64,000 nt of DNA, from the NCBI GenBank assembly GCA_022846095.1, contig AP025583.1, positions 124,001 through 188,000 of the forward strand, in the 5' to 3' direction. Source of the stretch: Oscillospiraceae bacterium (lineage in GTDB: Bacteria; Bacillota; Clostridia; Oscillospirales; Oscillospiraceae). How positions within the stretch are numbered: position 1 is the first letter of the stretch; each line of letters starts with the position of its first letter. This document shows, in pieces, positions 1-64,000 of the stretch. The translations under genes and the position numbers were made by a program. The notes under the pieces are model-generated. The model was given only the letters and a program-made list of their open reading frames with translations, was not told the origin of the DNA and did no database searches.

Positions 1-1434
1 AGCCTGGAGCAGGTGTTCAGGGACTGCGTGGACTTCTCCCACAGGCAGGTGGAGCTGGCCGGGGACGGGGCGCGGTGCGTGACGCTGTGCTACGTCAGCG
101 GCATGGTCAAGATGGAGCGGGTGAGCGACTATGTGCTGCGCCCCATGGCCCAGGACGCCGCCCTGGCAGAGGGGGATATGCAGTCGGTGATGGCGCGCAT
201 GGAGAAGGGCGCCCTCTACAACCTGGACGCGGAGCGGCGGGAAACGATGGACGCGGCGGTGTCCGACCTCATCGGCGGCAACTGCCTGCTGCTATTCCCC
301 GGGGAAAAGCAGGCCCTCTCCTTTAATGTGGGCACCGAGGAGAAGCGCTCCATCAGCTCCCCGGAGAACGAGACGGTGCTCAAGGGGTCCCGGGACTCCT
401 TCGTGGAGAGCATCCGAACCAACACCAGCCTGACCCGCCGCCACCTGAAGGCGCCGGAGCTGAAGATCAAGGAGCAGATCGTGGGCAGGCAGTCCCTGAC
501 CACGGTGGATATATTATATGTAGAGGACATCGCGGACCCGGCGCTGGTGCGGTCGGTGGAGCGGCGGCTGGAGCACATCGACATCGACGCCGTGCTGGCC
601 ACCGGCAACGTGGAGGAGTATATCGTGGACCGCACGGGGACGGCCTTCCCCCTGATCCAGTACACCGAGCGGCCCGACAAGTTCTGCGCCGGGCTGGTGG
701 AGGGGCAGGTGGGCATCCTCATCGACGGCCTGCCCCTGGGCTACCTGGCCCCCGGCACCCTGGGGGGCTTCCTCCGGGCCAGCCAGGACAAGTCCAACAA
801 CTGGATACTGGCCTCGGTGCTCACGGTGGTGCGCTACACCTGTATGCTGATCACCCTGCTGCTGCCCGCCTTCTACGTGGCTATGGTCAACTTCCACCAG
901 GAGATGATCCCCACGCGGCTGGCCCTGTCCATCATCGCGGCGAAAAAGGACGTGCCCTTCGGCACCGTGTTCGAGGTGCTCATCATGCTCCTGGCCTTCG
1001 AGATCCTCCAGGAGGCCGGGCTGCGGCTGCCCCAGTCCATCGGCCAGACCGTCTCCATCATCGGCGGCCTGGTGGTGGGCCAGGCCGCGGTGGAGGCCAA
1101 GATCGTCTCCCCGGCGGTGCTCATTGTGGTGGCGGTGGCGGGCATCGCGGGCTACACCATGCCCAGCCAGGAGCTGGGGGGCGCGCTGCGCATCTGGCGC
1201 TTCCTCCTGGCCGTGCTGGCCAGCGCCATCGGGCTGTTCGGCATGGTGCTGGGCTCGGCGGCGCTCATTTACCACCTGGCGGGCATCGAGAGCTTCGGCG
1301 TGTCCTACCTGTCCCCCTTCGCCTCCAACCGCGGCGAGCAGGTGGAGGGCCACGCCGTGCTCCGCCAGCCGCTGCCCAGCGTCAAGCTGCGGCCCTCGAT
1401 CCTGAATACGCGCAACCGGAGGAACCAGGGATGA
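1..1434 (+). CDS. GerA-family spore germination protein, 5'-truncated
   Basis: Integral membrane subunit of a nutrient germinant receptor (GerAA/GerKA family) in the inner membrane of the spore. The reading frame is open to the first base of the window, so the true start lies upstream; the GTG at 13 is only the first internal candidate. A hydrophilic N-terminal half contains the family-typical stretch DSFVESIRTNTSLTRRHLK, followed by RTGTAFPLIQYTERPDKF. The C-terminal half has about five membrane segments and the conserved run beginning QEMIPTRLALSIIAAK. The stop overlaps the next ATG by four bases (ATGA), so it is coupled to the lipoprotein gene. Family assignment is secure; the germinant cannot be read from sequence. 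Confidence 0.93.
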   Translation, partial: SLEQVFRDCVDFSHRQVELAGDGARCVTLCYVSGMVKMERVSDYVLRPMAQDAALAEGDMQSVMARMEKGALYNLDAERRETMDAAVSDLIGGNCLLLFPGEKQALSFNVGTEEKRSISSPENETVLKGSRDSFVESIRTNTSLTRRHLKAPELKIKEQIVGRQSLTTVDILYVEDIADPALVRSVERRLEHIDIDAVLATGNVEEYIVDRTGTAFPLIQYTERPDKFCAGLVEGQVGILIDGLPLGYLAPGTLGGFLRASQDKSNNWILASVLTVVRYTCMLITLLLPAFYVAMVNFHQEMIPTRLALSIIAAKKDVPFGTVFEVLIMLLAFEILQEAGLRLPQSIGQTVSIIGGLVVGQAAVEAKIVSPAVLIVVAVAGIAGYTMPSQELGGALRIWRFLLAVLASAIGLFGMVLGSAALIYHLAGIESFGVSYLSPFASNRGEQVEGHAVLRQPLPSVKLRPSILNTRNRRNQG

Positions 1435-2519
1435 AAAAGTGGATCACGGCGCTGCTGCTGGGGCTGCTCCTGCTCCCGCTGGGCGGGTGCCGGGGGCTGG
1501 ACCTGCTGCCCTACGCCCGGGAGATCGAGGGCGCGGCCCTGATGCAGATCCTGGGCCTGGACGCGTGGGAGGACGGCGTGGCGGTGAGCGCGTCCACCGG
1601 CGTGCAGAACGGGGAGAGCAAGGCCACCGTGCTCGCCCGGCAGGGGCGCAGCATCAGCAGCGCCCTGCTGGACATGCAGGCCGACGGCGCCTCCTATATC
1701 TTCTACGGCCACGTGGGCCAGCTCCTGCTGGGCGAGACCCTCGCGCGGCGGGACGTGCGCCCCGCGCTGGACTACGTGCTGCGCGACATTGAAATGCGGC
1801 TGGACACGAATATCTACCTGATGCGGGGGAATACGGCCCGGGAGGCCCTCTCCGCGGGGGCGGAGGGGGGGCGCTCGGCCGCCGGGCGCCTGGAGGCCAT
1901 GGAGGACGACGCGGGGCTTATCTCCCACGCCACACCCCGCACTGTGAAACAGGCGCTGGAGGATCTCTCCGCCACCGGCAGCACCTTCGCCCCGGCGCTG
2001 GAGCTGGGGGAGAACGGCGAGCTCACCGCCGTGGGCTACGGCATTATCAAGGATGGGCGCCTGGCGGGCTGGGCCGAGGGAAACGCCGCCAGGGGGATTA
2101 ACCTGCTGCTGGGCCAGGTGGACGCCGACGTGGTGGATCTGGACGGCGCCGCCCTGCGGGTGGTGGGGGCCGAGACCTCCGTGCGCCCGGTCTTTGAGGG
2201 CGGACGGCTCACCGGACTGAATATCCTCTGCCGGGTGGAGGCCAACGTGGCCGAGGAGCCCCCCCACAGCGACATGGACGACGCGGAGGACCGCGGGCGG
2301 CTGGTGCGTATGCTGGCCGGCGTGGAGCAGGCGCGCATCGAGAATGCGCTCTCCCTGGCCGGGGAGCTGGACGCCGATTTCCTGGACTTGGAGGACATGG
2401 CATGCTTGGCCGCGCCGTGGAGCGCCCAGGCCGTCCGGGCGCAGTGGGACGTGTCCGCGCTGGAGTTCCAGGTGGAGGTCCAGGCCCGCGTCCTGCGGGG
2501 GTACGACGCGGATGAATAG
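1431..2519 (+). CDS. Ger(x)C-family spore germination lipoprotein
   Basis: Lipoprotein (C) subunit of the germinant receptor, expected to be anchored on the outer face of the spore inner membrane. The protein of 362 residues starts with a lipoprotein signal: positive MKK, a hydrophobic stretch and lipobox LGGC with the modified Cys near residue 20. The mature part begins with RGLDLLPYAREIEGAALMQI, which resembles the REIE...A..IGID start typical of GerAC/GerKC proteins. Length is normal for the family. It overlaps the A-subunit gene by four bases and is followed by the permease subunit, giving the A-C-B order found in many clostridial ger operons. Confidence 0.9.
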   Translation: MKKWITALLLGLLLLPLGGCRGLDLLPYAREIEGAALMQILGLDAWEDGVAVSASTGVQNGESKATVLARQGRSISSALLDMQADGASYIFYGHVGQLLLGETLARRDVRPALDYVLRDIEMRLDTNIYLMRGNTAREALSAGAEGGRSAAGRLEAMEDDAGLISHATPRTVKQALEDLSATGSTFAPALELGENGELTAVGYGIIKDGRLAGWAEGNAARGINLLLGQVDADVVDLDGAALRVVGAETSVRPVFEGGRLTGLNILCRVEANVAEEPPHSDMDDAEDRGRLVRMLAGVEQARIENALSLAGELDADFLDLEDMACLAAPWSAQAVRAQWDVSALEFQVEVQARVLRGYDADE

Positions 2520-2559
2520 AGAAAAGGACGCCCCGCCCGGACGTCCCTGGGGGAGGATT

Positions 2560-3645
2560 ATGAAACAAGACAAGATCTCCATGCGGCAGCTGCTGGTGCT
2601 GCTCTTTTCAGCCATACTGTCCCCCGCCATCCAGATCCTGCCCGCCCGGGGCGCCGAGCTGGCCGGGCGGGCGGGGTGGCTGTCCACCCTGTTCGCCCTG
2701 CCCGTGCTGCTGGGACTGTGCTGGGTGTTTTTCGCCCTCCAGCGCGCGGCGGGCGAGGGGGAGGGGCTGGCCGGGGCCTTCCGCGCCGTACTGGGGACGG
2801 CGGGGGGCAAGGCGCTGACGGCGGTCTACCTGGCCTGGGGCGTGGTGATGCTGAGCGCCGGAGCCCGGCGGTGCGCCCTGCGCATCCTCTCCACCGGCTA
2901 CCGAAACGCGGCGCTGCCCCTGTTTATCGTCCTGCTGCTGGGCGCCGCCCTGTGGATGGGCCGGGGGCGGCTGCCCGCCCTGGCCCGGGCGGGGGAGATC
3001 TTCTACCTGGCCCTCTCCGCCGTGCTGGCGCTGACGATCTTCTTCTCCTTATTCAATGTAGAGGCCCGCAACGTGCTGCCCATATGGGTGGGGGATCTGC
3101 CCGCGGCCCTGCGTGCCACCCTGCCCGCCCTGTCGGTGCTGGGGTACGCGGTCTTTGCCGCCTTCCTGGGGGGCGGCGTGGCGCCCAGGGAGGACAACCG
3201 GGGGCGGGGCATGCGCTGGGCCGCCGCGGCCTGCCTGGTGCTGACCGCAATGCAGTTCGCCTGCCTGGGCAACTTCGGCCCGGAGCTGGTGGGACGCATG
3301 GACACCCCCTTCTTCTCCATGGCGGAGGGAATCGGCCTGGAGGGGGCCTTCCAGCGGGCCGAGTCGGTGGTGGTGGCCCTGTGGGTCTTTTCCGATCTGG
3401 CGCTGCTGGGGCTGCTGGTCTTTTCCTGCCGCGCCATGGCGGGCAGCCTGCTGGGCCCCTCCATAGAGCGGTATTCCCCTTATGTCATTGTTGCCCTGGC
3501 CCTGGCGGGGGCCCTCTTTTTGTTCCCCGACGCCTTCTCACTGACCGCGTTTTTGGACCGCTGGGCCACGGCGGGGAATCTGGTTCTGGGCTTCGTGGTG
3601 CCCCTGCTGGTTTTTCTTTTGGGAAAGTTGCGCAGGAAGGTATAA
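2560..3645 (+). CDS. GerB-family germination permease subunit
   Basis: Endospore germination permease (GerAB/GerKB family, APC superfamily), the subunit thought to bind the germinant. The frame is open much further upstream, but that part is out-of-frame translation of the lipoprotein gene. I chose ATG 2560 (MKQDKISMRQLLVLLFSAIL) because GGGAGG lies a few bases upstream; an in-frame ATG at 2512 would overlap the preceding gene. The 361 residues are almost entirely hydrophobic, with about ten membrane helices, the usual size for the family. It closes the ger operon; no strong terminator is visible before the rRNA promoters. Confidence 0.9.
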   Translation: MKQDKISMRQLLVLLFSAILSPAIQILPARGAELAGRAGWLSTLFALPVLLGLCWVFFALQRAAGEGEGLAGAFRAVLGTAGGKALTAVYLAWGVVMLSAGARRCALRILSTGYRNAALPLFIVLLLGAALWMGRGRLPALARAGEIFYLALSAVLALTIFFSLFNVEARNVLPIWVGDLPAALRATLPALSVLGYAVFAAFLGGGVAPREDNRGRGMRWAAAACLVLTAMQFACLGNFGPELVGRMDTPFFSMAEGIGLEGAFQRAESVVVALWVFSDLALLGLLVFSCRAMAGSLLGPSIERYSPYVIVALALAGALFLFPDAFSLTAFLDRWATAGNLVLGFVVPLLVFLLGKLRRKV

Positions 3646-3744
3646 ATTGGAACGGGTTGGGACAGCATATCTTGTGTTCCGAAGTACAGGCGCTTGGCAG
3701 ATATTGTCCGTACAAAAAAGACGTGAGAAAAATGAAAAAAGGAG

Positions 3745-3773
3745 TTGACATAGGGCGAAGTATTTGGTATATT
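3745..3773 (+). promoter_or_regulatory. rrn promoter P1
   Basis: TTGACA (3745-3750), 17-base spacer, TATATT (3768-3773). First of three near-consensus sigma-A promoters in the 548-base gap between the ger operon and the 16S gene. No protein gene is visible in the gap. Confidence 0.8.
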
Positions 3774-3849
3774 AATCGAGCGCCTGACGGACGGGGCACT
3801 GAATTGAAGAGGGAAGGCCGAGCGGCCGAAAAACTTCTGAAAAAAGTGC

Positions 3850-3878
3850 TTGACAAGTTGAACCGGCTATGGTAAACT
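3850..3878 (+). promoter_or_regulatory. rrn promoter P2
   Basis: TTGACA (3850-3855), 17-base spacer, TAAACT (3873-3878). The 18 bases TGAAAAAAGTGCTTGACA ending at the -35 (3838-3855) recur exactly at P3 (3961-3978), so P2 and P3 look like a duplicated promoter with an A-rich UP-like element. Confidence 0.85.
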
Positions 3879-3972
3879 AAGCGAGTTCGCGTGAGACGCG
3901 GGCGGCTGGATGAAAAGTACAAAAAGGGCTGGAAAGCGGCTGAAAAGCCGAAAGAAAGTTTGAAAAAAGTGC

Positions 3973-4001
3973 TTGACAGCGGTTACCGAGTGTGGTACAA
4001 T
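3973..4001 (+). promoter_or_regulatory. rrn promoter P3
   Basis: TTGACA (3973-3978), exact 17-base spacer, TACAAT (3996-4001). Same upstream 18-mer as P2. This is probably the strongest rrn promoter, about 190 bases before mature 16S. Confidence 0.88.
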
Positions 4002-4112
4002 ACAGTTCCTGCCGGCGAGGCGGCGTGCACCTTGTAAATTAAACAACGTGAAGAACTTGAAGCACCAGAAAAGGACGAGAAGTCCTTTCTAAAACAAGCA
4101 ATTGTTTGGAAA

Positions 4113-4124
4113 GGCTCTTGACAA
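4113..4124 (+). promoter_or_regulatory. BoxA-like antitermination signal in rrn leader
   Basis: GGCTCTTGACAA resembles the NusB/NusE boxA core (TGCTCTTTRACAA) and sits in the leader between P3 and 16S, where boxA is expected. It also contains TTGACA (4118-4123), but the nearest -10-like TATGAT is only 14 bases downstream, so I favour boxA over a fourth promoter. Confidence 0.5.
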
Positions 4125-4193
4125 ATTTCTTTGAAGCTATGATTCATGGTTTCAATAGAATGATTTAGACAGCCTCGGCTGTATAGATACCAT

Positions 4194-5730
<1,537 letters not shown>

Positions 5731-5834
5731 AGACTTCGGATAACTTAGGTTATTCGTAACGTCCTAAGGTCAGACCATTTCTGGTGGAAGAGAACTTCAC
5801 GTTGTTTAATTTAGAGGGTACACGCTGTTGAGAT

Positions 5835-5911
5835 GGGCCCATAGCTCAGCTGGCTAGAGCGCGCGACTGATAATCGCGAGGTCGGTGGTTCGAGTCCACT
5901 TGGGCCCACCA
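5835..5911 (+). tRNA. tRNA-Ile (GAT)
   Basis: Lies in the 16S-23S spacer. Acceptor GGGCCCA pairs with TGGGCCC; anticodon loop CTGATAA gives GAT; encoded CCA at 5909-5911. 77 bases. Standard internal-spacer isoleucine tRNA. Confidence 0.96.
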
Positions 5912-5929
5912 CTTTTCTCAATGGGGCAC

Positions 5930-6005
5930 GGGGGTATAGCTCAGCTGGGAGAGCACCTGCTTTGCAAGCAGGGGGTCATCGGTTCGAGCCCGATTATCTC
6001 CACCA
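5930..6005 (+). tRNA. tRNA-Ala (TGC)
   Basis: Second spacer tRNA. Acceptor GGGGGTA pairs with TATCTCC (two G-T wobbles); anticodon TGC in loop TTTGCAA; encoded CCA at 6003-6005. The remaining spacer to 23S (6006-6297) has no gene; it holds rRNA-processing sequence such as CACCTTGAAAACTGAACAAT at 6087. Confidence 0.96.
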
Positions 6006-6297
6006 ATTTAAGATTAGATTTAAGTGTTCAATGAAAGAGTTGAGCACTTAAATCTGGCCTTAAGTGATTAGGGTTGGAAGCCTGCACCTTGAAAACTGAA
6101 CAATGTAGATTGAAAGTATTGTAAAGCAAGCAACAGAGGGCAATTAAGCAAAAATGTTGTGGAATTGATTTAATAGAATGGCGAAAGTCGTTCTAGTGAA
6201 TGGGTAACGAAATAACAATTAGCCAAAAATTGAACAACTTCTGTGAGCCTGCATAATTCATGATATTAATAGAATCAGGTAAGACTGATTCTACTAA

Positions 6298-9141
<2,844 letters not shown>

Positions 9142-9241
9142 AACATGAATGAAGCAGGCGTGCTTGTGAACTCTATCTTAAATCTATATTGTTCGGTTTT
9201 GAGGGTGCTGGCGACAGCGCTTCTCTTTTGAAAGAAAGTAT

Positions 9242-9317
9242 GCGCCTTTAGCTCAGTTGGTAGAGCAACTGACTCTTAATCAGTGGGTCCCGGGTTCGAA
9301 TCCCTGAAGGCGCACCA
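9242..9317 (+). tRNA. tRNA-Lys (CTT)
   Basis: Acceptor GCGCCTT pairs with AAGGCGC; anticodon loop ACTCTTAAT gives CTT; CCA encoded. Placed between 23S and 5S. Confidence 0.95.
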
Positions 9318-9320
9318 TCT

Positions 9321-9395
9321 GGCCCGTTGGTCAAGCGGCTAAGACGGCGGCCTCTCACGCCGCAAACGTGGGTTCGATTCCCGCACGGGTCACCA
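9321..9395 (+). tRNA. tRNA-Glu (CTC)
   Basis: Acceptor GGCCCGT pairs with ACGGGTC; anticodon loop CTCTCAC gives CTC; CCA at 9393-9395. Three bases after tRNA-Lys. A C-starting Glu anticodon fits the GC-rich codon use of the genome. Confidence 0.94.
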
Positions 9396-9414
9396 CTTTC
9401 TTTCAAAGTTTTTC

Positions 9415-9443
9415 TTGACAAAGCAAACTGCGCGTAGTAAAAT
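9415..9443 (+). promoter_or_regulatory. Internal promoter before 5S rRNA
   Basis: TTGACA (9415-9420), 17-base spacer, TAAAAT (9438-9443), 33 bases before the 5S gene. It would let 5S and the downstream tRNA group be transcribed independently of the rrn leader promoters. Confidence 0.75.
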
Positions 9444-9476
9444 TTTATAGTGCTTTTAGCCGGAGACGGTTAAAGA

Positions 9477-9591
<115 letters not shown>

Positions 9592-9596
9592 ACCAA

Positions 9597-9625
9597 GGGT
9601 CTGGCCTGACCAGGCCGGACCCTTT
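9597..9625 (+). terminator. Hairpin after 5S (leaky rrn terminator)
   Basis: GGGTCTGGCCTG pairs with CAGGCCGGACCC (one G-T) and is followed only by TTTCATATT. The short U-tract and the tRNA-Asn gene starting at 9631 suggest a partial terminator or processing hairpin. Confidence 0.6.
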
Positions 9626-9630
9626 CATAT

Positions 9631-9706
9631 TCCTCAATAGCTCAGTTGGTAGAGCATGCGGCTGTTAACCGCAGGGTCGTTGGTTCGAGTCCAACTTGGG
9701 GAGCCA
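9631..9706 (+). tRNA. tRNA-Asn (GTT)
   Basis: Acceptor TCCTCAA pairs with TTGGGGA; anticodon loop CTGTTAACC gives GTT; discriminator G; CCA at 9704-9706. Confidence 0.95.
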
Positions 9707-9716
9707 TAAAAGACGA

Positions 9717-9744
9717 TTTGCCGTCACGGTGACGTGACGGCAAA
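9717..9744 (+). other. Perfect 12-bp hairpin between tRNA genes
   Basis: TTTGCCGTCACG, loop GTGA, CGTGACGGCAAA. There is no following U-tract, so a processing signal or attenuating stem in the tRNA precursor is more likely than a true terminator. Confidence 0.55.
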
Positions 9745-9770
9745 CCGTTAATATAACAAGACCGGCACAT

Positions 9771-9847
9771 GGGCCTTTAGCTCAGTTGGTTAGAGCAACC
9801 GGCTCATAACCGGTCGGTCCACGGTTCGAGCCCGTGAAGGCCCACCA
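9771..9847 (+). tRNA. tRNA-Met (CAT), elongator type
   Basis: Acceptor GGGCCTT pairs with AAGGCCC; anticodon loop CTCATAA gives CAT; CCA encoded. A paired 1-72 position and no three G-C run in the anticodon stem argue against initiator tRNA. An Ile2 (lysidine) tRNA cannot be fully excluded. Confidence 0.92.
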
Positions 9848-9850
9848 TAT

Positions 9851-9926
9851 AGGGGTATAGCTCAGCAGGTAGAGCAGCGGTCTCCAAAACCGCGTGCCGA
9901 GGGTTCGATTCCTTCTGCCCCTGCCA
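9851..9926 (+). tRNA. tRNA-Trp (CCA)
   Basis: Acceptor AGGGGTA pairs with TGCCCCT; anticodon loop CTCCAAA gives CCA; discriminator G; terminal CCA at 9924-9926. Confidence 0.94.
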
Positions 9927-9965
9927 GAATCCATTCAGCAAGTTCGCTGTCTTGATACAAAAGAT

Positions 9966-10042
<77 letters not shown>

Positions 10043-10067
10043 CTTCGGATGCAATCGCGTCCGATAT

Positions 10068-10143
10068 GCTGCTGTAGCTCAGGTGGTAGAGCACATCCTT
10101 GGTAAGGATGAGGTCTCCAGTTCGAATCTGGATAGCAGCTCCA
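10068..10143 (+). tRNA. tRNA-Thr (GGT), integration target
   Basis: Acceptor GCTGCTG pairs with TAGCAGC; anticodon loop TTGGTAA gives GGT; CCA at 10141-10143. The 3' 45 bases, from the anticodon loop to CCA, are repeated exactly at 18828-18872. This gene is therefore a host 5' half completed by a 3' half that the integrated element brought with it. Confidence 0.95.
10099..10143. repeat. Left att core (45-bp direct repeat)
   Basis: Identical to 18828-18872. It starts in the anticodon loop of tRNA-Thr and ends with CCA, so recombination here regenerates a functional tRNA. By convention it is the attachment site on the integrase side. Confidence 0.92.
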
Positions 10144-10145
10144 TG

Positions 10146-10188
10146 AAAAACCCTGTAACCGCAATGGTTACGGGGTTTTTACTTTTTT
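10146..10188 (+). terminator. Rho-independent terminator after tRNA-Thr
   Basis: A 15-bp stem (AAAAACCCTGTAACC with GGTTACGGGGTTTTT, one G-T), loop GCAAT, followed by a T-rich tail to 10188. It lies just inside the element, so it is element-borne and replaces the host terminator now displaced to 18875. Confidence 0.88.
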
Positions 10189-10208
10189 GAGCCGAAAAGG
10201 GATGCTCT

Positions 10209-10235
10209 GAAAAACCCAGACAAAAACCCAGACGG
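10209..10235. repeat. Left arm-type integrase sites
   Basis: Two direct copies of AAAACCCAGAC spaced 11 bases apart, 66 bases inside the left att core. A near copy of the whole block is at 18664-18688 inside the right end. Paired direct repeats flanking both att cores are the expected arrangement for arm-binding sites of a tyrosine integrase with an N-terminal arm-binding domain. Confidence 0.6.
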
Positions 10236-10259
10236 GGCCCAAAAAAGTAGCCGGGCAGG

Positions 10260-11468
10260 TCATCCCTGCCCGGCTATCTTCATGTCATTCTTTAGGGCGT
10301 TTCTGAAAATCTGGCTGGCCCGCTTCATGCTCTCCTGGTCGGCGTGGGTGTACATCCGCAGCGTGACGCCTTTATCACTGTGCCCCAGCTTCTCGGATAC
10401 ACTGGCAATGTCGGCCCCGCTGGTGATCGCGATGCTGGCGAAGGTGTGCCGCAGCTTGTGGGGGTGCAAGTCGAGGACGCTGTAGCGCGCGGAAAACTTT
10501 TTCATGTACCGGGTAGGGCTCTGCGGGTGCATCGGCTCAGGGCTGTTGTCCTGAGTGAAAACAAAGGAGCTGATGGCGTGGGCGGCCTGTTCGCTCCGCA
10601 GGGAGCGGAGCAGCGCCATAATCTCCGGGTCTACGTCAACCACGCGGGCCTTTCCATTCTTGGGGGTGTCCAGGTATACCCCCTTCTGAGGTGTGTAGCA
10701 GAGGTTGCCCGCAATGGTGATGGTGCTGTCCTTGAAATTCAGGTTCTCCCATTTCAGGCCGCAGCACTCTCCGCGCCGTATCCCTGTATCGATGAGGAGC
10801 CGGATGAGCACACGCCACTTTGGCGGCTCGTTGTCCAGGGCTGCAAGTATCCGGCGTACCTGCTCCACCGTGTAGGCCTCCACCTCCGGCTCCCTGGCTT
10901 CATCCTTGCGGGGGCGGGGGCGCTCCACCTTGTCCATGGGGTTCTTGGGTATGGTGTCGGAGAGATAGGCCATTTTAAACAGGCCGTTGAGGATGGTATA
11001 GCATTTTACGACTGTGGCGTGGGCTTTGCCTTGGGCCTGCATGGACAGCAGCAGGGCGGATATATTGGCCGGGGTAATATCGGGCATTTTCAGGTTGCCA
11101 AGGGCGGGGTAGATCCAGCGGTCGAGCTGGCATTGGAAGCTGCACCGGCTGTTCTCCGCCATGGAGATGGTTTTTGCAGGCATGAAGACCTCTTCCCCAT
11201 ATTGGCTGAGGGTCTGAACCTTGGCGGACTCCCGCTTGGCGGCCAGCTCCCGTTCCGCCTGCTCCGCGCGGCTGATGACCTCGCCCGCGTCACATTGGCG
11301 CTCAAAATCGGCGGCCACCTTGGACAGCTCCCGGTCTATGGCCCGCTGGCTCCAGCCCTCAGGGGGATACCACCGTGTGGAAAGGGGCGCGACGCCACGC
11401 CCGCGGCTGACACGAATCTCATAGAAAACCAAGCCGGATTTGTTGGCCTTTCTCCTGGTAGACGGCAT
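10260..11468 (-). CDS. Tyrosine-type site-specific integrase
   Basis: Catalyses integration and excision of the element at tRNA-Thr. The 402 residues comprise an N-terminal arm-binding-like segment (about 1-80), a SAM-like core-binding domain (about 85-185) and the catalytic domain (about 195-390). The catalytic set is intact: Arg231 in DTGIRRGE, Lys near 270, His337 and Arg340 in HPHKLRHTF, His363 in LGHSD and nucleophile Tyr373 in RMYTH. It reads toward the att site and tRNA, 117 bases from the core. A Shine-Dalgarno-like GGAAAAGGGA precedes ATG 11468. Tn916/ICE-type integrases are the closest kind; length is normal. Confidence 0.95.
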   Translation of the reverse strand: MPSTRRKANKSGLVFYEIRVSRGRGVAPLSTRWYPPEGWSQRAIDRELSKVAADFERQCDAGEVISRAEQAERELAAKRESAKVQTLSQYGEEVFMPAKTISMAENSRCSFQCQLDRWIYPALGNLKMPDITPANISALLLSMQAQGKAHATVVKCYTILNGLFKMAYLSDTIPKNPMDKVERPRPRKDEAREPEVEAYTVEQVRRILAALDNEPPKWRVLIRLLIDTGIRRGECCGLKWENLNFKDSTITIAGNLCYTPQKGVYLDTPKNGKARVVDVDPEIMALLRSLRSEQAAHAISSFVFTQDNSPEPMHPQSPTRYMKKFSARYSVLDLHPHKLRHTFASIAITSGADIASVSEKLGHSDKGVTLRMYTHADQESMKRASQIFRNALKNDMKIAGQG

Positions 11469-11554
11469 AAAATCATTCCCTTTTCCGGCCCCGTGTGCTA
11501 GAATAAAAGGGCATACAGGGCCTATACTTGCGAGGTGTGGGGCTGTGCGCGTTG

Positions 11555-11594
11555 CCCGCTTGGAGGTTGCAGCCTCCGAGCGGGTTTTATTTTT
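11555..11594 (+). terminator. Plus-strand terminator between two minus-strand genes
   Basis: CCCGCTTGGAGG pairs with CCTCCGAGCGGG (one T-G), followed by TTTTATTTTT. The U-tract is on the plus side only, although both neighbours are minus-strand genes. It implies a short plus-strand transcript, perhaps starting after the extended -10 TGTGCTAGAAT at 11490-11500, antisense to the integrase leader. Confidence 0.6.
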
Positions 11595-12177
11595 CTACAT
11601 AATCAATCAGTTTTAATAATTCTTTCTTTAGCCCTACACTATCACCGGGGAAAATACCCATTAATTCTTGCTGTGCGCTCAATAGTACCTTTGAATGGAG
11701 AAGCCGAATCACGTATTGCTGAGGCAAATCATCAAGTAGTCCTTCATATTGCCCTTGGACAAGATAAAACGCAATATATAACTCTAGCCCCGTAATGTTA
11801 TCGCGCTTTATATGTGCAATGATATTCGCTTTTGCCTCTTCATTGGACATTATATGCAGTTCTTCCCATAGATGCTTTTCATATTCTGAAATATCCTTAG
11901 TACTGATAGATTCTAATTCGCTAAGAGAGGTATAAAGGTTTCCATCTCCATCTGTAAAAAGTGTAATTTCGTCTCCGACTGCTAAAATGTCGGAAACTGA
12001 GGTGTGGTATATATCGCAAAGTTTGGTTAGTGTCTCTACGTCTACTCGATTTGTGCCGCGTTCATAATTGCTGATAGCCTGCGGGGTAATTTCTAAAAGC
12101 TGTGCAACTTCTGATTGTGTCATTCCTGCACTAATTCTGGCACGCTTTATTTTGTCTGCTAGTCCGCCATTGCCCAC
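11587..12177 (-). CDS. XRE-family repressor (CI-like) of the element
   Basis: Likely master repressor. Residues about 5-60 form a lambda-repressor-type HTH (ARISAGMTQSEVAQLLEITP then QAISNYERG); residues 70-196 are an uncharacterised helical C-terminal region, with no LexA-like Ser/Lys protease motif seen. The start is GTG 12177, eight bases after GGGAGG. It is transcribed divergently from the small XRE gene at 12375 from a promoter whose -35 overlaps an operator (12227-12241), so self-regulation is likely. Base composition is much more AT-rich than in the flanking host genes, consistent with transfer. Confidence 0.82.
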   Translation of the reverse strand: MGNGGLADKIKRARISAGMTQSEVAQLLEITPQAISNYERGTNRVDVETLTKLCDIYHTSVSDILAVGDEITLFTDGDGNLYTSLSELESISTKDISEYEKHLWEELHIMSNEEAKANIIAHIKRDNITGLELYIAFYLVQGQYEGLLDDLPQQYVIRLLHSKVLLSAQQELMGIFPGDSVGLKKELLKLIDYVEK

Positions 12178-12201
12178 ATGGTAGCCCTCCCTTCATGTTT
12201 A

Positions 12202-12230
12202 ATTATATACACTTTTGCGCATTAAGTCAA
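12202..12230 (-). promoter_or_regulatory. Repressor promoter (minus strand)
   Basis: On the minus strand TTGACT (12225-12230), 17-base spacer, TATAAT (12202-12207), about 25 bases before the GTG start of the repressor gene. The -35 lies within the first operator copy. Confidence 0.82.
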
Positions 12231-12355
12231 CAATTCATTGAGTCTGAGTGTGCAACATAATAACTAAATAAATCATTGAGTTTTTGTATGCACTGTCAAT
12301 TGAACTAAACGAATTGTTGAGCTATACTAAAAGCGTAAACTCAACAAATCATTGA
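12227..12355. repeat. Four operator repeats of the divergent switch
   Basis: The dyad TCAA-N7-TTGA recurs: TCAACAATTCATTGA at 12227-12241; TAAATAAATCATTGA (one good half) at 12265-12279; TAAACGAATTGTTGA (reverse orientation, one good half) at 12306-12320; TCAACAAATCATTGA at 12341-12355. Copy 1 covers the -35 of the leftward promoter, copy 3 fills the spacer of the rightward promoter, and copy 4 lies at its start region. This placement is typical of a bistable phage-like switch. Confidence 0.8.
12300..12328 (+). promoter_or_regulatory. Rightward element promoter
   Basis: TTGAAC (12300-12305), 17-base spacer containing operator copy 3, TATACT (12323-12328). It drives the gene run starting at 12375. 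Confidence 0.82.
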
Positions 12356-12374
12356 TGTAAATGGAGGTGATACC

Positions 12375-12650
12375 ATGGTACGCAGAGTAGTTACAGCATC
12401 TGGAAATGGAGAACGTATTTTCACAGCGCGCGTTTACAACGGTATGAGCATGAGGGACTTAGCAGAAAAGGCTGGAGTTAGCGCTTCTGCAATTCATAAG
12501 ATTGAAAGCGGCGAATCTGGCACGGTTAGACCTGTTAATGCACGAAAAATTTGTGCAGCACTCGGAAAATCCTTTGATGACTTGTTTACCATTAAGGAGA
12601 AGGAACCCGAGCGGAAAAGCAAGGATGTCGGCAGCGACAAACCCGCATAA
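12375..12650 (+). CDS. Small XRE-family regulator (Cro-like)
   Basis: A 91-residue DNA-binding protein. An XRE HTH spans about residues 15-70 (RDLAEKAGVSASAIHKIESG), followed by a short charged tail. It starts at ATG 12375 after a strong GGAGGTGAT. It is the first gene of the rightward transcript, opposite the repressor at 11587 and separated from it by the operator-rich region, so a Cro-like antagonist role is inferred from position. Confidence 0.82.
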   Translation: MVRRVVTASGNGERIFTARVYNGMSMRDLAEKAGVSASAIHKIESGESGTVRPVNARKICAALGKSFDDLFTIKEKEPERKSKDVGSDKPA

Positions 12651-12655
12651 TCCCC

Positions 12656-12679
12656 AAATCCGCAACCAGTTGCGGATTT
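12656..12679. repeat. Element palindrome, copy 1
   Basis: Perfect inverted repeat, arms AAATCCGCAAC and GTTGCGGATTT around CA. Related palindromes are at 17931-17960 and 18617-18646. There is no U-tract, so a simple terminator role is doubtful; a second short hairpin GCGCCCGAGCGGGCGC follows at 12693-12708. Confidence 0.75.
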
Positions 12680-12731
12680 GCCCATGAAAAAAGCGCCCGA
12701 GCGGGCGCGGTACGATGAAAGGAGAGTAACT

Positions 12732-12989
12732 ATGGCAAGGGAAAGACAGGTTCCATTCCAGAAAATCCAGGAGGCGTGCAAGACCACCGGCTTTTCCATG
12801 TACTTCTTGCGCAAGGGGTGCCTGGACGGGACGGTGCCCCATGTGAAGAGCGGAAGCACGTATTACATCAACGTGCCCGCGCTGCTCCGCCGCCTGGGGG
12901 CAACCACGGAGGAGCCGGAGGGGAGCGGCACGGGGGAACGGGCGGCAAAGGTCACCGACATCAGCGCCGCAGGGCGGAAACGGGCGTGA
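12732..12989 (+). CDS. Excisionase-like HTH DNA-binding protein
   Basis: Small 85-residue protein with a MerR/Xis-type winged-helix pattern: FQKIQEACKTTGFSMYFLRK, then a GTVPHVKSGSTYYINVPALL wing-like segment. Such proteins direct integrases toward excision. The frame opens at 12678, but ATG 12732 follows a clear AAAGGAGAG and gives the usual N-terminus. Its stop is two bases before the next ATG, so translation is probably coupled. Confidence 0.75.
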   Translation: MARERQVPFQKIQEACKTTGFSMYFLRKGCLDGTVPHVKSGSTYYINVPALLRRLGATTEEPEGSGTGERAAKVTDISAAGRKRA

Positions 12990-12991
12990 GT

Positions 12992-13561
12992 ATGCGTCTA
13001 TCCATGTGGGAAGGCGCGGCCCTTCTTGCCGCCCTGGCTGTGGCCCTGTCGTCAGAAGCGCTGCTGGACAAGCCGTTCGGCCCGCTCGCGCTCATGGCCG
13101 CCGTGGCCCTACCCGCCCTGCTGGTATGGACGGCACACCGTCTACCCGGCACGGTGCCCGACCGCAGGCGGGGGCATAGGGAAAGCCGCCCCGGTGTCAC
13201 AACCACCAGGACGGCCACGGGAACGACAAGTGCAAGCCCATCTATTCCACGCCTCTATTTTACAGGGGCAGAAAGGTTTTGTCAAATGCCGAATTGTGAA
13301 ATTATCCAGGCCCTCTATCTGGCCTGCGGCGGCTTTACTGTTGAGAGCATGAACCGGGAGTATGTACACCTCCCCAGCGCCGAGGAGGCCAGCGAGCGGG
13401 CCAGATGGGCCGTGGAGCAGGGAGAGACGGCGGAGCTGGAGGAGCTGTGCGCGGCCACGGAGGCCGAGCATGAGATCCAGGGGTTTGTGAACGGCTTCCG
13501 CATGGGGGTGCGGCTCATGGTCGAGTGCGCCACCTCCGCCGCAGGAGGTGACCGGGCATGA
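12992..13561 (+). CDS. DUF6809-like protein with N-terminal membrane segments
   Basis: The 189-residue frame has two distinct parts. Residues 1-50 form two hydrophobic helices; residues 50-98 are a Pro/Arg/Thr-rich linker. The part from Met99 (ATG 13286, MPNCEIIQALYLACGG) to the end resembles small DUF6809 proteins of clostridial mobile elements, ending in HEIQGFVNGFRMGVRLM. An AAAGG nine bases before 13286 makes an internal start possible, in which case the membrane part would be a separate or non-coding stretch. No stop separates them, and ATG 12992 is coupled to the upstream stop. Function unknown. Confidence 0.6.
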   Translation: MRLSMWEGAALLAALAVALSSEALLDKPFGPLALMAAVALPALLVWTAHRLPGTVPDRRRGHRESRPGVTTTRTATGTTSASPSIPRLYFTGAERFCQMPNCEIIQALYLACGGFTVESMNREYVHLPSAEEASERARWAVEQGETAELEELCAATEAEHEIQGFVNGFRMGVRLMVECATSAAGGDRA

Positions 13562-13707
13562 TAGACCTGGAGACCCGGCGTTTCCTGGAGAGCGCCAAGA
13601 GCAGCGCGGAGGACGTGCAGGCCATGTTCGGCGGCATCAAGACTGTGCTGGAGGCCACGGATGACCATGTGCCTACATACGGGAGGCACCCTTTGACGCC
13701 GGAGTGA
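13558..13707 (+). CDS. Small hypothetical protein (49 aa)
   Basis: Starts in an ATGA overlap with the preceding stop. It encodes MIDLETRRFLESAKSSAEDV and a further 29 residues, mostly helical and acidic, including FGGIKTVLE. Its stop overlaps a GTG (GTGA at 13704-13707) that opens the next small frame, whose own start reads VKTVLDYH. The similarity IKTVLE/VKTVLD suggests either a duplicated helix or a single ancestral gene split by a frameshift. Coupled overlaps on both sides favour translation. Function unknown. Confidence 0.5.
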   Translation: MIDLETRRFLESAKSSAEDVQAMFGGIKTVLEATDDHVPTYGRHPLTPE

Positions 13708-13880
13708 AAACCGTCCTGGACTACCATGCGGACAGCTTGCAGGAGCTGCTGGGTGTTGCCGGACACCTCCTGCTGGAGATGGAGGCGCAGCAGGACGCTC
13801 TGGTTCATCTCCTGTGCGGGAAGGTATTCGAGAACCACCGCGTGCAGGGCGGCGGGACGCCGCTTGAAAGGGGGGCGTGA
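13704..13880 (+). CDS. Small hypothetical helical protein (58 aa)
   Basis: GTG start inside a four-base overlap with the previous stop. The product runs through VKTVLDYHADSLQELLGVAG and LLLEMEAQQDALVHLLC, an amphipathic helical protein, and ends three bases before the next ATG. It could instead be the C-terminal part of the 13558 frame after a frameshift near 13690. Function unknown. Confidence 0.45.
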   Translation: MKTVLDYHADSLQELLGVAGHLLLEMEAQQDALVHLLCGKVFENHRVQGGGTPLERGA

Positions 13881-13883
13881 GGC

Positions 13884-14192
13884 ATGGACATTGCGTTTCT
13901 GAAAGCCCTCTATTACGCCTGCTCCAACCCGAGCGGGCAAACCGCCCTGCTACCGCTCCACGCCCGGTACCTTGACCTAACGGAGCCCCAGCGCGTCCTG
14001 TGCCGGCTCTACGCCCTGCTGGGGGACGATGTGGCAGATGACCTGGACTGCACCATAGGCGAGTGCGCAACGGCCTATGAGCTCCAGGGGTTCGTGAACG
14101 GCTTCCGCTACGGGGCCATGCTGGCCGGAGAGCTGGCCGGGGACTTTCCCCGCCAGCTCTGGCACCCTGAAACCCCTTTGGGAGAAACATAA
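13884..14192 (+). CDS. DUF6809-like small protein
   Basis: A 102-residue protein: MDIAFLKALYYACSNPSGQT at the N-terminus and YELQGFVNGFRYGAMLAGEL near the C-terminus, the same end signature as the protein at 12992-13561, so the two are paralogs. A G-rich Shine-Dalgarno (AAAGGGGGGCG) precedes ATG 13884. Proteins of this kind are common in clostridial integrative elements; no biochemical function is known to me. Confidence 0.68.
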   Translation: MDIAFLKALYYACSNPSGQTALLPLHARYLDLTEPQRVLCRLYALLGDDVADDLDCTIGECATAYELQGFVNGFRYGAMLAGELAGDFPRQLWHPETPLGET

Positions 14193-14261
14193 CCGACAAC
14201 CGAAAATGTGGGCGGGGCTGCGGCCCCGCCCTGTGGCGTATACGAGCGGGAGGACGGGTAG

Positions 14262-14768
14262 ATGAAAAATCGAAGTATAAAGTCGGACAGCGCAAGGCAG
14301 CGGCTGAACCTGTATCAGTCGCTGGGGAAGCTGGCGCACGTCTTGGAGGCCAATTTCACCACTGGGGATACCCTGGTTACCCTGGCATATGACGGGGCCC
14401 ACCGGCCCCGCTCGCGGGAGCTGGCGGCCTGCTATCTGCGGGATTGGCTGGAGACTGTCCGCGGGCTGCGCAGCGAGCAGGGACAGGGCCTGCGCTATGT
14501 CTATGGGACGGACTGTGGCCAGGAGGACGGCGGCCCCATCCACCGCGTTGTGCTCGTCGCAACAGACTGCGACGTTGCCGCTATGGTTGCGCTGTGGCCC
14601 TATGGCCGCGCCAGTGCGGAGCGGCTGGAGCTGGGGGACGGGTGCCGCGAGCTGGCCTCCCTGCTCATGCGGGAAGCCGTGGAGGCAGGGCACGCCCCCG
14701 TGCCCTGTGGGCGCATGTGGGTACCCTCTGTGGGCCTGGAGAGGCCGGGGCGGCCTCATGCGGGGTAA
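14262..14768 (+). CDS. Rep-like protein lacking HUH residues, paralog 1
   Basis: A 168-residue protein that aligns by eye with the HUH initiator at 15884: LEANFTTGDTLVTLAYDGAH matches LAANFTRRDLFLTLTYRP, and RYVYGTDCG...IHRVVLVATDCDVAAMVALWPYG matches KYVYVTEDK...LHHHIVLKATERDIEVIRSLWPHG. The metal-binding histidine cluster is reduced to a single His (IHRVVL, residue 94), and no tyrosine equivalent to the Rep YATWAGYV segment is present. A nicking activity is therefore unlikely; DNA binding or regulation of Rep is an inference. Start: ATG 14262 after GGAGGACGGG. Confidence 0.7.
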   Translation: MKNRSIKSDSARQRLNLYQSLGKLAHVLEANFTTGDTLVTLAYDGAHRPRSRELAACYLRDWLETVRGLRSEQGQGLRYVYGTDCGQEDGGPIHRVVLVATDCDVAAMVALWPYGRASAERLELGDGCRELASLLMREAVEAGHAPVPCGRMWVPSVGLERPGRPHAG

Positions 14769-14772
14769 GGCG

Positions 14773-15264
14773 ATGGCTCAGCGCGGCACGAAATCCAGCC
14801 GCAGCATGAGGCGGGGGAACTTGAGGCGGTCGCTGGAGCGGCTGGAACGCCTCCTGGCGGCCAACTTTGCCACGGGGGATACCCTGGTCACCCTGGCATA
14901 CGACGGGGCCCAGCGCCCCCGCTCGCGGGAGCTGGCGGGATGTCATTTTTACAGCTGGATAAGGGCTGTCCGTACGGTTTATAGCGGCTGTGGGAAAGGC
15001 CTGCGCTATGCCTACGGTGTGGTGTGGGCCACCGATGAACGCGGGCCCATGTACCGCGTGATACTCAATACCTCCCAGGCCAACGGGGCCGCCCTGGCAG
15101 CGCTGTGGCCGCATGGCCCCGCAAGTGCGGAGCGGCTGAGACTGGAGGGCGGGTGCCATGAGCTGGCCGCCCTGCTCATGCGGCAGGCCGTGGAGGCCGG
15201 GGAAACCCCTGTCCCCTGTAGGCGGGTATGGGGTGCGTCCAGGAACATCATCAAGCCGGAATAA
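14773..15264 (+). CDS. Rep-like protein lacking HUH residues, paralog 2
   Basis: Closest to the preceding gene (shared GDTLVTLAYDGA, PRSRELA, LWP.GPASAERL and PVPC segments) and also related to the Rep at 15884; its end WGASRNIIKPE matches the Rep WTASRNMVKPK. The histidine cluster is replaced by MYRVIL, so metal binding is lost. I chose ATG 14773 (GGGGTAAGG upstream; the length then matches paralog 1); ATG 14758, overlapping the upstream stop, is the alternative. Likely a tandem duplicate, retained intact despite loss of catalytic residues. Confidence 0.68.
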   Translation: MAQRGTKSSRSMRRGNLRRSLERLERLLAANFATGDTLVTLAYDGAQRPRSRELAGCHFYSWIRAVRTVYSGCGKGLRYAYGVVWATDERGPMYRVILNTSQANGAALAALWPHGPASAERLRLEGGCHELAALLMRQAVEAGETPVPCRRVWGASRNIIKPE

Positions 15265-15277
15265 GGGAGCAGTATTT

Positions 15278-15670
15278 ATGAATTATTTGATTCACCCCGC
15301 AGAGGGGTACTTACAGGCGGTTAAGGCGTTGAAGGTGGCGCTGGCCGCCCCGATGGATAAGAAGCGGAGCAGAGAGGCCCAGGAGCGCGAGCGGGCCACG
15401 CTGGAAGTGGCGTTGGAGGCCCTGCGATACGCGGCGCTGTGCGCCGAGAATCCCCCGCTGACCCGAGCACACCTGAAGGACATGCACGGACGGGCCGTCT
15501 ACCTGGAGCACCCCCCGCAGGCAGGAACACTGGCGGGAATTGTGGATTGCAGGAATGAAACCATCCTAAGCTTGAGCCCATTTGGAGGAGCGGATACGCA
15601 CGAGTGGTTTTGCGGGAATACCGGGCGGTACTACCGCTTCCCACTCGGCGGCGCGGGCCTCATGAAATAG
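15278..15670 (+). CDS. Hypothetical protein of the element (130 aa)
   Basis: Starts at ATG 15278 with AGGGAG eight bases upstream. The N-terminal half is helical and charged (MDKKRSREAQERERATLEVA), containing one predicted long helix. The C-terminal half (HGRAVYLEHPPQAGTLAGIV ... HEWFCGNTGRYYRF) looks like the small beta-rich domain seen in many phage and plasmid hypothetical proteins, but I cannot assign a family. It lies in the same gene run between the Rep paralogs and the Rep gene. A 213-base gap without a gene follows. Confidence 0.6.
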   Translation: MNYLIHPAEGYLQAVKALKVALAAPMDKKRSREAQERERATLEVALEALRYAALCAENPPLTRAHLKDMHGRAVYLEHPPQAGTLAGIVDCRNETILSLSPFGGADTHEWFCGNTGRYYRFPLGGAGLMK

Positions 15671-15883
15671 CCCCCAGTGATACAAGGTTGCCGGTGCCCG
15701 CGTGGCCAGTGCAGGAGACACGCGCCGGGGCGGGCCCGGCTCACTCATTGCCGGCGAAAATCGGAGAGCCAGGGCCCACGCCGCAGTGCCAGAGCCGGAG
15801 CCAACAGCGCCCACTGGGGAATGTCCCGAGCGGGTATGCGGTTTGTTCCGGCTCTTTCTTATCTATTAACGAGAGGTGCCATC

Positions 15884-16630
15884 ATGGCCAAACGGAAAAA
15901 GACTATCACAGCGGGGAACCTGGTCAAGACCATCCTGTATAACGCCCCGGAGCCCCGCGACGGCGAGCGGGCGCGGGCGGCCAAGTCCCGCATCACCAGC
16001 GCGGCGCAGAAAGCCATGAACGACAAGACAGCCCGTGGGCGGCTGGAAATGCTCCTGGCGGCCAATTTCACCCGGCGCGACCTCTTCCTTACCCTGACCT
16101 ACCGCCCCACCGATTTGCCCGCCCAGCGGGCCCAGGCGGTCAAGAACGTGCGGCGCTTCCTGAAGCTGCTGCGGGAGTACCGCAAGGCGCGGGGTATTCC
16201 CATGAAATACGTGTATGTCACCGAGGACAAGCACGGAGCAGGCAAGCTCCACCACCATATTGTCCTGAAGGCCACTGAGCGGGACATTGAGGTGATCCGC
16301 AGCCTGTGGCCCCATGGGGATGTCGTTGACATCGAGTATATCGGGAGCCGGGAGTACGCCACGTGGGCCGGGTATGTGACCAAGGAGGGCGTACAGGGCC
16401 GCCCGGTGGGGGCGCAGATGTGGACGGCCAGCCGAAACATGGTTAAGCCCAAGGTGACAACCAGCTTTGCTGCAGAGGATGAAACCCTTGCACCTCCTCC
16501 CGGATGTCATGTCATCGAGCGGGAGGAGAAGGTTACAGAGTTTGGTAGTTACTGTTATATTAAGTACTGTGTACTTCCTAAATACTGGGAGAATCGGAGG
16601 CCGGAGGACAGAGCTTTGGAGCCCCTTTAG
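15884..16630 (+). CDS. HUH-type rolling-circle replication initiator
   Basis: Predicted Rep endonuclease that nicks the element origin to start rolling-circle replication of the excised circle. The 248 residues show motif 1 FLTLTY (about 68-73), motif 2 with the metal-binding histidines KLHHHIVL (His123-125) and motif 3 with candidate nucleophiles in EYATWAGYVTKEG (Tyr158, Tyr164, Lys167). The architecture is that of compact phage/plasmid Rep proteins without a helicase domain. Start ATG 15884 has GAGAGGTG seven bases upstream; the open frame before it is not used. The repeat-rich non-coding region downstream is the natural place for its origin. Confidence 0.82.
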   Translation: MAKRKKTITAGNLVKTILYNAPEPRDGERARAAKSRITSAAQKAMNDKTARGRLEMLLAANFTRRDLFLTLTYRPTDLPAQRAQAVKNVRRFLKLLREYRKARGIPMKYVYVTEDKHGAGKLHHHIVLKATERDIEVIRSLWPHGDVVDIEYIGSREYATWAGYVTKEGVQGRPVGAQMWTASRNMVKPKVTTSFAAEDETLAPPPGCHVIEREEKVTEFGSYCYIKYCVLPKYWENRRPEDRALEPL

Positions 16631-16791
16631 TCTTTTTTATAGTGACATATAACTTTAGAACGGTGGGTGTAGAAAGACGGTCAAACCCATTGAAGCGCTA
16701 AGGGATTCGGGCTATGCTTATCTTGAGGCCAGACAGCGCGCGCCCGCTCGCGAGAGCACGTGTGAGGGCTGGACAGAAAGGGGCGGTCAGG

Positions 16792-17112
16792 ATGGGAGAT
16801 ATGGCGACGGTGCGGTGCAGGGAGACCAACGGGGCCATGTGGGTGATATGCCCGGTATGCAGGGCCGGGAAGGTGTTGAAGCTGCGCATGGGAACCAAGG
16901 CGCGCAACCTGACGGTGTATTGCAGGCAGTGCAAGCACGAAAGCGTGATTGACATAGGGCCGGGAGAGGGTGGGGGAGCAGGGCCCCGCGTGACACTGGC
17001 CGTATATCCGCCTACCCCGGGGGGTGGGCAAAAAAGTATGCCTTACCACGGCGCAACACCGCAGGCTGTCTGTTCTGCGGCAAAGACTCCCCGATGCCCG
17101 GAAACGGCATAG
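16792..17112 (+). CDS. Cysteine-rich KTR-type zinc-ribbon protein
   Basis: Contains MWVICPVCRAGKVLKLRMGT followed by LTVYCRQCKHESVIDI: two CxxC knuckles 25 residues apart that should bind one zinc. This matches the small cysteine-rich KTR proteins of clostridial conjugative elements, whose role is unknown. The usual protein ends soon after the second knuckle; here a Gly/Pro-rich tail of about 45 residues follows. I chose ATG 16792 (AAAGGGGCGGTCAGG upstream); the frame is open from 16714 and ATG 16801 is also possible. Confidence 0.7.
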   Translation: MGDMATVRCRETNGAMWVICPVCRAGKVLKLRMGTKARNLTVYCRQCKHESVIDIGPGEGGGAGPRVTLAVYPPTPGGGQKSMPYHGATPQAVCSAAKTPRCPETA

Positions 17113-17300
17113 CGTGGTTTCCTCTGCATTTCTTGTTTTACCTGTCGCTCCCGCGTAGCAGGAGCGCACGCGAGGCAAAACAGGCCCCAAAATGAGTAAA
17201 AATCGGTCGCTTCACGGCGTGCTGGCTACGTACATGCCCGGATGCTCTGGCGCAGGTGCGACTGGGTGTGTGGGGGCACGTGCGCGGGGCCTACGGCCCG

Positions 17301-17347
17301 TACCTCCCCCCAGGGGCGGAAAGTTTCAAGACGTGGGTCGCAAGACC
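17301..17347 (+). repeat. Degenerate 47-base repeat, copy A
   Basis: Starts TACCTCCCCCC and ends CGCAAGACC, with GAAAGTTT in the middle; the same anchors occur in copy B at 17495-17540. Each copy is preceded by a GC hairpin (GGGCCTACGGCCC here), reminiscent of a stem-loop plus nick-site origin layout. Confidence 0.6.
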
Positions 17348-17494
17348 CCGAGGCCTCTCGGGTGTGAGAAAAAGTCCCGCATCAGAGATTCACCGCCCGC
17401 AGCGTATATAAAACGGGCTAAACCAGAGGTGTTATACGGGGGCAAATATCTGGGAAGGGCGGGATGCTTGGGCGGGCATGCGCCCGCGTGCGGT

Positions 17495-17540
17495 TACCTC
17501 CCCCCACCCCTCGAAAGTTTAAGTTTGTTGGCGCAAGACC
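17495..17540 (+). repeat. Degenerate 46-base repeat, copy B
   Basis: Shares TACCTCCCCCC, CGAAAGTTT and CGCAAGACC with copy A about 194 bases upstream, and is preceded by the hairpin GCGGGCATGCGCCCGC (17472-17487). Confidence 0.6.
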
Positions 17541-17650
17541 GCATGGCACCATTGGCGTAAGATTTTTTCCCCATGTAGAAACGGGGAGGCCCGCTCGAAA
17601 ATGAGTTTCGCCCGCATGTGGATGCTGCCTGTTCCTGTAGCCTGGGTGGC

Positions 17651-17917
17651 TCCCGGCCCGCTCGGTGGCCATTCCTGCGGGCGGTGCCCGTCCCCGTGGC
17701 CTGGGCGGCGCTCAGCTCGCCGGGGGTGATTTCCTGCTGGCGGTGCCCGTTCCTGCGGTCAGGGCTGTTCCCGGCCCGCTCGGGGGCCATTCCTGTGGGC
17801 GGTGCCCGTTCCTGCGGCCAGGGCGGCTCCCGGCCCGCTCGGCGGCCATTCCTGCGGATGGTGCCCGTTCCCGTGGCCTGGGCGGCTCCCGGCCCGCTCG
17901 GTGGACATTCCTGCGGG
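17651..17917. repeat. 59-bp tandem repeat array
   Basis: Units start at 17651, 17710, 17769, 17828 and 17887, an exact 59-base period, with most units beginning TCCCGGCCCGCTCGG; the last is cut short and a partial unit precedes 17651. Unit 2 is the most diverged. Since 59 is not a multiple of three, the array is not a protein repeat. GC content is very high. Confidence 0.85.
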
Positions 17918-17930
17918 TAAGGCTCGGGCC

Positions 17931-17960
17931 CTCAAACCCGCAGCCGGTTGCGGATTTGAG
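17931..17960. repeat. Element palindrome, copy 2
   Basis: CTCAAACCCGCAGC and GTTGCGGATTTGAG around CG, 14-base arms with one mismatch and one wobble. Related to the palindromes at 12656 and 18617. Confidence 0.7.
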
Positions 17961-17990
17961 GAGGGTATAGATTAGCGTGTGTATGCAATG

Positions 17991-18034
17991 CGAGCGGGCC
18001 ACCCCAGGGCAAAGGGTGGCCTGCTCGTTTTGTT
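17991..18034 (+). terminator. Strong plus-strand terminator
   Basis: CGAGCGGGCCACCC pairs with GGGTGGCCTGCTCG (one G-T), followed by TTTTGTT. It probably ends the long rightward transcript of the element. Confidence 0.75.
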
Positions 18035-18055
18035 CTGAGGTCTTCTCCGCCGCGA

Positions 18056-18080
18056 GGTGGGGTATCTTAAATACCCCACC
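18056..18080. other. Perfect 10-bp hairpin
   Basis: GGTGGGGTAT, loop CTTAA, ATACCCCACC. No U-tract on either strand; function unknown. Confidence 0.5.
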
Positions 18081-18231
18081 ATAAGAGCGGGAGAGGCTCG
18101 TTCTTCTGGCCTAATTACCTCCCGGCCTATTCGGAGCACTGCGCCTCTGAGGAAGGGGGGGAGGTTCAACGGACACCCTTTAGGGGCGCTCTGGCTCGCT
18201 TGGGGATGTGGGTGACCGAGCCTTAGCATAC

Positions 18232-18269
18232 AAAACGGGCAGTGCCGCATACGCAGCACCGCCCGTTTT
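18232..18269. terminator. Bidirectional terminator-like hairpin
   Basis: AAAACGGGC and GCCCGTTTT bracket an inner GTGC/GCAC stem. On the minus strand it follows the stop of the gene at 18282 and runs into TTTTGTATG, so it likely terminates that gene. Confidence 0.6.
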
Positions 18270-18281
18270 ATATAGCCATTT

Positions 18282-18563
18282 CTAATTTGCCCTTTTAAGT
18301 TCGGCAATCTCGCGGGTGTGTTTCTTAATCACGGCCTCCAAGGTATCCAGCCGTCCGTCAATAATGTCCATATCGTCTTCGTTGGGCATACGGCGGAGTA
18401 TATCCTCCTGCCCTTCAGCCAACAGATTAAACTTGGTCTGCACCTCGGTATCAAGTAGCACTTTCATATCGTGCATAAGTTCTTGCCGTAGTTCTGTTTT
18501 GATTTCCTGCTTCTGCTGGGCCAGCATCTGGCCGATAGCTTCAAGCAACGCCTTGTCTTCCAT
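18282..18563 (-). CDS. Small coiled-coil protein
   Basis: A 93-residue, highly charged protein predicted to be almost wholly helical (MLAQQKQEIKTELRQELMHD; DGRLDTLEAVIKKHTREIAE), with heptad patterning through most of its length. ATG 18563 is preceded by AAGGGGTGAT; a GTG three codons earlier would consume this ribosome site. It has its own near-consensus promoter (18584-18613) and terminator (18232-18269), so it is expressed separately from the main element transcript, as is common for accessory or maintenance genes. Similar coiled-coil proteins occur in clostridial elements; function unknown. Confidence 0.7.
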   Translation of the reverse strand: MEDKALLEAIGQMLAQQKQEIKTELRQELMHDMKVLLDTEVQTKFNLLAEGQEDILRRMPNEDDMDIIDGRLDTLEAVIKKHTREIAELKRAN

Positions 18564-18583
18564 CGGTATCACCCCTTATTTAG

Positions 18584-18613
18584 ATTATACGGTGCCATAT
18601 GTCTAACTGTCAA
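18584..18613 (-). promoter_or_regulatory. Promoter of the coiled-coil gene
   Basis: On the minus strand TTGACA (18608-18613), 18-base spacer, TATAAT (18584-18589). Both hexamers are consensus. A palindrome (18617-18646) sits directly upstream of the -35. Confidence 0.82.
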
Positions 18614-18616
18614 GAA

Positions 18617-18646
18617 GACAAATCCGCAACCGGCTGCGGATTTGTC
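18617..18646. repeat. Element palindrome, copy 3
   Basis: GACAAATCCGCAAC and GCTGCGGATTTGTC around CG: 14-base arms with one mismatch. It directly abuts the -35 of the coiled-coil gene promoter, so a protein-binding role is plausible. Confidence 0.75.
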
Positions 18647-18663
18647 GGAAATTTGTTTCCGAT

Positions 18664-18688
18664 AAAAACCCAGACAAAACCCATACGG
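18664..18688. repeat. Right arm-type integrase sites
   Basis: AAAAACCCAGACAAAACCC followed by ATACGG, a near copy of the left-end block at 10209-10235, lying 139 bases inside the right att core. Confidence 0.6.
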
Positions 18689-18827
18689 TATTACAAAAAA
18701 AGTTCGAAATAAGGGACAAGAGCATACGAGAGGCTGCGAAGGATAAAAGCCCGTATCCTTAGCGGCGCAAGGGAAATAGGGAAAAGTTTGCGACAGATTG
18801 CAAAAGATAAAAAACGCCAATATGTAA

Positions 18828-18872
18828 TTGGTAAGGATGAGGTCTCCAGTTCGAATCTGGATAGCAGCTCCA
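18828..18872. repeat. Right att core (tRNA-Thr 3' fragment)
   Basis: Exact 45-base copy of the tRNA-Thr 3' end without the 5' half. This is the original chromosomal 3' end displaced by integration, not a tRNA pseudogene arising by decay. Confidence 0.92.
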
Positions 18873-18874
18873 AG

Positions 18875-18906
18875 AAAGCCCGTAACCGCCAGGTTACGGG
18901 CTTTTT
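18875..18906 (+). terminator. Original tRNA-Thr terminator
   Basis: AAAGCCCGTAACC pairs with GGTTACGGGCTTT, loop GCCA, then a T-run to 18906. It resembles the element-borne terminator at 10146, as if the element evolved to restore transcription termination after the tRNA. Confidence 0.85.
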
Positions 18907-18927
18907 GTACGTTTAACAGCTTTAGAA

Positions 18928-18955
18928 GGCGGCGGGCCTATTCAGGCCCGCCGCC
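18928..18955 (-). terminator. Hairpin downstream of the M3 peptidase gene
   Basis: GGCGGCGGGCCT, loop ATTC, AGGCCCGCCGCC: a perfect 12-bp GC stem 23 bases after the peptidase stop. The minus strand continues TTCTAAAG, so the U-tract is weak. Confidence 0.6.
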
Positions 18956-18978
18956 GCTTTCATGTTTCCGCTGCGTGT

Positions 18979-20691
18979 TTACAGGCAGCCCTGTGTCTCC
19001 AGCTCCCTGAGCAGGATCTCCCCGGCGTAGGCGGTGGCGCGGGCCACGGCCCCCTCGTCGAAGGGGCTGGAGAGGTTTGCACAGCGCAGAGTGTCCAGAT
19101 AGCCTCTGCTGCCGCCCAGCCGGCACAGACGGAGGTAGTCCTGCCAGGCATCCTCCGGCGCCTGCGCCATCTTCTGCTTGAACTCCAGGGCGCCTATGGT
19201 GGTCAGAGTGTAGTTGATATAGTAGAAGGGGTAGAGGAAGATGTGGAGCTTGTGGTACCAGTAGCCGCCGCGCTCCATGAACTCGTCGTCCTCGTACCGC
19301 CGCCAGGGCATGTACTTCTGCTCCAGCTTGTGCCACTCGTAGGTGCGCTCCCTTGGCGTCAGCTCGGGGCGGCTGTAGCAGATATGCTGAAATTCGTCGA
19401 TGGCCACGCCGAAGGGCACGAAGGTAAGCGCCTCTTGGAGGTGGGCGAAGCGGAATTTTTCCGCCTGATCCCCGAAGAACCACTCCGCGTAGGGGTAAGC
19501 GAACTGCTCCATGGCCATGGAGTGGATCTCCGAGATGTCGGTGGACTTGGAGAAGAAGTCCTTCAGGGGCTGGCTGCGCATGGTCATATAGCCCGCAAAG
19601 GCGTGGCCCAGCTCGTGGGTCAGCACCTGCACGTCCCCGATGGTGCCGTTGAAGCAGGAGAAGACGAAGGGGGCCGCCAGACTGGGCAGGCTGGTCATAT
19701 AACCGGCGGCGGCCTTGCCTGGCCTGTTTTGGAGATCCATGAGCTGATGGTCAATCATAAAGTCGATAAATTCCCCGGTCTCGGGGCTGATGGCGTGGTA
19801 CATCCTCCGGGCCGCCTCAACGAGCACGTCCTCCCCGCCGATGGGGACGGCGTTGCCGTCGGGGAACACCTGCTTTTCGTCGCAGGCCAGCAGACGGTCC
19901 AGGCCCAGCCGCCGGGCCTGGGCGGCGTACAGCTTTTCGCACAGGGGCACCAGAACGGTGCGCACCTGCTCACGGAAGGCCGCCACCTCCGCCTGGCCGT
20001 AGTCCACGCGCCGCTGCTGGAGATAGCCCAGGGGCACAAAATTCTCATAGCCGAGGTTGCGGCCCATCTCGTTGCGGATGGCAATAAGCTCGTCCCAGAT
20101 CTCCTCCAGGCGCGCCTCGTGGGCGCGGTAGAAGTCCGAGTAGGCCCGGAAGGCGGCGGCGCGTACGGCGCGGTCCTCCGCCTCGAAATACTTGCGGATC
20201 CCGTAGAGGTTCAGCGTTTGACCGTCAAACTCGATGGCGGCGGCGGCCATGATCTTCTGGTACTCGTTCTTGAGCTTGCTCTCCCGCTGCATCAGGGGGA
20301 TATTGGCCTCGCAAAAGCGGCGCTCCTGGATGTCCATCTGTACAAAATACTGCTTGCCGAACTCAGCCTCCACGTCGGCGCGGAAGGGGCTGTCCGCGAT
20401 GGCCCGGTACACGGCCAGCAGCAGCGGCGTGACGGCGATTTGGGCGTCGCCGAGGTATTCCTCCTCCTGCTCGTAGAAGGCGTCCGCGGTGTCCAGCGTG
20501 TGGCGGATATGGACGAGGGTGACCAGGGTAGCCAGCTCCCGGTCCCCGGCGTCGCACGCCAGGATGGCCCGCCGCACCTCGGCATAGCTCCCGGCCTTAC
20601 GCACCGCCTGCTCCGCCGCTACAAGGCGGGCCTTGACGGCCTCGAAGTCAGGCCGGGTGTAGGGCAGCTCTGAAAACTTCCATTGCTCCAT
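18979..20691 (-). CDS. M3-family oligoendopeptidase (PepF-like)
   Basis: Cytoplasmic zinc metallopeptidase that cleaves oligopeptides. The 570 residues include the zinc motif HELGH in LTHELGHAFAGYMTMRSQPL (about 350), followed by the downstream Glu in DISEIHSMAMEQFA, as in M3B enzymes. Length is normal. A Shine-Dalgarno AGGAGG precedes ATG 20691. It is the last gene of the molybdoenzyme operon and overlaps the MobA-like gene end by 73 bases, so co-transcription is likely although its function need not be related. Confidence 0.92.
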   Translation of the reverse strand: MEQWKFSELPYTRPDFEAVKARLVAAEQAVRKAGSYAEVRRAILACDAGDRELATLVTLVHIRHTLDTADAFYEQEEEYLGDAQIAVTPLLLAVYRAIADSPFRADVEAEFGKQYFVQMDIQERRFCEANIPLMQRESKLKNEYQKIMAAAAIEFDGQTLNLYGIRKYFEAEDRAVRAAAFRAYSDFYRAHEARLEEIWDELIAIRNEMGRNLGYENFVPLGYLQQRRVDYGQAEVAAFREQVRTVLVPLCEKLYAAQARRLGLDRLLACDEKQVFPDGNAVPIGGEDVLVEAARRMYHAISPETGEFIDFMIDHQLMDLQNRPGKAAAGYMTSLPSLAAPFVFSCFNGTIGDVQVLTHELGHAFAGYMTMRSQPLKDFFSKSTDISEIHSMAMEQFAYPYAEWFFGDQAEKFRFAHLQEALTFVPFGVAIDEFQHICYSRPELTPRERTYEWHKLEQKYMPWRRYEDDEFMERGGYWYHKLHIFLYPFYYINYTLTTIGALEFKQKMAQAPEDAWQDYLRLCRLGGSRGYLDTLRCANLSSPFDEGAVARATAYAGEILLRELETQGCL

Positions 20692-21323
20692 GCTGGATTC
20701 CCTCCTATCGTTTGCTCTGCCGGACGGGTATCCGCCAACAGGCGCCGGTAGGCCTGCGGCGTATTGACGTTGTAAAAGACGCTGTCCGGCAGCAGGCCGG
20801 CGGTGGACAGGTACCGGCAGTCCAGGCGGCGCAGCAGCTCCATCATCCGGAAGCGGCGATTTATTAGCTGCTCACTGATGGCCGGGAGCGCCGTGCGCGC
20901 GTAAATCCCGCACAGCGGGTGGACGCGGCCCGTCCCGTCGACGCAGACCAGCGCGTCCGCGCCCGGCGGAAAGGCGGACAGCAGGCAGGCCGCCGCCTTT
21001 GCGCTGAAGTTGGGCAGATCGCAGGGGACGCAGAGGATAAAGGGGTATTTTGCCGCAGCCAGGGCGGCGTGAAGCCCGCCGGCCGGGCCCGCGTCCGGGA
21101 AGCGGTCCGCCACGACGCGGGCGGGAAGTCCGGCGCCCAGCGCGGGGTCGTTGGCGGAGATCAGGATCTCGGGGAAAGCGGAGAGCCGCCCCGCCAGGCG
21201 GGCGAGCAGGGTCTCCCCGCCCAGGGGGAGCAGTGCCTTGCAGCGCCCCATCCTGCGGGAGCGGCCCCCGGCCAGGATCACCGCGCTGCACGCCGGGCGG
21301 GGATGGCCGGTCTGAGACTTCAT
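20619..21323 (-). CDS. mobA: MobA-like molybdenum cofactor guanylyltransferase
   Basis: Nucleotidyltransferase expected to add GMP to molybdopterin, forming the bis-MGD cofactor needed by the oxidoreductase encoded two genes upstream. The signature AVILAGGRSRRMGRCKALLP at the start and VPCDLP in the middle identify the MobA/GlmU-type fold. ATG 21323 follows the ferredoxin gene by 23 bases; the open frame upstream is ignored. The fold should end near NVNTPQAYRRLL, but no stop occurs there and about 35 extra residues run through the ribosome site and start of the M3 gene, suggesting a lost stop codon. Confidence 0.82.
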   Translation of the reverse strand: MKSQTGHPRPACSAVILAGGRSRRMGRCKALLPLGGETLLARLAGRLSAFPEILISANDPALGAGLPARVVADRFPDAGPAGGLHAALAAAKYPFILCVPCDLPNFSAKAAACLLSAFPPGADALVCVDGTGRVHPLCGIYARTALPAISEQLINRRFRMMELLRRLDCRYLSTAGLLPDSVFYNVNTPQAYRRLLADTRPAEQTIGGNPAWSNGSFQSCPTPGLTSRPSRPAL

Positions 21324-21346
21324 CGCTGCCTCCAATCTGTGTATGG

Positions 21347-21862
21347 CTAGAGGTGGTTGACGGCCTTGAGCATGGCGGTCAGGGCCTGCTCCCGCTCCAG
21401 CGCCTGGAATGCATCCTCGTCCACGCATTTAAGCGCGCCGAAGGCGCAGGCCCGGACACAGGCGGGCTGGAGGCCGCTCTCCAGCCGCACGGAGCAGCCG
21501 TCGCATTTGACGATCTTCCCGTCAACCCCGTCAAAACGGGGGATCCCAAAGGGGCAGGCCATGGCGCAGCTGTGGCAGCCGATGCATTTGCCGCGCGCCG
21601 CCACGGTCATGCCGGTGGCGGGGTCCTTTTGCAGGCAGCCCGTGGGGCAGCCTACCACACAGGGGGCGTCGGCGCAGTGGCGGCAGGAGATGGACAGGTA
21701 GTCGCACGTGCCGGGCGCCTCCCGGGGGGGCTCGTACTCGCAGACCCGGCGGTAGGGGCTCTGTCCCGCCGACACGTCGATGTCGTTCTGATCCATACAG
21801 GCGACGCTGCAGGCGCCGCAGGCGCAGCACTGCTCGGGGTAATAAAGAATGGTATATTTCAT
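21347..21862 (-). CDS. Four-cluster ferredoxin subunit (DmsB/HybA-type)
   Basis: Electron-transfer subunit of the molybdoenzyme. In 171 residues four cysteine groups can be seen: CCACGACSVAC, CRHCADAPCVVGCP, CIGCHSCAMACPFG and CDGC...C...C, the pattern of DMSO-reductase-type B subunits carrying four [4Fe-4S] clusters. ATG 21862 immediately follows the stop of the catalytic subunit, so translation is coupled. There is no Tat or Sec signal and no membrane anchor gene nearby, implying a cytoplasmic complex. Confidence 0.92.
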   Translation of the reverse strand: MKYTILYYPEQCCACGACSVACMDQNDIDVSAGQSPYRRVCEYEPPREAPGTCDYLSISCRHCADAPCVVGCPTGCLQKDPATGMTVAARGKCIGCHSCAMACPFGIPRFDGVDGKIVKCDGCSVRLESGLQPACVRACAFGALKCVDEDAFQALEREQALTAMLKAVNHL

Positions 21863-24004
21863 CTATCCCTCGGCCTTTCTGACGGTACAGCGGTTGGAGC
21901 GGTAGCAGGGGAACCCGGAGTAGGGGTCCAGGTGCCGGGGGCTCATCAGGCGGCTGGAGTCGCACGCCCGGTAGCCGTGGACGAGCTGGACGTTACCCGC
22001 CTGGATTTTCCCGCTGATCTTGGCGTGGAGCGAGAGCCTGCCGTAGGGGCTCTCCACCTCCACGGGGTCCCCCTGCCCGATGCCCAGCGCCCGGGCGTCC
22101 GAGGGGCTCAGCTCCAGCAGGGGCTGGGGGCGCAGGCTGCGGGCCCAGGGCACCTCGTGCAGGCGGGAATGGATGCTGTTGGGGATCCGGGTGCCGGTGG
22201 TCAGGAGATAGGGGTAGCGCGCGGCGAACTCCGGGTTTTCGTCGTCCGCAAAGCAGTCCACGTAGGTGGCCAGGGGCTCCAGATGATGGGAGGCGGTGAA
22301 TTTTGCGATGATGTTGGACTGGAACTCCCACTTGCCGGAGGGGGTCTTCATTCCGCCGGCCACGTAGCTGCCCGGCACGTACTCCCGGGCGGCCGCCACC
22401 TTCACGCAGCCGTCCGCCGCCCGCAGGCCCTCGGCGGTGAGGCCCGTCCCCTCCAGGATCCAGTCGATGCAGGCGTCGTAGCCCCGCTCCAGCAGCTCGT
22501 CCCGCAGGCCCAGGTAGGGCAGCAGCTCCGAGAAGATCTGCACGTCGTTTTTGGACTCGTACAGGGGCTGGATGACGGGCTTGGTCATCATGGCGTACCC
22601 GCCGGGGTAGACCTTCAGCTCGCCCCGCTCAAAGGAGGTGCAGGCGGGCAGCACGATGTCCGCGTAGCGGGTGGCCTGCGTCATAAAGAGGTCGACATCC
22701 ACAAAGAAGTCCAGCGCCTCCAGCGCACGCAGCGTCTGGTCCGTGTCCGGCAGCATACGCACGTTGAGCCCCGAGGCGAAGAGGGCCTTGACGGGGTAGT
22801 CCCCGGGGTCGAGGATGTGCCCGAAGAGGGTGACCGCCTGGTACTCCAGCCAGAACAGATCCCAGATCGGGAAGCGCCCCTCCCCGATGCGGGGGTGGCT
22901 GGGCCGGTTGGCAGAGCTGAACGCCCCCTCCCGGGTGGGAAAGCCGGCATCGCGCATGTTGTAGGTGCCGCCGCAGGGCAGGGCGCCGCCCGCGCGGTCG
23001 AAGTTCCCGGTCAGCGCGTTCAGCCCCGTGACGGCGCGGTAGTTCTGCTGGCCGTTGAAGTTGTGCGCCATGTTGAAGCAGGCCTCGTTGATACAGGCGG
23101 GCCCGTTGGTGGCGTAGAGCTTTGCGGCCTCGTAGATGAGCTGGGCGGGGGCCCCCGTGATGCGGCTGGCCGTCTCCAGGTCGAACTGCTGGACGTAGTC
23201 CCGGTAGGCCCCGAAGCCGTGGGTGTGCTCCCGCACAAAATCGCGGTCGATCCAGCCGTGGTCGATGATCACCTTGGCGAAGGCGTGGGCCAGCGCGCCG
23301 TCCGTCCCGGGCCTAATCTGGAGGAACAGATCCGCCAGGTTTTTGGAGGCGGGGGTCACACGGGTGTCGACGATGATCACCTTGCCGCCGCGGGCCTTGA
23401 GCTGCTGTACCTCCTGCACGTCGCGGTAGCCGGAGTAGTAGCCGCCGAAGGCCCAGCCCAGGAAGGTATTGGCGTGGGTCAGGTCGGCCCTGAAATTGCA
23501 CCCCGCGCTGAGGATGCGGGCAAAGATGAGGGACAGGTTGCACACGCTGCAGTCGGAGCCGTAGTTGACCGAGCCGAAGTCATAGGCAAAGCGCTGCATC
23601 ATGGGACGGAACCACTTGCCGTGCCCGGCGAAGAAGGCCACGCTGTGGGGGCCGTACTCGGCCTTCGCCCCGTTCAGGCGCCGTGCGATGGTGCGGTAGG
23701 CCTCGTCCCAGGAGATGGGCTCCAGCTGCCCGGAGCCCCGGGGGCCCACCCGCTTCATGGGGGTGCGGATTCGGTCCTCCCGGTAGATGTACTGGCGGCT
23801 GCACAGGCCCTTGGTGCACAGGCTGCCCCGGCTGTAGGGGTGGTCGGGCGAGCCCTCCACCTTGAGGACCCTCCCGTCCTTGACATAGGCGTCGATGCCG
23901 CAGTGGTGGTCCGGGGCGCAGATGTCGCAGACCGTCTTTTTTATGGTGATCCCGGTGTCCGCGCCGGGAATTTTGGCCGCAAGCCTTTGCTCAAGCGTTG
24001 CCAT
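21863..24004 (-). CDS. Molybdopterin (bis-MGD) oxidoreductase, catalytic subunit
   Basis: DMSO-reductase superfamily enzyme of 713 residues, substrate unknown. The N-terminal [4Fe-4S] motif is Cys26, Cys29, Cys34 and Cys63 (VCDICAPDHHC...GSLCTKG). The cofactor region has NYGSDCSVCNLSL, with Cys152 and Cys155 as candidate Mo ligands; the C-terminal MGD-binding domain is present (YLLTTGTRIPNSIHSRLHEV). The start is ATG 24004 with GGAAGGGGGAG upstream, overlapping the flavoprotein gene by 14 bases; the longer open frame is spurious. There is no Tat signal, so it is probably cytoplasmic. The context suggests electrons pass NAD(P)H-flavoprotein-ferredoxin-Mo enzyme, or the reverse. Confidence 0.92.
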   Translation of the reverse strand: MATLEQRLAAKIPGADTGITIKKTVCDICAPDHHCGIDAYVKDGRVLKVEGSPDHPYSRGSLCTKGLCSRQYIYREDRIRTPMKRVGPRGSGQLEPISWDEAYRTIARRLNGAKAEYGPHSVAFFAGHGKWFRPMMQRFAYDFGSVNYGSDCSVCNLSLIFARILSAGCNFRADLTHANTFLGWAFGGYYSGYRDVQEVQQLKARGGKVIIVDTRVTPASKNLADLFLQIRPGTDGALAHAFAKVIIDHGWIDRDFVREHTHGFGAYRDYVQQFDLETASRITGAPAQLIYEAAKLYATNGPACINEACFNMAHNFNGQQNYRAVTGLNALTGNFDRAGGALPCGGTYNMRDAGFPTREGAFSSANRPSHPRIGEGRFPIWDLFWLEYQAVTLFGHILDPGDYPVKALFASGLNVRMLPDTDQTLRALEALDFFVDVDLFMTQATRYADIVLPACTSFERGELKVYPGGYAMMTKPVIQPLYESKNDVQIFSELLPYLGLRDELLERGYDACIDWILEGTGLTAEGLRAADGCVKVAAAREYVPGSYVAGGMKTPSGKWEFQSNIIAKFTASHHLEPLATYVDCFADDENPEFAARYPYLLTTGTRIPNSIHSRLHEVPWARSLRPQPLLELSPSDARALGIGQGDPVEVESPYGRLSLHAKISGKIQAGNVQLVHGYRACDSSRLMSPRHLDPYSGFPCYRSNRCTVRKAEG

Positions 24005-25262
24005 AGTCTCCCCCTTCCAGTATTTCGATGATGTGCTCCGGCAGACCCGCCGCGCTGAGCGTGGCGGCGGCCTCCGTCCCCAGCCTGCCCGGCGGGCCGC
24101 ACGGCTGCTTGAGCAGCAGGGCCTTGAGCGGGCCGGACAGGCCGTGGTTGTCCAGCAGGTTGACGCACACGGGCCTGCCCTCCCGGCAGACCATGTCCAG
24201 CCGCCAGCCCTCCGGCGAGATGTAGGTGAGCGCCTCGCCCTGGGCACGGTTGTCCCCCAGGCCGATGAAATCCATGCCCAGGAAATGGGTGACGTTGTGG
24301 ATGAAATTGCCCTGGTACTCCTCCCGGCCGCCCGCCGCGTTGCACCCGGCGATCCGCCCCTGGAGCACGGCGTTGGCCCACAGGCTGACAGGCATGACCT
24401 GCCCGGTCGCCACCTCCTGCGCCTCGCAGCAGTCCCCCGCCGCATAGATGCGGGGGGCGCTGGTCTCCATCCTGCGGTTCACCCGGATGCCCCGGCCGAT
24501 GGCGACCTCGTCCTTATCCAGGCAGCCCACGGCGGGCCGCACGCCCAGGCAGAGGGCCACGATTTCGCTTTTGACTTCGCTCCCGTCCTGGAAGACGGAG
24601 ACGATGCCGTCCGCCTCACGCCGCATGGCCTGGATGCCGCACCCCAGCTTCAGGCCCACGCCCAGCTTGTCCAGGCGGGCGCGGATGATCTCCGCGGGGC
24701 CGGGCAGCACCGCCGTGGGGAAGATCCGGGGGGCCATGTCCGCGATAACGGTGGGTACGCGGTGGGCGTAGAGGGCCTCCGCCACCTTAACTCCTACCCA
24801 GGAGGCCCCGATGACCAGCGCGGAGGAGACCCCCTGCCCAATCCGCGCCAGCAGCCGGTCCGCGTCCGTCGGTGTGCGCATGACGAACACGTCCTGCTCC
24901 GGGCGGCCGGGGATGGGGGGGACCAGGGCCTGGGAGCCGGTAGCCAGGACAATGGCGTCGTAGACCTCCCGCCGCCCGTCCTCCAGCTCCACGCCGCAGT
25001 CCCTGGCCCACACCCGCTTGACGGGAGTATGGATGAACAGGCGCAGCCCCAGCGCGCGGACGATGTCCTCCCGCGCGCCCAGGGGGAACTGGGCCTCGCG
25101 GCCGATCTTCCCGGCCACGTAGTAGGTGGTCAGCATGGGATTGGCGGGGGCCTCGCCGGTGTCGGAGTAGACGTCGATCCGGCTGTCCGGGGCGCGCTCA
25201 CGCAGCGCCTTGGCGGCGTGGTAGCCCGCGCAGCCAAACCCTATAACCGCGTATTTGCACAT
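23991..25262 (-). CDS. FAD/NAD(P)-dependent oxidoreductase
   Basis: Two-dinucleotide-fold flavoprotein of 423 residues. FAD fold: YAVIGFGCAGYHAAKALRE; NAD(P) fold: SALVIGASWVGVKVAEAL; FAD-closing motif: RIYAAGDCCEAQ. This is the NirB-N/rubredoxin-reductase/CoA-disulfide-reductase type. Start ATG 25262 follows GGGAGAG; 49 codons of open frame upstream are intergenic. First gene of the molybdoenzyme operon, so it likely supplies or accepts electrons for it. Confidence 0.88.
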   Translation of the reverse strand: MCKYAVIGFGCAGYHAAKALRERAPDSRIDVYSDTGEAPANPMLTTYYVAGKIGREAQFPLGAREDIVRALGLRLFIHTPVKRVWARDCGVELEDGRREVYDAIVLATGSQALVPPIPGRPEQDVFVMRTPTDADRLLARIGQGVSSALVIGASWVGVKVAEALYAHRVPTVIADMAPRIFPTAVLPGPAEIIRARLDKLGVGLKLGCGIQAMRREADGIVSVFQDGSEVKSEIVALCLGVRPAVGCLDKDEVAIGRGIRVNRRMETSAPRIYAAGDCCEAQEVATGQVMPVSLWANAVLQGRIAGCNAAGGREEYQGNFIHNVTHFLGMDFIGLGDNRAQGEALTYISPEGWRLDMVCREGRPVCVNLLDNHGLSGPLKALLLKQPCGPPGRLGTEAAATLSAAGLPEHIIEILEGGDYGNA

Positions 25263-25368
25263 GTTACTCTCCCTGCCCGCTGCGCACCAGCGGTCTATAA
25301 TTTTGGAAATAAACGGGTTTATTGACGCCAAAACGGCATAAAATGTACATTTATAGAACTTGTGACAG

Positions 25369-25397
25369 TTGTCGAATGTGGATTTATATGCTATGAT
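25369..25397 (+). promoter_or_regulatory. Promoter of the CdaR-like regulator gene
   Basis: TTGTCG (25369-25374), 17-base spacer, TATGAT (25392-25397), 39 bases before the ATG. The divergent molybdoenzyme operon must start from the same 173-base region. Confidence 0.6.
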
Positions 25398-25435
25398 ATT
25401 CACATCCAAAACTGACGGAAAAGAAGGCGCTGCAT

Positions 25436-26626
25436 ATGGAGATAACGCCCATTCTCGCGGGCCGGCTGGTGAAAAAGCTGGAGGCGACCCAGCCCTACGA
25501 CGTGGTCGTCATCAACGCGGAGGGCACCGTGGTCGGCGCCAGCGACCCCTGCGTGGTGGGGAAGCGCCATACAGACGCGTCCCAGCGCATCGGCGAGTAC
25601 CGCAGCCAGTACGGGGAGACGCTGGTGCGCAAGGGACGCCCCGTCAAGGAGCGGGGCAATGGCCGCTGCCTCTTTGTGCGCAACCAGCTGGTGGGTGCGG
25701 TGGGCCTGTCCGGGAAGGAGGAGCAGGTGACCCCCTACCTGGAGATGGCCAAGACCATCGCGGAGATGCTGCTGGAGCGGGAGTTCGACATCCAGGCGGA
25801 GACCATCCGCAACGCGTCCCAGGCCCAGATCCTGATGCGCCTGCTCTCCTGCCACTCCGACAGGGCCAGGCTGCGGGAGGCCCTGAGCGCCCACCACATC
25901 GACCCCGGGATCCCGCGCACAATTCTGGCCGTCAAGTTCTCGCCCCTCTCGGGCCCGGCCACGCCCCAGAGCCTGCGCAGCGCCGGGCCGCTGTTCAACA
26001 ACGCCCTGGGCAACATCCTGCCCCTGTTCGAGCGGCGCTTTACCTTCAACGGGGACCTGTTTTTCCCGGACGCGGACAACGCCGCCGTCCTCGTGCTCTG
26101 CGCGGACAGGGGCCACACCCCCGCCCAGTACGAGAAGAAGCTCACGGAGCTGTGCGACCTCATCATCGAGGACGCCCGGGACAACTACCGCCTGGAGGCC
26201 AAAGCGGTGATCGGCAGGCGCTGCTGCTGTATGGAGGACTACTCCGACCAGTACCACCAGATGGTGGAGAGCCTGAGGATGGGGGAGCGCATGTTCCCGC
26301 AGCTGTCGATCCTCTCGGGAAAATCCCTCATCCTCGGCAATATCACGGCCTACCTTCCGGAGGAGGTCAAGCGGCACATCGTCCGGCACACCTTCCACAG
26401 CATCCTGGACGACCCCCAGTACAGCCTGTACATGGAGACGCTGGACGCCTACTTCAAGAACAATATGAACATGGGCGAGACGGCCCAGAGCCTCTATATA
26501 CACCGCAATACCCTGCAGCACCGCTTCAAACGCATCGAGGAGCTGACAGGGTATTGTGTGTACCAGCTGGAGGACCTGCTCACGCTGCGGCTTGCGTACC
26601 TGCTGTATGAGACGGTGAGCCTGTAG
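25436..26626 (+). CDS. CdaR/PucR-type transcriptional regulator
   Basis: Sugar-diacid-regulator-like activator of 396 residues. An N-terminal diacid-recognition domain occupies about residues 1-135 (VVINAEGTVVGASDPCVVGK; RGRPVKERGNGRCLFVRN); the C-terminal PucR-type HTH is at about 335-395 (MNMGETAQSLYIHRNTLQHR). Family members sense glycolate, glucarate, fatty acids or purine-related acids. It lies divergent from the molybdoenzyme operon and convergent, with a three-base gap, with the catabolic cluster, so it may control either or both. Confidence 0.9.
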   Translation: MEITPILAGRLVKKLEATQPYDVVVINAEGTVVGASDPCVVGKRHTDASQRIGEYRSQYGETLVRKGRPVKERGNGRCLFVRNQLVGAVGLSGKEEQVTPYLEMAKTIAEMLLEREFDIQAETIRNASQAQILMRLLSCHSDRARLREALSAHHIDPGIPRTILAVKFSPLSGPATPQSLRSAGPLFNNALGNILPLFERRFTFNGDLFFPDADNAAVLVLCADRGHTPAQYEKKLTELCDLIIEDARDNYRLEAKAVIGRRCCCMEDYSDQYHQMVESLRMGERMFPQLSILSGKSLILGNITAYLPEEVKRHIVRHTFHSILDDPQYSLYMETLDAYFKNNMNMGETAQSLYIHRNTLQHRFKRIEELTGYCVYQLEDLLTLRLAYLLYETVSL

Positions 26627-26629
26627 GCA

Positions 26630-28039
26630 CTAGCGCGCCAAGCACTCGGCCAGCGCGGCCACGTTGTCCAGGTGCTCCAGATCCTTGCACAGGGCGATGA
26701 AGGCCTCGGTGCGCTCCGGGCTCAGCCCGGCCACCCTGGCGCCGATGCGGAAGGTCTTTTCGCAGTCCTCCCAGTCGAAGGGGTTGCGGGGATGGCCCTT
26801 GGGGAATTGCAGCCCGCCCCGGATGAGCGTGCCGTCCTTGAGGGTGATGGTCATGTCCACCTTGGGGAAGGAGCCGCCGGTGAAGATGTTGAAGCAGTGC
26901 TTTAACGGCAGGACGGTCTCCCGGTCCAGGTGGATCCGGCCGGCCAGATCCAGCAGGCCGGGGTCGGCCAGCTTGTCCTCGTCGAACCAGCCGGGGCCGG
27001 GCTCGCCCCGCAGCAGGAAGGCGGCCAGGCAGTAGGGGATGGAGAACTGGCCGTCCTTGACGCTGCGGTAGCCCTCGGGGCGGTAGCCGTCCCGGAACTG
27101 GAAGCCGGGCGTGATGTGGATGGCCTCGATGTCCCCGGCGGCGAAGCCGTGCTCCTTTTGCAGCTTGTCCAGGCAGTCCAGAGGGGTCTGGATCCACATG
27201 TTGGCGGGCCAATGCTTGAAGAGGATCTCATTGAACATGTACTCGGTGCCCAGGTTCCGGTCCAGCCAGCCCGCGTTGTCGCCCCGCTGCATCATGTAGG
27301 CGTAGCCGCCCTCAATGTCGAAGATGTCGTACATATTGTCCAGCTCACCCCGCTTGGCCATCCGGGCCAGCATGGTGCCGTTCATGCCGGTAAAGCCGAA
27401 CTGCAGGTGGTAGAAGTCGGACATCTGCTTGTGGATGATGGTGTCGATGACGGGGGTCTCGCAGGCGGTGGCCCCCATGAGCAGGTTGAACTGCTCCTCG
27501 TCGCACGCCAGCAGCTTGCCGGCGGGCATGGAGCAGGCCCAGATCTGCCAGGAGCACAGGCCCCAGCCGTTCTTGACGATGTCGAAGTCGGGGTCGGGCT
27601 GGATATGCCCGGCCACCCGCTGGTAGATCTCAAAGCCGCTGATGATGGCGGTGAGGTAGTCCCTGCCGGGCTTCCCCAGGGCCTCGGCCACGGCCATACC
27701 CACAGGGACAAAGCCCGCGGTGGGGTGGCCCGTCCAGGAGCAGTCCTCCCAGTCCAGGGTATCCGCCCCGGTGGAGTTGACGAAGATGGCGCCGTTCATA
27801 GGCATCTTCCCGCTCTGGCCCCAGGCGGTGGACATCAGCTCGGCCTGTTCGCCCACGGTGTCCCGGGCGGTGGAGAGGGCGTAGCGCACGCTGGGGGAGG
27901 GGACGGCGGCCAGGGTGGCGCCCACACAGTGCATGGTCAGCTTTTTGGCCCGGTCGATGACCTCGGCGGGGATGTCCTCGTAGCGCACCCCGGCGATGTA
28001 TTTTGCAAGCCCCTTGGTATACTCGGTCAAGTTAAACAC
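26630..28039 (-). CDS. MmgE/PrpD family protein, paralog 1
   Basis: Member of the family containing 2-methylcitrate dehydratase, cis-aconitate decarboxylase and iminodisuccinate epimerase; the reaction here is unknown. The 469 residues include the family core TGADTLDWEDCSWTGHPTAG and the GFEIYQRVAG segment. It is clearly paralogous to the gene at 31370. The longest start is GTG 28039, but GAGGTG then overlaps it; both paralogs share GAGGTG-N6-TTGACC, so TTG 28030 may be the real start. Last gene of the catabolic cluster. Confidence 0.9.
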   Translation of the reverse strand: MFNLTEYTKGLAKYIAGVRYEDIPAEVIDRAKKLTMHCVGATLAAVPSPSVRYALSTARDTVGEQAELMSTAWGQSGKMPMNGAIFVNSTGADTLDWEDCSWTGHPTAGFVPVGMAVAEALGKPGRDYLTAIISGFEIYQRVAGHIQPDPDFDIVKNGWGLCSWQIWACSMPAGKLLACDEEQFNLLMGATACETPVIDTIIHKQMSDFYHLQFGFTGMNGTMLARMAKRGELDNMYDIFDIEGGYAYMMQRGDNAGWLDRNLGTEYMFNEILFKHWPANMWIQTPLDCLDKLQKEHGFAAGDIEAIHITPGFQFRDGYRPEGYRSVKDGQFSIPYCLAAFLLRGEPGPGWFDEDKLADPGLLDLAGRIHLDRETVLPLKHCFNIFTGGSFPKVDMTITLKDGTLIRGGLQFPKGHPRNPFDWEDCEKTFRIGARVAGLSPERTEAFIALCKDLEHLDNVAALAECLAR

Positions 28040-28055
28040 CTCTTGTAATCATGAA

Positions 28056-28844
28056 TTAGAAGGTAATGGGGGAGGTCAGGCGCTTCAGAAGGGCCAGGGA
28101 GCTCCAGCCCGCCAGCATGGGCCCGCTGAGCACGCTGTCCTCGCCCCCCTGCTGGACGTGGAGCTGGGCGGCGCCGAAGGCCCCCTCCAGCTCCAGGGAG
28201 AAGCCCATGTAGGTGTCGGTGGGCACGGTGTCCACCTTCATCTTGGCCCGGTCCAGATCGCCGCCGCACGCCAGGCCCACGGCGATGCCGATGTTCAGGT
28301 GCCGGGGGGACATGGCGAAGGCATCCCGGACGCTGGCCTCGTAGCGGTCGGGCAGCTCCCGCAGCCCCGCCGGGCACTCGGGGCTGGCGGTGGGGTATTT
28401 ATGCTTGGTGATGGAGGCGTCCAGGGGCCCCACCATGGCGGCGGTGGCGGCCAGGTCGAAGCCGCCGATAACCCCGGAGGACAGGTAGAGCTTGGAGCCG
28501 TGCTCCAGGGCGGCCTGCTCGGCCCGGCGGTAGAAATCCCCGTCGCTCAGCGCGCCGATGGACAGGCAGATGATATTGCAGGGGGCGCTGAGTATGTCAG
28601 CCGCGTACTGCTTCAGGGCGTCGGCGGTGGCCGCCTCCAGGACGAAGTTGGGCTTGAGCGAGAGCAGCTCGGGCAGCGCGGAACAGGCCCTCGGCCCCCC
28701 GGTCTCGTCCGCCAGGGCCTGGGCGTGGGCCAGATCCTGATCCAGGATGCCCACCAGCTTACAGCCGGGCACCCTGCCCTCGTGCAGGCCCCTGGCGATG
28801 ATCCCGCCCAGCTTTCCGCTGCCTAAGAGTCCGATTTTAACCAT
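28056..28844 (-). CDS. L-aspartate dehydrogenase-like protein (NadX family)
   Basis: NAD(P)-dependent oxidoreductase of 262 residues. Rossmann start MVKIGLLGSGKLGG (Gly8, Gly10, Gly13) and the family segment YLSSGVIGGFDLAATAAMVG, matching the SGAIGG..AL region of aspartate dehydrogenases. Those enzymes interconvert aspartate and iminosuccinate/oxaloacetate. In this cluster of dicarboxylate and amino-acid enzymes it may deaminate a freed amino acid or reduce an imine. There is a 16-base gap to the PrpD gene downstream; a hairpin-containing gap of 75 bases separates it from the SnoaL gene upstream. Confidence 0.82.
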   Translation of the reverse strand: MVKIGLLGSGKLGGIIARGLHEGRVPGCKLVGILDQDLAHAQALADETGGPRACSALPELLSLKPNFVLEAATADALKQYAADILSAPCNIICLSIGALSDGDFYRRAEQAALEHGSKLYLSSGVIGGFDLAATAAMVGPLDASITKHKYPTASPECPAGLRELPDRYEASVRDAFAMSPRHLNIGIAVGLACGGDLDRAKMKVDTVPTDTYMGFSLELEGAFGAAQLHVQQGGEDSVLSGPMLAGWSSLALLKRLTSPITF

Positions 28845-28884
28845 AAAAAAGCACCTCCTGTAGATTGTCGGTTGGTTTCCTCAC

Positions 28885-28916
28885 GGCGCGGCCCCGGTTG
28901 GGGCCGCGCCTTTTTT
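28885..28916 (+). terminator. Terminator-like hairpin, plus-strand polarity
   Basis: GGCGCGGCCCC, loop GGTT, GGGGCCGCGCC, then TTTTTT on the plus strand. It lies between two minus-strand genes of one operon, where it would act as an RNA stem rather than a terminator; as a terminator it faces the opposite strand. Confidence 0.6.
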
Positions 28917-28919
28917 GCG

Positions 28920-29537
28920 TTACAGGCCCAGCCAGGCGCTGCTCTCGTCGTACATGGCCTGCACCGTCTCGGGCCGGTCTTCGCCGATCATGTCCGGGTT
29001 GGGGCTGCCGCCGAAGCGGATCTGGCGGTACATCATGTTGGCGTAGGAGGGGCGGTAGGGGGCGAGCAGCTCGGGCGAGGTGGTGAATTTGCCGTTGGCG
29101 TAGGCCGAGTGCATCATGTCCTTCTCGTACACGCCGCCCATGTTGGAGATTTTCCACACGCCCTCCCGCTTTTCCAGGCGGAAGTGGATGCGGGTGTGGG
29201 TGGTCATGTCCACCAGATCCCCGTCCAGCTTGCAGCGGATCTGGATGACCGCGATGCACTCCGCCACCGCCCGGCTGCCGTTGAGCCAGACGATGGTGTT
29301 GAAGATCTTGTGCCGGGGCGGGATGGAGGCCCGCTTGCGGGAGCCCTCCACGAATTCGTCGATGCCGGCCGTGGTCCAGGAGGTGCACACGGTGGCGTCG
29401 TCGTGGTAGCACGCGCGCATCTGGTCCCAGTGCTCGTAGTCCCGGCAGTAGCGCTCGTACTCCACCAGCTCCCGGATGTTTTCCTTGTCCAGCAGCTCCT
29501 CCAGGGTGTTGCGGCCCATCTTGCAGTCGAAAATCAT
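28920..29537 (-). CDS. SnoaL/NTF2-fold protein
   Basis: A 205-residue protein with a SnoaL-like (cone-shaped alpha+beta) domain: early helices ENIRELVEYERYCRDYEHWD, then CYHDDATVCTSW and later HTRIHFRLEKREGVWKISN. Members include small hydratases, isomerases and dehydratases or ligand-binding proteins. Start ATG 29537, four bases after AGGAGGTGA and overlapping the racemase stop (ATGA); the longer frame is spurious. Its place between a racemase and a dehydrogenase suggests a catalytic rather than regulatory job, but the reaction is unknown. Confidence 0.8.
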   Translation of the reverse strand: MIFDCKMGRNTLEELLDKENIRELVEYERYCRDYEHWDQMRACYHDDATVCTSWTTAGIDEFVEGSRKRASIPPRHKIFNTIVWLNGSRAVAECIAVIQIRCKLDGDLVDMTTHTRIHFRLEKREGVWKISNMGGVYEKDMMHSAYANGKFTTSPELLAPYRPSYANMMYRQIRFGGSPNPDMIGEDRPETVQAMYDESSAWLGL

Positions 29538-30289
29538 GCGCTCACCTCCTGTTTCCCGCCGGGCGCGGCCTGAAAAAGCCTGCCCAGCCGCCCGGCGGCG
29601 CCGGGGCTGTGGTGGCCGAAGAACTCGCCGATCTCCCAGACAGAGGCCTGGTTGCTGGTGACCAGGGGCACACCCAGCTCCTCCTCCAGGCCGGGGATGA
29701 CCTCCAGGATGCACAGCCCGGTGCAGCTGACGAAGAGGGCCTCGCTGGTGGGCTTCCAGCACTTCTTGGCCAGGGCGTAGATCTCCTCGGGCCTGGTCCT
29801 GGGCACCAGCTTGGGGTCCTTGTGGCCCAGCCCCGCGATTTCGTCCACGGTGTAGCCCAGGTGCTCGAAATAGACTCGCTCCCGTTCGTTGACCTCGTCG
29901 GGGTAGGGCGTGACGATGGTCAGGCGGCGGGCCCGGAGCCGCTCCAGCGCCCGGAGCACCGCCGTGGTGGTGGTGGAGGCGTGGCGGGCCCCCGCGGCCT
30001 CCCGCAGCTCGGCGGCGATGCGCCGGTCGTACCCGTCCCCGCCGATGAGGCTGCCGGTGGTGCAGGCGAAGAAGACCATGTCGGGGCTGTAGGTCTTTTT
30101 GAAGAGCTTCACCGCCTCCACCGTGCGCGCGCTCATGGCCTGGATGCCCTCGCAGGTGACGGCGTCGTAGTCCACGGGGACGCCGGCGATGCCGATGTCG
30201 GGGTGGAGGTTGCGGTGCAGCTGGGTGTTCACGTTCACTCCGGGGGCGGGGCTGACCACGGCCAGCCGCCCCAGCGTTCCATAGGGCAT
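29534..30289 (-). CDS. Asp/Glu racemase superfamily, maleate-isomerase-like
   Basis: The 251 residues carry both catalytic cysteines: Cys76 in VFFACTTGSLIGG and Cys189 in FVSCTGLCILE. Two-cysteine members include maleate cis-trans isomerase, Asp/Glu racemases and hydantoin racemase, whereas arylmalonate decarboxylase keeps only one. Cys76 and the GSLIGG-GYD segment are most like maleate isomerase. In this cluster it could isomerise or racemise a dicarboxylic or amino acid product. It overlaps the SnoaL gene by four bases and follows the opine-dehydrogenase-like gene by 16. Confidence 0.85.
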   Translation of the reverse strand: MPYGTLGRLAVVSPAPGVNVNTQLHRNLHPDIGIAGVPVDYDAVTCEGIQAMSARTVEAVKLFKKTYSPDMVFFACTTGSLIGGDGYDRRIAAELREAAGARHASTTTTAVLRALERLRARRLTIVTPYPDEVNERERVYFEHLGYTVDEIAGLGHKDPKLVPRTRPEEIYALAKKCWKPTSEALFVSCTGLCILEVIPGLEEELGVPLVTSNQASVWEIGEFFGHHSPGAAGRLGRLFQAAPGGKQEVSA

Positions 30290-30305
30290 ATGTGTTCCTC
30301 CCGTC

Positions 30306-31373
30306 TCAGCGCCGATTCCTGAAGAAGTCCAGCAGCGCGTCCCTGCCGTGCAGATGGCCCAGGCCCAGGTTGGCCAGGGTGCGGCCGCCTGCGTAGTAGT
30401 CGTCCCGGTTGACCGCCGAGGCGATGCGCTCCATGGACCGGAACAGGGGCACGTCGATGTCCAGTGCCCCGGCCACCGAGATGAACAGGCACACCAGGGT
30501 GGGGGTGTCCTCGGTGATGTAGCGGTTGGTCACCGCGTCGGGCCCGGCCAGGAGCTTGAAGCTGTCGTACTCGTGGACCTGGGGGTCCAGGTATTTGCGG
30601 TAGGTGCCGGAGGAGGAGGCCCCGGCGGGCAGGCCCAGCGCGTCCATGACCTGCTTCTTTTCCTCGAACATGGCGTCGGCCAGGTTCATGGCGCTGCGGC
30701 AGACGCCCTGCTGAAAGACGTAGTAGGGCTCCGTGGCGGTCTCGATGGCCCCCGCGTTGAGCAGAGTGAGCACGATGTGCCCGATGAGGTTGGGGCCGTT
30801 GAGAGCGGTGTCCAGGATGCTGTTCGCCGCCTCGAACTCGTACACGCCCCGGAAGGCCTCGATGAGCCTGGGGGTGTCGCAATAGGGCAGGGCTGCCACC
30901 TTCTTTTTCGTGTAGGGCAGGCCGATGCGGCACAGGCCGGGCTTGAGCAGGCGGCAGGGGAAGATGTTCCCGCAGGACTCGCCTACCACCACGCCGTCCA
31001 GGCCCCGCGCGTCAAACACCCGGCGGTAGACCAGCGTACCCAGGCCACCCGAGCTGAGCAGCACCACGCTGTCCGGGCGCAGGTGGGGGGCGATGAGCTC
31101 CGCCGCCTCCTGATCCCGGTTGGCGACGGTGCAGCAGATCACCAGCTCCGCGCCCTCCAGGGCGCGGGCCACGTCGGTGGTGATCAGGTGGATTTTGGCC
31201 GTCCCCTCGCCCATGCTGCCCGTGAGGGAGATCTCCCCCAGGGCGGCGGACTGCTCCAGGACGGCGCGGTAGGCCTCGCCGTCGCACAGGCGGACCTCAT
31301 GGCCCCGGAGGGAGAGCTCGGCGGCCAGGGTGTGGCCGGTCCCGCCGGCCCCGACAATCGCGATTTTTTTCAT
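30306..31373 (-). CDS. NAD(P)-dependent opine/octopine dehydrogenase family protein
   Basis: Oxidoreductase of 355 residues: Rossmann motif IAIVGAGGTGHTLAAELSLRG at the N-terminus and a C-terminal helical octopine-dehydrogenase domain with NGPNLIGHIVLTLLNAGA, containing the His expected for catalysis. Family enzymes reversibly join an amino acid and a 2-oxo acid through a secondary amine, so this one may oxidatively split an N-carboxyalkyl amino acid. ATG 31373 overlaps the upstream PrpD stop (ATGA). 2-Dehydropantoate reductase-like function is a less likely alternative. Confidence 0.82.
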   Translation of the reverse strand: MKKIAIVGAGGTGHTLAAELSLRGHEVRLCDGEAYRAVLEQSAALGEISLTGSMGEGTAKIHLITTDVARALEGAELVICCTVANRDQEAAELIAPHLRPDSVVLLSSGGLGTLVYRRVFDARGLDGVVVGESCGNIFPCRLLKPGLCRIGLPYTKKKVAALPYCDTPRLIEAFRGVYEFEAANSILDTALNGPNLIGHIVLTLLNAGAIETATEPYYVFQQGVCRSAMNLADAMFEEKKQVMDALGLPAGASSSGTYRKYLDPQVHEYDSFKLLAGPDAVTNRYITEDTPTLVCLFISVAGALDIDVPLFRSMERIASAVNRDDYYAGGRTLANLGLGHLHGRDALLDFFRNRR

Positions 31374-32785
31374 CTTCCACACTCCAAGCATTGGGCCAGT
31401 TCGGCCATATTCTCCAGGTGCTCCAGATCCCGGCAAAGAGCGATGAAGCGCCTGGTCTTCTCTGCGCCCAGCCCGGCGATCTCCGCGCCGATGCGGAAGG
31501 TGCGCTCGCAGTCCTCCCAGCCGAAGGGGTTGCGGGGGTGGCCCTTGGGAAACTGCATCTGCCGGCGCAGCACCGCGCCGCTTTTCAGCGTCACCGTCAT
31601 GTCCACCCGGGGGAAGGAGCCCTCCATAAAGGTGTTGAAGCACTTGCGCAGGCCCCAGACCTCCTCCCTGTCCAGATGTACGCGGGAGGCCAGCTCCAGC
31701 ACCGCCGGATCGGACAGCTTGTCCGCGGAAAACCAGCCCGGCCCGGGCCGGCCGCACAGCAGATAGGCGGCCAGGCAGTAGGGGATGGAGAACTGGGCCT
31801 CCTTGCAGCTGTGGTAGCCCTCGGGGCGGAAGGCGTCCCGGGCCTGGAAGCCGGGCGTCACGCCGATAGAGGAGATCTCTTCGGCGGTAAAGCCGTGCTC
31901 GGCGCGCATGGCGTCCAGACAGCACAGGGGGGTCTGCACCCACATGTTGGCGGGCCAGTACTTGAAGAGGATCTCGTTGAAGAGAAACTCATCCCCCAGG
32001 TTGCGGTCCAGCCAGCCGTCGTTTTCAAAGCCGCGCATCATGTAGGCGTAGCCGCCCTCCACGTCCAGGATGTTCTGGAGGTTGTCCAGCTCGTCCCGCC
32101 GGGCCATGCCCGCCAGCACCGCGCCGTTCATGCCTGTGAAGCCGAACTGCAGGTGGTAGAAGTCGGACATCTGGCGGTGGATAATGGTCTCCACCACCGT
32201 GGTGGCGCAGCCGGTGGCGCCGATGAGCTGGTTGAGCTGCTCCGGGCTGCACCCCAGCAGCTTGCCCGCGGGCATGGAGGCGGCGAAGATCTGCCAGGTG
32301 GCCAGCCCCCAGCCCTGCTTGCCCAGGTTCCAGTCCTGGGGGGGCTGGATGTAGCCGGCGATGCGCTGGTAGACCTCGAAGCCGCCCACGGCGGCGGTGA
32401 GGTAGTCCCTGCCGGAGCGGTTCATGGCCTCCGCCATGGACAGCGACACGGGGATGAAGCCGGCGGTGGGGTGGCCGGTCCAGGAGCAGTCCTCCCAGTC
32501 CAGCGTGTCCGCGCCGGTGCAGTTGACGAAGACCGCCCCCATCACGGGGGCCTTACCCGGCTGACCCCAGACCGTGGCGAGCCGCGGCCCGCCACGGCCC
32601 ATGGTGTCCAGCGCGGCGGCGCGGGCCCGCGCCGCGCAGGGCATGTGCTTGGCCGCCAGGGTGGCGCCCACCGTGTGCATGGTCAGCTTCTTCGCCCGGT
32701 CCACGACCTCGGCCGGGAGATCCTCGTAGCGCAGGCCGGCTAAAAAGTCCGCCAGGCCCTGTGTGTAATGGGTCAAATTCAACAC
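31370..32785 (-). CDS. MmgE/PrpD family protein, paralog 2
   Basis: 471 residues, strongly similar along its whole length to the protein at 26630 (shared ADTLDWEDCSWTGHPTAGF, SDFYHLQFGFTGMNG, FPKGHPRNPF). Two closely similar family members in one operon suggest action on two stereoisomers or two successive intermediates, or a heteromer. GTG 32785 is the longest start; TTG 32776 has the better ribosome-site spacing. The 150-base gap upstream to the MATE gene is the largest within the cluster and holds a TATAAT at 32817-32822 on the minus strand without a clear -35. Confidence 0.9.
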   Translation of the reverse strand: MLNLTHYTQGLADFLAGLRYEDLPAEVVDRAKKLTMHTVGATLAAKHMPCAARARAAALDTMGRGGPRLATVWGQPGKAPVMGAVFVNCTGADTLDWEDCSWTGHPTAGFIPVSLSMAEAMNRSGRDYLTAAVGGFEVYQRIAGYIQPPQDWNLGKQGWGLATWQIFAASMPAGKLLGCSPEQLNQLIGATGCATTVVETIIHRQMSDFYHLQFGFTGMNGAVLAGMARRDELDNLQNILDVEGGYAYMMRGFENDGWLDRNLGDEFLFNEILFKYWPANMWVQTPLCCLDAMRAEHGFTAEEISSIGVTPGFQARDAFRPEGYHSCKEAQFSIPYCLAAYLLCGRPGPGWFSADKLSDPAVLELASRVHLDREEVWGLRKCFNTFMEGSFPRVDMTVTLKSGAVLRRQMQFPKGHPRNPFGWEDCERTFRIGAEIAGLGAEKTRRFIALCRDLEHLENMAELAQCLECGR

Positions 32786-32935
32786 CTCGCAATTTTGGGG
32801 GTCCCTTTTATAACAATTATAGCGGCAGCGGATTTGCGATGCATGGGGCGGCTGAATTGTTTTTTGGGGGCCGTGTTTTACATTCCTGTGCGTCTGACCA
32901 ACGGAGAAAGACCGGATTCGCCGGGGGCCGCGGCT

Positions 32936-34318
32936 CTAAGGCGAACAGGGGCCCGGCGTCTCCCCGTGCAGCCGCTGCATCTGGCGGCAGAAGCGGAGAT
33001 AGAAGGGCAGCGTCACCAGGAAGGTCAGCAGATCCGCCAGGGGCTGGGCGATCTGGGCGCCCCGCAGGCCGAACCGCAGGGGCAGCAGGCAGATGAGGGG
33101 CAGGAAGAAGATGCCCTGCCGGCAGGAGGCCAGGAAGATGGCCGGGGCCGACTCGCCCGTGCTCTGCAGCGTCATGTTGGTGGTGGTCACCAGCGCCGAC
33201 AGGGGCGCGGCAACGCAGCTTGCGCGCAGGGCGAAGGTGCCGACGCGGATGACCTCCGCGTCCCCCCTGCGGAAGAGGCCCATAATCTCCGGGGCCCAGA
33301 GGAAAATGGCCGCCGAGACGCCCACCATAAAGAGGGTGCTGGCCGCCACGGTGAAGCGGTTGGCTGCGTACACGCGGTCAAAGCGCTTCGCGCCGAAGTT
33401 GAAGCCGGTCACCGGCTGGCAGCCCTGCCCCAGCCCCCGCATGACGCTGCCCTGGAAATGGGTGACACGGGAGATGATGGTCATGGCCGCCATGGCGGAA
33501 TCGCCGTAGATGCGCACGGACCGGTTCAAAAAGACGGAGGCCAGGCTGGCCAGCCCCTGGCGGCAGAGGGAGGGGGAGCCGACGGTGACGATCTTCAGCA
33601 GCACGGGCAGGCCCCGGGGGACCAGCCGGAGGCTGAGGCGGATGGCGCTGCGCCCGGACAGGTACATGGAGAGCATGATGGAGAAGCTGACGCACTGGCT
33701 GAGGGCGGTGGCCAGGGCCGCGCCGGTAATCCCCATGCGGAGGCCGAAAATGAGCAGGGGGTCCAGCAGCATGTTCAGCACCCCGCCGGTGGTGACGGCG
33801 AAGGAGCCCAGCGCCGCCTTGCCCTCGCTGCGCAGGATATTGTTCATCTGGAAGGTGGCGCACATCAGCGGGGCGGCGTAGAGGATATAGGCCGCGTACT
33901 GCTCCGCCTGGGCCAGCATGGTGTCGGTGGCGCCGAGGAAGCGGACGAGCTGGGTGCGGAAGAGGGTGCCGAACAGGGTCAGGCAGGCGCCGATTCCTAT
34001 CGCAAAAAAAAAGCCGACGCTGGCGGTGGTATCCGCGGCGCGCTGATCCCTTGCGCCCAGCTGCCGGGAGACGAGGCTGCCGGAGCCCATGCCCAGAGTA
34101 AAGCCCACGGCCTGGATGATGGACATCAGGGAGAAGACCACGCCCACCGCGCCGGCCGCGCTGGTGCCCAGCTTGGAGACGAAAAAAGTGTCGGCCATGT
34201 TGTAGACCGAGGAGATGATCATGGTGATGATGGACGGCACCGCCAGCCGGACCACCAGGGCCGGGACCGGCGCCTCCACCATCCTTTGATACTGCGCGTC
34301 CTGCGCCGAAGCCGCCAT
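32936..34318 (-). CDS. MATE-family efflux transporter
   Basis: Cation-coupled multidrug/metabolite exporter of 460 residues with twelve hydrophobic segments. MATE features include PSIITMIISSVYNMADTFFV, the pseudo-duplicated second half (GSPSLCRQGLASLASVFLN) and FNFGAKRFDRV. Strong AAAGGAGG upstream of ATG 34318. Within a catabolic operon it may export an end product or a toxic intermediate; the family does not reveal the substrate. Confidence 0.93.
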   Translation of the reverse strand: MAASAQDAQYQRMVEAPVPALVVRLAVPSIITMIISSVYNMADTFFVSKLGTSAAGAVGVVFSLMSIIQAVGFTLGMGSGSLVSRQLGARDQRAADTTASVGFFFAIGIGACLTLFGTLFRTQLVRFLGATDTMLAQAEQYAAYILYAAPLMCATFQMNNILRSEGKAALGSFAVTTGGVLNMLLDPLLIFGLRMGITGAALATALSQCVSFSIMLSMYLSGRSAIRLSLRLVPRGLPVLLKIVTVGSPSLCRQGLASLASVFLNRSVRIYGDSAMAAMTIISRVTHFQGSVMRGLGQGCQPVTGFNFGAKRFDRVYAANRFTVAASTLFMVGVSAAIFLWAPEIMGLFRRGDAEVIRVGTFALRASCVAAPLSALVTTTNMTLQSTGESAPAIFLASCRQGIFFLPLICLLPLRFGLRGAQIAQPLADLLTFLVTLPFYLRFCRQMQRLHGETPGPCSP

Positions 34319-34348
34319 ATCCGCTGCCTCCTTTCCGGGCGGGGCGGC

Positions 34349-34383
34349 CCCGGCGGGCGGGGAGGGGACCGCCGCCCGCCGGG
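34349..34383. other. GC-rich intergenic hairpin
   Basis: CCCGGCGGGCGG and CCGCCCGCCGGG form a perfect 12-bp stem with an 11-base loop between the amidohydrolase and MATE genes. No U-tract on either strand; possibly an mRNA stability or processing stem. Confidence 0.5.
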
Positions 34384-34393
34384 ATACCGCGGC

Positions 34394-35548
34394 CTAGCCC
34401 GCCTGATAGGCGATCTTGCCGTCCACGATGGTGAGGTAGGCCTCTCCGCCCACCTCGGTGAGGGGGTCGGCCGTCCATATAACCACGTCGCCGTCCTTGC
34501 CCGGGGTCAGGCTGCCTACGCGGTCGCCGATGCCGGTCTGCACGGCGGGGTTGATGGTGATGGCGCGCCAGGCCTCCTCCCTGTCCAGCCCCGAGCTGAC
34601 GGCCAGTCCGGCGTACAGCGTCAGGTACTGAAGGGGGATGAAGGGGCCGTCGCTGATGATGCTGATGGGCACGCCCGCGGCGTGGAGGGCGGCGGGGGTC
34701 TTGAAGGACTTGTTGCGCACCTCCGCCTTGCTCTTGGCGCCGAAGAGGGGGCCGACAAAGGCCGGGTAGCCCTCCTTTGCCAGCACGTCGGCGATGAGGT
34801 ACCCCTCGGTGCAGTGGTCCAGGGTGAGGCCCACGCCGAACTCCTTGGCGATGCGGATGGAGGTGAGGATGTCGTCCGCCCGGTGGGCGTGGGCTTTGAG
34901 GGGAATTTCACCGTTGATGACCGGGAGCATGGCCTCCAGCTGCATGTCGAAGGGGGGCTCTTTTCCGGCCTGCTTGGCGTCCCGGTAGGCCCGGGCCTTG
35001 AACAGCAGCTCCCGGAGCAGGGCCGCCGTGGACATGCGGGTCAGAGGGCTCTTCTTGAGGTTGACGCCGTAGCAGCGCTTGGGGTTCTCGCCAAAGGCGC
35101 ACTTCATGGCCACGGGGTTTTTGATGACCATCTCGTCCACGCTCTTGCCGAAGGTCTTGACGGCGGCGAAGGTGCCGCCCACCACGTTGGCGCTGCCCGG
35201 GCCGGTGCAGACGGCGGTGACGCCGCCCCGCAGGGCCATGGCGAAGCCCTCGTCCTGGGGGTTGATGGCGTCGATGGCCCGCAGCTGGGGGGAGACGGGG
35301 TCGGCGGTCTCATTGAAATCGTGCCCCTCCCAGCAGGTGCCCTCATTGTCCAGGCCCACGTGGCAGTGGGCCTCCACGCAGCCGGGGGTGACCAGGCGCC
35401 CGCCGGCGTCGATGACCTGCGCCCCCGCCGGGGCCTCCAGGACGGCGGCGATCGCGGCGATCTTCCCCGCGTCGTCAATGAGCACGCAGCCACAGGGCAG
35501 ATCCGGGGCGTCCATGGGCTTGACGTATCCGTTTTTTATGAGAAGCAT
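34394..35548 (-). CDS. Metal-dependent amidohydrolase (imidazolonepropionase-like)
   Basis: Amidohydrolase-superfamily TIM barrel of 384 residues. Metal ligands: EAHCHVG (His61, His63), KAHAHRADD, TLDHCTEG and the catalytic Asp in IISDGPF. The C-terminal NPAVQTGIGDRVGSLTPGKD closes the composite beta-sandwich. Related enzymes are dipeptidases such as Xaa-Pro/Xaa-Arg dipeptidase or cyclic amidases. It follows the creatinase-like gene by 34 bases (CGAGGGATCAT before ATG 35548), so it probably opens another amide or cyclic bond of the imported substrate. Confidence 0.88.
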   Translation of the reverse strand: MLLIKNGYVKPMDAPDLPCGCVLIDDAGKIAAIAAVLEAPAGAQVIDAGGRLVTPGCVEAHCHVGLDNEGTCWEGHDFNETADPVSPQLRAIDAINPQDEGFAMALRGGVTAVCTGPGSANVVGGTFAAVKTFGKSVDEMVIKNPVAMKCAFGENPKRCYGVNLKKSPLTRMSTAALLRELLFKARAYRDAKQAGKEPPFDMQLEAMLPVINGEIPLKAHAHRADDILTSIRIAKEFGVGLTLDHCTEGYLIADVLAKEGYPAFVGPLFGAKSKAEVRNKSFKTPAALHAAGVPISIISDGPFIPLQYLTLYAGLAVSSGLDREEAWRAITINPAVQTGIGDRVGSLTPGKDGDVVIWTADPLTEVGGEAYLTIVDGKIAYQAG

Positions 35549-35582
35549 ATGATCCCTCGTTTCAGTGGTTTCCCCGGCGGGC

Positions 35583-36797
35583 TCAGGGGTCGCAGACGAT
35601 CTGGTCGAGCCCGGTGGGATAGTAGGTGATGCGCTCCACGCCGGTTTCGGTGACCGCCACCGTGTCCGACAGGCGGAAGCCGCCCAGCCCCTCCACGTAC
35701 AGGCCCGGCTCGATGGTGCACACCATGCCCGGCTGGAGGATGGTCATGTCGTTCTGGTCGAGGAAGGGACTCTCGTGCTTGGCAAAGCCGATGCAGTGCC
35801 CGGTGTGGTGCCGCCAGTAGGGCATGAGGCCGTTCTCCTCGTAGTACTGCAGCACCGCCCTGTCCACGTCGGCGCAGGGGAGACCGGGGCGGATGGCGCG
35901 CAGCGCGATGTCCTGGATGGCCAGCGCGTGGCGGTAGAAGCCCTCCTGTTCCCGGCTGGGCGCGCCCAGGAAGAGCACCCGCTCCAGCTCCGTGTTGCAG
36001 CCCAGCACGGGGGCGGTGGCGCCGGTGACCAGGGTGTCCCCCCGGCGGAAGATGCAGTTGGAGGTCACGGCGTGGGGGTAGTAGGAGTTGGGGCCCACCT
36101 GCCCCCGGTAGACCGCGTGGGCGTTGGTGCCGTGGTTGGGCCGGAAGTCCGGGCCCAGGGCCTTCAGCATGGCCTGGGTGGCCTCCTGGGAGGCCCGGTC
36201 GCTGACCTCGATCTCCCCCAGGCCCTCCCGGGTATATCCCTGGAGCAGCGCGTGGGCCAGGTTGGCCCAGCGCGCGCTCTCCCGCAGCAGGAGCAGGTCG
36301 AAGGGGCTTTTGATGCGCTTGAGCTCCTCCACCAGACGGGGAATTAGCTCCAGCCTCAGATCGCCACACACCTGGCTGAGCTTGGGGCCGCAGTAGCCGA
36401 AGTGGGCGCCGTACCCGTCGCTGTCCGCCGCCGCCGTGCCGCTGTCCATGCCCAGGGCGGCGAGCAGGTCGGCCAGGTAGCGCATGGGGTGGCGCAGGGA
36501 GGGGTACTCGGGGTACCACTCCAGCAGGTCGATACCCTTGCAGCAGTCCCGGGCGTGCTCCAGCTCCAGCCGGGGCACCAGCAGGGCGGCCCGGCCGTCG
36601 TCCCGCAGGATTAGGGCCATGGGGCGCTCGGTGGCGATCAGCGTGGTGCCGGTGAGGTAGGTCTGGGAGGCGGCGGAGAAAAAGACCGCGCCCTTACAGC
36701 CGGAGGCGGAGATCCGCTCCAGCACCCGCCGCCGCCGGGAGGTTACCTCGGACAGCGGGATGTCGGTGATGTGGCCCTGCGTAACCGTGTGTTCCAT
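35583..36797 (-). CDS. Creatinase-like M24 protein without the metal ligands
   Basis: Pita-bread fold protein of 404 residues, annotated by similarity as Xaa-Pro peptidase but lacking that metal site. Where metallo-M24 enzymes have D-x-G...GY-x-D-x-TRT, this has VTGATAPVLGCNTELERVLF, and the final Glu ligand region reads GFRLSDTV. LERVLF resembles the creatinase TALERTLF segment. His in HHTGHCIGF and Glu in CTIEPG remain. This points to the metal-free creatinase/ectoine-hydrolase-type branch, which splits C-N bonds of small amino-acid derivatives. Start ATG 36797, eight bases after the binding-protein stop. Confidence 0.82.
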   Translation of the reverse strand: MEHTVTQGHITDIPLSEVTSRRRRVLERISASGCKGAVFFSAASQTYLTGTTLIATERPMALILRDDGRAALLVPRLELEHARDCCKGIDLLEWYPEYPSLRHPMRYLADLLAALGMDSGTAAADSDGYGAHFGYCGPKLSQVCGDLRLELIPRLVEELKRIKSPFDLLLLRESARWANLAHALLQGYTREGLGEIEVSDRASQEATQAMLKALGPDFRPNHGTNAHAVYRGQVGPNSYYPHAVTSNCIFRRGDTLVTGATAPVLGCNTELERVLFLGAPSREQEGFYRHALAIQDIALRAIRPGLPCADVDRAVLQYYEENGLMPYWRHHTGHCIGFAKHESPFLDQNDMTILQPGMVCTIEPGLYVEGLGGFRLSDTVAVTETGVERITYYPTGLDQIVCDP

Positions 36798-36805
36798 CTC
36801 CGCGC

Positions 36806-38455
36806 TCAGGACTTGACGTTCCAGAGCCAGACGGGGAGGGAGCCCAGGTCGGCGTACTCGATGCCCAGGCTCTCGCCGTCGCCCAGGCGGGGGCTGTAGG
36901 CGTAGTTCTGGTAGGTGGCCACCATGAACAGGGAGGGGACCTCCTCCAGCCAGGTCTCCTGGAACTTCTTCATGACCGCCATCTCCTCGGCCTCGTCCTT
37001 GGCGGACATGAACTCCATGGCGATGTCGTCCCACAGGTCGGTGGGCCACTGCATGTAGGAGGTGCGCTTGTTGGTCAGGGAGGTGCGCATGTACATGGGG
37101 TTGAGGTTGGAGCCCTTGGTGACGGTGCCCATGGTGACGGTGTCGTCGTAGAAGCCGGCGAACATGGTGGCCGCCTCCATCTTCTGCACCTCCACGTTCA
37201 TGCCGATGGCGATCAGGTTCTGCTGCACCAGGCTGCAGATGTTCTCGCCCTCGCTGCTGCTGCCGGTGACCAGGGTGATGACCTGGCCGGGGTCGTAGGC
37301 ACCGTCGGCGATGGCCTCGTCCAGCAGGGCCTTGGCCGCCTCCGGGTCGTAGGTGTAGGTGATGGTGGGATCCAGGTACTTGCTGGCCAGGGTCACGGGG
37401 GTCTCGATGGGCGTGCCCTCCAGCATGGCGGCCAGGCTCTCGCGGTCGATGGCCATGTCCATGGCCCGGCGGATGCGGCTGTCGGTGATCACGTGGTTGT
37501 TGATGTAGATGCAGCGCTGGGAGGAGGCGTAGGGCATGTAGTAGCAGGACAGGCTGCCCGCGGCCTCCATGGCCTTGAAGTTGTCCTTGGTGGGGGCGGG
37601 GTAGATGAGGTCCAGATCGCCGGAGATCAGCGCGGCGGTGGAGCTGTCCGCGTTCATGACCTGGATGCGCAGCTTGTCGAACTTGGGCGCGCCCAGGTAG
37701 TAGTCCTCGTTGGCGGTGAGCACCAGCTCGCTGCCGGCGATGGTGCTCTCAAACTTCATGGGGCCGCTGCCGATGGGGTGGTTCCACAGATCCTGGCTCA
37801 GGTAGTCGGCGGGGGCCACGTCCCGCAGCAGGTGCTCGGGCAGGGGCATGTACGCCTGGAGGTACAGGGTGAAGGTCACGTCCTGGCTGATGGGCTCGTC
37901 GAAGGTGTACTTCACGGTGTAGTCGTCCAGCGCCTCCACGCCCAGGGGGGTGCCGTCGGCGGTGCCGCTGGTGTCGGTGCCGGTGAGGATGTAGTAGTGG
38001 CTTTTGGAGGTGACGCCGCAGTCGGGGTCGGTGATCATGTTCACGGCGAAGACGTAGTCGGCGGCGGTGACGGGCTCGCCGTCGTGCCACTTGGCGCCCT
38101 GGTTCAGATGGAACACGCAGGAGAGCTTGTCCTCGGAGATCTCCCAGCTCTCGGCGGCCCGGGGGCAGATCTTGCCGTCGGCGTCCACGTAGAACAGGCG
38201 GTCGTAGAGCAGGGTGAGCACCAGGATGCTGTAGTTGCCGCCTGTGGCCTGGTTGTAGGGCACCAGGTCGGTCCAGCCGGAGTTCATGCCCAGGTTGATG
38301 ACGACCTCCTTGCCGTCGCTTCCGCTTCCGCCGGACCCGTTGGCGGTGACGGCCCCGTTCCCGCCGTCCCCGCTTCCTCCGCATCCGGCCAGCAGGCCGG
38401 CCGCCATCACGGCGGTAAGCAGCAGGCAGAGCGCCCGTTTCATGGTACGTTTCAT
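36806..38455 (-). CDS. Oligopeptide-type ABC substrate-binding lipoprotein
   Basis: Family 5 extracellular solute-binding protein of 549 residues. Lipoprotein signal MKRTMKRALCLLLTAVMAAG then lipobox LAGC, followed by a Gly/Ser linker and the SBP_bac_5 fold (KWHDGEPVTAADYVFAVNMI is the family signature). The start ATG 38455 overlaps the upstream ATPase stop by four bases. It determines the substrate of the importer encoded just upstream; family members bind peptides, opines, nickel or glutathione. Confidence 0.93.
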   Translation of the reverse strand: MKRTMKRALCLLLTAVMAAGLLAGCGGSGDGGNGAVTANGSGGSGSDGKEVVINLGMNSGWTDLVPYNQATGGNYSILVLTLLYDRLFYVDADGKICPRAAESWEISEDKLSCVFHLNQGAKWHDGEPVTAADYVFAVNMITDPDCGVTSKSHYYILTGTDTSGTADGTPLGVEALDDYTVKYTFDEPISQDVTFTLYLQAYMPLPEHLLRDVAPADYLSQDLWNHPIGSGPMKFESTIAGSELVLTANEDYYLGAPKFDKLRIQVMNADSSTAALISGDLDLIYPAPTKDNFKAMEAAGSLSCYYMPYASSQRCIYINNHVITDSRIRRAMDMAIDRESLAAMLEGTPIETPVTLASKYLDPTITYTYDPEAAKALLDEAIADGAYDPGQVITLVTGSSSEGENICSLVQQNLIAIGMNVEVQKMEAATMFAGFYDDTVTMGTVTKGSNLNPMYMRTSLTNKRTSYMQWPTDLWDDIAMEFMSAKDEAEEMAVMKKFQETWLEEVPSLFMVATYQNYAYSPRLGDGESLGIEYADLGSLPVWLWNVKS

Positions 38456-39462
38456 GTCAAATCCTCCTCTTTTATGTCGGTATACGGTTCCGGCCGTTCC
38501 GGCCGGGCTGCGTAGGGACAGGCCACCAGGTGGGTGCCGCTCACCGGGAAGAGATCCCCGGAGATGGCGGAGCAGTCCTTCTTCGCAAGGGGGCAGCGGT
38601 TGCTGAACCGGCAGCCCGCGGGCGGGTGCAGGGGGCTGGGCACGTCGCCGGTGAGCAGGATGCGCTCCCGCTTTGCGCCCACGTCGGGGATGGGCACGGC
38701 GGAGAGCAGGGCCTTGGTGTAGGGGTGCAGGGGGGAGGAGAAGATGTCCTCCCGGGTGCCGAACTCCACCAGCCGGCCCAGGTACATGACGGCCACCTTG
38801 TCGCACAGGTAGCGAACCACGCTCATGTCGTGGGAGACGAAGAGATACGAGACGCCGGAGCGCTTCTGGGCGTCCTTCATCAGGTTGAGCACCTGGGCCC
38901 GCACCGACACGTCCAGGGCGGAGACCGGCTCGTCGCAGACGATGAAGGAGGGGTCCATCACCATGGTGCGGGCGATGACCACCCGCTGGCGCTGGCCGCC
39001 GGAGAGCTCGTGGGGCAGCTTGTGGAACTGGGACTCGTCCAGCCCCACAAAGCCCAGAATGGACTCCACCTTTTCGGTGCGCTCCTGCTTTGTGCCCAGG
39101 CTGAAGGCCTCCAGCGGGGCGTTGACCAGGGAGAAGATGGTCTGCCGGGGATCCAGGGAGGCGTAGGGGTCCTGGAAGATGAACTGCAGATCCCGGCGCA
39201 GGGGGCGCATCTGCCGGGTGTTGTAGTGGGAGATGTCCTGCCCCTTGTAGATCACGCTGCCGCCCGTGGGGGCGTGCAGGTTGATGACGGCCTTGCCGAA
39301 GGTGGACTTGCCGCAGCCCGACTCGCCCACCAGGCCCACCGTCTCGCCGGGGCAGATGTCCAGGTCGATGCCGTCCACGGCCTTGAGCACGGGGGCCTTC
39401 CGGCCGCCGCCCACCGGGAAGTGCTTTTTCAGGCCCCGGATTTTCAACAGCGGTTCTGCCAT
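38452..39462 (-). CDS. ABC importer ATPase (OppF/DppF type)
   Basis: 336 residues with Walker [10 protein letters not shown], signature LSGGQRQRVVIA, Walker B FIVCDEPVSALD and the C-terminal OppF cysteine-containing domain (CRFSNRCPLAKKDC) that in this family binds an iron-sulphur cluster. Pairs with the ATPase at 39462-40466, with which it shares one base. Confidence 0.93.
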   Translation of the reverse strand: MAEPLLKIRGLKKHFPVGGGRKAPVLKAVDGIDLDICPGETVGLVGESGCGKSTFGKAVINLHAPTGGSVIYKGQDISHYNTRQMRPLRRDLQFIFQDPYASLDPRQTIFSLVNAPLEAFSLGTKQERTEKVESILGFVGLDESQFHKLPHELSGGQRQRVVIARTMVMDPSFIVCDEPVSALDVSVRAQVLNLMKDAQKRSGVSYLFVSHDMSVVRYLCDKVAVMYLGRLVEFGTREDIFSSPLHPYTKALLSAVPIPDVGAKRERILLTGDVPSPLHPPAGCRFSNRCPLAKKDCSAISGDLFPVSGTHLVACPYAARPERPEPYTDIKEEDLT

Positions 39463-40466
39463 TACGTCCCCTCCTGTCCGTCCGCGGCGCAGGCGAAGCA
39501 GCGCACCAGATGGTTTGGCTCCACCTCCAGCAGCGGGGGCGTCTGCTTTTCGCAGGCGCCGCCGCAGCCGGGACAGGCGGTGCAGCGGTTGTGGAAGCGG
39601 CAGCCCTCGGGCATCCGGCTCAGCGGCGGCACGGTGCCGTCGATGCTGCTCAGGCGCTCCATGTCCCGGTCCGCCCGGGTCAGGGAGGCCAGCAGGCCCC
39701 TGGTGTAGGGGTGCATGGGGCGGTTGAAGATGGTCTGCACGCTTGCATACTCCACCACCTGGCCCGCGTACATCACCATCACCGTGTCCGCCATCTCGGC
39801 CACCACGCCCATGTCGTGGGTGATGAGAAGGATGGAGGTGTCCATCTCCTCCTGGAGCTGCTTCATCAGCTGCAGCACCTGGGCCTGGATGGTCACGTCC
39901 AGGGCGGTGGTGGGCTCGTCGGCGATCAGCAGCTCCGGCCGGGCCGAGAGGGCCATGGCGATCATCACCCGCTGCCGCATACCGCCGGAGAGCTGGTGTG
40001 GGTAGTCCCGCATCCGCTCGGCAGGGGAGGGGATGTCCACCTTCTCCAGCATTGCGATGGACTTCTGCCAGGCCTCCTTCTTGCTCATGCGCCTGTTCTT
40101 GGCCCGGTACATCTCCACCATTTGGTCCCCGATGCGGTACACGGGGTTCAGGGAGGTCATGGGCTCCTGAAAGATCATGGAGATCTTGTCCCCGCGGACC
40201 TGGCGCATCTCCCGGTTGGTCAGCTTGGTCAGATCCTGGCCGTGAAAGAGGATACTGCCGTTGGAGATGGTGCTGGTCTGCTTGGGCAGCAGGCGCAGGA
40301 TGGTGTTGGCGGTGACGCTCTTGCCGCAGCCGGACTCGCCCACGATGCCCAGAATCTCCTTCTTATGGATCTGGAACGAGACGTCCTGGATGGCGGTCAG
40401 CATGTCGCGCTTGCTGACGCGGAACTTGACCTGTAGATCCCGGACGTCCAAAATCACCTCAGACAT
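39462..40466 (-). CDS. ABC importer ATPase (OppD/DppD type)
   Basis: 334 residues: Walker [10 protein letters not shown], signature [15 protein letters not shown], Walker [13 protein letters not shown] and C-terminal [13 protein letters not shown] motif. Together with the OppF-type subunit it forms the heterodimeric motor of the importer; 18 bases separate it from the permease gene upstream. Confidence 0.93.
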
Positions 40467-40484
40467 GGAACAAAACCTCCTTTC

Positions 40485-41333
40485 CTACAGTCTCTTCATC
40501 TTGGGATCCAGCGCGTCGCGCACGCCCTCGCCCACGAAGTTCAGGCACACGATGGTCAGCATCAGGCACAGCCCGGCGGGGATCCACTGCCACCAGCGGC
40601 TGGTGAGCACGGTGAGGTTGTTGGCGGCCTGGATGATGTTGCCCCAGGAGGCCTGGGGCGGCTGCACGCCGGCACCCAGGAAGCTCAGCGCGGACTCGGT
40701 GAGCATGGCGTTGGAGATGCGGAAGGCCAGGGAGACCCAGAGGGGCGCGATGGAGTTGGGCAGCACCGTCTTGAAGATGATCTTGGCGTCACTGCTGCCG
40801 ATGGCGCGCTCCGCCTCCACGAATTCACGGCTGCGCACCGAGAGCACGTTGCCGTAGATCAGCTTGGCCACGGCGGGCCAGTGCAGCACCCCGATGGTTA
40901 CGATCAGCAGCTGCACGCTGGAGCCGAACACGGCCACGATGACCAGGTTGAGCACGATGGAGGGGAAGGAGAGGAAGATGTCGGCGGTGCGCATAATCAG
41001 CGTCTCGGCCTTGCCCCGGTAGTAGCCGGCCACCAGGCCCAGGGGCAGGCCCACCGCCACGCTGACCAGGGTGGCGCCCAGGCCGATGAGCATGGACACT
41101 CGGCCGCCCGAGAGCAGGCGGGCGAGCAGGTCGCGGCCCACGTCGTCGGTGCCCAGCAGGTGGACGGCCCCGGGGGGGCTGCCGAAGGCGGCCGTGTCGG
41201 AGGTGATGGGGTCCAGGCCCAGTACGCCGGGCGCGATAACGACCACCAGGATCTCCAGCGCGAGGATGAAAAAGGCCACGACCGCCAGCTTGTGCTTGGC
41301 GAAATTATGAATGAAGCTGTCTTTTTTGGACAT
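40485..41333 (-). CDS. ABC importer permease (OppC/DppC type)
   Basis: 282 residues with six membrane helices, the N-terminal FAKHKLAVVAFFILAL helix typical of OppC, and the EAA loop EFVEAERAIGSSDAKIIFKT. Follows the OppB-type gene by 16 bases. Confidence 0.93.
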   Translation of the reverse strand: MSKKDSFIHNFAKHKLAVVAFFILALEILVVVIAPGVLGLDPITSDTAAFGSPPGAVHLLGTDDVGRDLLARLLSGGRVSMLIGLGATLVSVAVGLPLGLVAGYYRGKAETLIMRTADIFLSFPSIVLNLVIVAVFGSSVQLLIVTIGVLHWPAVAKLIYGNVLSVRSREFVEAERAIGSSDAKIIFKTVLPNSIAPLWVSLAFRISNAMLTESALSFLGAGVQPPQASWGNIIQAANNLTVLTSRWWQWIPAGLCLMLTIVCLNFVGEGVRDALDPKMKRL

Positions 41334-41349
41334 ATCCCGTACCTCTTTC

Positions 41350-42300
41350 TTAGTCGAACCGGATTCTGGGGTCCAGATACGCGTAGAGCAGATCCACGAT
41401 CAGGTTGGCGATCAGCACCGCCGCGGCGATGAGCACGGTGATGGCCATGATGACGTTGTAGTCCCGCTGGTTGATGGAGAGCACCAGCAGGCTGCCCATG
41501 CCGGGCCAGCCGAAGATCTGTTCCGTGACGGTGGAGCCGCCTACCAGATAGGGAATGTTCAAACCGATGCAGGAGACGATGGGGATGAGGGCGTTGCGCA
41601 GGATATGCTTGACCACCACGGCGCCCTCGCTCAGGCCCTTGGCCCGGGCGGTCTTGACGTATTCCTCGTTCATCACGTCCAGCATGCTGCCCCGGGTCTG
41701 CTTGATGTAGGTGCCCATCATGCGGATGACCGTCACCCCCACCGGCAGCACCAGGTGCGCCGCCAGATCGCCCAGTCCGCCGCCCCCGCTGGAGTACATG
41801 CCCATGGCGGGCAGCAGGTGCAGCAGGACTGAGAAGAAGTAAAGCGCCACCAGGGCCACGAAGAAGTTGGGTGTGGACGCGCCCAGGAAGGCCAGGAAGG
41901 AGGAGACGGTGTCCCAGCCGGAGTACGGCTTCAGCGAGGCCATGATGCCCAGCGGCACCGCGATCAGCAGCGAGACCACCAGGGCGGTGAGGGTCAGAAT
42001 CAGGGTGGGGGCGATGCGCTCCCGCACCAGGCTCCACACCGGCTGGTTCGTGCGGGTGGACGTGCCGAAGTCCCCGTGCAGCATGTCCCCCAGCCAGCCG
42101 GCGTAGCGCACCACGACGGGCTTGTCCAGCCCGTACTGGACCCGCAGCGCCTGCTCGGCCTCGGGCGTCAGGTCGCCCGCCGCCTTGACGAGGTCCACGG
42201 GGCTGCCCGGCGCCGCGTTGGACAGCAGGAACACCGCCACCGTGATGACAATAAACGTCGGGATCGCCTGAAAGAGCCGTTTCAGTATGTACTTAAACAT
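41350..42300 (-). CDS. ABC importer permease (OppB/DppB type)
   Basis: 316 residues; N-terminal ILKRLFQAIPTFIVITVAVF and the long periplasmic-type loop typical of DppB, then the EAA loop EYVKTARAKGLSEGAVVVKH. First gene of the transporter block, 25 bases after the M20 hydrolase gene. Confidence 0.93.
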   Translation of the reverse strand: MFKYILKRLFQAIPTFIVITVAVFLLSNAAPGSPVDLVKAAGDLTPEAEQALRVQYGLDKPVVVRYAGWLGDMLHGDFGTSTRTNQPVWSLVRERIAPTLILTLTALVVSLLIAVPLGIMASLKPYSGWDTVSSFLAFLGASTPNFFVALVALYFFSVLLHLLPAMGMYSSGGGGLGDLAAHLVLPVGVTVIRMMGTYIKQTRGSMLDVMNEEYVKTARAKGLSEGAVVVKHILRNALIPIVSCIGLNIPYLVGGSTVTEQIFGWPGMGSLLVLSINQRDYNVIMAITVLIAAAVLIANLIVDLLYAYLDPRIRFD

Positions 42301-42325
42301 GTGTTACCTCCACGCGGCCTTCGCG

Positions 42326-43768
42326 TCAGATTGCTTCGGGGGGCACGGCGTCCTTCGGCAGGGGGCAGTCGTACACGCCGCCGTTTTTCCCGAGGAACTC
42401 CTCCCGCGCGGCGGCCAGAATGTCCCCGCGCTCCATCACCCGGACGGCGGCGAGGGCCATGACCTTGCCCGCGACCAGCATCCCCTTGCGCCCGATGGGG
42501 GACTTGCCCTGGGCCGTCATCTGCCAGGTGTGGAGCTGGGTGCCCAGGGCGTTGGTGGCCACGTTCAGCTTGGCGGTGGGGACCACGAAGCCCACGTCCC
42601 CCACGTCGGTGGCGCCGAAGACGTTGGTGACCTTGTCGGGGGTGTACTCGCCCACGATGGTGTCCAGGGGGCGGGCGAGCTTCTCCTCCACCGCCTGCGC
42701 GCCGTAGCGCGCCTGGATCATGGCCCGGCCCGCCGCCTTCTCGCTCTCGCTGAGGGAGTCGGCAAACTCCTTCGCCAGGGCGAAGTCCTCCTCATCCCAG
42801 GCCGGGGCGCCGATCTCGTGCAGGGCCTCGTCCAGCACTGACGCCAGCACGACGTTCTGGGTGAACTCGGAGTAGGCGCCCCCCGTCCGGGAGGTGACCG
42901 TGGTGCCGCTCATCATGGCGGCCCCCTCCGCGATCCGGTCGATCCGGGCGAAGGCCTCCACCACCTGGCTGATATAGGGCGCACGCACGATGTACTTCAC
43001 CGCCGCGTGGTCCTGCACGATGTTGGGCGCGGGGCCGCCGGCGTCCAGGTAGGCGTAGTGCATACGCACATCGCCGGAGACGTGCTCGCGCAGGTAGTTG
43101 GCCCCCACGTTCATCAGCTCGCAGGAGTCCAGCGCGCTGCGCCCCAGCTGCGGGGCCGCCCCGGCGTGGGCGGACACCCCCTTGAACTCGTACACCTTGG
43201 ACAGGGTCGCGGCCATGTGGTTGGCGCGCATCTGGTTGATGGAGCCGGGGTGCCAGGTGTAGACGAAGTCCACGCCCTCAAACTCCCCGTCCCGGGCCAT
43301 AAAGGTTTTGCCGCCGCCGCCCTCCTCCGCGGGCGTGCCGAAGTAGACCACCGTGCCGGGCCTGCCGGTCTGCTCCAGGTAGTCCTTGAGGGCCACCGCC
43401 GCCGCCAGCGCCCCGGCGCCCAGCAGGTTGTGGCCGCAGCCGTGGCCGTAGGCCCCCGCCTCCACAGGGCGCTTGCAGGTGCAGCCCGCCTGCTGGCTCA
43501 GCCCGGGCAGCGCGTCAAACTCGCCCAGAAAGCCCGCCACCGGGTGGCCGCTGCCCCACACGCCCTTGAACGCGGTGGGGATGCGGGCCAGGCCCCGGGT
43601 GACGGTAAAGCCGTAGCCCTCCAGGGCCTTACAGAGCAGATCCGCGGACCGGAACTCCTGGAAGCCGCCCTCGGCGCAGTCCCAGATGGCGTCGCTGACG
43701 CCGATAAACTCCTGCTCCCGCTGGTCGATTGCGCGCGACACGAGGTCCGCGGCGTGTTCCACTGACAT
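42326..43768 (-). CDS. M20 amidohydrolase (AbgB-like), paralog 1
   Basis: Zinc-dependent amidohydrolase of 480 residues related to p-aminobenzoyl-glutamate hydrolase subunit B. Motifs: FLGEFDALPGLSQQAG, GHGCGHNLLGAGALAAA (metal His), GTPAEEGGGGKTFMARDGEF (catalytic and metal Glu), FVYTWHPGS, and the lid-domain GVSAHAG. Such enzymes cleave N-acyl or N-aroyl amino acids and amidated amino acids. It directly precedes the importer genes, so it probably acts on the imported compound. Its paralog lies 14 bases upstream. Confidence 0.9.
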   Translation of the reverse strand: MSVEHAADLVSRAIDQREQEFIGVSDAIWDCAEGGFQEFRSADLLCKALEGYGFTVTRGLARIPTAFKGVWGSGHPVAGFLGEFDALPGLSQQAGCTCKRPVEAGAYGHGCGHNLLGAGALAAAVALKDYLEQTGRPGTVVYFGTPAEEGGGGKTFMARDGEFEGVDFVYTWHPGSINQMRANHMAATLSKVYEFKGVSAHAGAAPQLGRSALDSCELMNVGANYLREHVSGDVRMHYAYLDAGGPAPNIVQDHAAVKYIVRAPYISQVVEAFARIDRIAEGAAMMSGTTVTSRTGGAYSEFTQNVVLASVLDEALHEIGAPAWDEEDFALAKEFADSLSESEKAAGRAMIQARYGAQAVEEKLARPLDTIVGEYTPDKVTNVFGATDVGDVGFVVPTAKLNVATNALGTQLHTWQMTAQGKSPIGRKGMLVAGKVMALAAVRVMERGDILAAAREEFLGKNGGVYDCPLPKDAVPPEAI

Positions 43769-43782
43769 GAGAAGTCCTCCTT

Positions 43783-45174
43783 CTAATTTGTCCCTCCGAT
43801 TTTTTTGAGCCGCTCCGCCTGGGCGCCGTCCAAAAGCTCCGGCTGCCGGTAGACGCGGATGGCGGCGACGCTGAGGATTTCAGCCGCGCAGGCGATGCCC
43901 TTTTTCCCGATGGACGAGGCGATCATGCCCGTCATAAACCAGGAGTGGGCGGGCGTGCCCAGCGCCGCGCAGGCCACCCGCATGGAGGCGGTGGGCGTCG
44001 CGTAGCCCACGTCCCCCACGTCCGAGGACGCCCCGCTGCGCTTGCACACCTCCGGGTTGAAGGGCTCCACCAGGGGGTCCAGGGGGCGATACAGCACGGC
44101 TTCGGCGGACTCCCCGGGGTACTTCCTGCCGATCATCTCCCGCACGGTCTGCCGCTGCTGGGGGCCGTACTGCGCGAGGAAGGCCCTGGCGAGGGCGTAG
44201 TCCGCCTCGTCCCATTTTGGGGCCCCCACGCCGCGCGCGGCATCGCTGAGGATATTGGCGGCCACGTGGTTCTGGAAGCGGTCCGCGTACCCGCTTTTCA
44301 TCACGATGCGCGACGCGGTATCCGTCATCAGCCCCGCGCCCTGGGCGCAGGCCACCACCCGCTGGAGCACCTCGCGCACCTCCCGGGCGCGGGGGGCGCG
44401 CACCGTGTAGGCCAGGGTGGTGCGCCCCCGCTGCCGCACGGGGACGGGGGCGTCCGCGTCCACATGGGCGTAGGAGATGCGCACGTCGGGGGAGACGTGC
44501 TCCCGCAGATAGTTGACGGCTACGTTCATCAGCTCGCAGGCGTCCACGGTGGCGTCCGCCGGGGCCTCCCCCTCCGGGGTAAAGACCACCTGGAAGGACT
44601 GCATTGCCGCCAGCTCGCTGTTGGGCACCCCCGTCTCGCTGCCGGGGTGCCAGGAGAAGACGCAGTCCACGTCGTCGAACTCCCCGTCCCGGGCCATCAG
44701 GGGCTTGACGCCGTCCACCTCCTCGTCGCAGCAGCCGTAGTACCGCACGGTCCCGGCCAGCCGGTGCTCCTCCAGATAGCGGCGGACCATGATCGCCGCG
44801 GCCAGGGAGCCGCTGCCCAGCGCGCAGTGCCCGCACCCGTGGCCGAAGCCCCCCTCCGTGACCGGGGCGGGCGCCGGCACCCCGGCCTGCTGGCTCAGCC
44901 CGGGCAGCGCGTCGAACTCCCCCAGAAAACCGACCACCGGACGGCCCGCGCCGTAGGAGGCGATAAACGCCGTGGGGCGGCCGCTGACGTTTTCCCGGAC
45001 GGAGAAGCCGTTCTCCCGCAGCACGCGCGCCAGCAGTCCGGCCGAACGGTGCTCCGCGCCGGAGGGCTCCGCGAAGCGCCAGAGGGATTCGTTTACGCCG
45101 TAGATCAGCGGGGAGATCCGGGCGAAGCAGTCCTCCGCCCACGCGGGCAGGGCGTCGGGACGTTCCAATGCCAT
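43783..45174 (-). CDS. M20 amidohydrolase (AbgB-like), paralog 2
   Basis: 463 residues with the same motif set as paralog 1 (FLGEFDALPGLSQQAG, GHGCGHCALGSGSLAAA, YYGCCDEEVDGVKPLMARDG, CVFSWHPGS), but the acidic motif is CCDEE instead of PAEEGG and the lid HAG motif is replaced by a PEGEAPAD stretch, so substrate range or activity should differ. First gene of the 16-gene cluster; ATG 45174 follows GAGGTGAT by six bases. Confidence 0.9.
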   Translation of the reverse strand: MALERPDALPAWAEDCFARISPLIYGVNESLWRFAEPSGAEHRSAGLLARVLRENGFSVRENVSGRPTAFIASYGAGRPVVGFLGEFDALPGLSQQAGVPAPAPVTEGGFGHGCGHCALGSGSLAAAIMVRRYLEEHRLAGTVRYYGCCDEEVDGVKPLMARDGEFDDVDCVFSWHPGSETGVPNSELAAMQSFQVVFTPEGEAPADATVDACELMNVAVNYLREHVSPDVRISYAHVDADAPVPVRQRGRTTLAYTVRAPRAREVREVLQRVVACAQGAGLMTDTASRIVMKSGYADRFQNHVAANILSDAARGVGAPKWDEADYALARAFLAQYGPQQRQTVREMIGRKYPGESAEAVLYRPLDPLVEPFNPEVCKRSGASSDVGDVGYATPTASMRVACAALGTPAHSWFMTGMIASSIGKKGIACAAEILSVAAIRVYRQPELLDGAQAERLKKIGGTN

Positions 45175-45255
45175 CCTTACATCACCTCAATCCATGCACT
45201 CAGGCGCAGCCTGCCGGTGCATTTGCACTACGCCGATTGTAATCATCTAAGCTAT

Positions 45256-45284
45256 ATTTTAGCGGAACAGCGCGGCAAAGTCAT
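45256..45284 (-). promoter_or_regulatory. Candidate promoter of the catabolic cluster
   Basis: On the minus strand ATGACT (45279-45284), 17-base spacer, TAAAAT (45256-45261), about 80 bases before the first gene. The -35 matches consensus at four of six positions, as expected for an activator-dependent promoter. Confidence 0.4.
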
Positions 45285-45422
45285 ATGGCAGGAGAACGCG
45301 TTTTGCGGCACAATGGACAAAAGGATTGTGCAGACGCACACTGTTTTTGTCGTTTTGGTGAAAGTTCCACAAAATAAGGCGGACGGACCGCGCCTCCCGC
45401 CCCACGTGAGAGAAAAAACGAA

Positions 45423-45454
45423 AGAAAAAAGGATCAGTCCGAGGACTGATCCTT
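45423..45454 (-). terminator. Terminator of trmO
   Basis: On the minus strand AAGGATCAGTCC pairs with GGACTGATCCTT and is followed by TTTTCTTTCG. The stop codon of trmO lies inside the stem. Confidence 0.85.
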
Positions 45455-46144
45455 ATCCTGCCGCGCCGGCTCCACCCCGCAGACGGTAACCACGCCGCCC
45501 CCCACGGTGAAGCGCACGTCCAGCCCCGCGAAGGCCATGCCGTAGACCCGCTCCGGGTCCTGCTGGTAGGGTGGGCGGGGGTCGTGGGCCAGCACGCCCC
45601 GCAGCGCCTCCCGCTTGCCCTCCGGCACCCGCTCCAGCCAGCGGGGCGGGAACTCCACCTCCAGCAGCGTGCCCCCGTCCGGCCCGGCGAAGCCGCCGGC
45701 CGCCTCCGGGTGGCAGTCGGCGTAGGGCACGTAGGGCTTGATGTCGAAGATGGGGGTGCCGTCCATGAGGTCCGCCCCCGAGACGATCAGCACGCCCCCC
45801 AGCTCCGGGTCGTGCCGGATCTCCTCCAGCCGCACCGAGGACAGGCCGAGGGAATTGGGACGGAAGGGGGAGCGGGTGGCGAAGACCCCTATGCGGGTAT
45901 TACCCCCCAGGCGGGGCGGGCGCACCGTGGGGGACCAGCCCTGCCGCAGGGCGGCGGAGAACTGCCAGATGAGCCAGATATGGGAGAAGCCCTCCAGCCC
46001 CCGCAGCGCGTCGGGATTGCGGTACTCCGGCTCGAAGACGACGGCGGCGCGCAGCCCCTCCACCAGGCCGCTCTGGCGGGGGATGCCGAATTTGGTGGGG
46101 AAATCGCTGCGGATACGGGCGATTACGTGCAGGGGAGGGATCAT
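45434..46144 (-). CDS. trmO: tRNA t6A37 N6-methyltransferase TrmO
   Basis: SAM-dependent enzyme of the TsaA/YaeB family that methylates N6-threonylcarbamoyladenosine at position 37 of threonine tRNAs. 236 residues. Signature blocks: IARIRSDFPTKFGIPRQSGL, FSHIWLIWQF, GVFATRSPFRPNSLGLSSVR and the C-terminal IFDIKPYVPYAD. I chose ATG 46144, which leaves GAGAGGTGG as ribosome site; a GTG three codons earlier would consume it. Single-gene unit with its own terminator. Confidence 0.92.
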   Translation of the reverse strand: MIPPLHVIARIRSDFPTKFGIPRQSGLVEGLRAAVVFEPEYRNPDALRGLEGFSHIWLIWQFSAALRQGWSPTVRPPRLGGNTRIGVFATRSPFRPNSLGLSSVRLEEIRHDPELGGVLIVSGADLMDGTPIFDIKPYVPYADCHPEAAGGFAGPDGGTLLEVEFPPRWLERVPEGKREALRGVLAHDPRPPYQQDPERVYGMAFAGLDVRFTVGGGVVTVCGVEPARQDKDQSSD

Positions 46145-46203
46145 GGCGTCCACCTCTCAGCAAAGGTTTGGGGTTATTGTACCACAGCGGGGAAAAAAGC
46201 GCA

Positions 46204-46245
46204 AAGCCCCCGCCTGCCGGAGCCAAATCCGGCGGGCGGGGGCTT
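46204..46245 (-). terminator. Terminator of the sodium symporter gene
   Basis: AAGCCCCCGCCTGCCGGA pairs with TCCGGCGGGCGGGGGCTT (one mismatch), loop GCCAAA. On the minus strand it is followed by TGCGCTTTTTTCC, downstream of the symporter stop. Confidence 0.8.
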
Positions 46246-46267
46246 ATTCTTTGCCTGGAAACGGGCC

Positions 46268-48070
46268 TCAGGCCTTTTTGGAGGGCTCTGTGGGCTCCTC
46301 CTCCGGTGCGTCCCCCTTTTTCAGCGAGCGCACCCACTTGACGGAGCGGATCAGGATGTAGATGCAGATGATGAGGATGGCCACGCCCGCCAGCAGGAAG
46401 AAGCCGTTGGTGAGCACCGCGCCGAAGCCGCCCAGCGGGGGCCAGGAGGTGGGCGCGCCGCCGCCGAACTTGCGCACCAGAATGGCGATGAGCACCACCG
46501 CCACGCCGATGCCGATGACGAGAATGTCCTTGTTGGAGGTCTTGTCGGCCTTCTCCTTGCTCTCGAACAGGGCCAGGAAGTCGGGGCCGACCTTGCTGCG
46601 GTCGTAGGGGGTGGCCAGGCTGATGCCGATGTAGATGACCAGGGAGATGGCCAGGCCGATGAACACGGCGGGGATGCCGCCGATGCCCGCGCCGTTGAAG
46701 ACGGCGCTGCCGCCGCCGGCGTTGATAATCAGCCCCAGGGTGACCACGCCGCTGACGATGCAGCCCCAGAAGGCCGCCTTTTCACTCATGCGCCGCCAGT
46801 AGGTGGCCAGGAGGATCAGGGGGGTCAGGGAGGCGCACATGACCATCTGGGCGGTGATGGCGGTGGCAAATACGCCGCCGCCCCGGATCATGGGGGCGAA
46901 GGCCATGGCCGCCACGGCCACCAGCACCACGCAGATGCGGGCCACGCGGATCATCTGCCTGTCGTCGGCGTCCTTGCGGATAAAGCGCTTGTAGATGTTC
47001 TTGGTCAGGATGGCGGAGGCCGCGTTGAGGTAGGTGGACACCGTGCTCATCACCGCCGCGGCGATGGCCGTGACGAAGATGGCGGTGCCCAGGGCGGGCA
47101 GGGCGGCGTCCGCCATGAGGATGATGACGGTGTCGGTGTTGAGCACCCCGGGGAACAGGGCCTGGGCGTAGAGGCCCATGATGACCATGATGGAGGCCCA
47201 GAGGGTGACGATGACCACGAAGCCCATGCAGGCCTTGCGGCCGTCCTTCAGAGTCTTGGCGGCCAGCATGCGCTGCATGAAGCCCAGGTCGATGGGGATC
47301 CACAGGGAGCCCGCGATGCCCATGGCGATAAGGCCCAGCACCGTGACGCCGGGGGCCAGGGTGAACAGGTCGGTGAACCCGGCCCACAGGGTGGTGCCCG
47401 CCACGGGCTCCATGCCGGTGGTGCCCAGCAGGTTGGAGAAGAAGCCCGTGAAGGAGCCGTACTTGATAAAGACGGCGGGGACCAGGAAGGCGGTGCCCGC
47501 GATGATGATGAGCCACTGGATGAGGTCGGTGAACACCACGCCGTTGAGGCCGCCCATGACGCAGTAGACCACGGTGATTACGGCCACGATGACGGTGGCC
47601 ACCTCCATGGGCACGTCGAAGATGGTCTCAATGACCAGGGCGCCGCCGAAGATGCAGATGGCGGTGGAGACGATGCCCCAGGCCACCTGCCACACGCTGA
47701 GCAGGATGGTCATGCGGGCGCTGTTGGGGAAGCGGGCCTCGCCCAGATCCACGATGGTGGAGAAGTTCAGGTAGCGGTAGCGGGAGCCCAGGCGGATCAG
47801 GATGGGGTAGATAAACACGTTGACCAGCAGGAAGAACCAGATCATGGCCGAAAGGCCGGTGTTGTAGCTGGTGCCTGCGATACCCAGGGTCTGCTGTGCG
47901 TTGGCCAGCGTCGCCAGCATGGTCATGGCGATGACGAACCAGGGCAGCCCCCGGGCGCCGAGAATAAAGTCACTGAAGGTATTCACCCTGCTTTTGAAAT
48001 AGAATCCCAGAAAAAGCATGAAAAGGAGATAAATGACTAAAATGACCAGGATCAATAAACCGTGTTCCAC
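46268..48070 (-). CDS. Sodium:solute symporter (SSS family)
   Basis: Sodium-coupled transporter of 600 residues with about 13-14 membrane helices: N-terminal helix VILVIYLLFMLFLGFYF, then ARGLPWFVIAMTMLATLANA and the SSS core with ALGTAIFVTAIAAAVMSTVS. A charged C-terminal tail (EEEPTEPSKKA) follows. I chose GTG 48070, preceded by GGAGGT; the open frame before it lies in the promoter region. Substrate unknown; divergence from the iorAB operon hints at an organic or aromatic acid. Confidence 0.9.
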   Translation of the reverse strand: MEHGLLILVILVIYLLFMLFLGFYFKSRVNTFSDFILGARGLPWFVIAMTMLATLANAQQTLGIAGTSYNTGLSAMIWFFLLVNVFIYPILIRLGSRYRYLNFSTIVDLGEARFPNSARMTILLSVWQVAWGIVSTAICIFGGALVIETIFDVPMEVATVIVAVITVVYCVMGGLNGVVFTDLIQWLIIIAGTAFLVPAVFIKYGSFTGFFSNLLGTTGMEPVAGTTLWAGFTDLFTLAPGVTVLGLIAMGIAGSLWIPIDLGFMQRMLAAKTLKDGRKACMGFVVIVTLWASIMVIMGLYAQALFPGVLNTDTVIILMADAALPALGTAIFVTAIAAAVMSTVSTYLNAASAILTKNIYKRFIRKDADDRQMIRVARICVVLVAVAAMAFAPMIRGGGVFATAITAQMVMCASLTPLILLATYWRRMSEKAAFWGCIVSGVVTLGLIINAGGGSAVFNGAGIGGIPAVFIGLAISLVIYIGISLATPYDRSKVGPDFLALFESKEKADKTSNKDILVIGIGVAVVLIAILVRKFGGGAPTSWPPLGGFGAVLTNGFFLLAGVAILIICIYILIRSVKWVRSLKKGDAPEEEPTEPSKKA

Positions 48071-48140
48071 GTAGCTCGACCTCCACTTAACAAAATAATC
48101 CCTGTAAGCGCGGTGAAATTCTACTGCCACACGGGGGGTG

Positions 48141-48165
48141 AATAATAACAAGGCCTTGTATTATT
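48141..48165. promoter_or_regulatory. Operator-like palindrome at the symporter start site
   Basis: AATAATAACAAGG faces CCTTGTATTATT, a near-perfect palindrome (one extra A). It begins about seven bases downstream of the symporter -10, so a repressor bound here would cover the transcription start. Confidence 0.6.
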
Positions 48166-48171
48166 AACAAA

Positions 48172-48200
48172 ACTATAAACAACAATGAACGGCAAGTCAA
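48172..48200 (-). promoter_or_regulatory. Symporter promoter
   Basis: On the minus strand TTGACT (48195-48200), 17-base spacer, TATAGT (48172-48177), about 100 bases before the GTG start. Confidence 0.78.
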
Positions 48201-48243
48201 GTTAAAAATTGAAACAGGGCCTATAAATTTTTGTTTTTGTGGC

Positions 48244-48272
48244 TTGACAAGTGGGGTATGCAGACTTATATT
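48244..48272 (+). promoter_or_regulatory. Promoter of the PreA-like/iorAB operon
   Basis: TTGACA (48244-48249), 17-base spacer, TATATT (48267-48272). The leader to the first large gene is about 325 bases, AT-rich at first, with small hairpins (for example GCGG-AAA-CCGC near 48374) and one short ORF. I recognise no riboswitch class in it. Confidence 0.8.
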
Positions 48273-48455
48273 ATACATAAATAGCGGGAAAAATCACTTC
48301 TATTTTTTGTATATATGTACTATAAATAAAATATACTATAGTTTAGTAGGAAAAAAACGACCTTGGCCTATGGCGGAAACCGCTTTACGATATATGATAA
48401 AATTTTGGTTTCCTAAGGGAGGGGAATCCCTGCCGACGGTGGAAAGGAGCGTGGC

Positions 48456-48527
48456 ATGAGCACAGAGCACCCGAACATACCTGCACGGATTGGCATGGCG
48501 CGCAGGGGGAGAGGCGCGGGCGGCTGA
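48456..48527 (+). CDS. Candidate leader peptide (23 aa)
   Basis: Short frame with a strong GGAAAGGAG eight bases before ATG 48456, encoding an Arg/Gly-rich peptide (ending MARRGRGAGG), 78 bases before the PreA-like gene. It could be a regulatory leader or a small protein; no aromatic or other amino-acid run is present to suggest classical attenuation. Confidence 0.35.
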   Translation: MSTEHPNIPARIGMARRGRGAGG

Positions 48528-48604
48528 GGCGCCCGGGCGGAACCCCGTATCCGTTGAAGGCTTGTACCGAAAAACAGGAAGGAACGCTTGTAAGGAGGAA
48601 AAGC

Positions 48605-49786
48605 ATGGATCTCTCTGTCAAGATCGGCAGCGTGACGCTGCAAAGCCCCGTAATCGCCTCGTCCTGCGAGGACGGCAGAAACGGGGACCGGATCAAGAAG
48701 GTCGCCGGGTTCGGCCCCGGCGCCATCACCACCAAGACCATCGTACCCTACGAGCAGCCCCCCCACGACCCCCTGCCCTGCATGAAAAAGCTCCCCAGCG
48801 GCTTCGTCAACTGCGTGCTGGCCACCGTGGTGCCCGCCAAGCAGTGGTATGAGCGGGACTTTTCCGTGGCCCTCTCCGGCGGTGTACCCGTGGTGGCCAA
48901 CTTCGCCGGCACCTGCGTGGAGGAGAGCGCCCAGCTGGCCGCCGACTGCGAGAAGGCCGGGGCCACCCTGCTGGAGTACCCCTCCGCCTGCCCCCACATG
49001 GGCGGCATCCTGGAGGCCATGTACCCCGGCATGAACATGCCCCTGCCCGAGGCCCACGACCCCAGGGTCTACGCCGACCACATCCGCCAGATTAAGAAGG
49101 TCACAAAGATCCCCCTGATTGCCAAGCTCAGCGCCATCCACTTCTACAACATCAAGGAGTGGGCCGTGGCGGTGCAGGAGGCGGGGGCGGACGCCATCGC
49201 GGCGGCCGACACCATCGGCCCGGTGCTGTGCATCGACCCGGAGACCGGCATGCCCCTGCTGGGCGGCCCCAACGGCTTCGGCGGCCTGTCCGGCGCGGCC
49301 ATCAAGCCCATCGTGCTCAAGATGATCTACGAGATCGCCGAGGTCACCGACCTGCCCATCATCGGCATCGGCGGGGTCAGCAGCGGGCTGGACGCCATCG
49401 AGTACTTCATGGCGGGCGCCAGCGCCGTGGGCGTGGCGGCCAAGAGCAACCTGATGGGCCCCGATACATATGGAAAAATCCGCGACGAGATCGCCGCCTA
49501 TCTGGAGAGCCACGGCTACAGCTCCATCGCGGACATCCGCGGGCTGACCCACAAGCGGGTGGCCGAGCGGGCCGCGCAGGGCAGGACCATCATCCACACC
49601 CCCGTCGCGCCCGAGGTGGACCCCGCCCTGTGCAACGGCTGCGGCAGCTGCCTGCGCTCCTGCGTGTACGACAGCATCACCATGGAGGACAAGAAGCCCG
49701 TCTTCCACCCCGAGACCTGCTACGGCTGCGGGCTGTGCGTCTCGGTGTGCCCGAAGAAGGCCCTGAGCCAGCACTACTACGACTAA
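48605..49786 (+). CDS. DHODH/PreA-like flavoprotein with two [4Fe-4S] clusters
   Basis: FMN-binding TIM barrel of the dihydroorotate/dihydropyrimidine dehydrogenase class (about residues 1-325; IGIGGVSSGLDAIEYFMAGA is the phosphate-binding end), fused to a C-terminal ferredoxin domain with CNGCGSCLRSC and CYGCGLCVSVCP. Total 393 residues, close to PreA, the catalytic subunit of bacterial dihydropyrimidine dehydrogenase. Its NADH-binding partner PreT is absent; instead iorA follows 14 bases downstream. Likely reduces or oxidises a C=C bond with ferredoxin electrons. Start ATG 48605 after AGGAGG. Confidence 0.85.
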   Translation: MDLSVKIGSVTLQSPVIASSCEDGRNGDRIKKVAGFGPGAITTKTIVPYEQPPHDPLPCMKKLPSGFVNCVLATVVPAKQWYERDFSVALSGGVPVVANFAGTCVEESAQLAADCEKAGATLLEYPSACPHMGGILEAMYPGMNMPLPEAHDPRVYADHIRQIKKVTKIPLIAKLSAIHFYNIKEWAVAVQEAGADAIAAADTIGPVLCIDPETGMPLLGGPNGFGGLSGAAIKPIVLKMIYEIAEVTDLPIIGIGGVSSGLDAIEYFMAGASAVGVAAKSNLMGPDTYGKIRDEIAAYLESHGYSSIADIRGLTHKRVAERAAQGRTIIHTPVAPEVDPALCNGCGSCLRSCVYDSITMEDKKPVFHPETCYGCGLCVSVCPKKALSQHYYD

Positions 49787-49800
49787 AAGGGGGAGAAATA

Positions 49801-51753
49801 ATGAGTTCCAACATTCTGGAGGCCCCGGGCAAGCGGCTGCTCTACATGGGCAACGAGGCCATCGCCCGCGGCGCCGTCGAGGCCGGATTACAGCTCATGG
49901 CCGCCTACCCCGGCACCCCCTCCTCCGAGATCGGCGAGGTCCTGATGGACGCCCAGAAGGACGCCGATTTCTACGTGGAGTGGAGCATCAACGAAAAAAT
50001 CGCCTTTGAAATGGCCGCCGGCGCCTCCCTGGTGGGGGCCCGGAGCATGACGGCCATGAAGAACGCCGGCCTCAACGTGGCCATGGACACCTTTATGACC
50101 CTGCCCTACGGCGGCTGCAAGGGCGGCTTCGTGGTGGTGGTGGCCGATGACCCGGACGCCCACTACTCCTCCACCGAGCAGGACACCCGCGCCCTGGCGG
50201 CCTACGCCGAGATCCCCTGCCTGGAGCCCGAGGACCAGCAGGAGGCCAAGGACATGGCCCGCGCCGCCTTCGGCATCTCCGAGGCGGTGGAGCTGCCCGT
50301 GTTCCTGCGCTCGGTCAGCCGGATTTCCCACGCCTCCGGCGACGTGCTGCTGGCCGAGCCCGAGGCGGGGCGCAACCAGATCGCCTTCAACAAGCATTAT
50401 AAGACGGCCTACCGCTGGAACGTCTACGGCCCTCCCGGAACCCTGTCCAAGCACCAGTGGCTGCACACCGTGCTGCCCCGTGCCCGCGCGCTGGCCGAGG
50501 AGAGCCGGTTCAACCGCCTGGAGAAGGCGCCCGGCGCCAAGGTGGGCGTGCTGGCCGCCGGCCTGGGCGGCGCCTACGCCCGGGAGGCCATGGCCGACCT
50601 GGGCCTGGCGGGCCAGGTGAGCTACCTGAAGCTGGGCTTCATCTACCCCCTGCCCGAAAAGCTGGTGGCCGAGCTGGTGGACGGCCTGGACACCCTGATC
50701 ATCGTGGAAGAGGGCGACCCGGTGGTGGAGAACCTGGTGCGCGCCTACCTCAAGGAGGTTGCGCCGGGCGTGAAGATCGTGGGCAAGAGCTACAACGGCA
50801 TCTTCAACCCCTACGGCGAGCTGAACACCGACATCGTGACGGCGGGCCTGGCCAAGGCCCTGGGCCGCGGTCTGGCCGGGGACGACCGGGAGGCCGCCCG
50901 GGCCGCCCTGAAGGACCTGGTGATCCCCCGCTCCTCCACCCTGTGCGCCGGCTGCTCCCACCTGGGCTCCTACTCCGCCATCCGCGAGGCGCTGAAGAAG
51001 TTCAAGGGCAACCACATCGTCAACGGCGACATCGGCTGCTACGAGCAGGGCGGCTACGGCATCTTCTCCGCCAAGAACCAGGCCAGCGACGAGCCGGGCA
51101 AGAAGTACGCCGTGACCTCCCCCTACGAGCTGCTGGACACCATCTACGTCATGGGCTCCGGCATCGGCATGGCCATGGGCCAGGCCAAGGCGGGCTACAC
51201 CGACGGCAAGGTGCTGGCGGTGGCGGGCGACTCCACCTTCCTCCACGCCACCCTGCCCTCCGTGGTGGACGCGGTGCAGCACAAGACCGACATCACCTTC
51301 GTCATCCTGGACAACTACTGGACCTGCATGACGGGCCACCAGCCCAACCCCAACACCCTCTACAACCCCTGCGGCGAGGACTACGAGGGCTTCGACGTGC
51401 CCGGCACCTGCAAGGCCCTGGGCGTGAAGTCGGTGGCGGTGGCCAGCTCCTACGACCGCGCCGCGGCGGTGGACGCGCTGACCAAGGCACTGGAGTACGA
51501 GGGGCCCTCCGTGGTCATCCTCTACGGCGAGTGCCAGCTCCAGCTCCAGCGCCGCACCAGGAAGGGCATGGCCAAGACCGTGGTGGAGCCCGACAAGTGC
51601 ATCGGCTGCAAGCTGTGCGTGCAGCTGGGCTGCCCCGCCGTGAAGTACGACGTGGCGGGCAAGAAGGCTTCCATTGACGAAATCAGCTGCGTGGACTGCG
51701 GCCTGTGCGCCCAGGTCTGCCCGCAGAACGCCATCACGTTGGGAGGCGAGTAA
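49801..51753 (+). CDS. iorA: Indolepyruvate:ferredoxin oxidoreductase, alpha subunit
   Basis: Thiamine-diphosphate enzyme oxidising aryl pyruvates to aryl-acetyl-CoA with reduction of ferredoxin. 650 residues: PYR domain (MGNEAIARGAVEAGLQLMAA; YPGTPSSEIGE), TPP-binding domain (CAGCSHLGSYSAIREALKK; VNGDIGCYEQGGYG; LDNYWTCMTGHQP) and a C-terminal double cluster domain (CIGCKLCVQLGCPAVKYD; CVDCGLCAQVCPQN). All expected parts are present and length is normal. Start ATG 49801 after GGGGGAG. Two bases separate it from iorB. Confidence 0.94.
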   Translation: MSSNILEAPGKRLLYMGNEAIARGAVEAGLQLMAAYPGTPSSEIGEVLMDAQKDADFYVEWSINEKIAFEMAAGASLVGARSMTAMKNAGLNVAMDTFMTLPYGGCKGGFVVVVADDPDAHYSSTEQDTRALAAYAEIPCLEPEDQQEAKDMARAAFGISEAVELPVFLRSVSRISHASGDVLLAEPEAGRNQIAFNKHYKTAYRWNVYGPPGTLSKHQWLHTVLPRARALAEESRFNRLEKAPGAKVGVLAAGLGGAYAREAMADLGLAGQVSYLKLGFIYPLPEKLVAELVDGLDTLIIVEEGDPVVENLVRAYLKEVAPGVKIVGKSYNGIFNPYGELNTDIVTAGLAKALGRGLAGDDREAARAALKDLVIPRSSTLCAGCSHLGSYSAIREALKKFKGNHIVNGDIGCYEQGGYGIFSAKNQASDEPGKKYAVTSPYELLDTIYVMGSGIGMAMGQAKAGYTDGKVLAVAGDSTFLHATLPSVVDAVQHKTDITFVILDNYWTCMTGHQPNPNTLYNPCGEDYEGFDVPGTCKALGVKSVAVASSYDRAAAVDALTKALEYEGPSVVILYGECQLQLQRRTRKGMAKTVVEPDKCIGCKLCVQLGCPAVKYDVAGKKASIDEISCVDCGLCAQVCPQNAITLGGE

Positions 51754-51755
51754 GA

Positions 51756-52367
51756 ATGGAACGAAATATCATTGTAGCAGGCGTCGGCGGCCAGGGCAGT
51801 ATTCTGGCCTCCCATATCATCGCTGAGGCGGCCATCCGCAGCAAGGAGGCCACCGGCGAGGAGCTCAACGTCCGGGTGGGCGAGACCTTCGGCGCGGCCC
51901 AGCGGGGCGGCGCGGTGGCCTCCCACGTGCGCATCGGCGAAATCCACGGCCCCCTGGTCCGCAAGGGCCGGGCCGACCTGGTGGTGGCCCTGGAGCCCCT
52001 GGAGGGCCTGCGCATCGGCCTGCCCTACCTGGCCAGGGACGGCGTGGCCATCGTCAACACCATCACCGAGGCCCCCGTGGACGCCAAGGTGGGCGCGGTG
52101 GAGTACCCCGCACTGGATGCCATCGAGGGCGCATTGAAGCAGATGTGCAAAAAGGTGGTCATGCTGGACGCCCGGAGCCTGGCCCTGGAGGCCGGCAGCG
52201 CCAAGGCGGTCAACGTGGTCATGCTGGGGGCGGCCTTCGCCACCGGCACCCTGCCCTACTCCGAGGAGATTATGCTGGGCGCCATCCGGGCCCAGGTGCC
52301 CGCCAAGGCGGTGGAGCTCAACCTGAAGGCCTTCGCGCTGGGCAAGGAGGCCTTCCTCAAGAGCTGA
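51756..52367 (+). CDS. iorB: Indolepyruvate:ferredoxin oxidoreductase, beta subunit
   Basis: Gamma-type domain subunit of the IOR complex, 203 residues: N-terminal NIIVAGVGGQGSILASHIIA is the family signature, then GETFGAAQRGGAVASHVRIG. Start ATG 51756, with GGGAGG just inside the end of iorA. Closes the operon, followed by a strong terminator. Confidence 0.93.
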   Translation: MERNIIVAGVGGQGSILASHIIAEAAIRSKEATGEELNVRVGETFGAAQRGGAVASHVRIGEIHGPLVRKGRADLVVALEPLEGLRIGLPYLARDGVAIVNTITEAPVDAKVGAVEYPALDAIEGALKQMCKKVVMLDARSLALEAGSAKAVNVVMLGAAFATGTLPYSEEIMLGAIRAQVPAKAVELNLKAFALGKEAFLKS

Positions 52368-52376
52368 TACATGCAA

Positions 52377-52423
52377 AAAAACGTGGGCGAAACCGGAACT
52401 CCGGTTTCGCCCACGTTTTTTTT
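52377..52423. terminator. Bidirectional terminator between iorB and the SDR gene
   Basis: A long stem of about 16 bp (ACGTGGGCGAAACCGG with CCGGTTTCGCCCACGT) with A7 before and T8 after, so both strands end in U-tracts. It serves the convergent iorB and dehydrogenase genes. Confidence 0.92.
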
Positions 52424-52436
52424 GATCTGCCGGGAA

Positions 52437-53237
52437 TCAGCCCTGGGCCCCCATGCCCATATAGGAGCTGTACATGGGGGTGGGCAGGCCGAAGCCGCCG
52501 GCCACCGGCAGGATCTCCCCGGTGATGAAGGCGGCCCGTTCGCTGCACAGGAAGGCCACCGCGTTGGCGATGTCCTCCGGCCTGCCGGGGCGGTTGAGGG
52601 GCACGTTCTTCAAGAACATGTCCAGGAAGGCCTGGGACATGTTGTCCATGGCCGCGTCGGTGGCGGTGAAGCCGGGGAGCACCGCGTTGCAGCGCACGCC
52701 CTGGCGGGCGTACTGGGTGGCGATGTTCTTGGTGAGGAAGTGGATGGCCGCCTTGCTCACGCCGTAGGCGTTGCGGTTCATGTCGGGGAAGAGTCCGCCC
52801 ACCGAGCCGATGTTCACGATGGCGCCGCCGCCGTTCTTGATCATCAGGGGCACCGCCGCCTTGCAGGGCAGGTAGACGCTCTTCAGGTTCACGTTGACGA
52901 TGCGGAAGAAGTCCTCGGCGGGGCCGTTGACCAGGTCCAGGTCGGCCTTCACGTCGGTGGTGCCGTAGTTGTTCACCAGAATGTCCAGGCGGCCCTCCTT
53001 GGCGGCGACCTCCTCCACCATGCCGGTGAAGCTCTCCTCCCGGGTGGCGTCGAAGAAGGCCACGCCGGCCTGGCCGCCCGCGGCGGTAATCTCGTCCACA
53101 ATCTTCCGGCCCGCCTCCGGGCGGCGCACTCCCAGGTAGACCTTGGCCCCCTGCTCCGCCAGGGCCTTGGCGCAGGCCAGGCCGATGCCGCGGGTGGACG
53201 AGGAGACGAGGGCGATCTTGTTTTCAAGCTCTTTCAT
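52437..53237 (-). CDS. Short-chain dehydrogenase, 7alpha-hydroxysteroid dehydrogenase-like
   Basis: NAD(P)-dependent SDR of 266 residues. Cofactor motif SSSTRGIG (12-19), NNYGTT (89-94), catalytic Ser145, Tyr158 and Lys162 (YGVSK). The wording SSSTRGIG, NNYG, VYLPCKAAVP, CNAVLPGF and VPLNRPGRPEDIANAV closely follows clostridial 7alpha-hydroxysteroid dehydrogenases as I remember them, rather than FabG or generic SDRs. Bile-acid oxidation is therefore plausible for a gut organism, but unproven. Start ATG 53237; the in-frame ATG at 53252 is part of the GGAGGT ribosome site. Confidence 0.75.
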   Translation of the reverse strand: MKELENKIALVSSSTRGIGLACAKALAEQGAKVYLGVRRPEAGRKIVDEITAAGGQAGVAFFDATREESFTGMVEEVAAKEGRLDILVNNYGTTDVKADLDLVNGPAEDFFRIVNVNLKSVYLPCKAAVPLMIKNGGGAIVNIGSVGGLFPDMNRNAYGVSKAAIHFLTKNIATQYARQGVRCNAVLPGFTATDAAMDNMSQAFLDMFLKNVPLNRPGRPEDIANAVAFLCSERAAFITGEILPVAGGFGLPTPMYSSYMGMGAQG

Positions 53238-53328
53238 TACAGGTACCTCCATTAACTAAACTAAGAAGTATGGTGGAAATACCGGTATTATATCATTTGA
53301 ACAAGCGGGATGCAACCATAAAATTTGC

Positions 53329-56300
53329 CTATCCCGCGCCGCCCAGGATCCGGTACAGGGTGGCCCGCAGCACCTCCATGTCGATGGGCTTGGCCACGTG
53401 GGCGTCCATCCCGGCCTCCACGCTGGCCTGCACGTCCTCGGCGAAGGCGTTGGCGGTCATGGCGACGATGGGGATGCCCGCGGCGTCCGGCCGGGACAGG
53501 GCGCGGATGGCCCGGGTGGCCTGGTAGCCGTTCATCTCGGGCATCTGCACGTCCATCAGCACCGCGTCGTAGGTGCCCGGCGGGGCCGAGGCGAAGGCCT
53601 GCACGGCCTGGGCGCCGTCGTCCTTCACCACGCACTGCGCCCCCTCCATCCACAGCAGCTCGCAGAGGATCTCGGCGTTGATGGCGTTGTCCTCGGCCAC
53701 CAGGAAGCGGCGCCCGGTAAAGAGGGCCCCGGCGTTGGGGACGGGCGTGGGCGCGGGAGGCTCGCCGCCGGGCTGGGCGCGCTCGCACTCCAGCTCCACA
53801 CGGAAGAGGGAGCCGCGGCCCACCTCGCTCTCCACCGAGACACACCCACCCATCAGATCCACCAGGCCCTTGGTGATGCTCAGGCCCAGCCCCGTGCCCT
53901 CCACGCGCTGGGTGCTGCCGCTGCGGGTGAAGGGCTCGAAAATCCGGGCGAGGAACTCCGGGGGCATGCCCACCCCCGTGTCCCGCACGCAGAAGCGGTA
54001 GCGCACCCGGTCCTCCGGGGCGGGCAGCTCCTCGGCCAGCAGCGCCACGCGCCCCCCCTCCGGGGTGAACTTAATTGCGTTGCTCAGCAGGTTGATAAGG
54101 ATCTGGTTGATGCGCAGGCCGTCCCCGTAGAAATCGGGGTGGGCGACCCCCGCCCCGGTGATCTCAAGGGCCAGCCCGGCCGCCCCGGCCTGGGGCCCCA
54201 CCATGTCGGCCAGCTGGCCCAGCAGCTCGGGCAGGGAGAGGCGCACGCGGTTCAGGGCGATCTTGGAGCGCTCGATCTTGCTCATGTCCAGGATGTCGTT
54301 GATCAGGCTGAGCAGGTGCCTGGAGGACACCGAGATCTTCCCCAGGCAGTCGGCCACCCGCGCCCGGTCGTCCAGGTGGGCGCGGGCCAGGGCGGTCATG
54401 CCCATGATGGCGTTCATGGGGGTGCGGATGTCGTGGCTCATGGCGGAGAGGAAGTCGCTCTTGGCCCGGTTGGCCTGCTCGGCCAGGGCCAGGGTCTGCT
54501 CCAGCGCCTGCTTGGCCTGCCGCTCGGCCGAGAGCATGTCGGTCACGTCGGCCCGCACGAAGCAGACCGTGCGGTGGTCGGCGCTGCCCCACAGCACGTT
54601 GATCTGCTTGTAGCGCAGGGTGTCACCCTCCCGCTGGGCCAGGACGAAGTCGTAGCCGGAGCGCTTTGCCTCCAGCCGGGCCAGCATGTTGTCCAGCCGG
54701 AAGCGCTCCACAATCTCCTCCGCGCCCCCCTCGGCCCCGCAGGCGGCGGCGAAGCGGAGCACCGAGGCGCTGTAGTCCCCGATTTGGCGTGGCGGCAGGT
54801 TCTCCAGCACGGTCTGGCGGGTGTAGAGGGAGAGCGCGCCGCTGTGGAGGTTGATGAAGCCCATCAGCTCGAAGGTGTAGGCGATGACGTTCATAAGCCC
54901 CTGCTGCTCCCGCACGGAGTCGGTGATGTCGGAGCGCACCAGGCACACCCGGCCCAGGCGCAGATCCACGGCGGAGACGGTGGTGTTCTTGGCGCGGATG
55001 TCCCCGCGCCCGTCCGTCAGGGAGTAGGAGAAGGTGTAGGGCCCCTCCCGCGCCAGGCGGCGGCGGATCCCGGCGGGATCCAGGGCGGCGGCGTAGGCCT
55101 CCCGGTCCCGGGGCACCACCGCGGCGCGCAGCATCTCCGCCGTGCGGCCGGAGTGGCTGCCGTGGGGCGGAATGTCCCCCGCGTGGCCGCTGCTGGTCAG
55201 CACCGTGAAGGTGTCCCGCTCCAGGTCCAGGTCCACCACGAAGTCGTAGCTGGTCACCGAGAGCTGGTGCAGGATCCGGTCGGAGATGGTCTGCTCGGTG
55301 ATGTCCGTCACCGTCAGGATCCCGGTCACGTCCCCGGTGTCGGGGGCGGAGACCAGGTTCACCTTGAACTGGACGTAGCGGCCCCGGGCCTCCCGGGGGA
55401 GCCGGACGAAGCAGCGCAGGATCTGCTCCGTGTCCCCCCGGCGGAAGGCGGCCAGGGCGGGGGCGTTGAGATAGGTGTCCAGGAAGGCGCGGCGCTCCCC
55501 CTCCTCCGCCACCAGGCCGGAAAGGCCGGTGAAGAAGGCCTCCCGCACCGAACCGAAGGTGCTCAAAAGATCGGAGCCGGTGTGGTCGATGATCTCCAAA
55601 ATGCGGTTGCGGGTGATGTTGCAGTGCCCCACCACCAGAATATCGGGGTCGGGGGCGCTGTAGTGCTTCATAATCAGCTCGTTGTACTGCCGCCGCAGCG
55701 CCTCCCGCTCCTCCCGCTCCCGGGTCACGTCGTGGTACATGATGTAGATGTGGCACGCGCCGTCCGCGTCCTGGAGGCGGGAGAGGGCGCTGCGCATCCA
55801 GACGTAGCCCCCGCCGCCCCTGCGCAGGCGGAAGGTCAGCTCACAGTGGCTCTCGCCGCTGGCGGCGAAGGCGGCGACCTTGACGCGGGTGGCCTCCCGG
55901 TCGTCGGGGTGCACCCCGGCCAGGGCGTCCTGCCGGTAGAGCTGCCATGCCTCCTCCGGCGTCATGCCGGTGGCGGCGGCGAAGCCGTCGGACAAAAACT
56001 CGGTGGTCATGGCCCCGTCCCGAGCGTAGCGCACCACGCCCACGCCGCCGGGCAGGTTCCTCACCAGGGTCTGGAAGTACTGCTCCAGGCGCTCCTTCTC
56101 CCGGCGGGTGTTGACCTCCTGCGTCACGTCCCGGACAAACTTGACGTAGGCGGGGATGCCGTTCCAGTCGGTCTCCAAAAAGCGGGTGGTGAAGTGCCGC
56201 CCCGCCCCGTCCGCCGACATGTCGTGCTCCTCCCCGTCGGCCCGGTGGGTGCCCAGGGTGCAGAAGGGGCAGGGCGCGGCCTGCCCGTGGAGGGCCTCGT

Positions 56301-57549
56301 AGCACTTGCGGCCCACGCAGTCGGGGCCCGGCAGCGGGGCCTTGGACTCGTTGGCGTAGAGCAGGTCGTAGCTGTCCTTGGCGATGACGTAGATGCTGTC
56401 CGCCGTGGCGTTTGCAAGGCTCTGGAAGAGCCGGGTCTGCTCGGACATGCCGGTAAAGACGGCGTAAAAGCTGGTGTTCCCGGCGGGCGGCCCCATGCGG
56501 CGGCCGTTGAGGTGGATCCACACCAGCCTGCCGTCCTTGTGGCGCATACGGTAGGACACGTCCAGCACCTGGCCGCCGGCCAGCGCCACCCGGGCGGCCG
56601 CCAGCACCCGGTCCCGGTCCGGCGGGTAGATCACGTCCAGCGCGTCGTTTGCCACCATGCGCTCGTACTCTTCCCGGGTGTGGCCCGAAAGGGCCATGAC
56701 CCCGTCGGAGTAGAAGGTGGGCAGGAAGCGCTCCCCCTCCACCCGGTAGCTGGCGATGCCGCCTGGGATGGAGTTGACCAGGTGGTCCATCTCCAGCTGG
56801 GCCTGCTTGAGGTCGGAGATGTTGTGGAACACGCAGTGCAGCAGGGGCAGGCCGTCCTGCTCCCCCATCCACTTGACCTGCACCCGCACCCAGACGATGT
56901 GCCCGTCCCGGTGCTGCTTGCGGAACTCGAACTGGTCCACCGAGCGGGTGCGGACGACCTCCCTGACCCGGGCGGCCACCATGGCGGTGTCCTCCCAATA
57001 GGTCATCTCCATGGCGTCGCGCCGGATGAGCTCCCGGTACTCCTCCACCGTGTAGCCGCTCAGCGCGGGCACCCCGTCGGAGAAGTACACCGTTTCGAAG
57101 ATGTCCGACACCCGGTAGATGGCCACGCCGCCGGGGATGGCGTTGATGATGTCCTCGGTCTTCTCCTTGGAGGAGGCCAGCTCCCGCTCCAGGCGCAGCT
57201 GGTCCGTCACGTCCGTGATGTACTCGATGTGCGCGTCCCGCCCGCCCCAGTCGAGGAGCTTTCCGCTCAGCCGGTAGATCCGCCCGGTGGCCGGGTGGCG
57301 GAACTCCCGCACGAGCAGCTTGTCCCGGCTGAGCTCCCCCCGGCGGCAGAAGGGGCAGGGCGCCTCCATGCCCGCCGCCCGGTAGCAGGTCAGGCCCCGG
57401 ATGTCCGGCGCCTTTAAAAAGAGCGCACTTGCCAGCCGGTTTGCGTAGAGCAATTTCAGGCTGTCAAGTGCGCAGACATAGATTGCCACCGGCGCGTTGT
57501 CCAGCGCCGCCGACAGTTGATCGGTGGTGGGGAGGGGAACCTGCGTCAT
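53329..57549 (-). CDS. Multi-PAS hybrid sensor histidine kinase
   Basis: A 1406-residue soluble kinase with no membrane segment. About five to seven PAS-type domains fill residues 1-1020, several starting with the shared NAIPGG/NSIPGG/RNLPGG motif and one containing CPFCTLG, as seen in cysteine-bearing PAS domains. Then a HisKA domain ([20 protein letters not shown]), an HATPase domain with N-box [10 protein letters not shown]1 [10 protein letters not shown] and G2 GTGLGLSI, and a C-terminal receiver (phospho-Asp in [13 protein letters not shown]). Lies downstream of the Hpt gene, which it overlaps by four bases. Signal unknown. Confidence 0.92.
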
Positions 57550-57914
57550 GCCCGTTCCCCTCCCGCCAAGTCGTTTTTCAGGGCTTCCGCCCGGGCGTAC
57601 TGCGCCCGCACGGCCCGGTAGAGCGCCGCGTAATCCGCGCCCTCCTTGGCGCGCAGAGGCTCCACGATGGCGCAGACCGCCTGGTAGAGGGGGGTCAGGC
57701 CCATGTTGCCCACCACGCCCTTGAGGGTGTGGGCGGCCTCGAAGGCGGCCTGCATGTCGCCGCCCTCCAGCGCGTCCCCCAGCTTTTGCAGGTTCTGGTC
57801 CTGAAAAAGCATGCCCAGGAATTTCCGGTACATGGCCTCGTTGCCCATAAAGCGGGCCATGGTGCCCTCGTAATCGCCGCCGTAGGCCTCGAATTTGTCC
57901 TTAAACGACTGCAT
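57546..57914 (-). CDS. Histidine phosphotransfer (Hpt) protein
   Basis: 122 residues, single Hpt domain with the phosphorylatable His62 in AAHTLKGVVGNMGL. It should carry phosphate between receiver domains of the two hybrid kinases encoded on either side and a final receiver such as that of the EAL protein. Two bases from the upstream kinase gene and overlapping the downstream one. Confidence 0.92.
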   Translation of the reverse strand: MQSFKDKFEAYGGDYEGTMARFMGNEAMYRKFLGMLFQDQNLQKLGDALEGGDMQAAFEAAHTLKGVVGNMGLTPLYQAVCAIVEPLRAKEGADYAALYRAVRAQYARAEALKNDLAGGERA

Positions 57915-57916
57915 CG

Positions 57917-60900
57917 TCAGACCTCCTTCCCGAAAATAAAGTCGTACAGCGTCTGGTAGAGCCGGTCCGGCTCGATGGGCTTGGCCAGGTGGGCGTTCAT
58001 CCCGGCGGCCTTGCTCTTCTCGATGTCGTCGTCAAAGGCGTTGGCGGTCATGGCGATGATGGGCACGCTGCCCGCGTCGGCGTTGCTCAGGTGGCGGATG
58101 TTGGTGGCCGCCGTCAGGCCGTCCATCAGGGGCATGCGGATGTCCATGAGGATGGCGTCGTAGTACCCGGGCTCCGACTTGCTGAAGCGCTCCAGGGCCC
58201 GCAGGCCGTTTTCCGCCGTGTCCACGGCGAAGCCCCTGGCCTCCAGCAGCATCACCGCCACCTCGGTGTTGATGGCGTTGTCCTCCGCCAGCAGCACCCG
58301 CTTGCCCGAAAAGTCGTACTCCACGGCGGCCGCCGGCTGCGCCTGCTCCTCCTTCTCCCCCAGCGCCCGCGAGAAGGCGGAGATCAGGGAGGATTTGAAC
58401 ATGGGCTTGCTCATGAGCAGGTTGACCCCCGCCAGCTTGGCCTCGTGCTCGATGGAGATCCAGTCGTAGGCGGTCATGATGATGATGGTGACCTCGGGGC
58501 CCACGATCTGCCGGATGCGGCGGGCGGTCTCCAGGCCGTCCATCTCGGGCATCTTCCAGTCGATGAGGATCATGTCGTAGTACCGGCCCTGGTCCCAGCA
58601 GGAGCGCACCCGGTCCACGGCCTTGCGCCCGCTGTCCACCCACTCGGCCCGCACGCCCATCTCCAGCAGCGTGACCACCGCGCTCTCGCACACGGCCACG
58701 TCGTCGTCCACCACCAGGGTCTTGAGGTGGGAGAAATTGTAGGCCGCCTTTTTCTGGTTGTGGCGCAGGCGCTCCTCCTCGGTGATGCCCAGCTTCACGT
58801 CCACGGTGAACTCGGAGCCGATGCCCTTGATGGAGCGCACGGTGATCTTGCCGTCCATCATGTCCACGATGCTCTTGGAGATGGCCAGGCCCAGCCCCGT
58901 GCCGCCGTAGAGGGCGGTGGTGCCGGTGGACTCCTGGGAGAAGGGCTCGAAGAGGTGCTGCATGAAGTCCTCCCCCATGCCCACGCCGGTGTCGTTGACG
59001 ACGAAGCGCAGCACGGCGCAGTGCTTGGTCCTGTGCAGGGGCGCGGCGGAGAAGGTGACCTTCCCGCCCTCCCCGGTGAACTTGATGGCGTTTGACAGGA
59101 TGTTGATCAGCACCTGCTGGAGCTTCATGGCGTCGCCCATATAGTAGTCGTCCAGCACGGGGTCCACGATGCAGTCGTAGTCCACCCCCTTGGCGGCGGC
59201 CTGGGAGAAGCAGATGGAGTTGATGCCGTTGAGGAACTCCTCGGTGGGGATTTTTTCGTTTTTCAGCAGCATCTTGCCGCTCTCGATCCGGCTCATATCT
59301 AGGATGTCGTTGATGAGGGAGAGCAGGAAGCGGGAGGAGATGCCGATTTTGGAGATGCAGTCCATGACCTGCTCGTCGTCCCCGATGGAGCGGGCGGCGA
59401 TGGTGGACATGCCGATGATGGCGTTCATGGGCGTGCGGATCTCGTGGGACATGCGGGAGAGGAAGTCGGACTTGGCCGCGTTGGCCTGCTCCGCCGCCAC
59501 CAGGGCCGCGGAGATCTCCTGCTTCTGCCGCTGCTCCTGGCGCACCACGTCGGTCACGTCGGTGCGGGCCATGCACACCCGGCCCAGCTCCCGGCTGATG
59601 TAGAAGACCTGGAAGCGCTTGACCCGGGACACGCCGTTTTCGTCCCGCATCTCCACGGAGAAGGAGTAGGAATCCTCCCTGCCCAGCCGCTCCTCCATGT
59701 ACGCGTAGTCCAGCTTGCCCAGGTACTCCCGCCGCGCCCCCTCGTCCATATATTGCTCCGCCAGGGCGCGGATGCTGGCCTGATAGGGGCCCTTGCTGGG
59801 AATGATGTTCTTCTGGGCGCTTTTATAAGCGACCGGGCGGTGGGTGTCCCGGCGCACGTCGATGTCGGTGATGATGTCGTAGTCCAGCGCCGCCACCTTG
59901 TGCAGCAACTCCTCCTGGAGCTTCTGCTCGGTGACGTCGAAGGTGTAGAAGAAGAGCACCACGTCGCCGGTTCCCGGGTTGCGGTAGGAGCGGAAGCTGG
60001 TGCTGGCCCAAAAGACCCCGCCGTCCTGCCGCCGGCGCAGGAAGGTGAAGTGGTAGTCGGACTTGCCCGCGGCGTAGTCGGAGAGCAGCTTCTCCCGGAC
60101 CAGGGCCGTGCGCAGCGCCTCACCCGCGGCGGGATCCACGGCGGAGGCGGCCAGGCGGTCCATGGCCTCGCCGAAGGTGTCCCCCGGCCAGGAAATGGCC
60201 GCGGGGGAGGCGGACTGGTAGCTCTCCATCCGGTTTTGGGTGAGGTTGGCCCGGCCCTGGATGCTCTCCCCGGCGGAGGCCAGCTCCGCGAAGTAGGACA
60301 GCTCCTTTTCGTACAGCTCCTGGATGCGCCCCTGCAGGCGCTTTTCGTCCGTAATGTCCACAAAGACGCAGTAGAAGAACTCCTCCCCGCTCTCCTCGCG
60401 GATGAGCTGGGCCTTGATGGAGATCCACTTCTCCGTCCCGTCCTTGCAGATCAGGCGGTTCTGGTTCTGGATGGTGCTGCCGCCGGCCAGCTGGGCGCGC
60501 AGCACGTCCGCCATCACGGACAGATCCTCCGGGTGGATGACCGCCGACATGCGGCTGCCCAGGGCGGCGAACTCCTCCCGGGTGTAGCCGATGAAGTCGA
60601 ACAGGCCGTCGTTGGCGTCGATGACGGAGAAATCCGCGTCGAACCGGCAGCGGAACACCGCGCCGGGGATGTTGTTGTAGAGGTGCAGCACCTCGTCCTG
60701 GGCCTTGCGCTGGGCGGTGATGTCGATGCACACCGAGGTAATTGCGCGCTTGCCGTTTTCCGCCAGGGTGCGCCGCCCCACGTCGTGGACCCAGATGTAG
60801 GTGCCGTCCTTTTTCCGCATGCGGTACTCCACCACGAACTCCTCCGCCGCGGCGAGCTGGCGGAACACGGCCTCGTCCACCAGGGCCCGGTCGTCGGGGT

Positions 60901-61504
60901 GCATACAGTTGGAGATAAGCCCGCCGATGCTCCCCACGAACTCGGCCTCGTCCCGGTAGCCCAGGTAGTCCAGCATCCGCCGGTTGACGAAGTAGAAGGG
61001 GAAGCCGGGCTCCAGATAGCCCCCCATCATGCCCCCGGCGATGGAGCTGCTGAGCAGCTCCTCCCGCTGCTTCATGACCCGCTCCACCACCACGGTCTGG
61101 GGGTAGTGCTCCCCCGGCCCCTGGCTGCGGCCGGGCTCGGCGAAGTGCAGGTTGCAGACGCCCCACCGGCCGCCCTCCCGGCGCAGGACGAAAAAGCCCC
61201 GCAGCCGCCAGGTATATACGCTGTTGCGCAGCGTGAATTCGGCGGAGGCCATGTATATGGTATCGGAGAGCTCGCGCTCCAGGATGACCGGCAGCTCAAT
61301 GGAGAAGGGCTCCGCGATCTCGCGGATGTCCTCCTCCAGATAGGCCGTCATCTCGGCCCTGCCCCGGGCGTACTCGTTTTCACCGGTGCCCACGAACTGG
61401 ATGTCGTCGGTCAGGAATTGGGCGGTGCGCCGCGCGTCCCGCTGCTCGAACCAGGCCCTGCAAAAGGCCCTTACCGTCTGCTTTGCTTCCTCTTGCAGCG
61501 TCAT
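57917..61504 (-). CDS. Hybrid histidine kinase with SnoaL-like input and two receivers
   Basis: 1195 residues. The N-terminal 125 residues look like a SnoaL/NTF2-fold domain (VRAFCRAWFEQRDARRTAQF; VYTWRLRGFFVLRREGGRWG), unusual as a kinase input. Three or four PAS domains follow, then HisKA ([20 protein letters not shown]), HATPase (NILSNAIKF, DTGVGMGEDF, GGTGLGLAI), receiver 1 (ILIDWKMPEMDGL) and receiver 2 (ILMDIRMPLMDGL). No membrane segments. Start ATG 61504 overlaps the EAL gene stop by four bases; the longer frame is spurious. Confidence 0.9.
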   Translation of the reverse strand: MTLQEEAKQTVRAFCRAWFEQRDARRTAQFLTDDIQFVGTGENEYARGRAEMTAYLEEDIREIAEPFSIELPVILERELSDTIYMASAEFTLRNSVYTWRLRGFFVLRREGGRWGVCNLHFAEPGRSQGPGEHYPQTVVVERVMKQREELLSSSIAGGMMGGYLEPGFPFYFVNRRMLDYLGYRDEAEFVGSIGGLISNCMHPDDRALVDEAVFRQLAAAEEFVVEYRMRKKDGTYIWVHDVGRRTLAENGKRAITSVCIDITAQRKAQDEVLHLYNNIPGAVFRCRFDADFSVIDANDGLFDFIGYTREEFAALGSRMSAVIHPEDLSVMADVLRAQLAGGSTIQNQNRLICKDGTEKWISIKAQLIREESGEEFFYCVFVDITDEKRLQGRIQELYEKELSYFAELASAGESIQGRANLTQNRMESYQSASPAAISWPGDTFGEAMDRLAASAVDPAAGEALRTALVREKLLSDYAAGKSDYHFTFLRRRQDGGVFWASTSFRSYRNPGTGDVVLFFYTFDVTEQKLQEELLHKVAALDYDIITDIDVRRDTHRPVAYKSAQKNIIPSKGPYQASIRALAEQYMDEGARREYLGKLDYAYMEERLGREDSYSFSVEMRDENGVSRVKRFQVFYISRELGRVCMARTDVTDVVRQEQRQKQEISAALVAAEQANAAKSDFLSRMSHEIRTPMNAIIGMSTIAARSIGDDEQVMDCISKIGISSRFLLSLINDILDMSRIESGKMLLKNEKIPTEEFLNGINSICFSQAAAKGVDYDCIVDPVLDDYYMGDAMKLQQVLINILSNAIKFTGEGGKVTFSAAPLHRTKHCAVLRFVVNDTGVGMGEDFMQHLFEPFSQESTGTTALYGGTGLGLAISKSIVDMMDGKITVRSIKGIGSEFTVDVKLGITEEERLRHNQKKAAYNFSHLKTLVVDDDVAVCESAVVTLLEMGVRAEWVDSGRKAVDRVRSCWDQGRYYDMILIDWKMPEMDGLETARRIRQIVGPEVTIIIMTAYDWISIEHEAKLAGVNLLMSKPMFKSSLISAFSRALGEKEEQAQPAAAVEYDFSGKRVLLAEDNAINTEVAVMLLEARGFAVDTAENGLRALERFSKSEPGYYDAILMDIRMPLMDGLTAATNIRHLSNADAGSVPIIAMTANAFDDDIEKSKAAGMNAHLAKPIEPDRLYQTLYDFIFGKEV

Positions 61505-63615
61505 ACCGTTTCCTCTCCCTGCGCCCGTCCGCGCCCCGCGTCCTGCCCGTCCGTCACCCGTTTGAGCCGTTTCAGCAGGCTCTGGGTAAAGTGGGGCTTG
61601 CCGATAAAGTCGTCCGCGCCCATATCCAGCGCCTCCCGCTCCAGCTCCGGGTCGGGCTGGGCCGTGGCCACCACGGCCAGATCCCACAGCTCCCTGTCCC
61701 GCTGGACGGCCTGGAGCACCTTGAGGCCGCCGCCCTCCGGCAGGCTCAGGCTCAGCACCACGGCGGACAGGTCCCTGTGGGCCCCGATATAGGCCAGCGT
61801 GTCCGCGCAGCTGGCCGTGCAGGCCACCCGGTAGCGGCCCTGGAAGGCCTGCTCCACCATGTCGCGGTACACCGGGTCCTCGTCGGCCACCAGCAGCAGG
61901 GGCAGATCCCGGCCCTCCCGGGCCGGGGCGCCCTCCGCCGCGGACGCGGCGGAGGAATCCATACTCCGCAGCAGGCCCTCGAACTCCGCGCAGGGCATGG
62001 GCTTGGCGAAATAATAGCCCTGTACGAAGTCGCAGCCGATCTCCATGAGCCGGCGCAGCTGCTCCTTGGTCTCCACCCCCTCGGCCACCACGCTCAGGTG
62101 CATCCAGCGGGCCAGGCCGATGATGAACTGTAAAATACCCTGGCTGTTGGGCTTGGCGGTCTCACTCTGGATGAACTTCATGTCCAGCTTCAGGATGTCG
62201 ATGGGCATCTCGTTGAGCATGTTCAGGGAGGAGTAGCCGCTGCCGAAGTCGTCCATCTCGATAATGAAGCCCAGCTCCCGCAGGCGGCCCACGGTGTCGA
62301 TAATCTGCCCGGGGTTCTCGGTGTAAGCGCTCTCGGTGATCTCCAGGTGCAGCCGGGAGGGGGGCAGGCCGTACTTCTCTACAATCTGCATCAGGATGTG
62401 GGTGATGTCCGCGTTGTAGATGTCGGCTCGGGAGACGTTGACCGACACCGAGATGGGGGGCAGCCCCTCGTCGTCCCACGCGCGCAGGATGGCGCAGGTC
62501 TTGGCCCAGACGTACTGGTCCAGCTTGGTGATGAAGCCGTTTTTCTCGAACAGGGGGATGAAGTCCCCCGGGGACTGGAAGCCCAGCTGGGGGTGGATCC
62601 AGCGCACCAGGGCCTCCGCGCCGATCAGGCGCTCGTCCGAAATGCGGTATTTGGGCTGTAAGTAGACCTGGAACTGGTCCTGGGCCAGGGCGGCCTCCAT
62701 ACTGTTGGTGATGGCCTGGTCCTTTAACAGCTGGTTGCGCAGGGTGTCGTCGTAGTAGGCAAAATACTTCCCGTACTGGCCCTTGATGCTGCGGGCGGCC
62801 AGCAGGGCCCGGTCGCACATCTGCTCCACCGTGATGGAGCGGTCCTCCACCGCGTAGATGCCCCACTTCATCACGACGCTGCGCGCCTCCAGCAGCGTGT
62901 TAATCTTCTCCCCGGCCTCCAGGAACATCCCATTGCCGTAGCTCCACTTGCGCTCGATGAGGCAGGCGAACTGGTCGGAGCTCAGCCGCCCGCAGATGCC
63001 CCTGCCGTCCAGCTTCTGGAGGTAGAGCGCCGCGATGCCCCGCAGCAGCTTGTCCCCCGCGGGCAGGCCGAACACGTCGTTGATGAGCTTGAAGCTCTCG
63101 ATGTCGGAGCAGATGATGTCGTATTTGCGCTCCGGGTTGCGCAGCAGCACGTCCCTGGCCTGCTGGTAGAAGAAGGCCTTGCTGTACAGCCCGGTGAGCT
63201 GGTCGTACTGCACCAGGTTGACCACGGCGGCGGTCTCCCGCAGGTTAATCAGGCTGGCCACCCGGTGCAGGATGATCTGGGGCTTGTAGGGCTTGGCCAC
63301 AAAGTCGGTGGCCCCGTGGGACAGGGCGGCCACCTCGTCCGACTCGCCGTCGTTCTGGGTGGTGACGATGACGGGGATGTAGGAGTAGGCGGGGTCGGCC
63401 TTCATAATGGACAGGAAGGTGTAGCCGTCCATCACGGGCATGACGATGTCCAGCAGGATCAGGGAGATGCCCTCCCCGTACTGCCCCAGGATTTCCAGCG
63501 CCTCCTGGCCGTTCTCCGCCTCCAGCACGTCGTAATCCGAGGCCAGGATCTGGCATAGCAGGCCGCGGTTCAGCGCGTTGTCTTCCACGACCAATATCTT
63601 TTTTCGTGAGAACAT
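61501..63615 (-). CDS. Receiver-degenerate GGDEF-EAL c-di-GMP phosphodiesterase
   Basis: 704 residues: N-terminal receiver with intact phospho-Asp56 (ILLDIVMPVMDGY), a GGDEF domain whose signature is replaced by RLSSDQF (so no cyclase activity expected), a complete EAL domain (GAEALVRWIHP, EITESAY, MDDFGSGYSS, VAEGVETKEQ) and a C-terminal receiver-like domain in which the phospho-Asp position reads VVLSLSLPEGG. Expected role: phosphorelay-controlled breakdown of c-di-GMP. Start ATG 63615 after AGAGGGATGG; first gene of the four-gene operon. Confidence 0.9.
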   Translation of the reverse strand: MFSRKKILVVEDNALNRGLLCQILASDYDVLEAENGQEALEILGQYGEGISLILLDIVMPVMDGYTFLSIMKADPAYSYIPVIVTTQNDGESDEVAALSHGATDFVAKPYKPQIILHRVASLINLRETAAVVNLVQYDQLTGLYSKAFFYQQARDVLLRNPERKYDIICSDIESFKLINDVFGLPAGDKLLRGIAALYLQKLDGRGICGRLSSDQFACLIERKWSYGNGMFLEAGEKINTLLEARSVVMKWGIYAVEDRSITVEQMCDRALLAARSIKGQYGKYFAYYDDTLRNQLLKDQAITNSMEAALAQDQFQVYLQPKYRISDERLIGAEALVRWIHPQLGFQSPGDFIPLFEKNGFITKLDQYVWAKTCAILRAWDDEGLPPISVSVNVSRADIYNADITHILMQIVEKYGLPPSRLHLEITESAYTENPGQIIDTVGRLRELGFIIEMDDFGSGYSSLNMLNEMPIDILKLDMKFIQSETAKPNSQGILQFIIGLARWMHLSVVAEGVETKEQLRRLMEIGCDFVQGYYFAKPMPCAEFEGLLRSMDSSAASAAEGAPAREGRDLPLLLVADEDPVYRDMVEQAFQGRYRVACTASCADTLAYIGAHRDLSAVVLSLSLPEGGGLKVLQAVQRDRELWDLAVVATAQPDPELEREALDMGADDFIGKPHFTQSLLKRLKRVTDGQDAGRGRAQGEETV

Positions 63616-63674
63616 GAAACCCATCCCTCTGTCTGGAACGCCCCGCCCCGGGATCGTTCGCATATATAGAAATA

Positions 63675-63703
63675 AGTTTATCATAAGGGGCCCGGAAAGA
63701 CAA
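63675..63703 (-). promoter_or_regulatory. Promoter of the phosphorelay operon
   Basis: On the minus strand TTGTCT (63698-63703), 17-base spacer, TAAACT (63675-63680), 60 bases before the EAL gene start. Confidence 0.7.
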
Positions 63704-63728
63704 TCTTTTTCAGGGGTTCCAGAGAGGA

Positions 63729-63761
63729 AGGGCGGGGTAAACCAGTGGTTTACCCCGCCCT
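63729..63761. promoter_or_regulatory. 33-base perfect palindrome between divergent genes
   Basis: AGGGCGGGGTAAACC, loop AGT, GGTTTACCCCGCCCT. It sits between the divergent promoters of the phosphorelay operon and the XRE gene and has no U-tract, so an operator is at least as likely as a hairpin. Confidence 0.6.
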
Positions 63762-63774
63762 CCGGCACGGTTGC

Positions 63775-63804
63775 TTGCTATTTGCAGGGGTGCCGGGGTA
63801 AAAT
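63775..63804 (+). promoter_or_regulatory. Promoter of the XRE regulator gene
   Basis: TTGCTA (63775-63780), 18-base spacer, TAAAAT (63799-63804), 25 bases before the ATG. Confidence 0.6.
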
Positions 63805-63828
63805 AGGGTTCGGAAAGGACGTGGAAGA

Positions 63829-64000
63829 ATGGATCAGGCGAAAACAGGGCTTTTTATCGCCCAGCGCCGCCGGATGCTGGGCATGACCCAGCAGGAGCTG
63901 GCCGACCGGCTGGGCGTGACCGATAAGGCGGTGTCGAAATGGGAGCGGGGGCTGAGCTACCCCGACATCACGCTGGTGTCCCCCCTGGCGGACGCGCTGG
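63829..64000 (+). CDS. XRE-family transcriptional regulator, 3'-truncated by the window
   Basis: Only the first 57 residues are visible: an XRE HTH with QQELADRLGVTDKAVSKWERG, the form typical of Firmicute regulators that carry a membrane or sensory C-terminal part. ATG 63829 has AAAGGA 13 bases and GGAAG 4 bases upstream. It diverges from the phosphorelay operon across a 33-base palindrome. Confidence 0.85.
   Translation, partial: MDQAKTGLFIAQRRRMLGMTQQELADRLGVTDKAVSKWERGLSYPDITLVSPLADAL

Follow-up and report, generated by a model that had tools for sequence, protein, structure and literature searches.

The window, the stretch of 64,000 nucleotides from an Oscillospiraceae bacterium that was analyzed here, holds a compact element integrated at a tRNA-Thr gene and present as one copy in the complete 4.31-Mb genome. 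The last 45 bases of the tRNA are duplicated exactly (10099-10143 and 18828-18872), with mismatches in the flanking bases on either side, and the element measures 8,729 bp from start to start or 8,774 bp with both repeats included. The left copy belongs to the intact tRNA and is adjoined by a tyrosine integrase gene, and the right copy comprises no more than a 3' fragment. Seven relatives have exact tRNA 3'-end repeats of 23-24 bp in an equivalent layout, which places the 45-bp repeat beyond chance. Arm-type AAAACCCAGAC repeats lie inside both ends, at 10211 and 10223 and at 18665 and 18676 (the latter with one change). The features of the element, with relatives designated by L numbers, are as follows.

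10068-10143, +, tRNA-Thr (GGT), intact target gene (ARAGORN; Rfam)
10099-10143, +, att core, 45 bp, tRNA-proximal copy (exact repeat)
10211-10233, +, tandem pair of AAAACCCAGAC repeats, putative arm sites of the integrase
10260-11468, -, tyrosine integrase, 402 aa (PF00589, E=3.6e-30; phrog_1, E=8e-60)
11587-12177, -, HTH repressor-like protein, 196 aa (PF01381, E=1e-14)
12375-12650, +, divergent Cro-like HTH protein, 91 aa (PF01381, E=2e-11)
12732-12989, +, small conserved DNA-binding-like protein, candidate excisionase (68-71% identity in L012/L016)
13286-13561, +, DUF6809-like protein (PF20648, E=4e-5, slightly under the cut-off)
13558-13880, +, two small ORFs (13558-13707 and 13704-13880) with weak homologues in L016
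13884-14192, +, second DUF6809-like protein, paralogue of 13286-13561 (homologues in L008 and L013)
14262-14768, +, Rep paralogue 1, catalytic residues replaced (HUH to IHR; Tyr of YxTKE to Leu) (phrog_3584, E=2e-23; alignment; dN/dS)
14773-15264, +, Rep paralogue 2, catalytic residues replaced (HUH to MYR; Tyr to Leu) (phrog_3584, E=6e-23)
15278-15670, +, 130-aa conserved protein (45-60% identity in L006, L007, L010 and L013)
15884-16630, +, Rep, HUH rolling-circle-type initiator, HHH motif and Tyr intact (PF23343, E=7e-15; phrog_3584, E=4e-57; alignment)
16792-17112, +, Cys-rich KTR zinc-ribbon protein (PF14205, E=6e-10)
17011-17095, +, third cos-like copy, degenerate and weak, overlapping the KTR ORF (13.7 bits, E=0.004 in the window)
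17261-17391, +, putative cos site, type A (66.3 bits with the type-A prophage model, 24.4 with type B)
17464-17599, +, putative cos site, type B (67.6 bits with the type-B model, 22.3 with type A)
17617-17976, +, GC-rich tandem array, period 59 bp (repeat search of the sequence)
18282-18572, -, coiled-coil protein, 96 aa (phrog_33872, E=1e-15)
18665-18686, +, two AAAACCCA(G/T)AC repeats, putative arm sites of the opposite end
18828-18872, +, att core, second copy (exact repeat)

An earlier, sequence-only reading of this DNA had described the exact 45-bp att repeats, the integrase beside the regenerated tRNA, the 8.8-kb size and the presence of a Rep without relaxase, capsid or secretion genes, and each of these points holds for the window copy. 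That reading overlooked the two Rep paralogues and the two non-coding sequences that we interpret as packaging sites. The empty-site comparison it proposed was possible in part: in other genomes of the family, sampled at one genome per species, the identical tRNA-Thr either lacks the window element or is occupied by other integrases.

Gene content and replication protein

The integrase is 79-80% identical to those of L012/L016, which use the same tRNA-Thr. Family searches with the candidate excisionase returned no matches, and neither a family search nor a fold search matched the 130-aa protein. A dN/dS of 0.10-0.22 indicates that Rep is under purifying selection. The structure model of Rep paralogue 2 has a pLDDT of 86.5, and its fold matches to HUH Reps are weak. 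A PADLOC search for defense genes matched the repressor alone, via generic HTH hits, and the tRNA was the sole match in an Rfam scan of the non-coding region. The coiled-coil protein has a relative in Flavonifractor phage Castelnaud. Palindromes of 26 bp occur at 12655, 17933 and 18619; they were considered as a Rep origin, but are more likely operators or terminators, since other satellites have different ones. The window element has no terminase, HNH or structural genes, and it has integration and replication genes of its own but no complete set of structural and lysis genes, the combination by which a satellite is recognized.

Scanning IMG/VR with Rep gave no matches. Three short records of gut "phages" (MT836660, MT837226 and MT836068), whose Reps are distant, were considered as packaged satellites and set aside; neither cos type is present in them.

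A conserved non-coding sequence and its relation to terminase

Satellites and prophages have in common a non-coding sequence of ~130 bp. In almost every locus it lies downstream of rep, at a distance of ~0.7-1 kb, and in related prophages it is directly upstream of terS and abuts it (prophage genes were assigned by TerS PF05119, TerL PF20441/PF03354 and HNH PF01844). The window element has one copy of each of two types, A and B, with ~200 bp between them. The best scores among 500 shuffles were 9.5 bits for the type-A copy and 6.8 bits for the type-B copy, and these two copies are the only strong matches in the 4.3-Mb genome.

The type of the sequence matches the terminase group in 37/37 prophage loci (26/26 true prophages in a leave-one-out test and 11/11 loci fetched later). 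Locus L098, counted as a leave-one-out error, had been labelled type B only for want of a terminase; this locus is in fact an element of 6.2 kb at tRNA-Leu, and its site is of type A. Terminases of groups A and B are only ~24% identical. The type is independent of Rep: Reps that are 96.6% identical pair with different types, and the Rep tree requires at least 11 changes of type. Because the type follows the terminase group in all 37 loci while the neighboring Rep swaps freely, the conserved sequence is, judging from these comparisons of sequence, almost certainly a phage cos (packaging) site. In Flavonifractor phage Cormatin (ON453905), which resides in the laboratory commensal Flavonifractor plautii YL31 and for which 5' cos ends were reported by virion sequencing (PMC10197239), a type-B sequence (E=3e-16) lies between HNH and TerS at ~21.6 kb. 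We do not equate the published terminus at 28,255 literally with this sequence, as the numbering differs and the positions are unmatched. The window element carries, in cos A and cos B, putative packaging signals that match those of helper phages by sequence.

The probable satellite family and alternative explanations

The element is one member of an Oscillospiraceae family of compact elements integrated at tRNA genes (18 loci, mostly 7.2-9.1 kb), in which relatives of similar size occupy different tRNA genes and the layout is conserved across genera. HNH, TerS and TerL are absent from all 18 satellite loci, whose Reps form a single branch apart from those of prophages (SH-aLRT 97). Four relatives also have two cos copies; the order is A-B in the window, L012/L173 and L016, and B-A in L017 and L018. 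No recognizable cos is present in several relatives (L007, L019 and L021), and L015 has the first half only. This sister satellite L015 encodes a prohead protease and capsid as one fused gene inside its att repeats. The KTR zinc-ribbon gene sits between rep and cos in 29 related prophage-type loci as well, so that a Rep-zinc ribbon-cos module is common to the window element and related prophages. A Rep of the satellite clade occurs in about 14 of the 400 genomes sampled from the family, and a related prophage is present in the same genome in 6/14 of these, compared with 48/386 of the others (Fisher p=0.006). Neither a cognate helper prophage nor a cognate terminase is present in the window genome itself.

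In total, we consider it very probable that the window element is a phage satellite that travels inside particles made by tailed helper phages. The sequence-only reading, which proposed a compact replicative or mobilizable element, stands as regards a compact, integrated mobile element with integrase and Rep; its plasmid and conjugation emphasis gives way to phage packaging because of the cos sites, the Rep-zinc ribbon-cos module and the capsid-encoding sister element.

An integrative and mobilizable element (IME), in which the HUH Rep would act like a relaxase and nick an oriT and a co-resident conjugative element would transfer the circle, is improbable. Streptococcal IMEs do pair a tyrosine integrase with putative relaxases resembling rolling-circle initiators, including the PHA00330 class, and some of these have no coupling protein (PMC5357655, PMC5704250); VirB4-like ATPases are encoded in the window genome, and genes of the rolling-circle initiator class also occur in conjugation-mobilized elements. 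However, the window element combines its HUH Rep with no coupling protein, the Rep family and its neighbors (zinc ribbon and cos) are prophage genes, the conserved sites track terminase instead of Rep, and L015 encodes a capsid. It is somewhat less probable still that the conserved sequence is the nicking origin of Rep and the element an integrating rolling-circle plasmid. The element requires some origin, and the position of the sequence downstream of rep would suit one; the sequence nonetheless abuts terS, is kept near consensus in prophages whose Reps are only 28-31% identical, and fits the terminase regardless of Rep identity, which is our reason for rejecting the origin reading of this region. 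Least probable is a degenerate prophage remnant that has lost its structural genes and its mobility, for although Rep, zinc ribbon and cos are shared with prophages and other integrases use the same site, the att repeats, integrase and Rep are all intact, Rep forms a separate branch and is under purifying selection, and many relatives of similar size keep a constant layout at different tRNA genes across genera.

Comparison with known satellites and proposed mechanism

The best reading of the sequence is a cos-packaged phage satellite with a PICI-like layout, in which an HUH Rep takes the place of the primase/rep module. As in the cos-packaged PICI/SaPI elements EcCICFT073 and SaPIbov4/5, the integrase and repressor genes point leftward and the divergent excision and replication genes rightward (with the candidate excisionase as xis), lytic genes are absent, and packaging would use the cos of a helper (PMC6092414). 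Unlike these, the window element has no primase matches and no PICI replication initiator or origin, has neither terS nor a recognizable capsid-size gene, is smaller (8.7 versus ~15 kb), and has cos sites from two terminase groups. PICI att sites are never prophage occupied; the tRNA-Thr site houses other integrases in other genomes, which may or may not belong to prophages. As for the earlier remark that no named family could be matched, the element resembles PICI-type satellites in its layout but has no primase/rep module. The PICMI of Vibrio are likewise very small, without capsid remodeling, and are proposed to replicate by rolling circle and to be packaged as concatemers in full-sized heads, but their genes and hosts are unrelated (an alpA-int-primase core at fis in Vibrionaceae), packaging is headful-like, no cos was found and the helper is virulent (PMC10803314). 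PHA00330-class IMEs are similar in size to the element, pair a tyrosine integrase with a small Rep-like HUH protein as it does, and insert at tRNAs or gene ends; they differ in proposed conjugation, mostly with TcpA, whereas the window element has cos and prophage-type neighbors and no TcpA (PMC5357655). Cormatin and Butyrivibrio phage Arawn (NC_048848) have a Rep of the same family (only ~30% identity), and Cormatin has a type-B site beside it, but both are complete tailed phages, with HNH and terminase adjoining cos in Cormatin. L015 recalls the capsid-encoding satellites SaPIbov5, PmCI172 and cf-PICI; its single fused gene comes without a packaging/head cluster, and the window copy has neither a capsid gene nor a packaging cluster.

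We propose that helper infection or prophage induction would flip the repressor/Cro-type switch, whereupon the element would be excised as a circle and Rep would begin rolling-circle replication to yield a concatemer. The HNH and terminase of the helper would then cut and load this concatemer at cos, and several element units would probably fill a normal-sized head. Since both cos sites are present, a helper of terminase group A or B could package the element alike. The inactive paralogues, we speculate, could attach to Rep or to origin DNA and either act as regulators or obstruct the related Rep of the helper.

A satellite with two cos sites, EcCICFT073, is already known from E. coli, and SaPIbov4 has been proposed to have two as well (PMC6092414); for double terminase specificity, we found no description in the literature. 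We lean toward the view that the family hedges between helpers, with two sites of different specificity allowing either phage group to package it. If this is true, such sites would be the phage-packaging counterpart of mobilizable plasmids with several oriTs. Pairings of helper and satellite are difficult to predict, since packaging signals are short and few of them are known (PMC11389934). In the present case, the signal can be read in the sequence and its type gives the terminase group in 37/37 loci; therefore, pairing should be readable from genomes and testable. The family extends satellites beyond Staphylococcus, enterobacteria and Vibrio, whose systems are well studied, and would make satellite-helper pairing predictable in a major gut family.

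Integration and relatives of the element

The tRNA-Thr(GGT) gene ends at 10143, and an exact copy of its final 45 bases stands at 18828-18872, 8,729 bp away, bearing out the sequence-only reading of exact 45-bp att repeats; paired arm-type repeats flank the att core, internal to both element ends. Integration and the identity of the sites are established at the sequence level. The att copies enclose genes for a tyrosine integrase, a repressor/Cro pair, two Rep paralogues, Rep (an HUH rolling-circle-type initiator), and a zinc-ribbon protein, together with small conserved genes; the right part is mostly non-coding, with a leftward coiled-coil gene that belongs to a phage family and has a relative in phage Castelnaud. 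The host genome is one contig of 4.31 Mb carrying a single copy of the element. Three near-perfect 26-bp palindromes (CAAATCCGCAACC..GGTTGCGGATTTG) lie at 12655-12680, 17933-17958, and 18619-18644; similar positions in relatives L013 and L017 hold palindrome pairs of their own, unlike these.

Based on Rep identity (65-74%), the probable phage-satellite family comprises 18 loci, the window and 17 others, in Flavonifractor, Pseudoflavonifractor, Oscillibacter, Dysosmobacter, and other relatives; their Reps form a single branch (SH-aLRT 97; tree of 60 Reps). Exact tRNA 3'-end repeats of 23-24 bp bound seven relatives, which span 7.2-8.4 kb and occupy tRNA-Leu(GAG), Met, and Ser genes and a tRNA-Thr-like 3' end; the L106 element, at tRNA-Ser, is 10.7 kb. 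L016 sits in the tRNA-Thr gene that is used in the window, with a near-exact repeat 9.1 kb off and an integrase 79% identical. Integrases of the other relatives are just ~30% identical, and therefore the integration module has been swapped while the Rep region was retained. The proposed comparison with genomes lacking the insert was possible in part: other family genomes carry the same tRNA-Thr without the element, or with different integrases, and joining the two flanks gives a reconstructed empty site similar in layout to the tRNA plus terminator found there (e.g., L059 and L072). Several sister elements encode a sigma-70-like factor (L006, L007, L009, L019, and L020), and in L019 a Rha-like regulator and a Uma2-like cargo gene are also present.

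A conserved sequence that tracks the terminase

The non-coding sequence 3' of the zinc-ribbon gene is repeated within the window and kept in other satellites, and an iterated profile search extended it to satellites and to more distant Rep loci, which are prophages ordered Rep, zinc ribbon, HNH, conserved sequence, TerS, TerL, with TerS usually starting a few tens of bases from the sequence. The sequence comes in two types and the terminases fall into two groups, between which TerL is ~24% identical. Type correctly assigned the terminase group in 26/26 prophages (leave-one-out prophage models) and matched it in all 11 loci retrieved later; L098, having no terminase, is left out of the 26. Type differs between loci with similar Reps (L088 and L096, 96.6% identical; L082 and L087, 87%) and the Rep tree requires 11 or more changes of type. 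Because it tracks the terminase, adjoins terS, and is independent of Rep identity, as expected of a cos site, the sequence is almost certainly the phage packaging signal. Flavonifractor phage Cormatin has 5' cos ends according to virion reads (PMC10197239); its type-B sequence lies between HNH and TerS, and the published terminus coordinate is not matchable to the deposited record.

In L088 and L096, L082 and L087, and L165 and L166, near-identical replication genes stand beside different terminase/cos modules, indicating that recombination between rep and cos is frequent. Prophage loci L169 and L170 have a type-A TerS at cos and a second, type-B-like TerS preceding a type-A TerL.

Two putative cos sites in one probable satellite

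Putative cos sites in the window
17261-17391, type A, 66.3 bits against the A model and 24.4 against B
17464-17599, type B, 67.6 bits against the B model and 22.3 against A

These sites are the sole strong matches genome-wide, and 500 dinucleotide shuffles of the region reached just 9.5 and 6.8 bits. A third, degenerate cos-like copy overlaps the zinc-ribbon ORF. Among the relatives, L017 and L018 have clear B-A pairs, and L016 and L012 have A-B pairs with a less distinct A copy (the right end of L012 apparently lies on another contig of its genome, L173). The B site stands alone in L008, L009, L011, and L013, and the A site in L106 and L098, the latter without terminase. The type is ambiguous in L020, L015 retains the first half of a site, and neither type was found in L007, L019, or L021. 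A GC-rich tandem array of 59-bp period (17617-17976) directly follows the window's pair, and GC-rich tracts also come after the cos region in L017, L018, L020, and L106.

One satellite, EcCICFT073, is already known to have two cos sites, the same is proposed for SaPIbov4 (PMC6092414), and SaPIbov5 has both pac and cos features (PMC9006064). In the openly accessible papers searched, we found no satellite with two distinct cos sites fitting two unrelated terminase groups.

Helpers, inactive Reps, and packaging

HNH, TerS, and TerL are absent from all 18 satellite loci, and therefore, judging from gene content, a helper must supply them. The window's genome holds no matching terminase and no second cos locus; thus, the helper is missing or infects from outside. 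Related prophages are commoner in satellite-bearing genomes (6/14 versus 48/386, p=0.006), a modest count with relatedness defined by Rep identity tiers. One unrelated TerL in this genome (G000:C1:4149660, a 582-aa frame) points to a resident prophage of a different type, and four VirB4-like ATPases suggest conjugative elements. The 7.6-kb sister satellite L015 encodes one fused prohead-protease/HK97 major-capsid gene (11605-13353; PF04586, E=1e-30; PF05065, E=3e-10) just within its tRNA-Leu att repeat and adjoining its half cos site.

The window and ten satellite relatives also encode Rep-like proteins with degraded catalytic residues. In alignment, the HUH triad is down to one histidine or gone and the catalytic tyrosine is substituted; the window has two such paralogues in tandem (14262-15264). 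They are conserved in L008, L010-L016, and L017/L018, the last two having a separate version located after the cos sites. Their dN/dS is 0.29-0.64, versus 0.10-0.22 for Rep, and because this divergence is below neutral they are probably retained as proteins. The predicted structure of paralogue 2 is confident (pLDDT 86.5), with a weak likeness to HUH Reps (Foldseek, E ~0.01-0.07). Our guess is a regulatory or helper-interfering role.

Based on known families, we infer that the element would excise, replicate by rolling circle, and be packaged, with a choice between helpers. Concatemer packaging into normal heads has been reported for PICMI (PMC10803314), and, given that a 35-kb helper genome would be roughly four times as long as the 8.7-kb unit, the same is plausible for the window element.

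Follow-up and report, generated by a model that had tools for sequence, protein, structure and literature searches.

In a gut bacterium, a small integrative element about 8.7 kb long, lying at a tRNA-Thr gene in the 64,000-nt stretch of DNA analysed here (the window), encodes two Rep-like proteins, pseudo-Reps A and B, next to the active rolling-circle Rep of the same element. Both keep the HUH core and lack the catalytic residues, and non-catalytic partners of this kind recur beside Rep in relatives from several genera. At the level of sequence, their homology to Rep and the loss of catalytic residues are established, as are conservation, selection and the order of the genes. The fold and the family are already known; what appears to be new is the separate, conserved, dead HUH partner. 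No separate gene of this type beside an active Rep of a bacterial element was found in the literature searched, in which few subscription journals were covered. Restraint of rolling-circle initiators usually comes from antisense RNA, repressors or self-inactivation, and a separately encoded, conserved dead paralog would add another way of restraining them.

The three genes are located on the forward strand, with pseudo-Rep A (14262-14768, 168 aa) and pseudo-Rep B (14773-15264, 163 aa, pI 10.4) upstream of Rep (15884-16630, 248 aa) and in the same orientation. The coordinates and frames given in a preliminary description of this DNA were right, and all three proteins match the phrog_3584 profile "replication initiation protein" (2.4e-23 for A, 5.3e-23 for B and 5.1e-57 for Rep). 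Local alignments give 54% identity between A and B and 28-31% between either of them and Rep; as BLASTP against Rep returns 8e-19 (A) and 6e-13 (B), this resemblance is not due to chance. The gathering cut-off of PF23343 (REP_ORF2-G2P), 27.8 bits, is passed by Rep with 55.5 bits (7e-15), whereas the pseudo-Reps stay below it with 16.9 and 12.0 bits. Rep is a regular member of the REP_ORF2-G2P/phrog_3584 Reps (HUH, single tyrosine, Y1); the pseudo-Reps share homology with these in the HUH core but differ from them in lacking both histidines, the tyrosine and usually an acidic residue. Only this core is left of them (about residues 30-190 of Rep), the N-terminal hairpin and the C-terminal domain being absent.

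Motif 2 reads LHHHIVL in Rep, PIHRVVL in A and PMYRVIL in B, so that the two metal-binding histidines of a catalytic HUH protein, H123 and H125 in Rep, are replaced by I.R and M.R. Motif 3 reads AGYVTKE in Rep (Y164 to K167), ASLLMRE in A and AALLMRQ in B, with leucine in both at the position of the catalytic tyrosine Y164. This agrees with the preliminary description, according to which only the protein at 15884 retains the histidine cluster and the motif-3 tyrosine, with IHRVVL in A and MYRVIL in B. Its view of A and B as intact, tandem, non-catalytic relatives of an initiator also holds; the roles that it proposed for them (regulating copy number, binding the origin or blocking Rep) are candidate roles. 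Two changes go beyond that description, namely the alteration in A and B of the motif-3 lysine and of E114, an acidic residue invariant in Reps that is probably the third metal ligand.

Structure prediction supports an HUH/RRM-like Rep fold for pseudo-Rep B, and not the unrelated folds that had been named as the outcome speaking against an initiator relative. The AlphaFold2 models of B (pLDDT 90.2, pTM 0.86) and of Rep (pLDDT 86.3, pTM 0.82) have the same closest solved structure, SIRV1 ORF119 (PDB 2x3g; Z 9.7 and 9.8, respectively; E 1.5e-3 for B), which is well ahead of the next-ranked structures for both models; because Reps were present in the alignment used, the B model is not fully independent of them. 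SIRV1 ORF119 is itself a viral Rep-fold protein, with 6% identity to B in the structural alignment. Other PDB matches of B found by Foldseek, all with weak E-values, include the Rep domains of circovirus, parvovirus, geminivirus and pMV158 and the DNA-binding domain of papillomavirus E1, and the top viral matches in BFVD are phage ORF2/G2P Reps (TM 0.80).

When 11 non-catalytic proteins were compared with 50 catalytic Reps (Rep numbering), the near-invariant structural residues N61, F62, Y73, W142, G145, W180 and S183 were retained in the non-catalytic proteins. H123, H125 and Y164 were gone from all 11, and E114 from 10 (Asp in three). At the position of H125, nine have arginine and two have tyrosine; in all upstream-type partners this third histidine of the motif has become arginine. 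Most partners are basic (pI 9.1-11), with the exceptions of pseudo-Rep A, which is near neutral (pI 7.7), and the acidic protein of locus L105. Of 173 homologous stretches from all collected loci, 144 have both histidines and the tyrosine; the full-length stretches short of the full set all lack at least H123 (H1) and Y164 together, and single-loss intermediates were not seen. The loss is all-or-none.

In a tree of partners and Reps that excludes the motif columns, the 12 rows of non-catalytic proteins stand together on one side of a branch, separated from every catalytic Rep with support of 98/94, which makes a single old loss of catalysis the simplest account of these sequences; branches are long in this tree and a root was not inferred. 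Comparison of substitution rates indicates that the partners are under purifying selection yet evolve faster than Rep, with dN/dS values of 0.11-0.34 for partner orthologs and of 0.08-0.13 for Rep in the same pairs. Identity to the Rep of the window is 67-71% among the clade's Reps, and identity to pseudo-Rep A is 31-54% among the partners. Between A and B, dN/dS is 0.40-0.64, from which it follows that the duplicates are less constrained. Truncated copies of Rep that retain HUH and Tyr lie directly upstream of the full Rep at L095 (5824-6375, reverse strand) and L120 (2483-3007), and may represent how such partners begin.

A scan of named genomes for this Rep clade gave 16 loci with 65-74% identity, from Flavonifractor, Pseudoflavonifractor, Dysosmobacter, Oscillibacter and further relatives, to which the window adds a seventeenth. 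A partner is present in 11 of these 17 elements: directly upstream of Rep in nine (the window, L098 and L100-L106, from several genera) and downstream in two (L107, L108). None was detected in the remaining six (L096, L097, L099, L109, L110, L111). A search of the window's own family, which overlaps with the scan as some assemblies are identical, found dead copies beside Rep in eight genomes including the window, with closely similar partners, and a divergent partner beside Rep in one further genome. Its duplication is specific to the window, relatives carrying a single copy. Most bearers are intact, the upstream partner of L103 being frameshifted, so that absence or frame breakage in relatives, the other outcome named as contrary, is not the general picture. 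Outside the window's family, the matches of a class-wide search all had the long open frames that catalytic Reps have; matches in phages and plasmids were distant and mostly Rep-like. Scans of viral contigs, for which both pseudo-Rep A and the Rep clade served as queries, gave no confirmed relatives, and 65 more distant Rep loci there had no non-catalytic partner. In another family of the order, L079 encodes a small Rep-like protein without H1 and Tyr downstream of Rep (2684-3178).

The similar arrangement of dead partners across genera suggests that these proteins control the copying of the element. For the reading we prefer, in which they are separately encoded pseudo-HUH proteins that have kept binding and tune, probably restrain, the replication of the element, the chances are about even. 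An ancient lineage within the Rep family of the element would have shrunk to the HUH core domain and lost all cutting residues, keeping the fold in a mostly basic protein in which arginine replaces the active-site histidine. Such a protein could retain a putative binding activity, towards the origin, the leader or Rep, without cutting, and would either occupy the DNA target of Rep or pair with Rep in non-productive complexes, so that the copy number, or the replication of the element once excised, would be held down. That the partners bind nucleic acid, that they interact with Rep and that the effect is negative are our inferences. Binding to DNA is less than certain for some of them, given the near-neutral pI of pseudo-Rep A and the acidic L105 protein, and strict recognition of a conserved origin would not predict divergence as fast as that of the partners relative to the Reps. 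The absence of a partner from six of 17 close Rep relatives favours an accessory modulator over an obligate subunit. A wider generalisation, that a stand-alone pseudo-HUH family of mobile elements in Oscillospiraceae, possibly also in a neighbouring family, controls rolling-circle replication in trans, with the change from His to Arg serving a new binding role, is put forward only tentatively.

Several known systems resemble this arrangement in part and serve as precedents for the preferred reading, above all pIGRK and pT181, where truncated or inactive Reps are inhibitors. In pT181, replication is limited by the inactive RepC* subunit of the RepC/RepC* heterodimer (PMC5703833, PMC4797284); the likeness lies in a catalytically dead Rep that limits replication, but the dead form of pT181 is a used enzyme with an oligonucleotide adduct, whereas the pseudo-Reps are separate genes. 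In pIGRK and R6K, short Rep forms (RepR' and pi30.5) antagonise the full Rep, and RepR' was proposed to block the origin or to pair with RepR (PMC6854812). These forms arise from an internal start in one gene, in contrast to the pseudo-Reps, which are diverged paralogous genes. The origin-binding domains of polyomavirus T-antigen and papillomavirus E1 have the HUH fold with every catalytic motif lost (PMC6668415), and are alike in this respect. They are, however, joined to an SF3 helicase and constitute the initiator, while the pseudo-Reps (163-168 aa, the HUH core alone) have no such fusion and stand alone beside an active Rep.

The viral domains bring up the first alternative, a positive accessory role in which a non-cutting subunit aids Rep in origin recognition or melting, as a heteromer with one active subunit. 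It has in its favour that catalysis-less HUH domains bind origins in polyoma- and papillomaviruses (PMC6668415) and that adjacency to Rep or to a conserved origin-like element is maintained; the six close Rep relatives with no detected partner and the fast divergence relative to Rep speak against it, and we consider it unlikely. A second alternative is a weapon or shield against other rolling-circle elements, in which dominant-negative pseudo-Reps would block competing Reps (incompatibility or exclusion). The faster evolution relative to Rep, the duplication in the window, the presence-absence pattern among relatives and the frequency of Rep relatives in phage contigs fit this idea, but the genes are neighbours of the Rep that the element itself encodes and do not belong to a separate cargo region, and it is rather improbable.

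A third alternative concerns RNA. Just upstream of Rep lies a conserved structured stretch on the forward strand (15704-15883), a candidate leader or origin, which the window shares with five elements that have a pseudo-Rep upstream; its part at 15771-15883 has a stable RNA fold (z -3.4) that pairs with the Rep ribosome-binding site. An RRM-like HUH core binding this leader could control Rep translation as an autoregulator. Of the 46 consensus pairs in six elements, however, only four have two-sided changes, and L101, L104 and L105 have a partner without the leader, so that this role seems decidedly improbable. That A and B are functionless decaying duplicates, open by chance in GC-rich DNA, has very little left in its favour and is largely refuted already: the frameshift in L103, the modest constraint between A and B and the truncated, motif-bearing Rep copies of L095 and L120 are outweighed by the low ortholog dN/dS, the intact frames of most bearers and the one old branch with its common H-to-R change.

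Returning to the preferred reading, in which the partners restrain replication, a candidate target is found downstream of Rep. Here the window contains two forward-strand copies of a conserved, undescribed non-coding element, at 17236-17413 and 17456-17593 (nhmmer profile 1e-24 and 4e-23). This origin-like element, about 150-180 nt long, follows Rep in most relatives, among them phage contigs (the window, L099, L106, L107, L108, L131-L154 and L079), and could be a double-strand origin or an RNA. Its core is CCCCCC..AAAGTTT..AAGACCGC..TCCCC, in many cases preceded by a hairpin with a varying stem and a three-base loop (mean stem 5.8 against 3.6 in shuffles). Rfam returned no family for it, and RNAalifold gave no consensus structure for a 36-row alignment because the hairpin region is badly aligned. 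The downstream-type partners (L107, L108, L079, L094) all come after this element, the L079 gene starting immediately behind it. The element is doubled solely in partner-bearing elements (the window, L106, L107, L108); a link between its copy number and the presence of a partner was nevertheless dropped, since other bearers have one copy.

HUH enzymes double as biotechnology tags. If the preferred reading is true, the pseudo-Reps would be a natural dominant-negative for HUH enzymes; under the wider, tentative generalisation they would be the prokaryotic counterpart of the origin-binding domains with dead HUH folds in polyoma- and papillomaviruses. They also amount to a natural experiment, in which catalysis was apparently lost once, long ago, and the fold was kept beside an active enzyme in many elements; as dead and active forms exist side by side, it becomes possible to tell apart what DNA binding, partner binding and cutting each contribute.

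The element that harbours these genes is bounded by 50-nt direct repeats of 98% identity on the forward strand, one at the 3' end of tRNA-Thr (10099-10148) and one at the opposite end (18828-18877), whose 45-nt core is found at exactly two places in the 4.3-Mb genome. With its tyrosine integrase (10260-11468, reverse strand, 402 aa; relatives at L087 and L091 are 80% and 79% identical) and att repeats at a tRNA 3' end, it is an integrative element that uses a tRNA site. The L091 element, on the same contig as L106 (Flavonifractor An82), adjoins a similar tRNA array, has a matching tRNA-Thr-derived repeat and carries a single pseudo-Rep upstream of Rep. Two HTH regulators, assigned from their ORF sequences, are arranged divergently: a Cro/CI-like one on the reverse strand (11587-12177), divergent from the Rep operon and with relatives in sister elements, and a second on the forward strand (12375-12650), with relatives in L089 and L090. 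They are followed on the forward strand by an excisionase-like small DNA-binding protein (12732-12989), which has a weak match to TIGR01764 (E 0.1) and relatives of about 70% identity in L087 and L091. Two DUF6809-like proteins (13286-13561 and 13884-14192) adjoin the duplicated pseudo-Reps and are seemingly duplicated as well (87% over 39 nt). Between the pseudo-Reps and Rep lies a small accessory ORF (15278-15670, forward strand; 41% to a relative in L088), and similar ORFs precede Rep in L096 and L097, both without pseudo-Reps. Behind Rep, a small Zn-ribbon protein (Cys_rich_KTR, 16798-17112, forward strand) matches PF14205 with 39.3 bits against a cut-off of 25.5. No capsid or conjugation genes are among the element's listed ORFs.

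Three kinds of repeat were also observed in the element. Between the divergent HTH genes, at 12224-12355, an 18-nt AACTCAACAAATCATTGA-like repeat occurs four times and resembles the operators of a lysogeny-type switch. A near-palindrome of 26-30 nt, CAAATCCGCAACCGGTTGCGGATTTG-like, occurs three times across the element (12652-12680, 17930-17958 and 18616-18644), and a 59-bp repeat is present in five tandem copies at 17617-17976, downstream of the origin-like element.

Follow-up and report, generated by a model that had tools for sequence, protein, structure and literature searches.

Gene content of the locus

Between positions 26630 and 45174 of the window, i.e. the whole 64-kb stretch of DNA that was analysed, 16 genes lie on the same strand (Table 1). 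All 16 reading frames are open, with overlaps or short gaps between genes, and most starts are preceded by a Shine-Dalgarno-like sequence. The gene content first listed for this region was borne out for 16 of 16 frames by profile matches, namely to two MmgE_PrpD proteins, an aspartate dehydrogenase (AspDH)-like enzyme, a SnoaL_4 protein, an Amdase/EutA-like racemase, Octopine_DH, MatE, an amidohydrolase, M24/Creatinase_N, SBP_bac_5, OppF, OppD, OppC, OppB and two M20 enzymes. The AspDH, EutA, M24 and solute-binding protein (SBP) assignments all fall below curated equivalog cut-offs. The M24 enzyme has a degenerate metal site, three of five ligands being changed in the alignment at what we take to be the canonical positions. 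Carboxymethyl-lysine and p-aminobenzoyl-glutamate, which had been put forward as candidate compounds, gained no specific support here.

Position 26630 proved not to be the edge of the block. A CdaR-type regulator adjoins it on the opposite strand, followed by an FAD/molybdopterin/4Fe-4S unit (21347..25262; 20619-25262 with a MobA-like gene), which lay outside the original boundary and had been overlooked. The 3' end of the 4Fe-4S gene lies within the MobA-like frame as listed; the MobA match of that frame begins at residue 45, and its cluster (c17) was found in 7 of 77 sources including the window. Upstream of the first gene, a terminator-like hairpin (45454-45429) precedes a promoter-like site, a weak call given that two such sites were found in the region and 1.7 were expected by chance.

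Table 1. Features of the locus and its surroundings, with the evidence for each assignment
Feature	Position	Strand	Evidence
MobA-like molybdenum cofactor guanylyltransferase (accessory)	20619..21428	-	NCBIfam MobA-type models ≤127 bits, below cut-offs
4Fe-4S dicluster ferredoxin-type subunit	21347..21862	-	PF13247 70.7 bits; 34/76 loci
Molybdopterin oxidoreductase, DMSO-reductase superfamily	21863..24031 (start approximate)	-	PF00384/PF01568/PF04879; 38/76 loci
FAD/NAD oxidoreductase (Pyr_redox_2)	23991..25262 (start inferred from homologues' length)	-	PF07992 147 bits; 36/76 loci
CdaR-type regulator, sugar-diacid recognition domain and PucR helix-turn-helix	25436..26626	+	PF05651, PF13556; cluster c27 also in L017-L020
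PrpD_A, MmgE/PrpD fold, distinct subfamily, predicted epimerase/isomerase	26630..28039	-	PF03972 and PF19305; AF2 model pLDDT 93.6
AspDH-like enzyme	28056..28844	-	NadX-type models 100-108 bits, below cut-offs; 2dc1 E 1e-14
SnoaL_4 protein	28920..29537	-	PF13577 54 bits
Asp/Glu-racemase-superfamily enzyme, EutA/maleate-isomerase-like, two active-site Cys	29534..30289	-	Pfam and NCBIfam matches
Opine dehydrogenase (octopine/CENDH family)	30306..31373	-	PF02317 85.4 bits, cut-off 30; 1bg6 E 1e-30
PrpD_B, MmgE/PrpD-like, second member of the PrpD_A subfamily	31370..32785	-	67% identical to PrpD_A
MATE exporter	32936..34318	-	PF01554; TIGR00797 209 bits, over cut-off
Amidohydrolase-superfamily enzyme	34394..35548	-	PF01979/PF07969; nearest PDB 3ooq E 2e-87, titled only 'amidohydrolase'
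M24 (creatinase/prolidase) enzyme, degenerate metal site	35583..36797	-	PF00557 and PF01321
Family-5 solute-binding lipoprotein	36806..38455	-	PF00496 235 bits; PDB Lmo0135, then AgaA
OppF-type ATPase	38452..39462	-	Profile matches
OppD-type ATPase	39462..40466	-	Profile matches
OppC-type permease	40485..41333	-	Profile matches
OppB-type permease	41350..42300	-	Profile matches
M20 amidohydrolase A (HmrA/Xaa-Arg dipeptidase/AbgB-like)	42326..43768	-	TIGR01891 231 bits, over cut-off; HmrA 3ram E 5e-34
M20 amidohydrolase B, paralogue of A	43783..45174	-	PF01546 over cut-off; TIGR01891 149.5 bits, just under 153.75
Promoter-like site	45256..45284	-	Upstream of first gene; weak

Active sites of the central enzymes

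The dehydrogenase possesses both the Octopine_DH helical domain and the catalytic His/Arg/Asp set of its family. Residues H199, R284 and D289 occupy the positions of H202, R292 and D297 in CENDH (1bg6, the best PDB match), which we take to be the catalytic residues there, and they are invariant in 56 of 56 homologues. A second Octopine_DH gene in the same genome directly precedes an SBP-OppBCDF set.

Both Pfam domains of PrpD_A score well above the cut-off of 32.1 (121.4 and 77.7 bits), and its nearest relative by sequence and fold is iminodisuccinate (IDS) epimerase (2hp0; Z 45.0, rmsd 2.4, 432 aligned). According to the available text of PMC12290011, IDS epimerase and methylsuccinate isomerase share the active-site set H85, D88, H99, H150, K198 and K266. 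Among 108 sequences of the PrpD subfamily, D88 (107), H99 (107) and K266 (108) are kept, while H85 is Asp throughout and the other two positions are replaced in every sequence, H150 by Gly (83), Ala (12), Asn (12) or Ser (1), and K198 by Asp (93), Asn (14) or Ser (1). The reported catalytic His of IDS epimerase is present in 107 of 108 sequences; Tyr145 of its proposed two-base mechanism is not conserved. With three of the six residues replaced throughout the subfamily, PrpD_A was rejected as an IDS epimerase or methylsuccinate isomerase, and iminodisuccinate itself, named in the original prediction, is an unlikely substrate. Since H85, H150, K198 and Tyr145 are not kept, the reaction may not be an epimerisation at all. 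Assignment as 2-methylcitrate dehydratase PrpD was likewise dismissed (best 24 bits against an NCBIfam cut-off of 950).

The racemase carries the paired cysteines (C76 and C189) of two-cysteine Asp/Glu racemases and maleate isomerases; its homologues have Cys/Cys in 58 of 66 cases, Ser/Ser in five and other pairs in three. Arylmalonate decarboxylase has a single catalytic Cys and Gly at the second position, and this identity was rejected on the two cysteines and on score (99 bits, cut-off 225). In the AspDH-like enzyme NAD_binding_3 is above cut-off and Asp_DH_C just below (25.9 bits against 27); the NadX-type scores, set against equivalog cut-offs of 206-267, do not allow it to be called aspartate dehydrogenase NadX. 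The molybdopterin oxidoreductase has acetylene hydratase as nearest PDB entry (2e7z, E 1e-56) and Cys as metal ligand (C164) in 41 of 41 aligned sequences. In the formate dehydrogenase alpha subunit His follows the metal-ligand Cys. Here the residue is Asn in the window and His in only 4 of 41 sequences, and the model scores 280 bits against 666, which excluded that assignment.

A conserved core with exchangeable front ends

Comparison with 76 loci (77 sources with the window) did not bear out the 16 genes as one conserved unit, as the complete set was found in one locus of the 76. Instead, the loci resolve into a core and its front ends. The core consists of one or more MmgE/PrpD-like proteins and an opine dehydrogenase (the latter unseen in 16 loci), joined less regularly by the two-cysteine racemase (present in 44 loci, unseen in 32) and the Mo/FAD/4Fe-4S complex (present in 39, unseen in 37). 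Where the racemase or opine dehydrogenase was not seen, PrpD often lies beside CysK or TRAP genes, and this company of PrpD without opine dehydrogenase suggests a role broader than opines.

Importers and hydrolases are the exchangeable front ends. All 7 sources with an importer of the Opp or DUF5058 type have M20 hydrolases, compared to 2 of the 42 (of 77) with DASS or TRAP carriers. The SnoaL_4 protein occurs in each of the 4 Opp-type sources and in none of the 73 others; the MATE family is found in 7 of 77. TRAP DctM is encoded in 17 loci, and a previously untyped carrier, absent from the window and present in 27 loci, adopts the DASS/INDY fold (9mcr, Z 32.3, rmsd 2.9 over 452; 6wtw, Z 32.3, rmsd 3.0 over 459). 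OCD-family proteins were seen in 26 loci. An FrdA-like flavoprotein is present in 9 loci, none of which has the Mo complex (p 9e-4, shared ancestry uncorrected); the top model of the flavoprotein is fumarate reductase/succinate dehydrogenase, at 205 bits against a cut-off of 587.

Linkage of the genes in relatives, set beforehand as a test of the original prediction, was found. All 16 genes recur in the same order, at 48-88% identity, in the metagenome-assembled genome (MAG) uncultured Oscillospiraceae E12__bin334 (contig CALXCU010000121.1; L107 and L017), with the regulator, FAD oxidoreductase, Mo enzyme and FeS protein at the equivalent position in L017. In 300 same-family genomes, the window genome included, the PrpD subfamily occurs in 11 and the opine dehydrogenase clade in 10 of these (10/1/0/289; Fisher p 8e-18, shared ancestry uncorrected), and all 12 copies of the clade lie 9-5472 bp from a PrpD. 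This association is partly circular, in that PrpD-linked copies served to build both profiles and the score cuts were chosen after the gaps had been seen. At a loose cut (E 1e-40), 43 genomes contain any PrpD, 37 any opine dehydrogenase and 17 both (p 5e-7, ancestry uncorrected), with p only 0.02 when the 11 core genomes are left out. PrpD and opine dehydrogenase distance matrices from 56 loci correlate with r 0.70 (maximum of 2000 permutations 0.17, ancestry uncorrected). Such co-occurrence, close spacing and correlation argue for one functional unit. Going by record titles, many gut and rumen anaerobes carry the core, with Anaerotruncus colihominis DSM 17241, [Clostridium] asparagiforme DSM 15981 and Oscillibacter sp. 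PC13 among the cultured ones.

Proposed pathway and competing readings

Uptake and catabolism of N-acyl or N-carboxyalkyl amino acids, as originally proposed, is still the best reading, given the conserved dehydrogenase residues, the kinship of PrpD_A with IDS epimerase and the linkage in relatives. More specifically, we estimate a probability of about 0.5 that the window holds, in its full-length form, a modular pathway by which anaerobes catabolise opine-type aminopolycarboxylates. The Opp-type importer would take up an amide-masked or cyclised conjugate, which may be opened by the amidohydrolase together with the M24 enzyme and the M20 pair. Judging from family chemistry, the PrpD pair and the racemase could interconvert stereoisomers at carboxylate-bearing carbons, allowing a stereospecific NAD-linked opine dehydrogenase to oxidise the C-N bond and presumably release an amino acid and a 2-oxo acid. 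The amine or imine set free may pass to the AspDH-like enzyme, elsewhere to OCD (ornithine cyclodeaminase)-family enzymes, and a linked redox step may fall to the FAD/4Fe-4S/molybdenum complex; the regulator adjoining these genes is predicted to recognise diacids. In other gut bacteria, dicarboxylate carriers would feed the same core, mostly without an M20 hydrolase.

The substrate class is moderately supported, as read from the sequences. The CENDH match with its invariant residues, the second Octopine_DH gene before an SBP-OppBCDF set and the OCD proteins suggest opine chemistry; sponge-type opine dehydrogenases fall in the same superfamily as the OCD family, and in the octopine operon an OCD accompanies an ABC importer (available text of PMC4575208). 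The DASS/INDY-fold and TRAP carriers and the diacid domain point to a polycarboxylate, the distribution of M20 hydrolases to modularity, and the kinship with IDS epimerase and retained catalytic His to epimerisation. If this reading is true, it would provide a genetic handle on the removal of unusual N-linked amino acids by gut communities and give functions to a molybdenum enzyme, a divergent family of DASS carriers and an MmgE/PrpD subfamily that is still uncharacterised. In its minimal form the module comprises a carrier, PrpD, opine dehydrogenase and the Mo/FAD/FeS complex, which is small enough to be reconstituted directly.

A less probable explanation, though the strongest competitor, is that the core serves to degrade or respire a polycarboxylate free of nitrogen, either hydroxylated or unsaturated. 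PrpD would then be a (de)hydratase or an isomerase, the dehydrogenase would act on hydroxy acids, and the Mo complex, or the flavoprotein replacing it, would reduce C=C bonds as electron sink. The prevalence of DASS and TRAP carriers and the mutual exclusion of the Mo complex and FrdA-like flavoprotein agree with this, as does the 1,4-dicarboxylate substrate range given for all characterised MmgE/PrpD enzymes in the available text of PMC12290011. However, the opine dehydrogenase catalytic set is invariant, OCD and AspDH families use amines or imines, and the cationic PrpD positions are now Asp (H85) or almost always Asp/Asn (K198), which disfavours a plain dicarboxylate.

Returning to the opine-type pathway, a speculative extension, itself rather improbable, is that gut anaerobes dedicate it to stereochemically scrambled carboxyalkyl adducts of amino acids arising by non-enzymatic damage, e.g. 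glycation or fumarate adducts. The PrpD subfamily, re-tooled at two reported carboxylate-side residues (His and Lys to Asp or Asn), would then isomerise ammonium-bearing substrates, and the Mo/FAD/4Fe-4S complex would take the place that a flavin opine dehydrogenase has in aerobes; the fumarate-reductase-like flavoprotein would be the alternative to this complex.

Breakdown of a cyclic amidine or imine, for instance one resembling ectoine or creatinine, is an unlikely role for the cluster. It would proceed through M24 ring opening (DoeA/creatinase-like), M20 deacylation (DoeB2-like) and a final EutA-like racemase and AspDH step. EutA is the best NCBIfam match of the racemase, the M24 and M20 enzymes match DoeA and DoeB2, and the loss of M24 metal ligands is presumably shared with creatinase and DoeA. 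The scores are nevertheless far under the cut-offs (EutA 112 against 318, DoeA 46 against 613, DoeB2 44 against 550 bits), neither an ectoine-type transporter nor DoeC/DoeD was seen among the typed genes, and M24 was matched only in L017 among the 76 loci, with M20 scarce beside DASS/TRAP carriers.

Synthesis and export of an opine, as metallophore or fermentation end product, is very improbable. Opine dehydrogenases are reversible, so the sequence is also compatible with a biosynthetic (reductive) direction, and the dehydrogenase, MATE exporter and Opp set for re-import resemble opine-metallophore loci. Yet no nicotianamine-synthase-like (CntL) gene was present among the typed genes, the Cnt models match below cut-offs (CntA 57 against 800, CntC 182 against 440, CntD 261 against 380, CntF 263 against 385 bits), there would be no use for the four genes of hydrolase families and the two PrpDs, and MATE is infrequent. 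That the genes are mere neighbours without a common pathway, as the single complete set might suggest, is the least probable and already disfavoured, with the core linked in 10 of 11 family genomes with the PrpD subfamily and an Opp, M20, SnoaL, PrpD and opine dehydrogenase set found separately in two MAGs (L046, Lachnospiraceae; L053, Clostridium sp.).

A literature search found no description of such a module. The closest systems in the available text of PMC4575208, Agrobacterium occ/noc and Pseudomonas putida OdhABC, likewise have an ABC importer, an opine-cleaving dehydrogenase and a complex containing flavin and FeS; the octopine operon includes an ornithine cyclodeaminase gene, and the P. 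putida cluster is flanked by an NAD(P)-dependent opine-synthase homologue. Opines are broken down there by a flavin complex that contains FAD, FMN and 2Fe-2S, whereas the window has a molybdopterin enzyme with 4Fe-4S, adds PrpD-fold proteins and a two-cysteine racemase, and belongs to gut-type anaerobes. Iminodisuccinate degradation in Agrobacterium tumefaciens BY6, as cited in PMC7347537, also employs a PrpD-fold epimerase on an N-linked aminopolycarboxylate, together with a C-N lyase; the window has an opine dehydrogenase, no C-N lyase among its typed genes, and replacements at half of the active-site positions reported for IDS epimerase. Ectoine utilisation (doe/eut) shares the M24, M20 and EutA-like combination, but this identity was rejected on the scores above and on the rest of the pathway not being seen among the typed genes. 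The staphylopine (Cnt) locus was rejected for want of a CntL-like gene among the typed genes and on the sub-cut-off transporter models.

The yxe locus of Bacillus subtilis presumably encodes an M20-family deacetylase and, in YxeQ, an MmgE/PrpD-family protein. For this S-(2-succino)cysteine breakdown locus an ABC transporter, a deacetylase and YxeQ of 'unknown function' are described (PMC9706529). The window was rejected as a 2-succinocysteine locus of this kind, as its importer differs and the families of YxeK, YxeL and S-(2-succino) lyase were not seen among the 16 genes and typed neighbours. In five of the compared loci a PrpD, without opine dehydrogenase, is accompanied by CysK and an ABC importer of the His type.

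Conservation of the sixteen-gene block

The window (C1:124001-188000) is part of a single-contig genome of 4.31 Mb, and the cluster of sixteen uptake and catabolic genes originally predicted in it is real. All 16 genes are open and lie on the minus strand with short or overlapping junctions, and the gene types originally assigned were recovered by Pfam and NCBIfam matches. Most of the 16 proteins score far below the NCBIfam equivalog cut-offs, and are therefore regarded as superfamily members rather than members of the named functional families. Upstream of the block, the operon scan detected a single weak promoter-like site, and no decisive terminator was found within the block. A GC hairpin of 11 pairs separates the SnoaL and AspDH genes; since its 3' T-run is found on the plus strand only, transcription of the operon is not expected to stop there.

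The whole block recurs in the metagenome-assembled genome E12__bin334 (CALXCU010000121.1) with window order kept and 48-88% identity, running M20-B, M20-A, OppB, OppC, OppD, OppF, solute-binding protein (SBP), M24, amidohydrolase, MATE, PrpD_B, opine dehydrogenase (DH), racemase, SnoaL, AspDH and PrpD_A. As in the window, PrpD_A is followed by a regulator and the Mo complex, that is FADox, a molybdopterin (Mo) enzyme and a 4Fe-4S (FeS) protein. In Pseudoflavonifractor sp. 524-17, one contig (L020) carries two PrpDs, opine DH, racemase, a DASS carrier and the Mo complex, and a separate contig carries pieces of the front end, with M20-B matched full length, M20-A in three pieces, and OppB and OppC partially. 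The M20/Opp front end of this strain is apparently decaying, with M20-A broken by frame breaks.

Elsewhere in the window, the RNA family scan returned rRNA and tRNA only. The stretch spanning an integrase and a replication protein is probably a mobile element integrated at a tRNA-Thr end, and G+C is lower (0.54-0.57) at 10-14 kb.

Coordinates of features in the window and in compared stretches
Feature	Location	Strand	Remark
Integrated mobile element (probable)	window 10260-16630
Tyrosine integrase	window 10263-11468	-	directly after tRNA array
G2P-like replication protein	window 15677-16627	+
Tandem repeat	window 17626-17917		59-bp unit, 4.9 copies, 80% matches
Mo complex	window 21347-25262		outside the original block boundary
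Sixteen-gene block	window 26630-45174	-
GC hairpin	window 28885-28910
Candidate ORF, 453 aa	window 48413-49774	-	no Pfam match
Candidate ORF, 483 aa	window 49888-51339	-	no Pfam match
Third PrpD of the genome	C1:3403088
M20/Opp front end, Pseudoflavonifractor sp. 524-17	L106 7287-11668
Second candidate opine-uptake operon	L110 (C1:504001-523500) 8523-16145

A modular core and the linkage of its genes

The wider result is a modular core that is distributed across gut-type anaerobes and reaches beyond the gene set first noticed. A PrpD_A peptide search of genome contigs gave 91 stretches, of which 88 were confirmed and the best 80 used, corresponding to 76 distinct loci which, going by record titles, belong to Oscillospiraceae, Lachnospiraceae, Desulfovibrionaceae, Coriobacteriales, Synergistaceae and other groups (L050, whose PrpD was missed by automatic gene selection, is counted). 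As many loci are incomplete at their ends, gene absences are upper bounds in the following counts. Opine DH was present in 60/76 loci and racemase in 44/76 by ORF clustering, and any of the three Mo-complex genes in 39/76 (Mo enzyme 38, FADox 36, 4Fe-4S protein 34). DASS-type carriers were found in 27/76 and TRAP DctM in 17/76, together with the ornithine cyclodeaminase (OCD) family in 26, CysK in 8 and AspDH in 3. A frequent arrangement begins with LysR and opine DH, followed by the DASS carrier, two racemases and two PrpDs, and then by FADox, the Mo enzyme, the FeS protein and OCD. The smallest set, found in [Clostridium] asparagiforme and Clostridiales 1_7_47_FAA, comprises a regulator, PrpD, opine DH, the DASS carrier and all three Mo-complex genes, without a racemase. 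A fumarate-reductase-like (FrdA-like) flavoprotein, present in 9/76 loci, never co-occurred with the Mo complex (p = 9e-4); OCD and AspDH likewise showed zero co-occurrence, with numbers too small to mean much. No description of this gene combination was found among the top-ranked matches in open-licence PMC papers.

Since the 76 loci had been chosen by PrpD, each protein was surveyed separately by profile in 300 same-family genomes, including the window genome and some sources of the 76 loci. With clade cuts set after the score gaps had been seen (PrpD 579 versus 242 bits, opine DH 425 versus 284 bits), 26 PrpD copies were found in 11 genomes and 12 opine-DH copies in 10. Both clades were present in 10 genomes, PrpD only in 1, opine DH only in 0 and neither in 289 (Fisher p = 8e-18, uncorrected for shared ancestry), the clades being in part defined by linkage because the profiles derive from copies linked to PrpD. 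Every one of the 12 opine-DH copies lies 9-5472 bp from a PrpD. At a loose cut (E 1e-40), any MmgE/PrpD was found in 43 genomes, any opine DH in 37 and both in 17 (p = 5e-7), but once the 11 core genomes were set aside the overlap was much weaker (7 of 32 and 27; p = 0.02), which indicates that it is these two clades that are tightly associated. Over 56 loci, PrpD and opine-DH distances correlated with r = 0.70, compared to a permutation maximum of 0.17 (n = 2000; shared ancestry uncorrected). A search for the PrpD subfamily in the window genome at E 1e-40 gave two matches only; a third PrpD, with 22% identity, falls outside the subfamily and is not among the copies counted.

Active sites and candidate substrates

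After length filters, 108/111 PrpD, 56/60 opine-DH and 66/67 racemase sequences were aligned. Every CENDH-equivalent catalytic position compared is invariant in the 56 opine DHs, and the racemase active site is Cys/Cys in 58/66 sequences and Ser/Ser in 5/66. In the Mo enzyme, the metal-ligand Cys is present in 41/41 sequences, followed by a variable residue that is His in 4/41 only. Assignments as formate dehydrogenase, arylmalonate decarboxylase, ectoine or Cnt metallophore proteins were rejected by membership tests.

The AF2 model of PrpD_A (pLDDT 93.6) matches iminodisuccinate (IDS) epimerase with Z 45.0, mammalian cis-aconitate decarboxylase with 43, Bacillus IRG1 with 41-42 and methylcitrate dehydratases with 32-38. 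PMC12290011 gives six putative catalytic residues for IDS epimerase (H85, D88, H99, H150, K198 and K266), and describes a 1,4-dicarboxylate backbone common to substrates of characterised MmgE/PrpD members, the residues coordinating the shared substructure being conserved in the family. By sequence alignment, which is least certain near H150 and Tyr145 where gaps are found, the PrpD subfamily keeps H99 and D88 (107/108 each) and K266 (108/108). H85 is replaced by Asp in 108/108 and K198 by Asp (93 sequences) or Asn (14 sequences), H150 is Gly in 83/108 and His in none, and Tyr145 is unconserved. Near-invariant residues new to the subfamily are E98, D99, R141, N280, Q284 and H416. We infer that one PrpD carboxylate site has been turned into a site for a cationic group. 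Because of these changed residues, iminodisuccinate has become a less likely substrate, and no specific support was found for carboxymethyl-lysine or p-aminobenzoyl-glutamate, which had also been put forward. The original reading as breakdown of N-acyl or N-carboxyalkyl amino acids is right in part, anaerobic catabolism of opine-type (N-carboxyalkyl) amino acids being the best, moderately supported, explanation.

PrpD was found without opine DH in 16/76 loci (six with CysK; some incomplete), suggesting that the subfamily serves other substrates too, and in such loci a thioether analogue is conceivable. In five Lachnospiraceae/Butyrivibrio loci (L043, L064, L066, L089 and L090), a PrpD of the subfamily without opine DH adjoins a His-type ABC importer and CysK-like genes, with PatB- and CGS-like genes as well in L066 and L090; this set is a possible sulphur analogue of the pathway. 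YxeQ is an MmgE/PrpD protein. In PMC9706529, the 2-succinocysteine yxe locus includes YxeQ, with 'unknown function'.

Transport and proposed route

The 492-aa carrier has a DASS/INDY fold in its predicted structure and no Pfam or NCBIfam match at E 0.001; no carrier was seen in 20/77 sources (the 76 loci and the window). M20 hydrolases accompany 7/7 sources with Opp or DUF5058-type importers versus 2/42 with DASS/TRAP carriers (p = 4e-7), and SnoaL is found in 4/4 Opp sources and 0/73 others. Two of these four Opp sources, and the SnoaL or M20 genes assigned to them, depend in part on entries made by hand from ORF or homology matches (opine DH, FADox, SnoaL and Opp of the window, hidden by overlapping ORFs, and M20/Opp of the E12__bin334 locus, L017, on adjoining L107). 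This distribution suggests two modes of supply, direct import of a polycarboxylate or its release within the cell from an amide-type conjugate. In L046 and L053, whose PrpDs are 81% identical, Opp, M20, SnoaL, PrpD and opine DH occur together again, with a fumarate-reductase-like flavoprotein replacing the Mo complex.

The observed genes, their linkage, the conserved residues and the fold would fit a route in which the Opp importer takes up the compound and the M24, amidohydrolase and M20 proteins unmask it by hydrolysis. PrpD and racemase could then provide stereochemical levelling before NAD-linked oxidation of the C-N bond, the amine being dealt with by AspDH or OCD and the Mo complex presumably serving a redox step. 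The strongest outside support for such a mechanism is the likeness to known opine clusters (PMC4575208). In these, opine dehydrogenases are likewise paired with an ABC importer, and the octopine operon also contains an OCD; sponge-type opine dehydrogenases belong to the OCD superfamily. No counterpart of the Mo complex is described in the passages of PMC4575208 on these clusters.

The second Octopine_DH gene in the window genome directly precedes an SBP-OppBCDF set and, together with an RpiR-type regulator, forms another candidate opine-uptake operon. For the window SBP, the nearest PDB relatives are Lmo0135 and AgaA, the latter an opine-binding protein, followed by many peptide-binding proteins.
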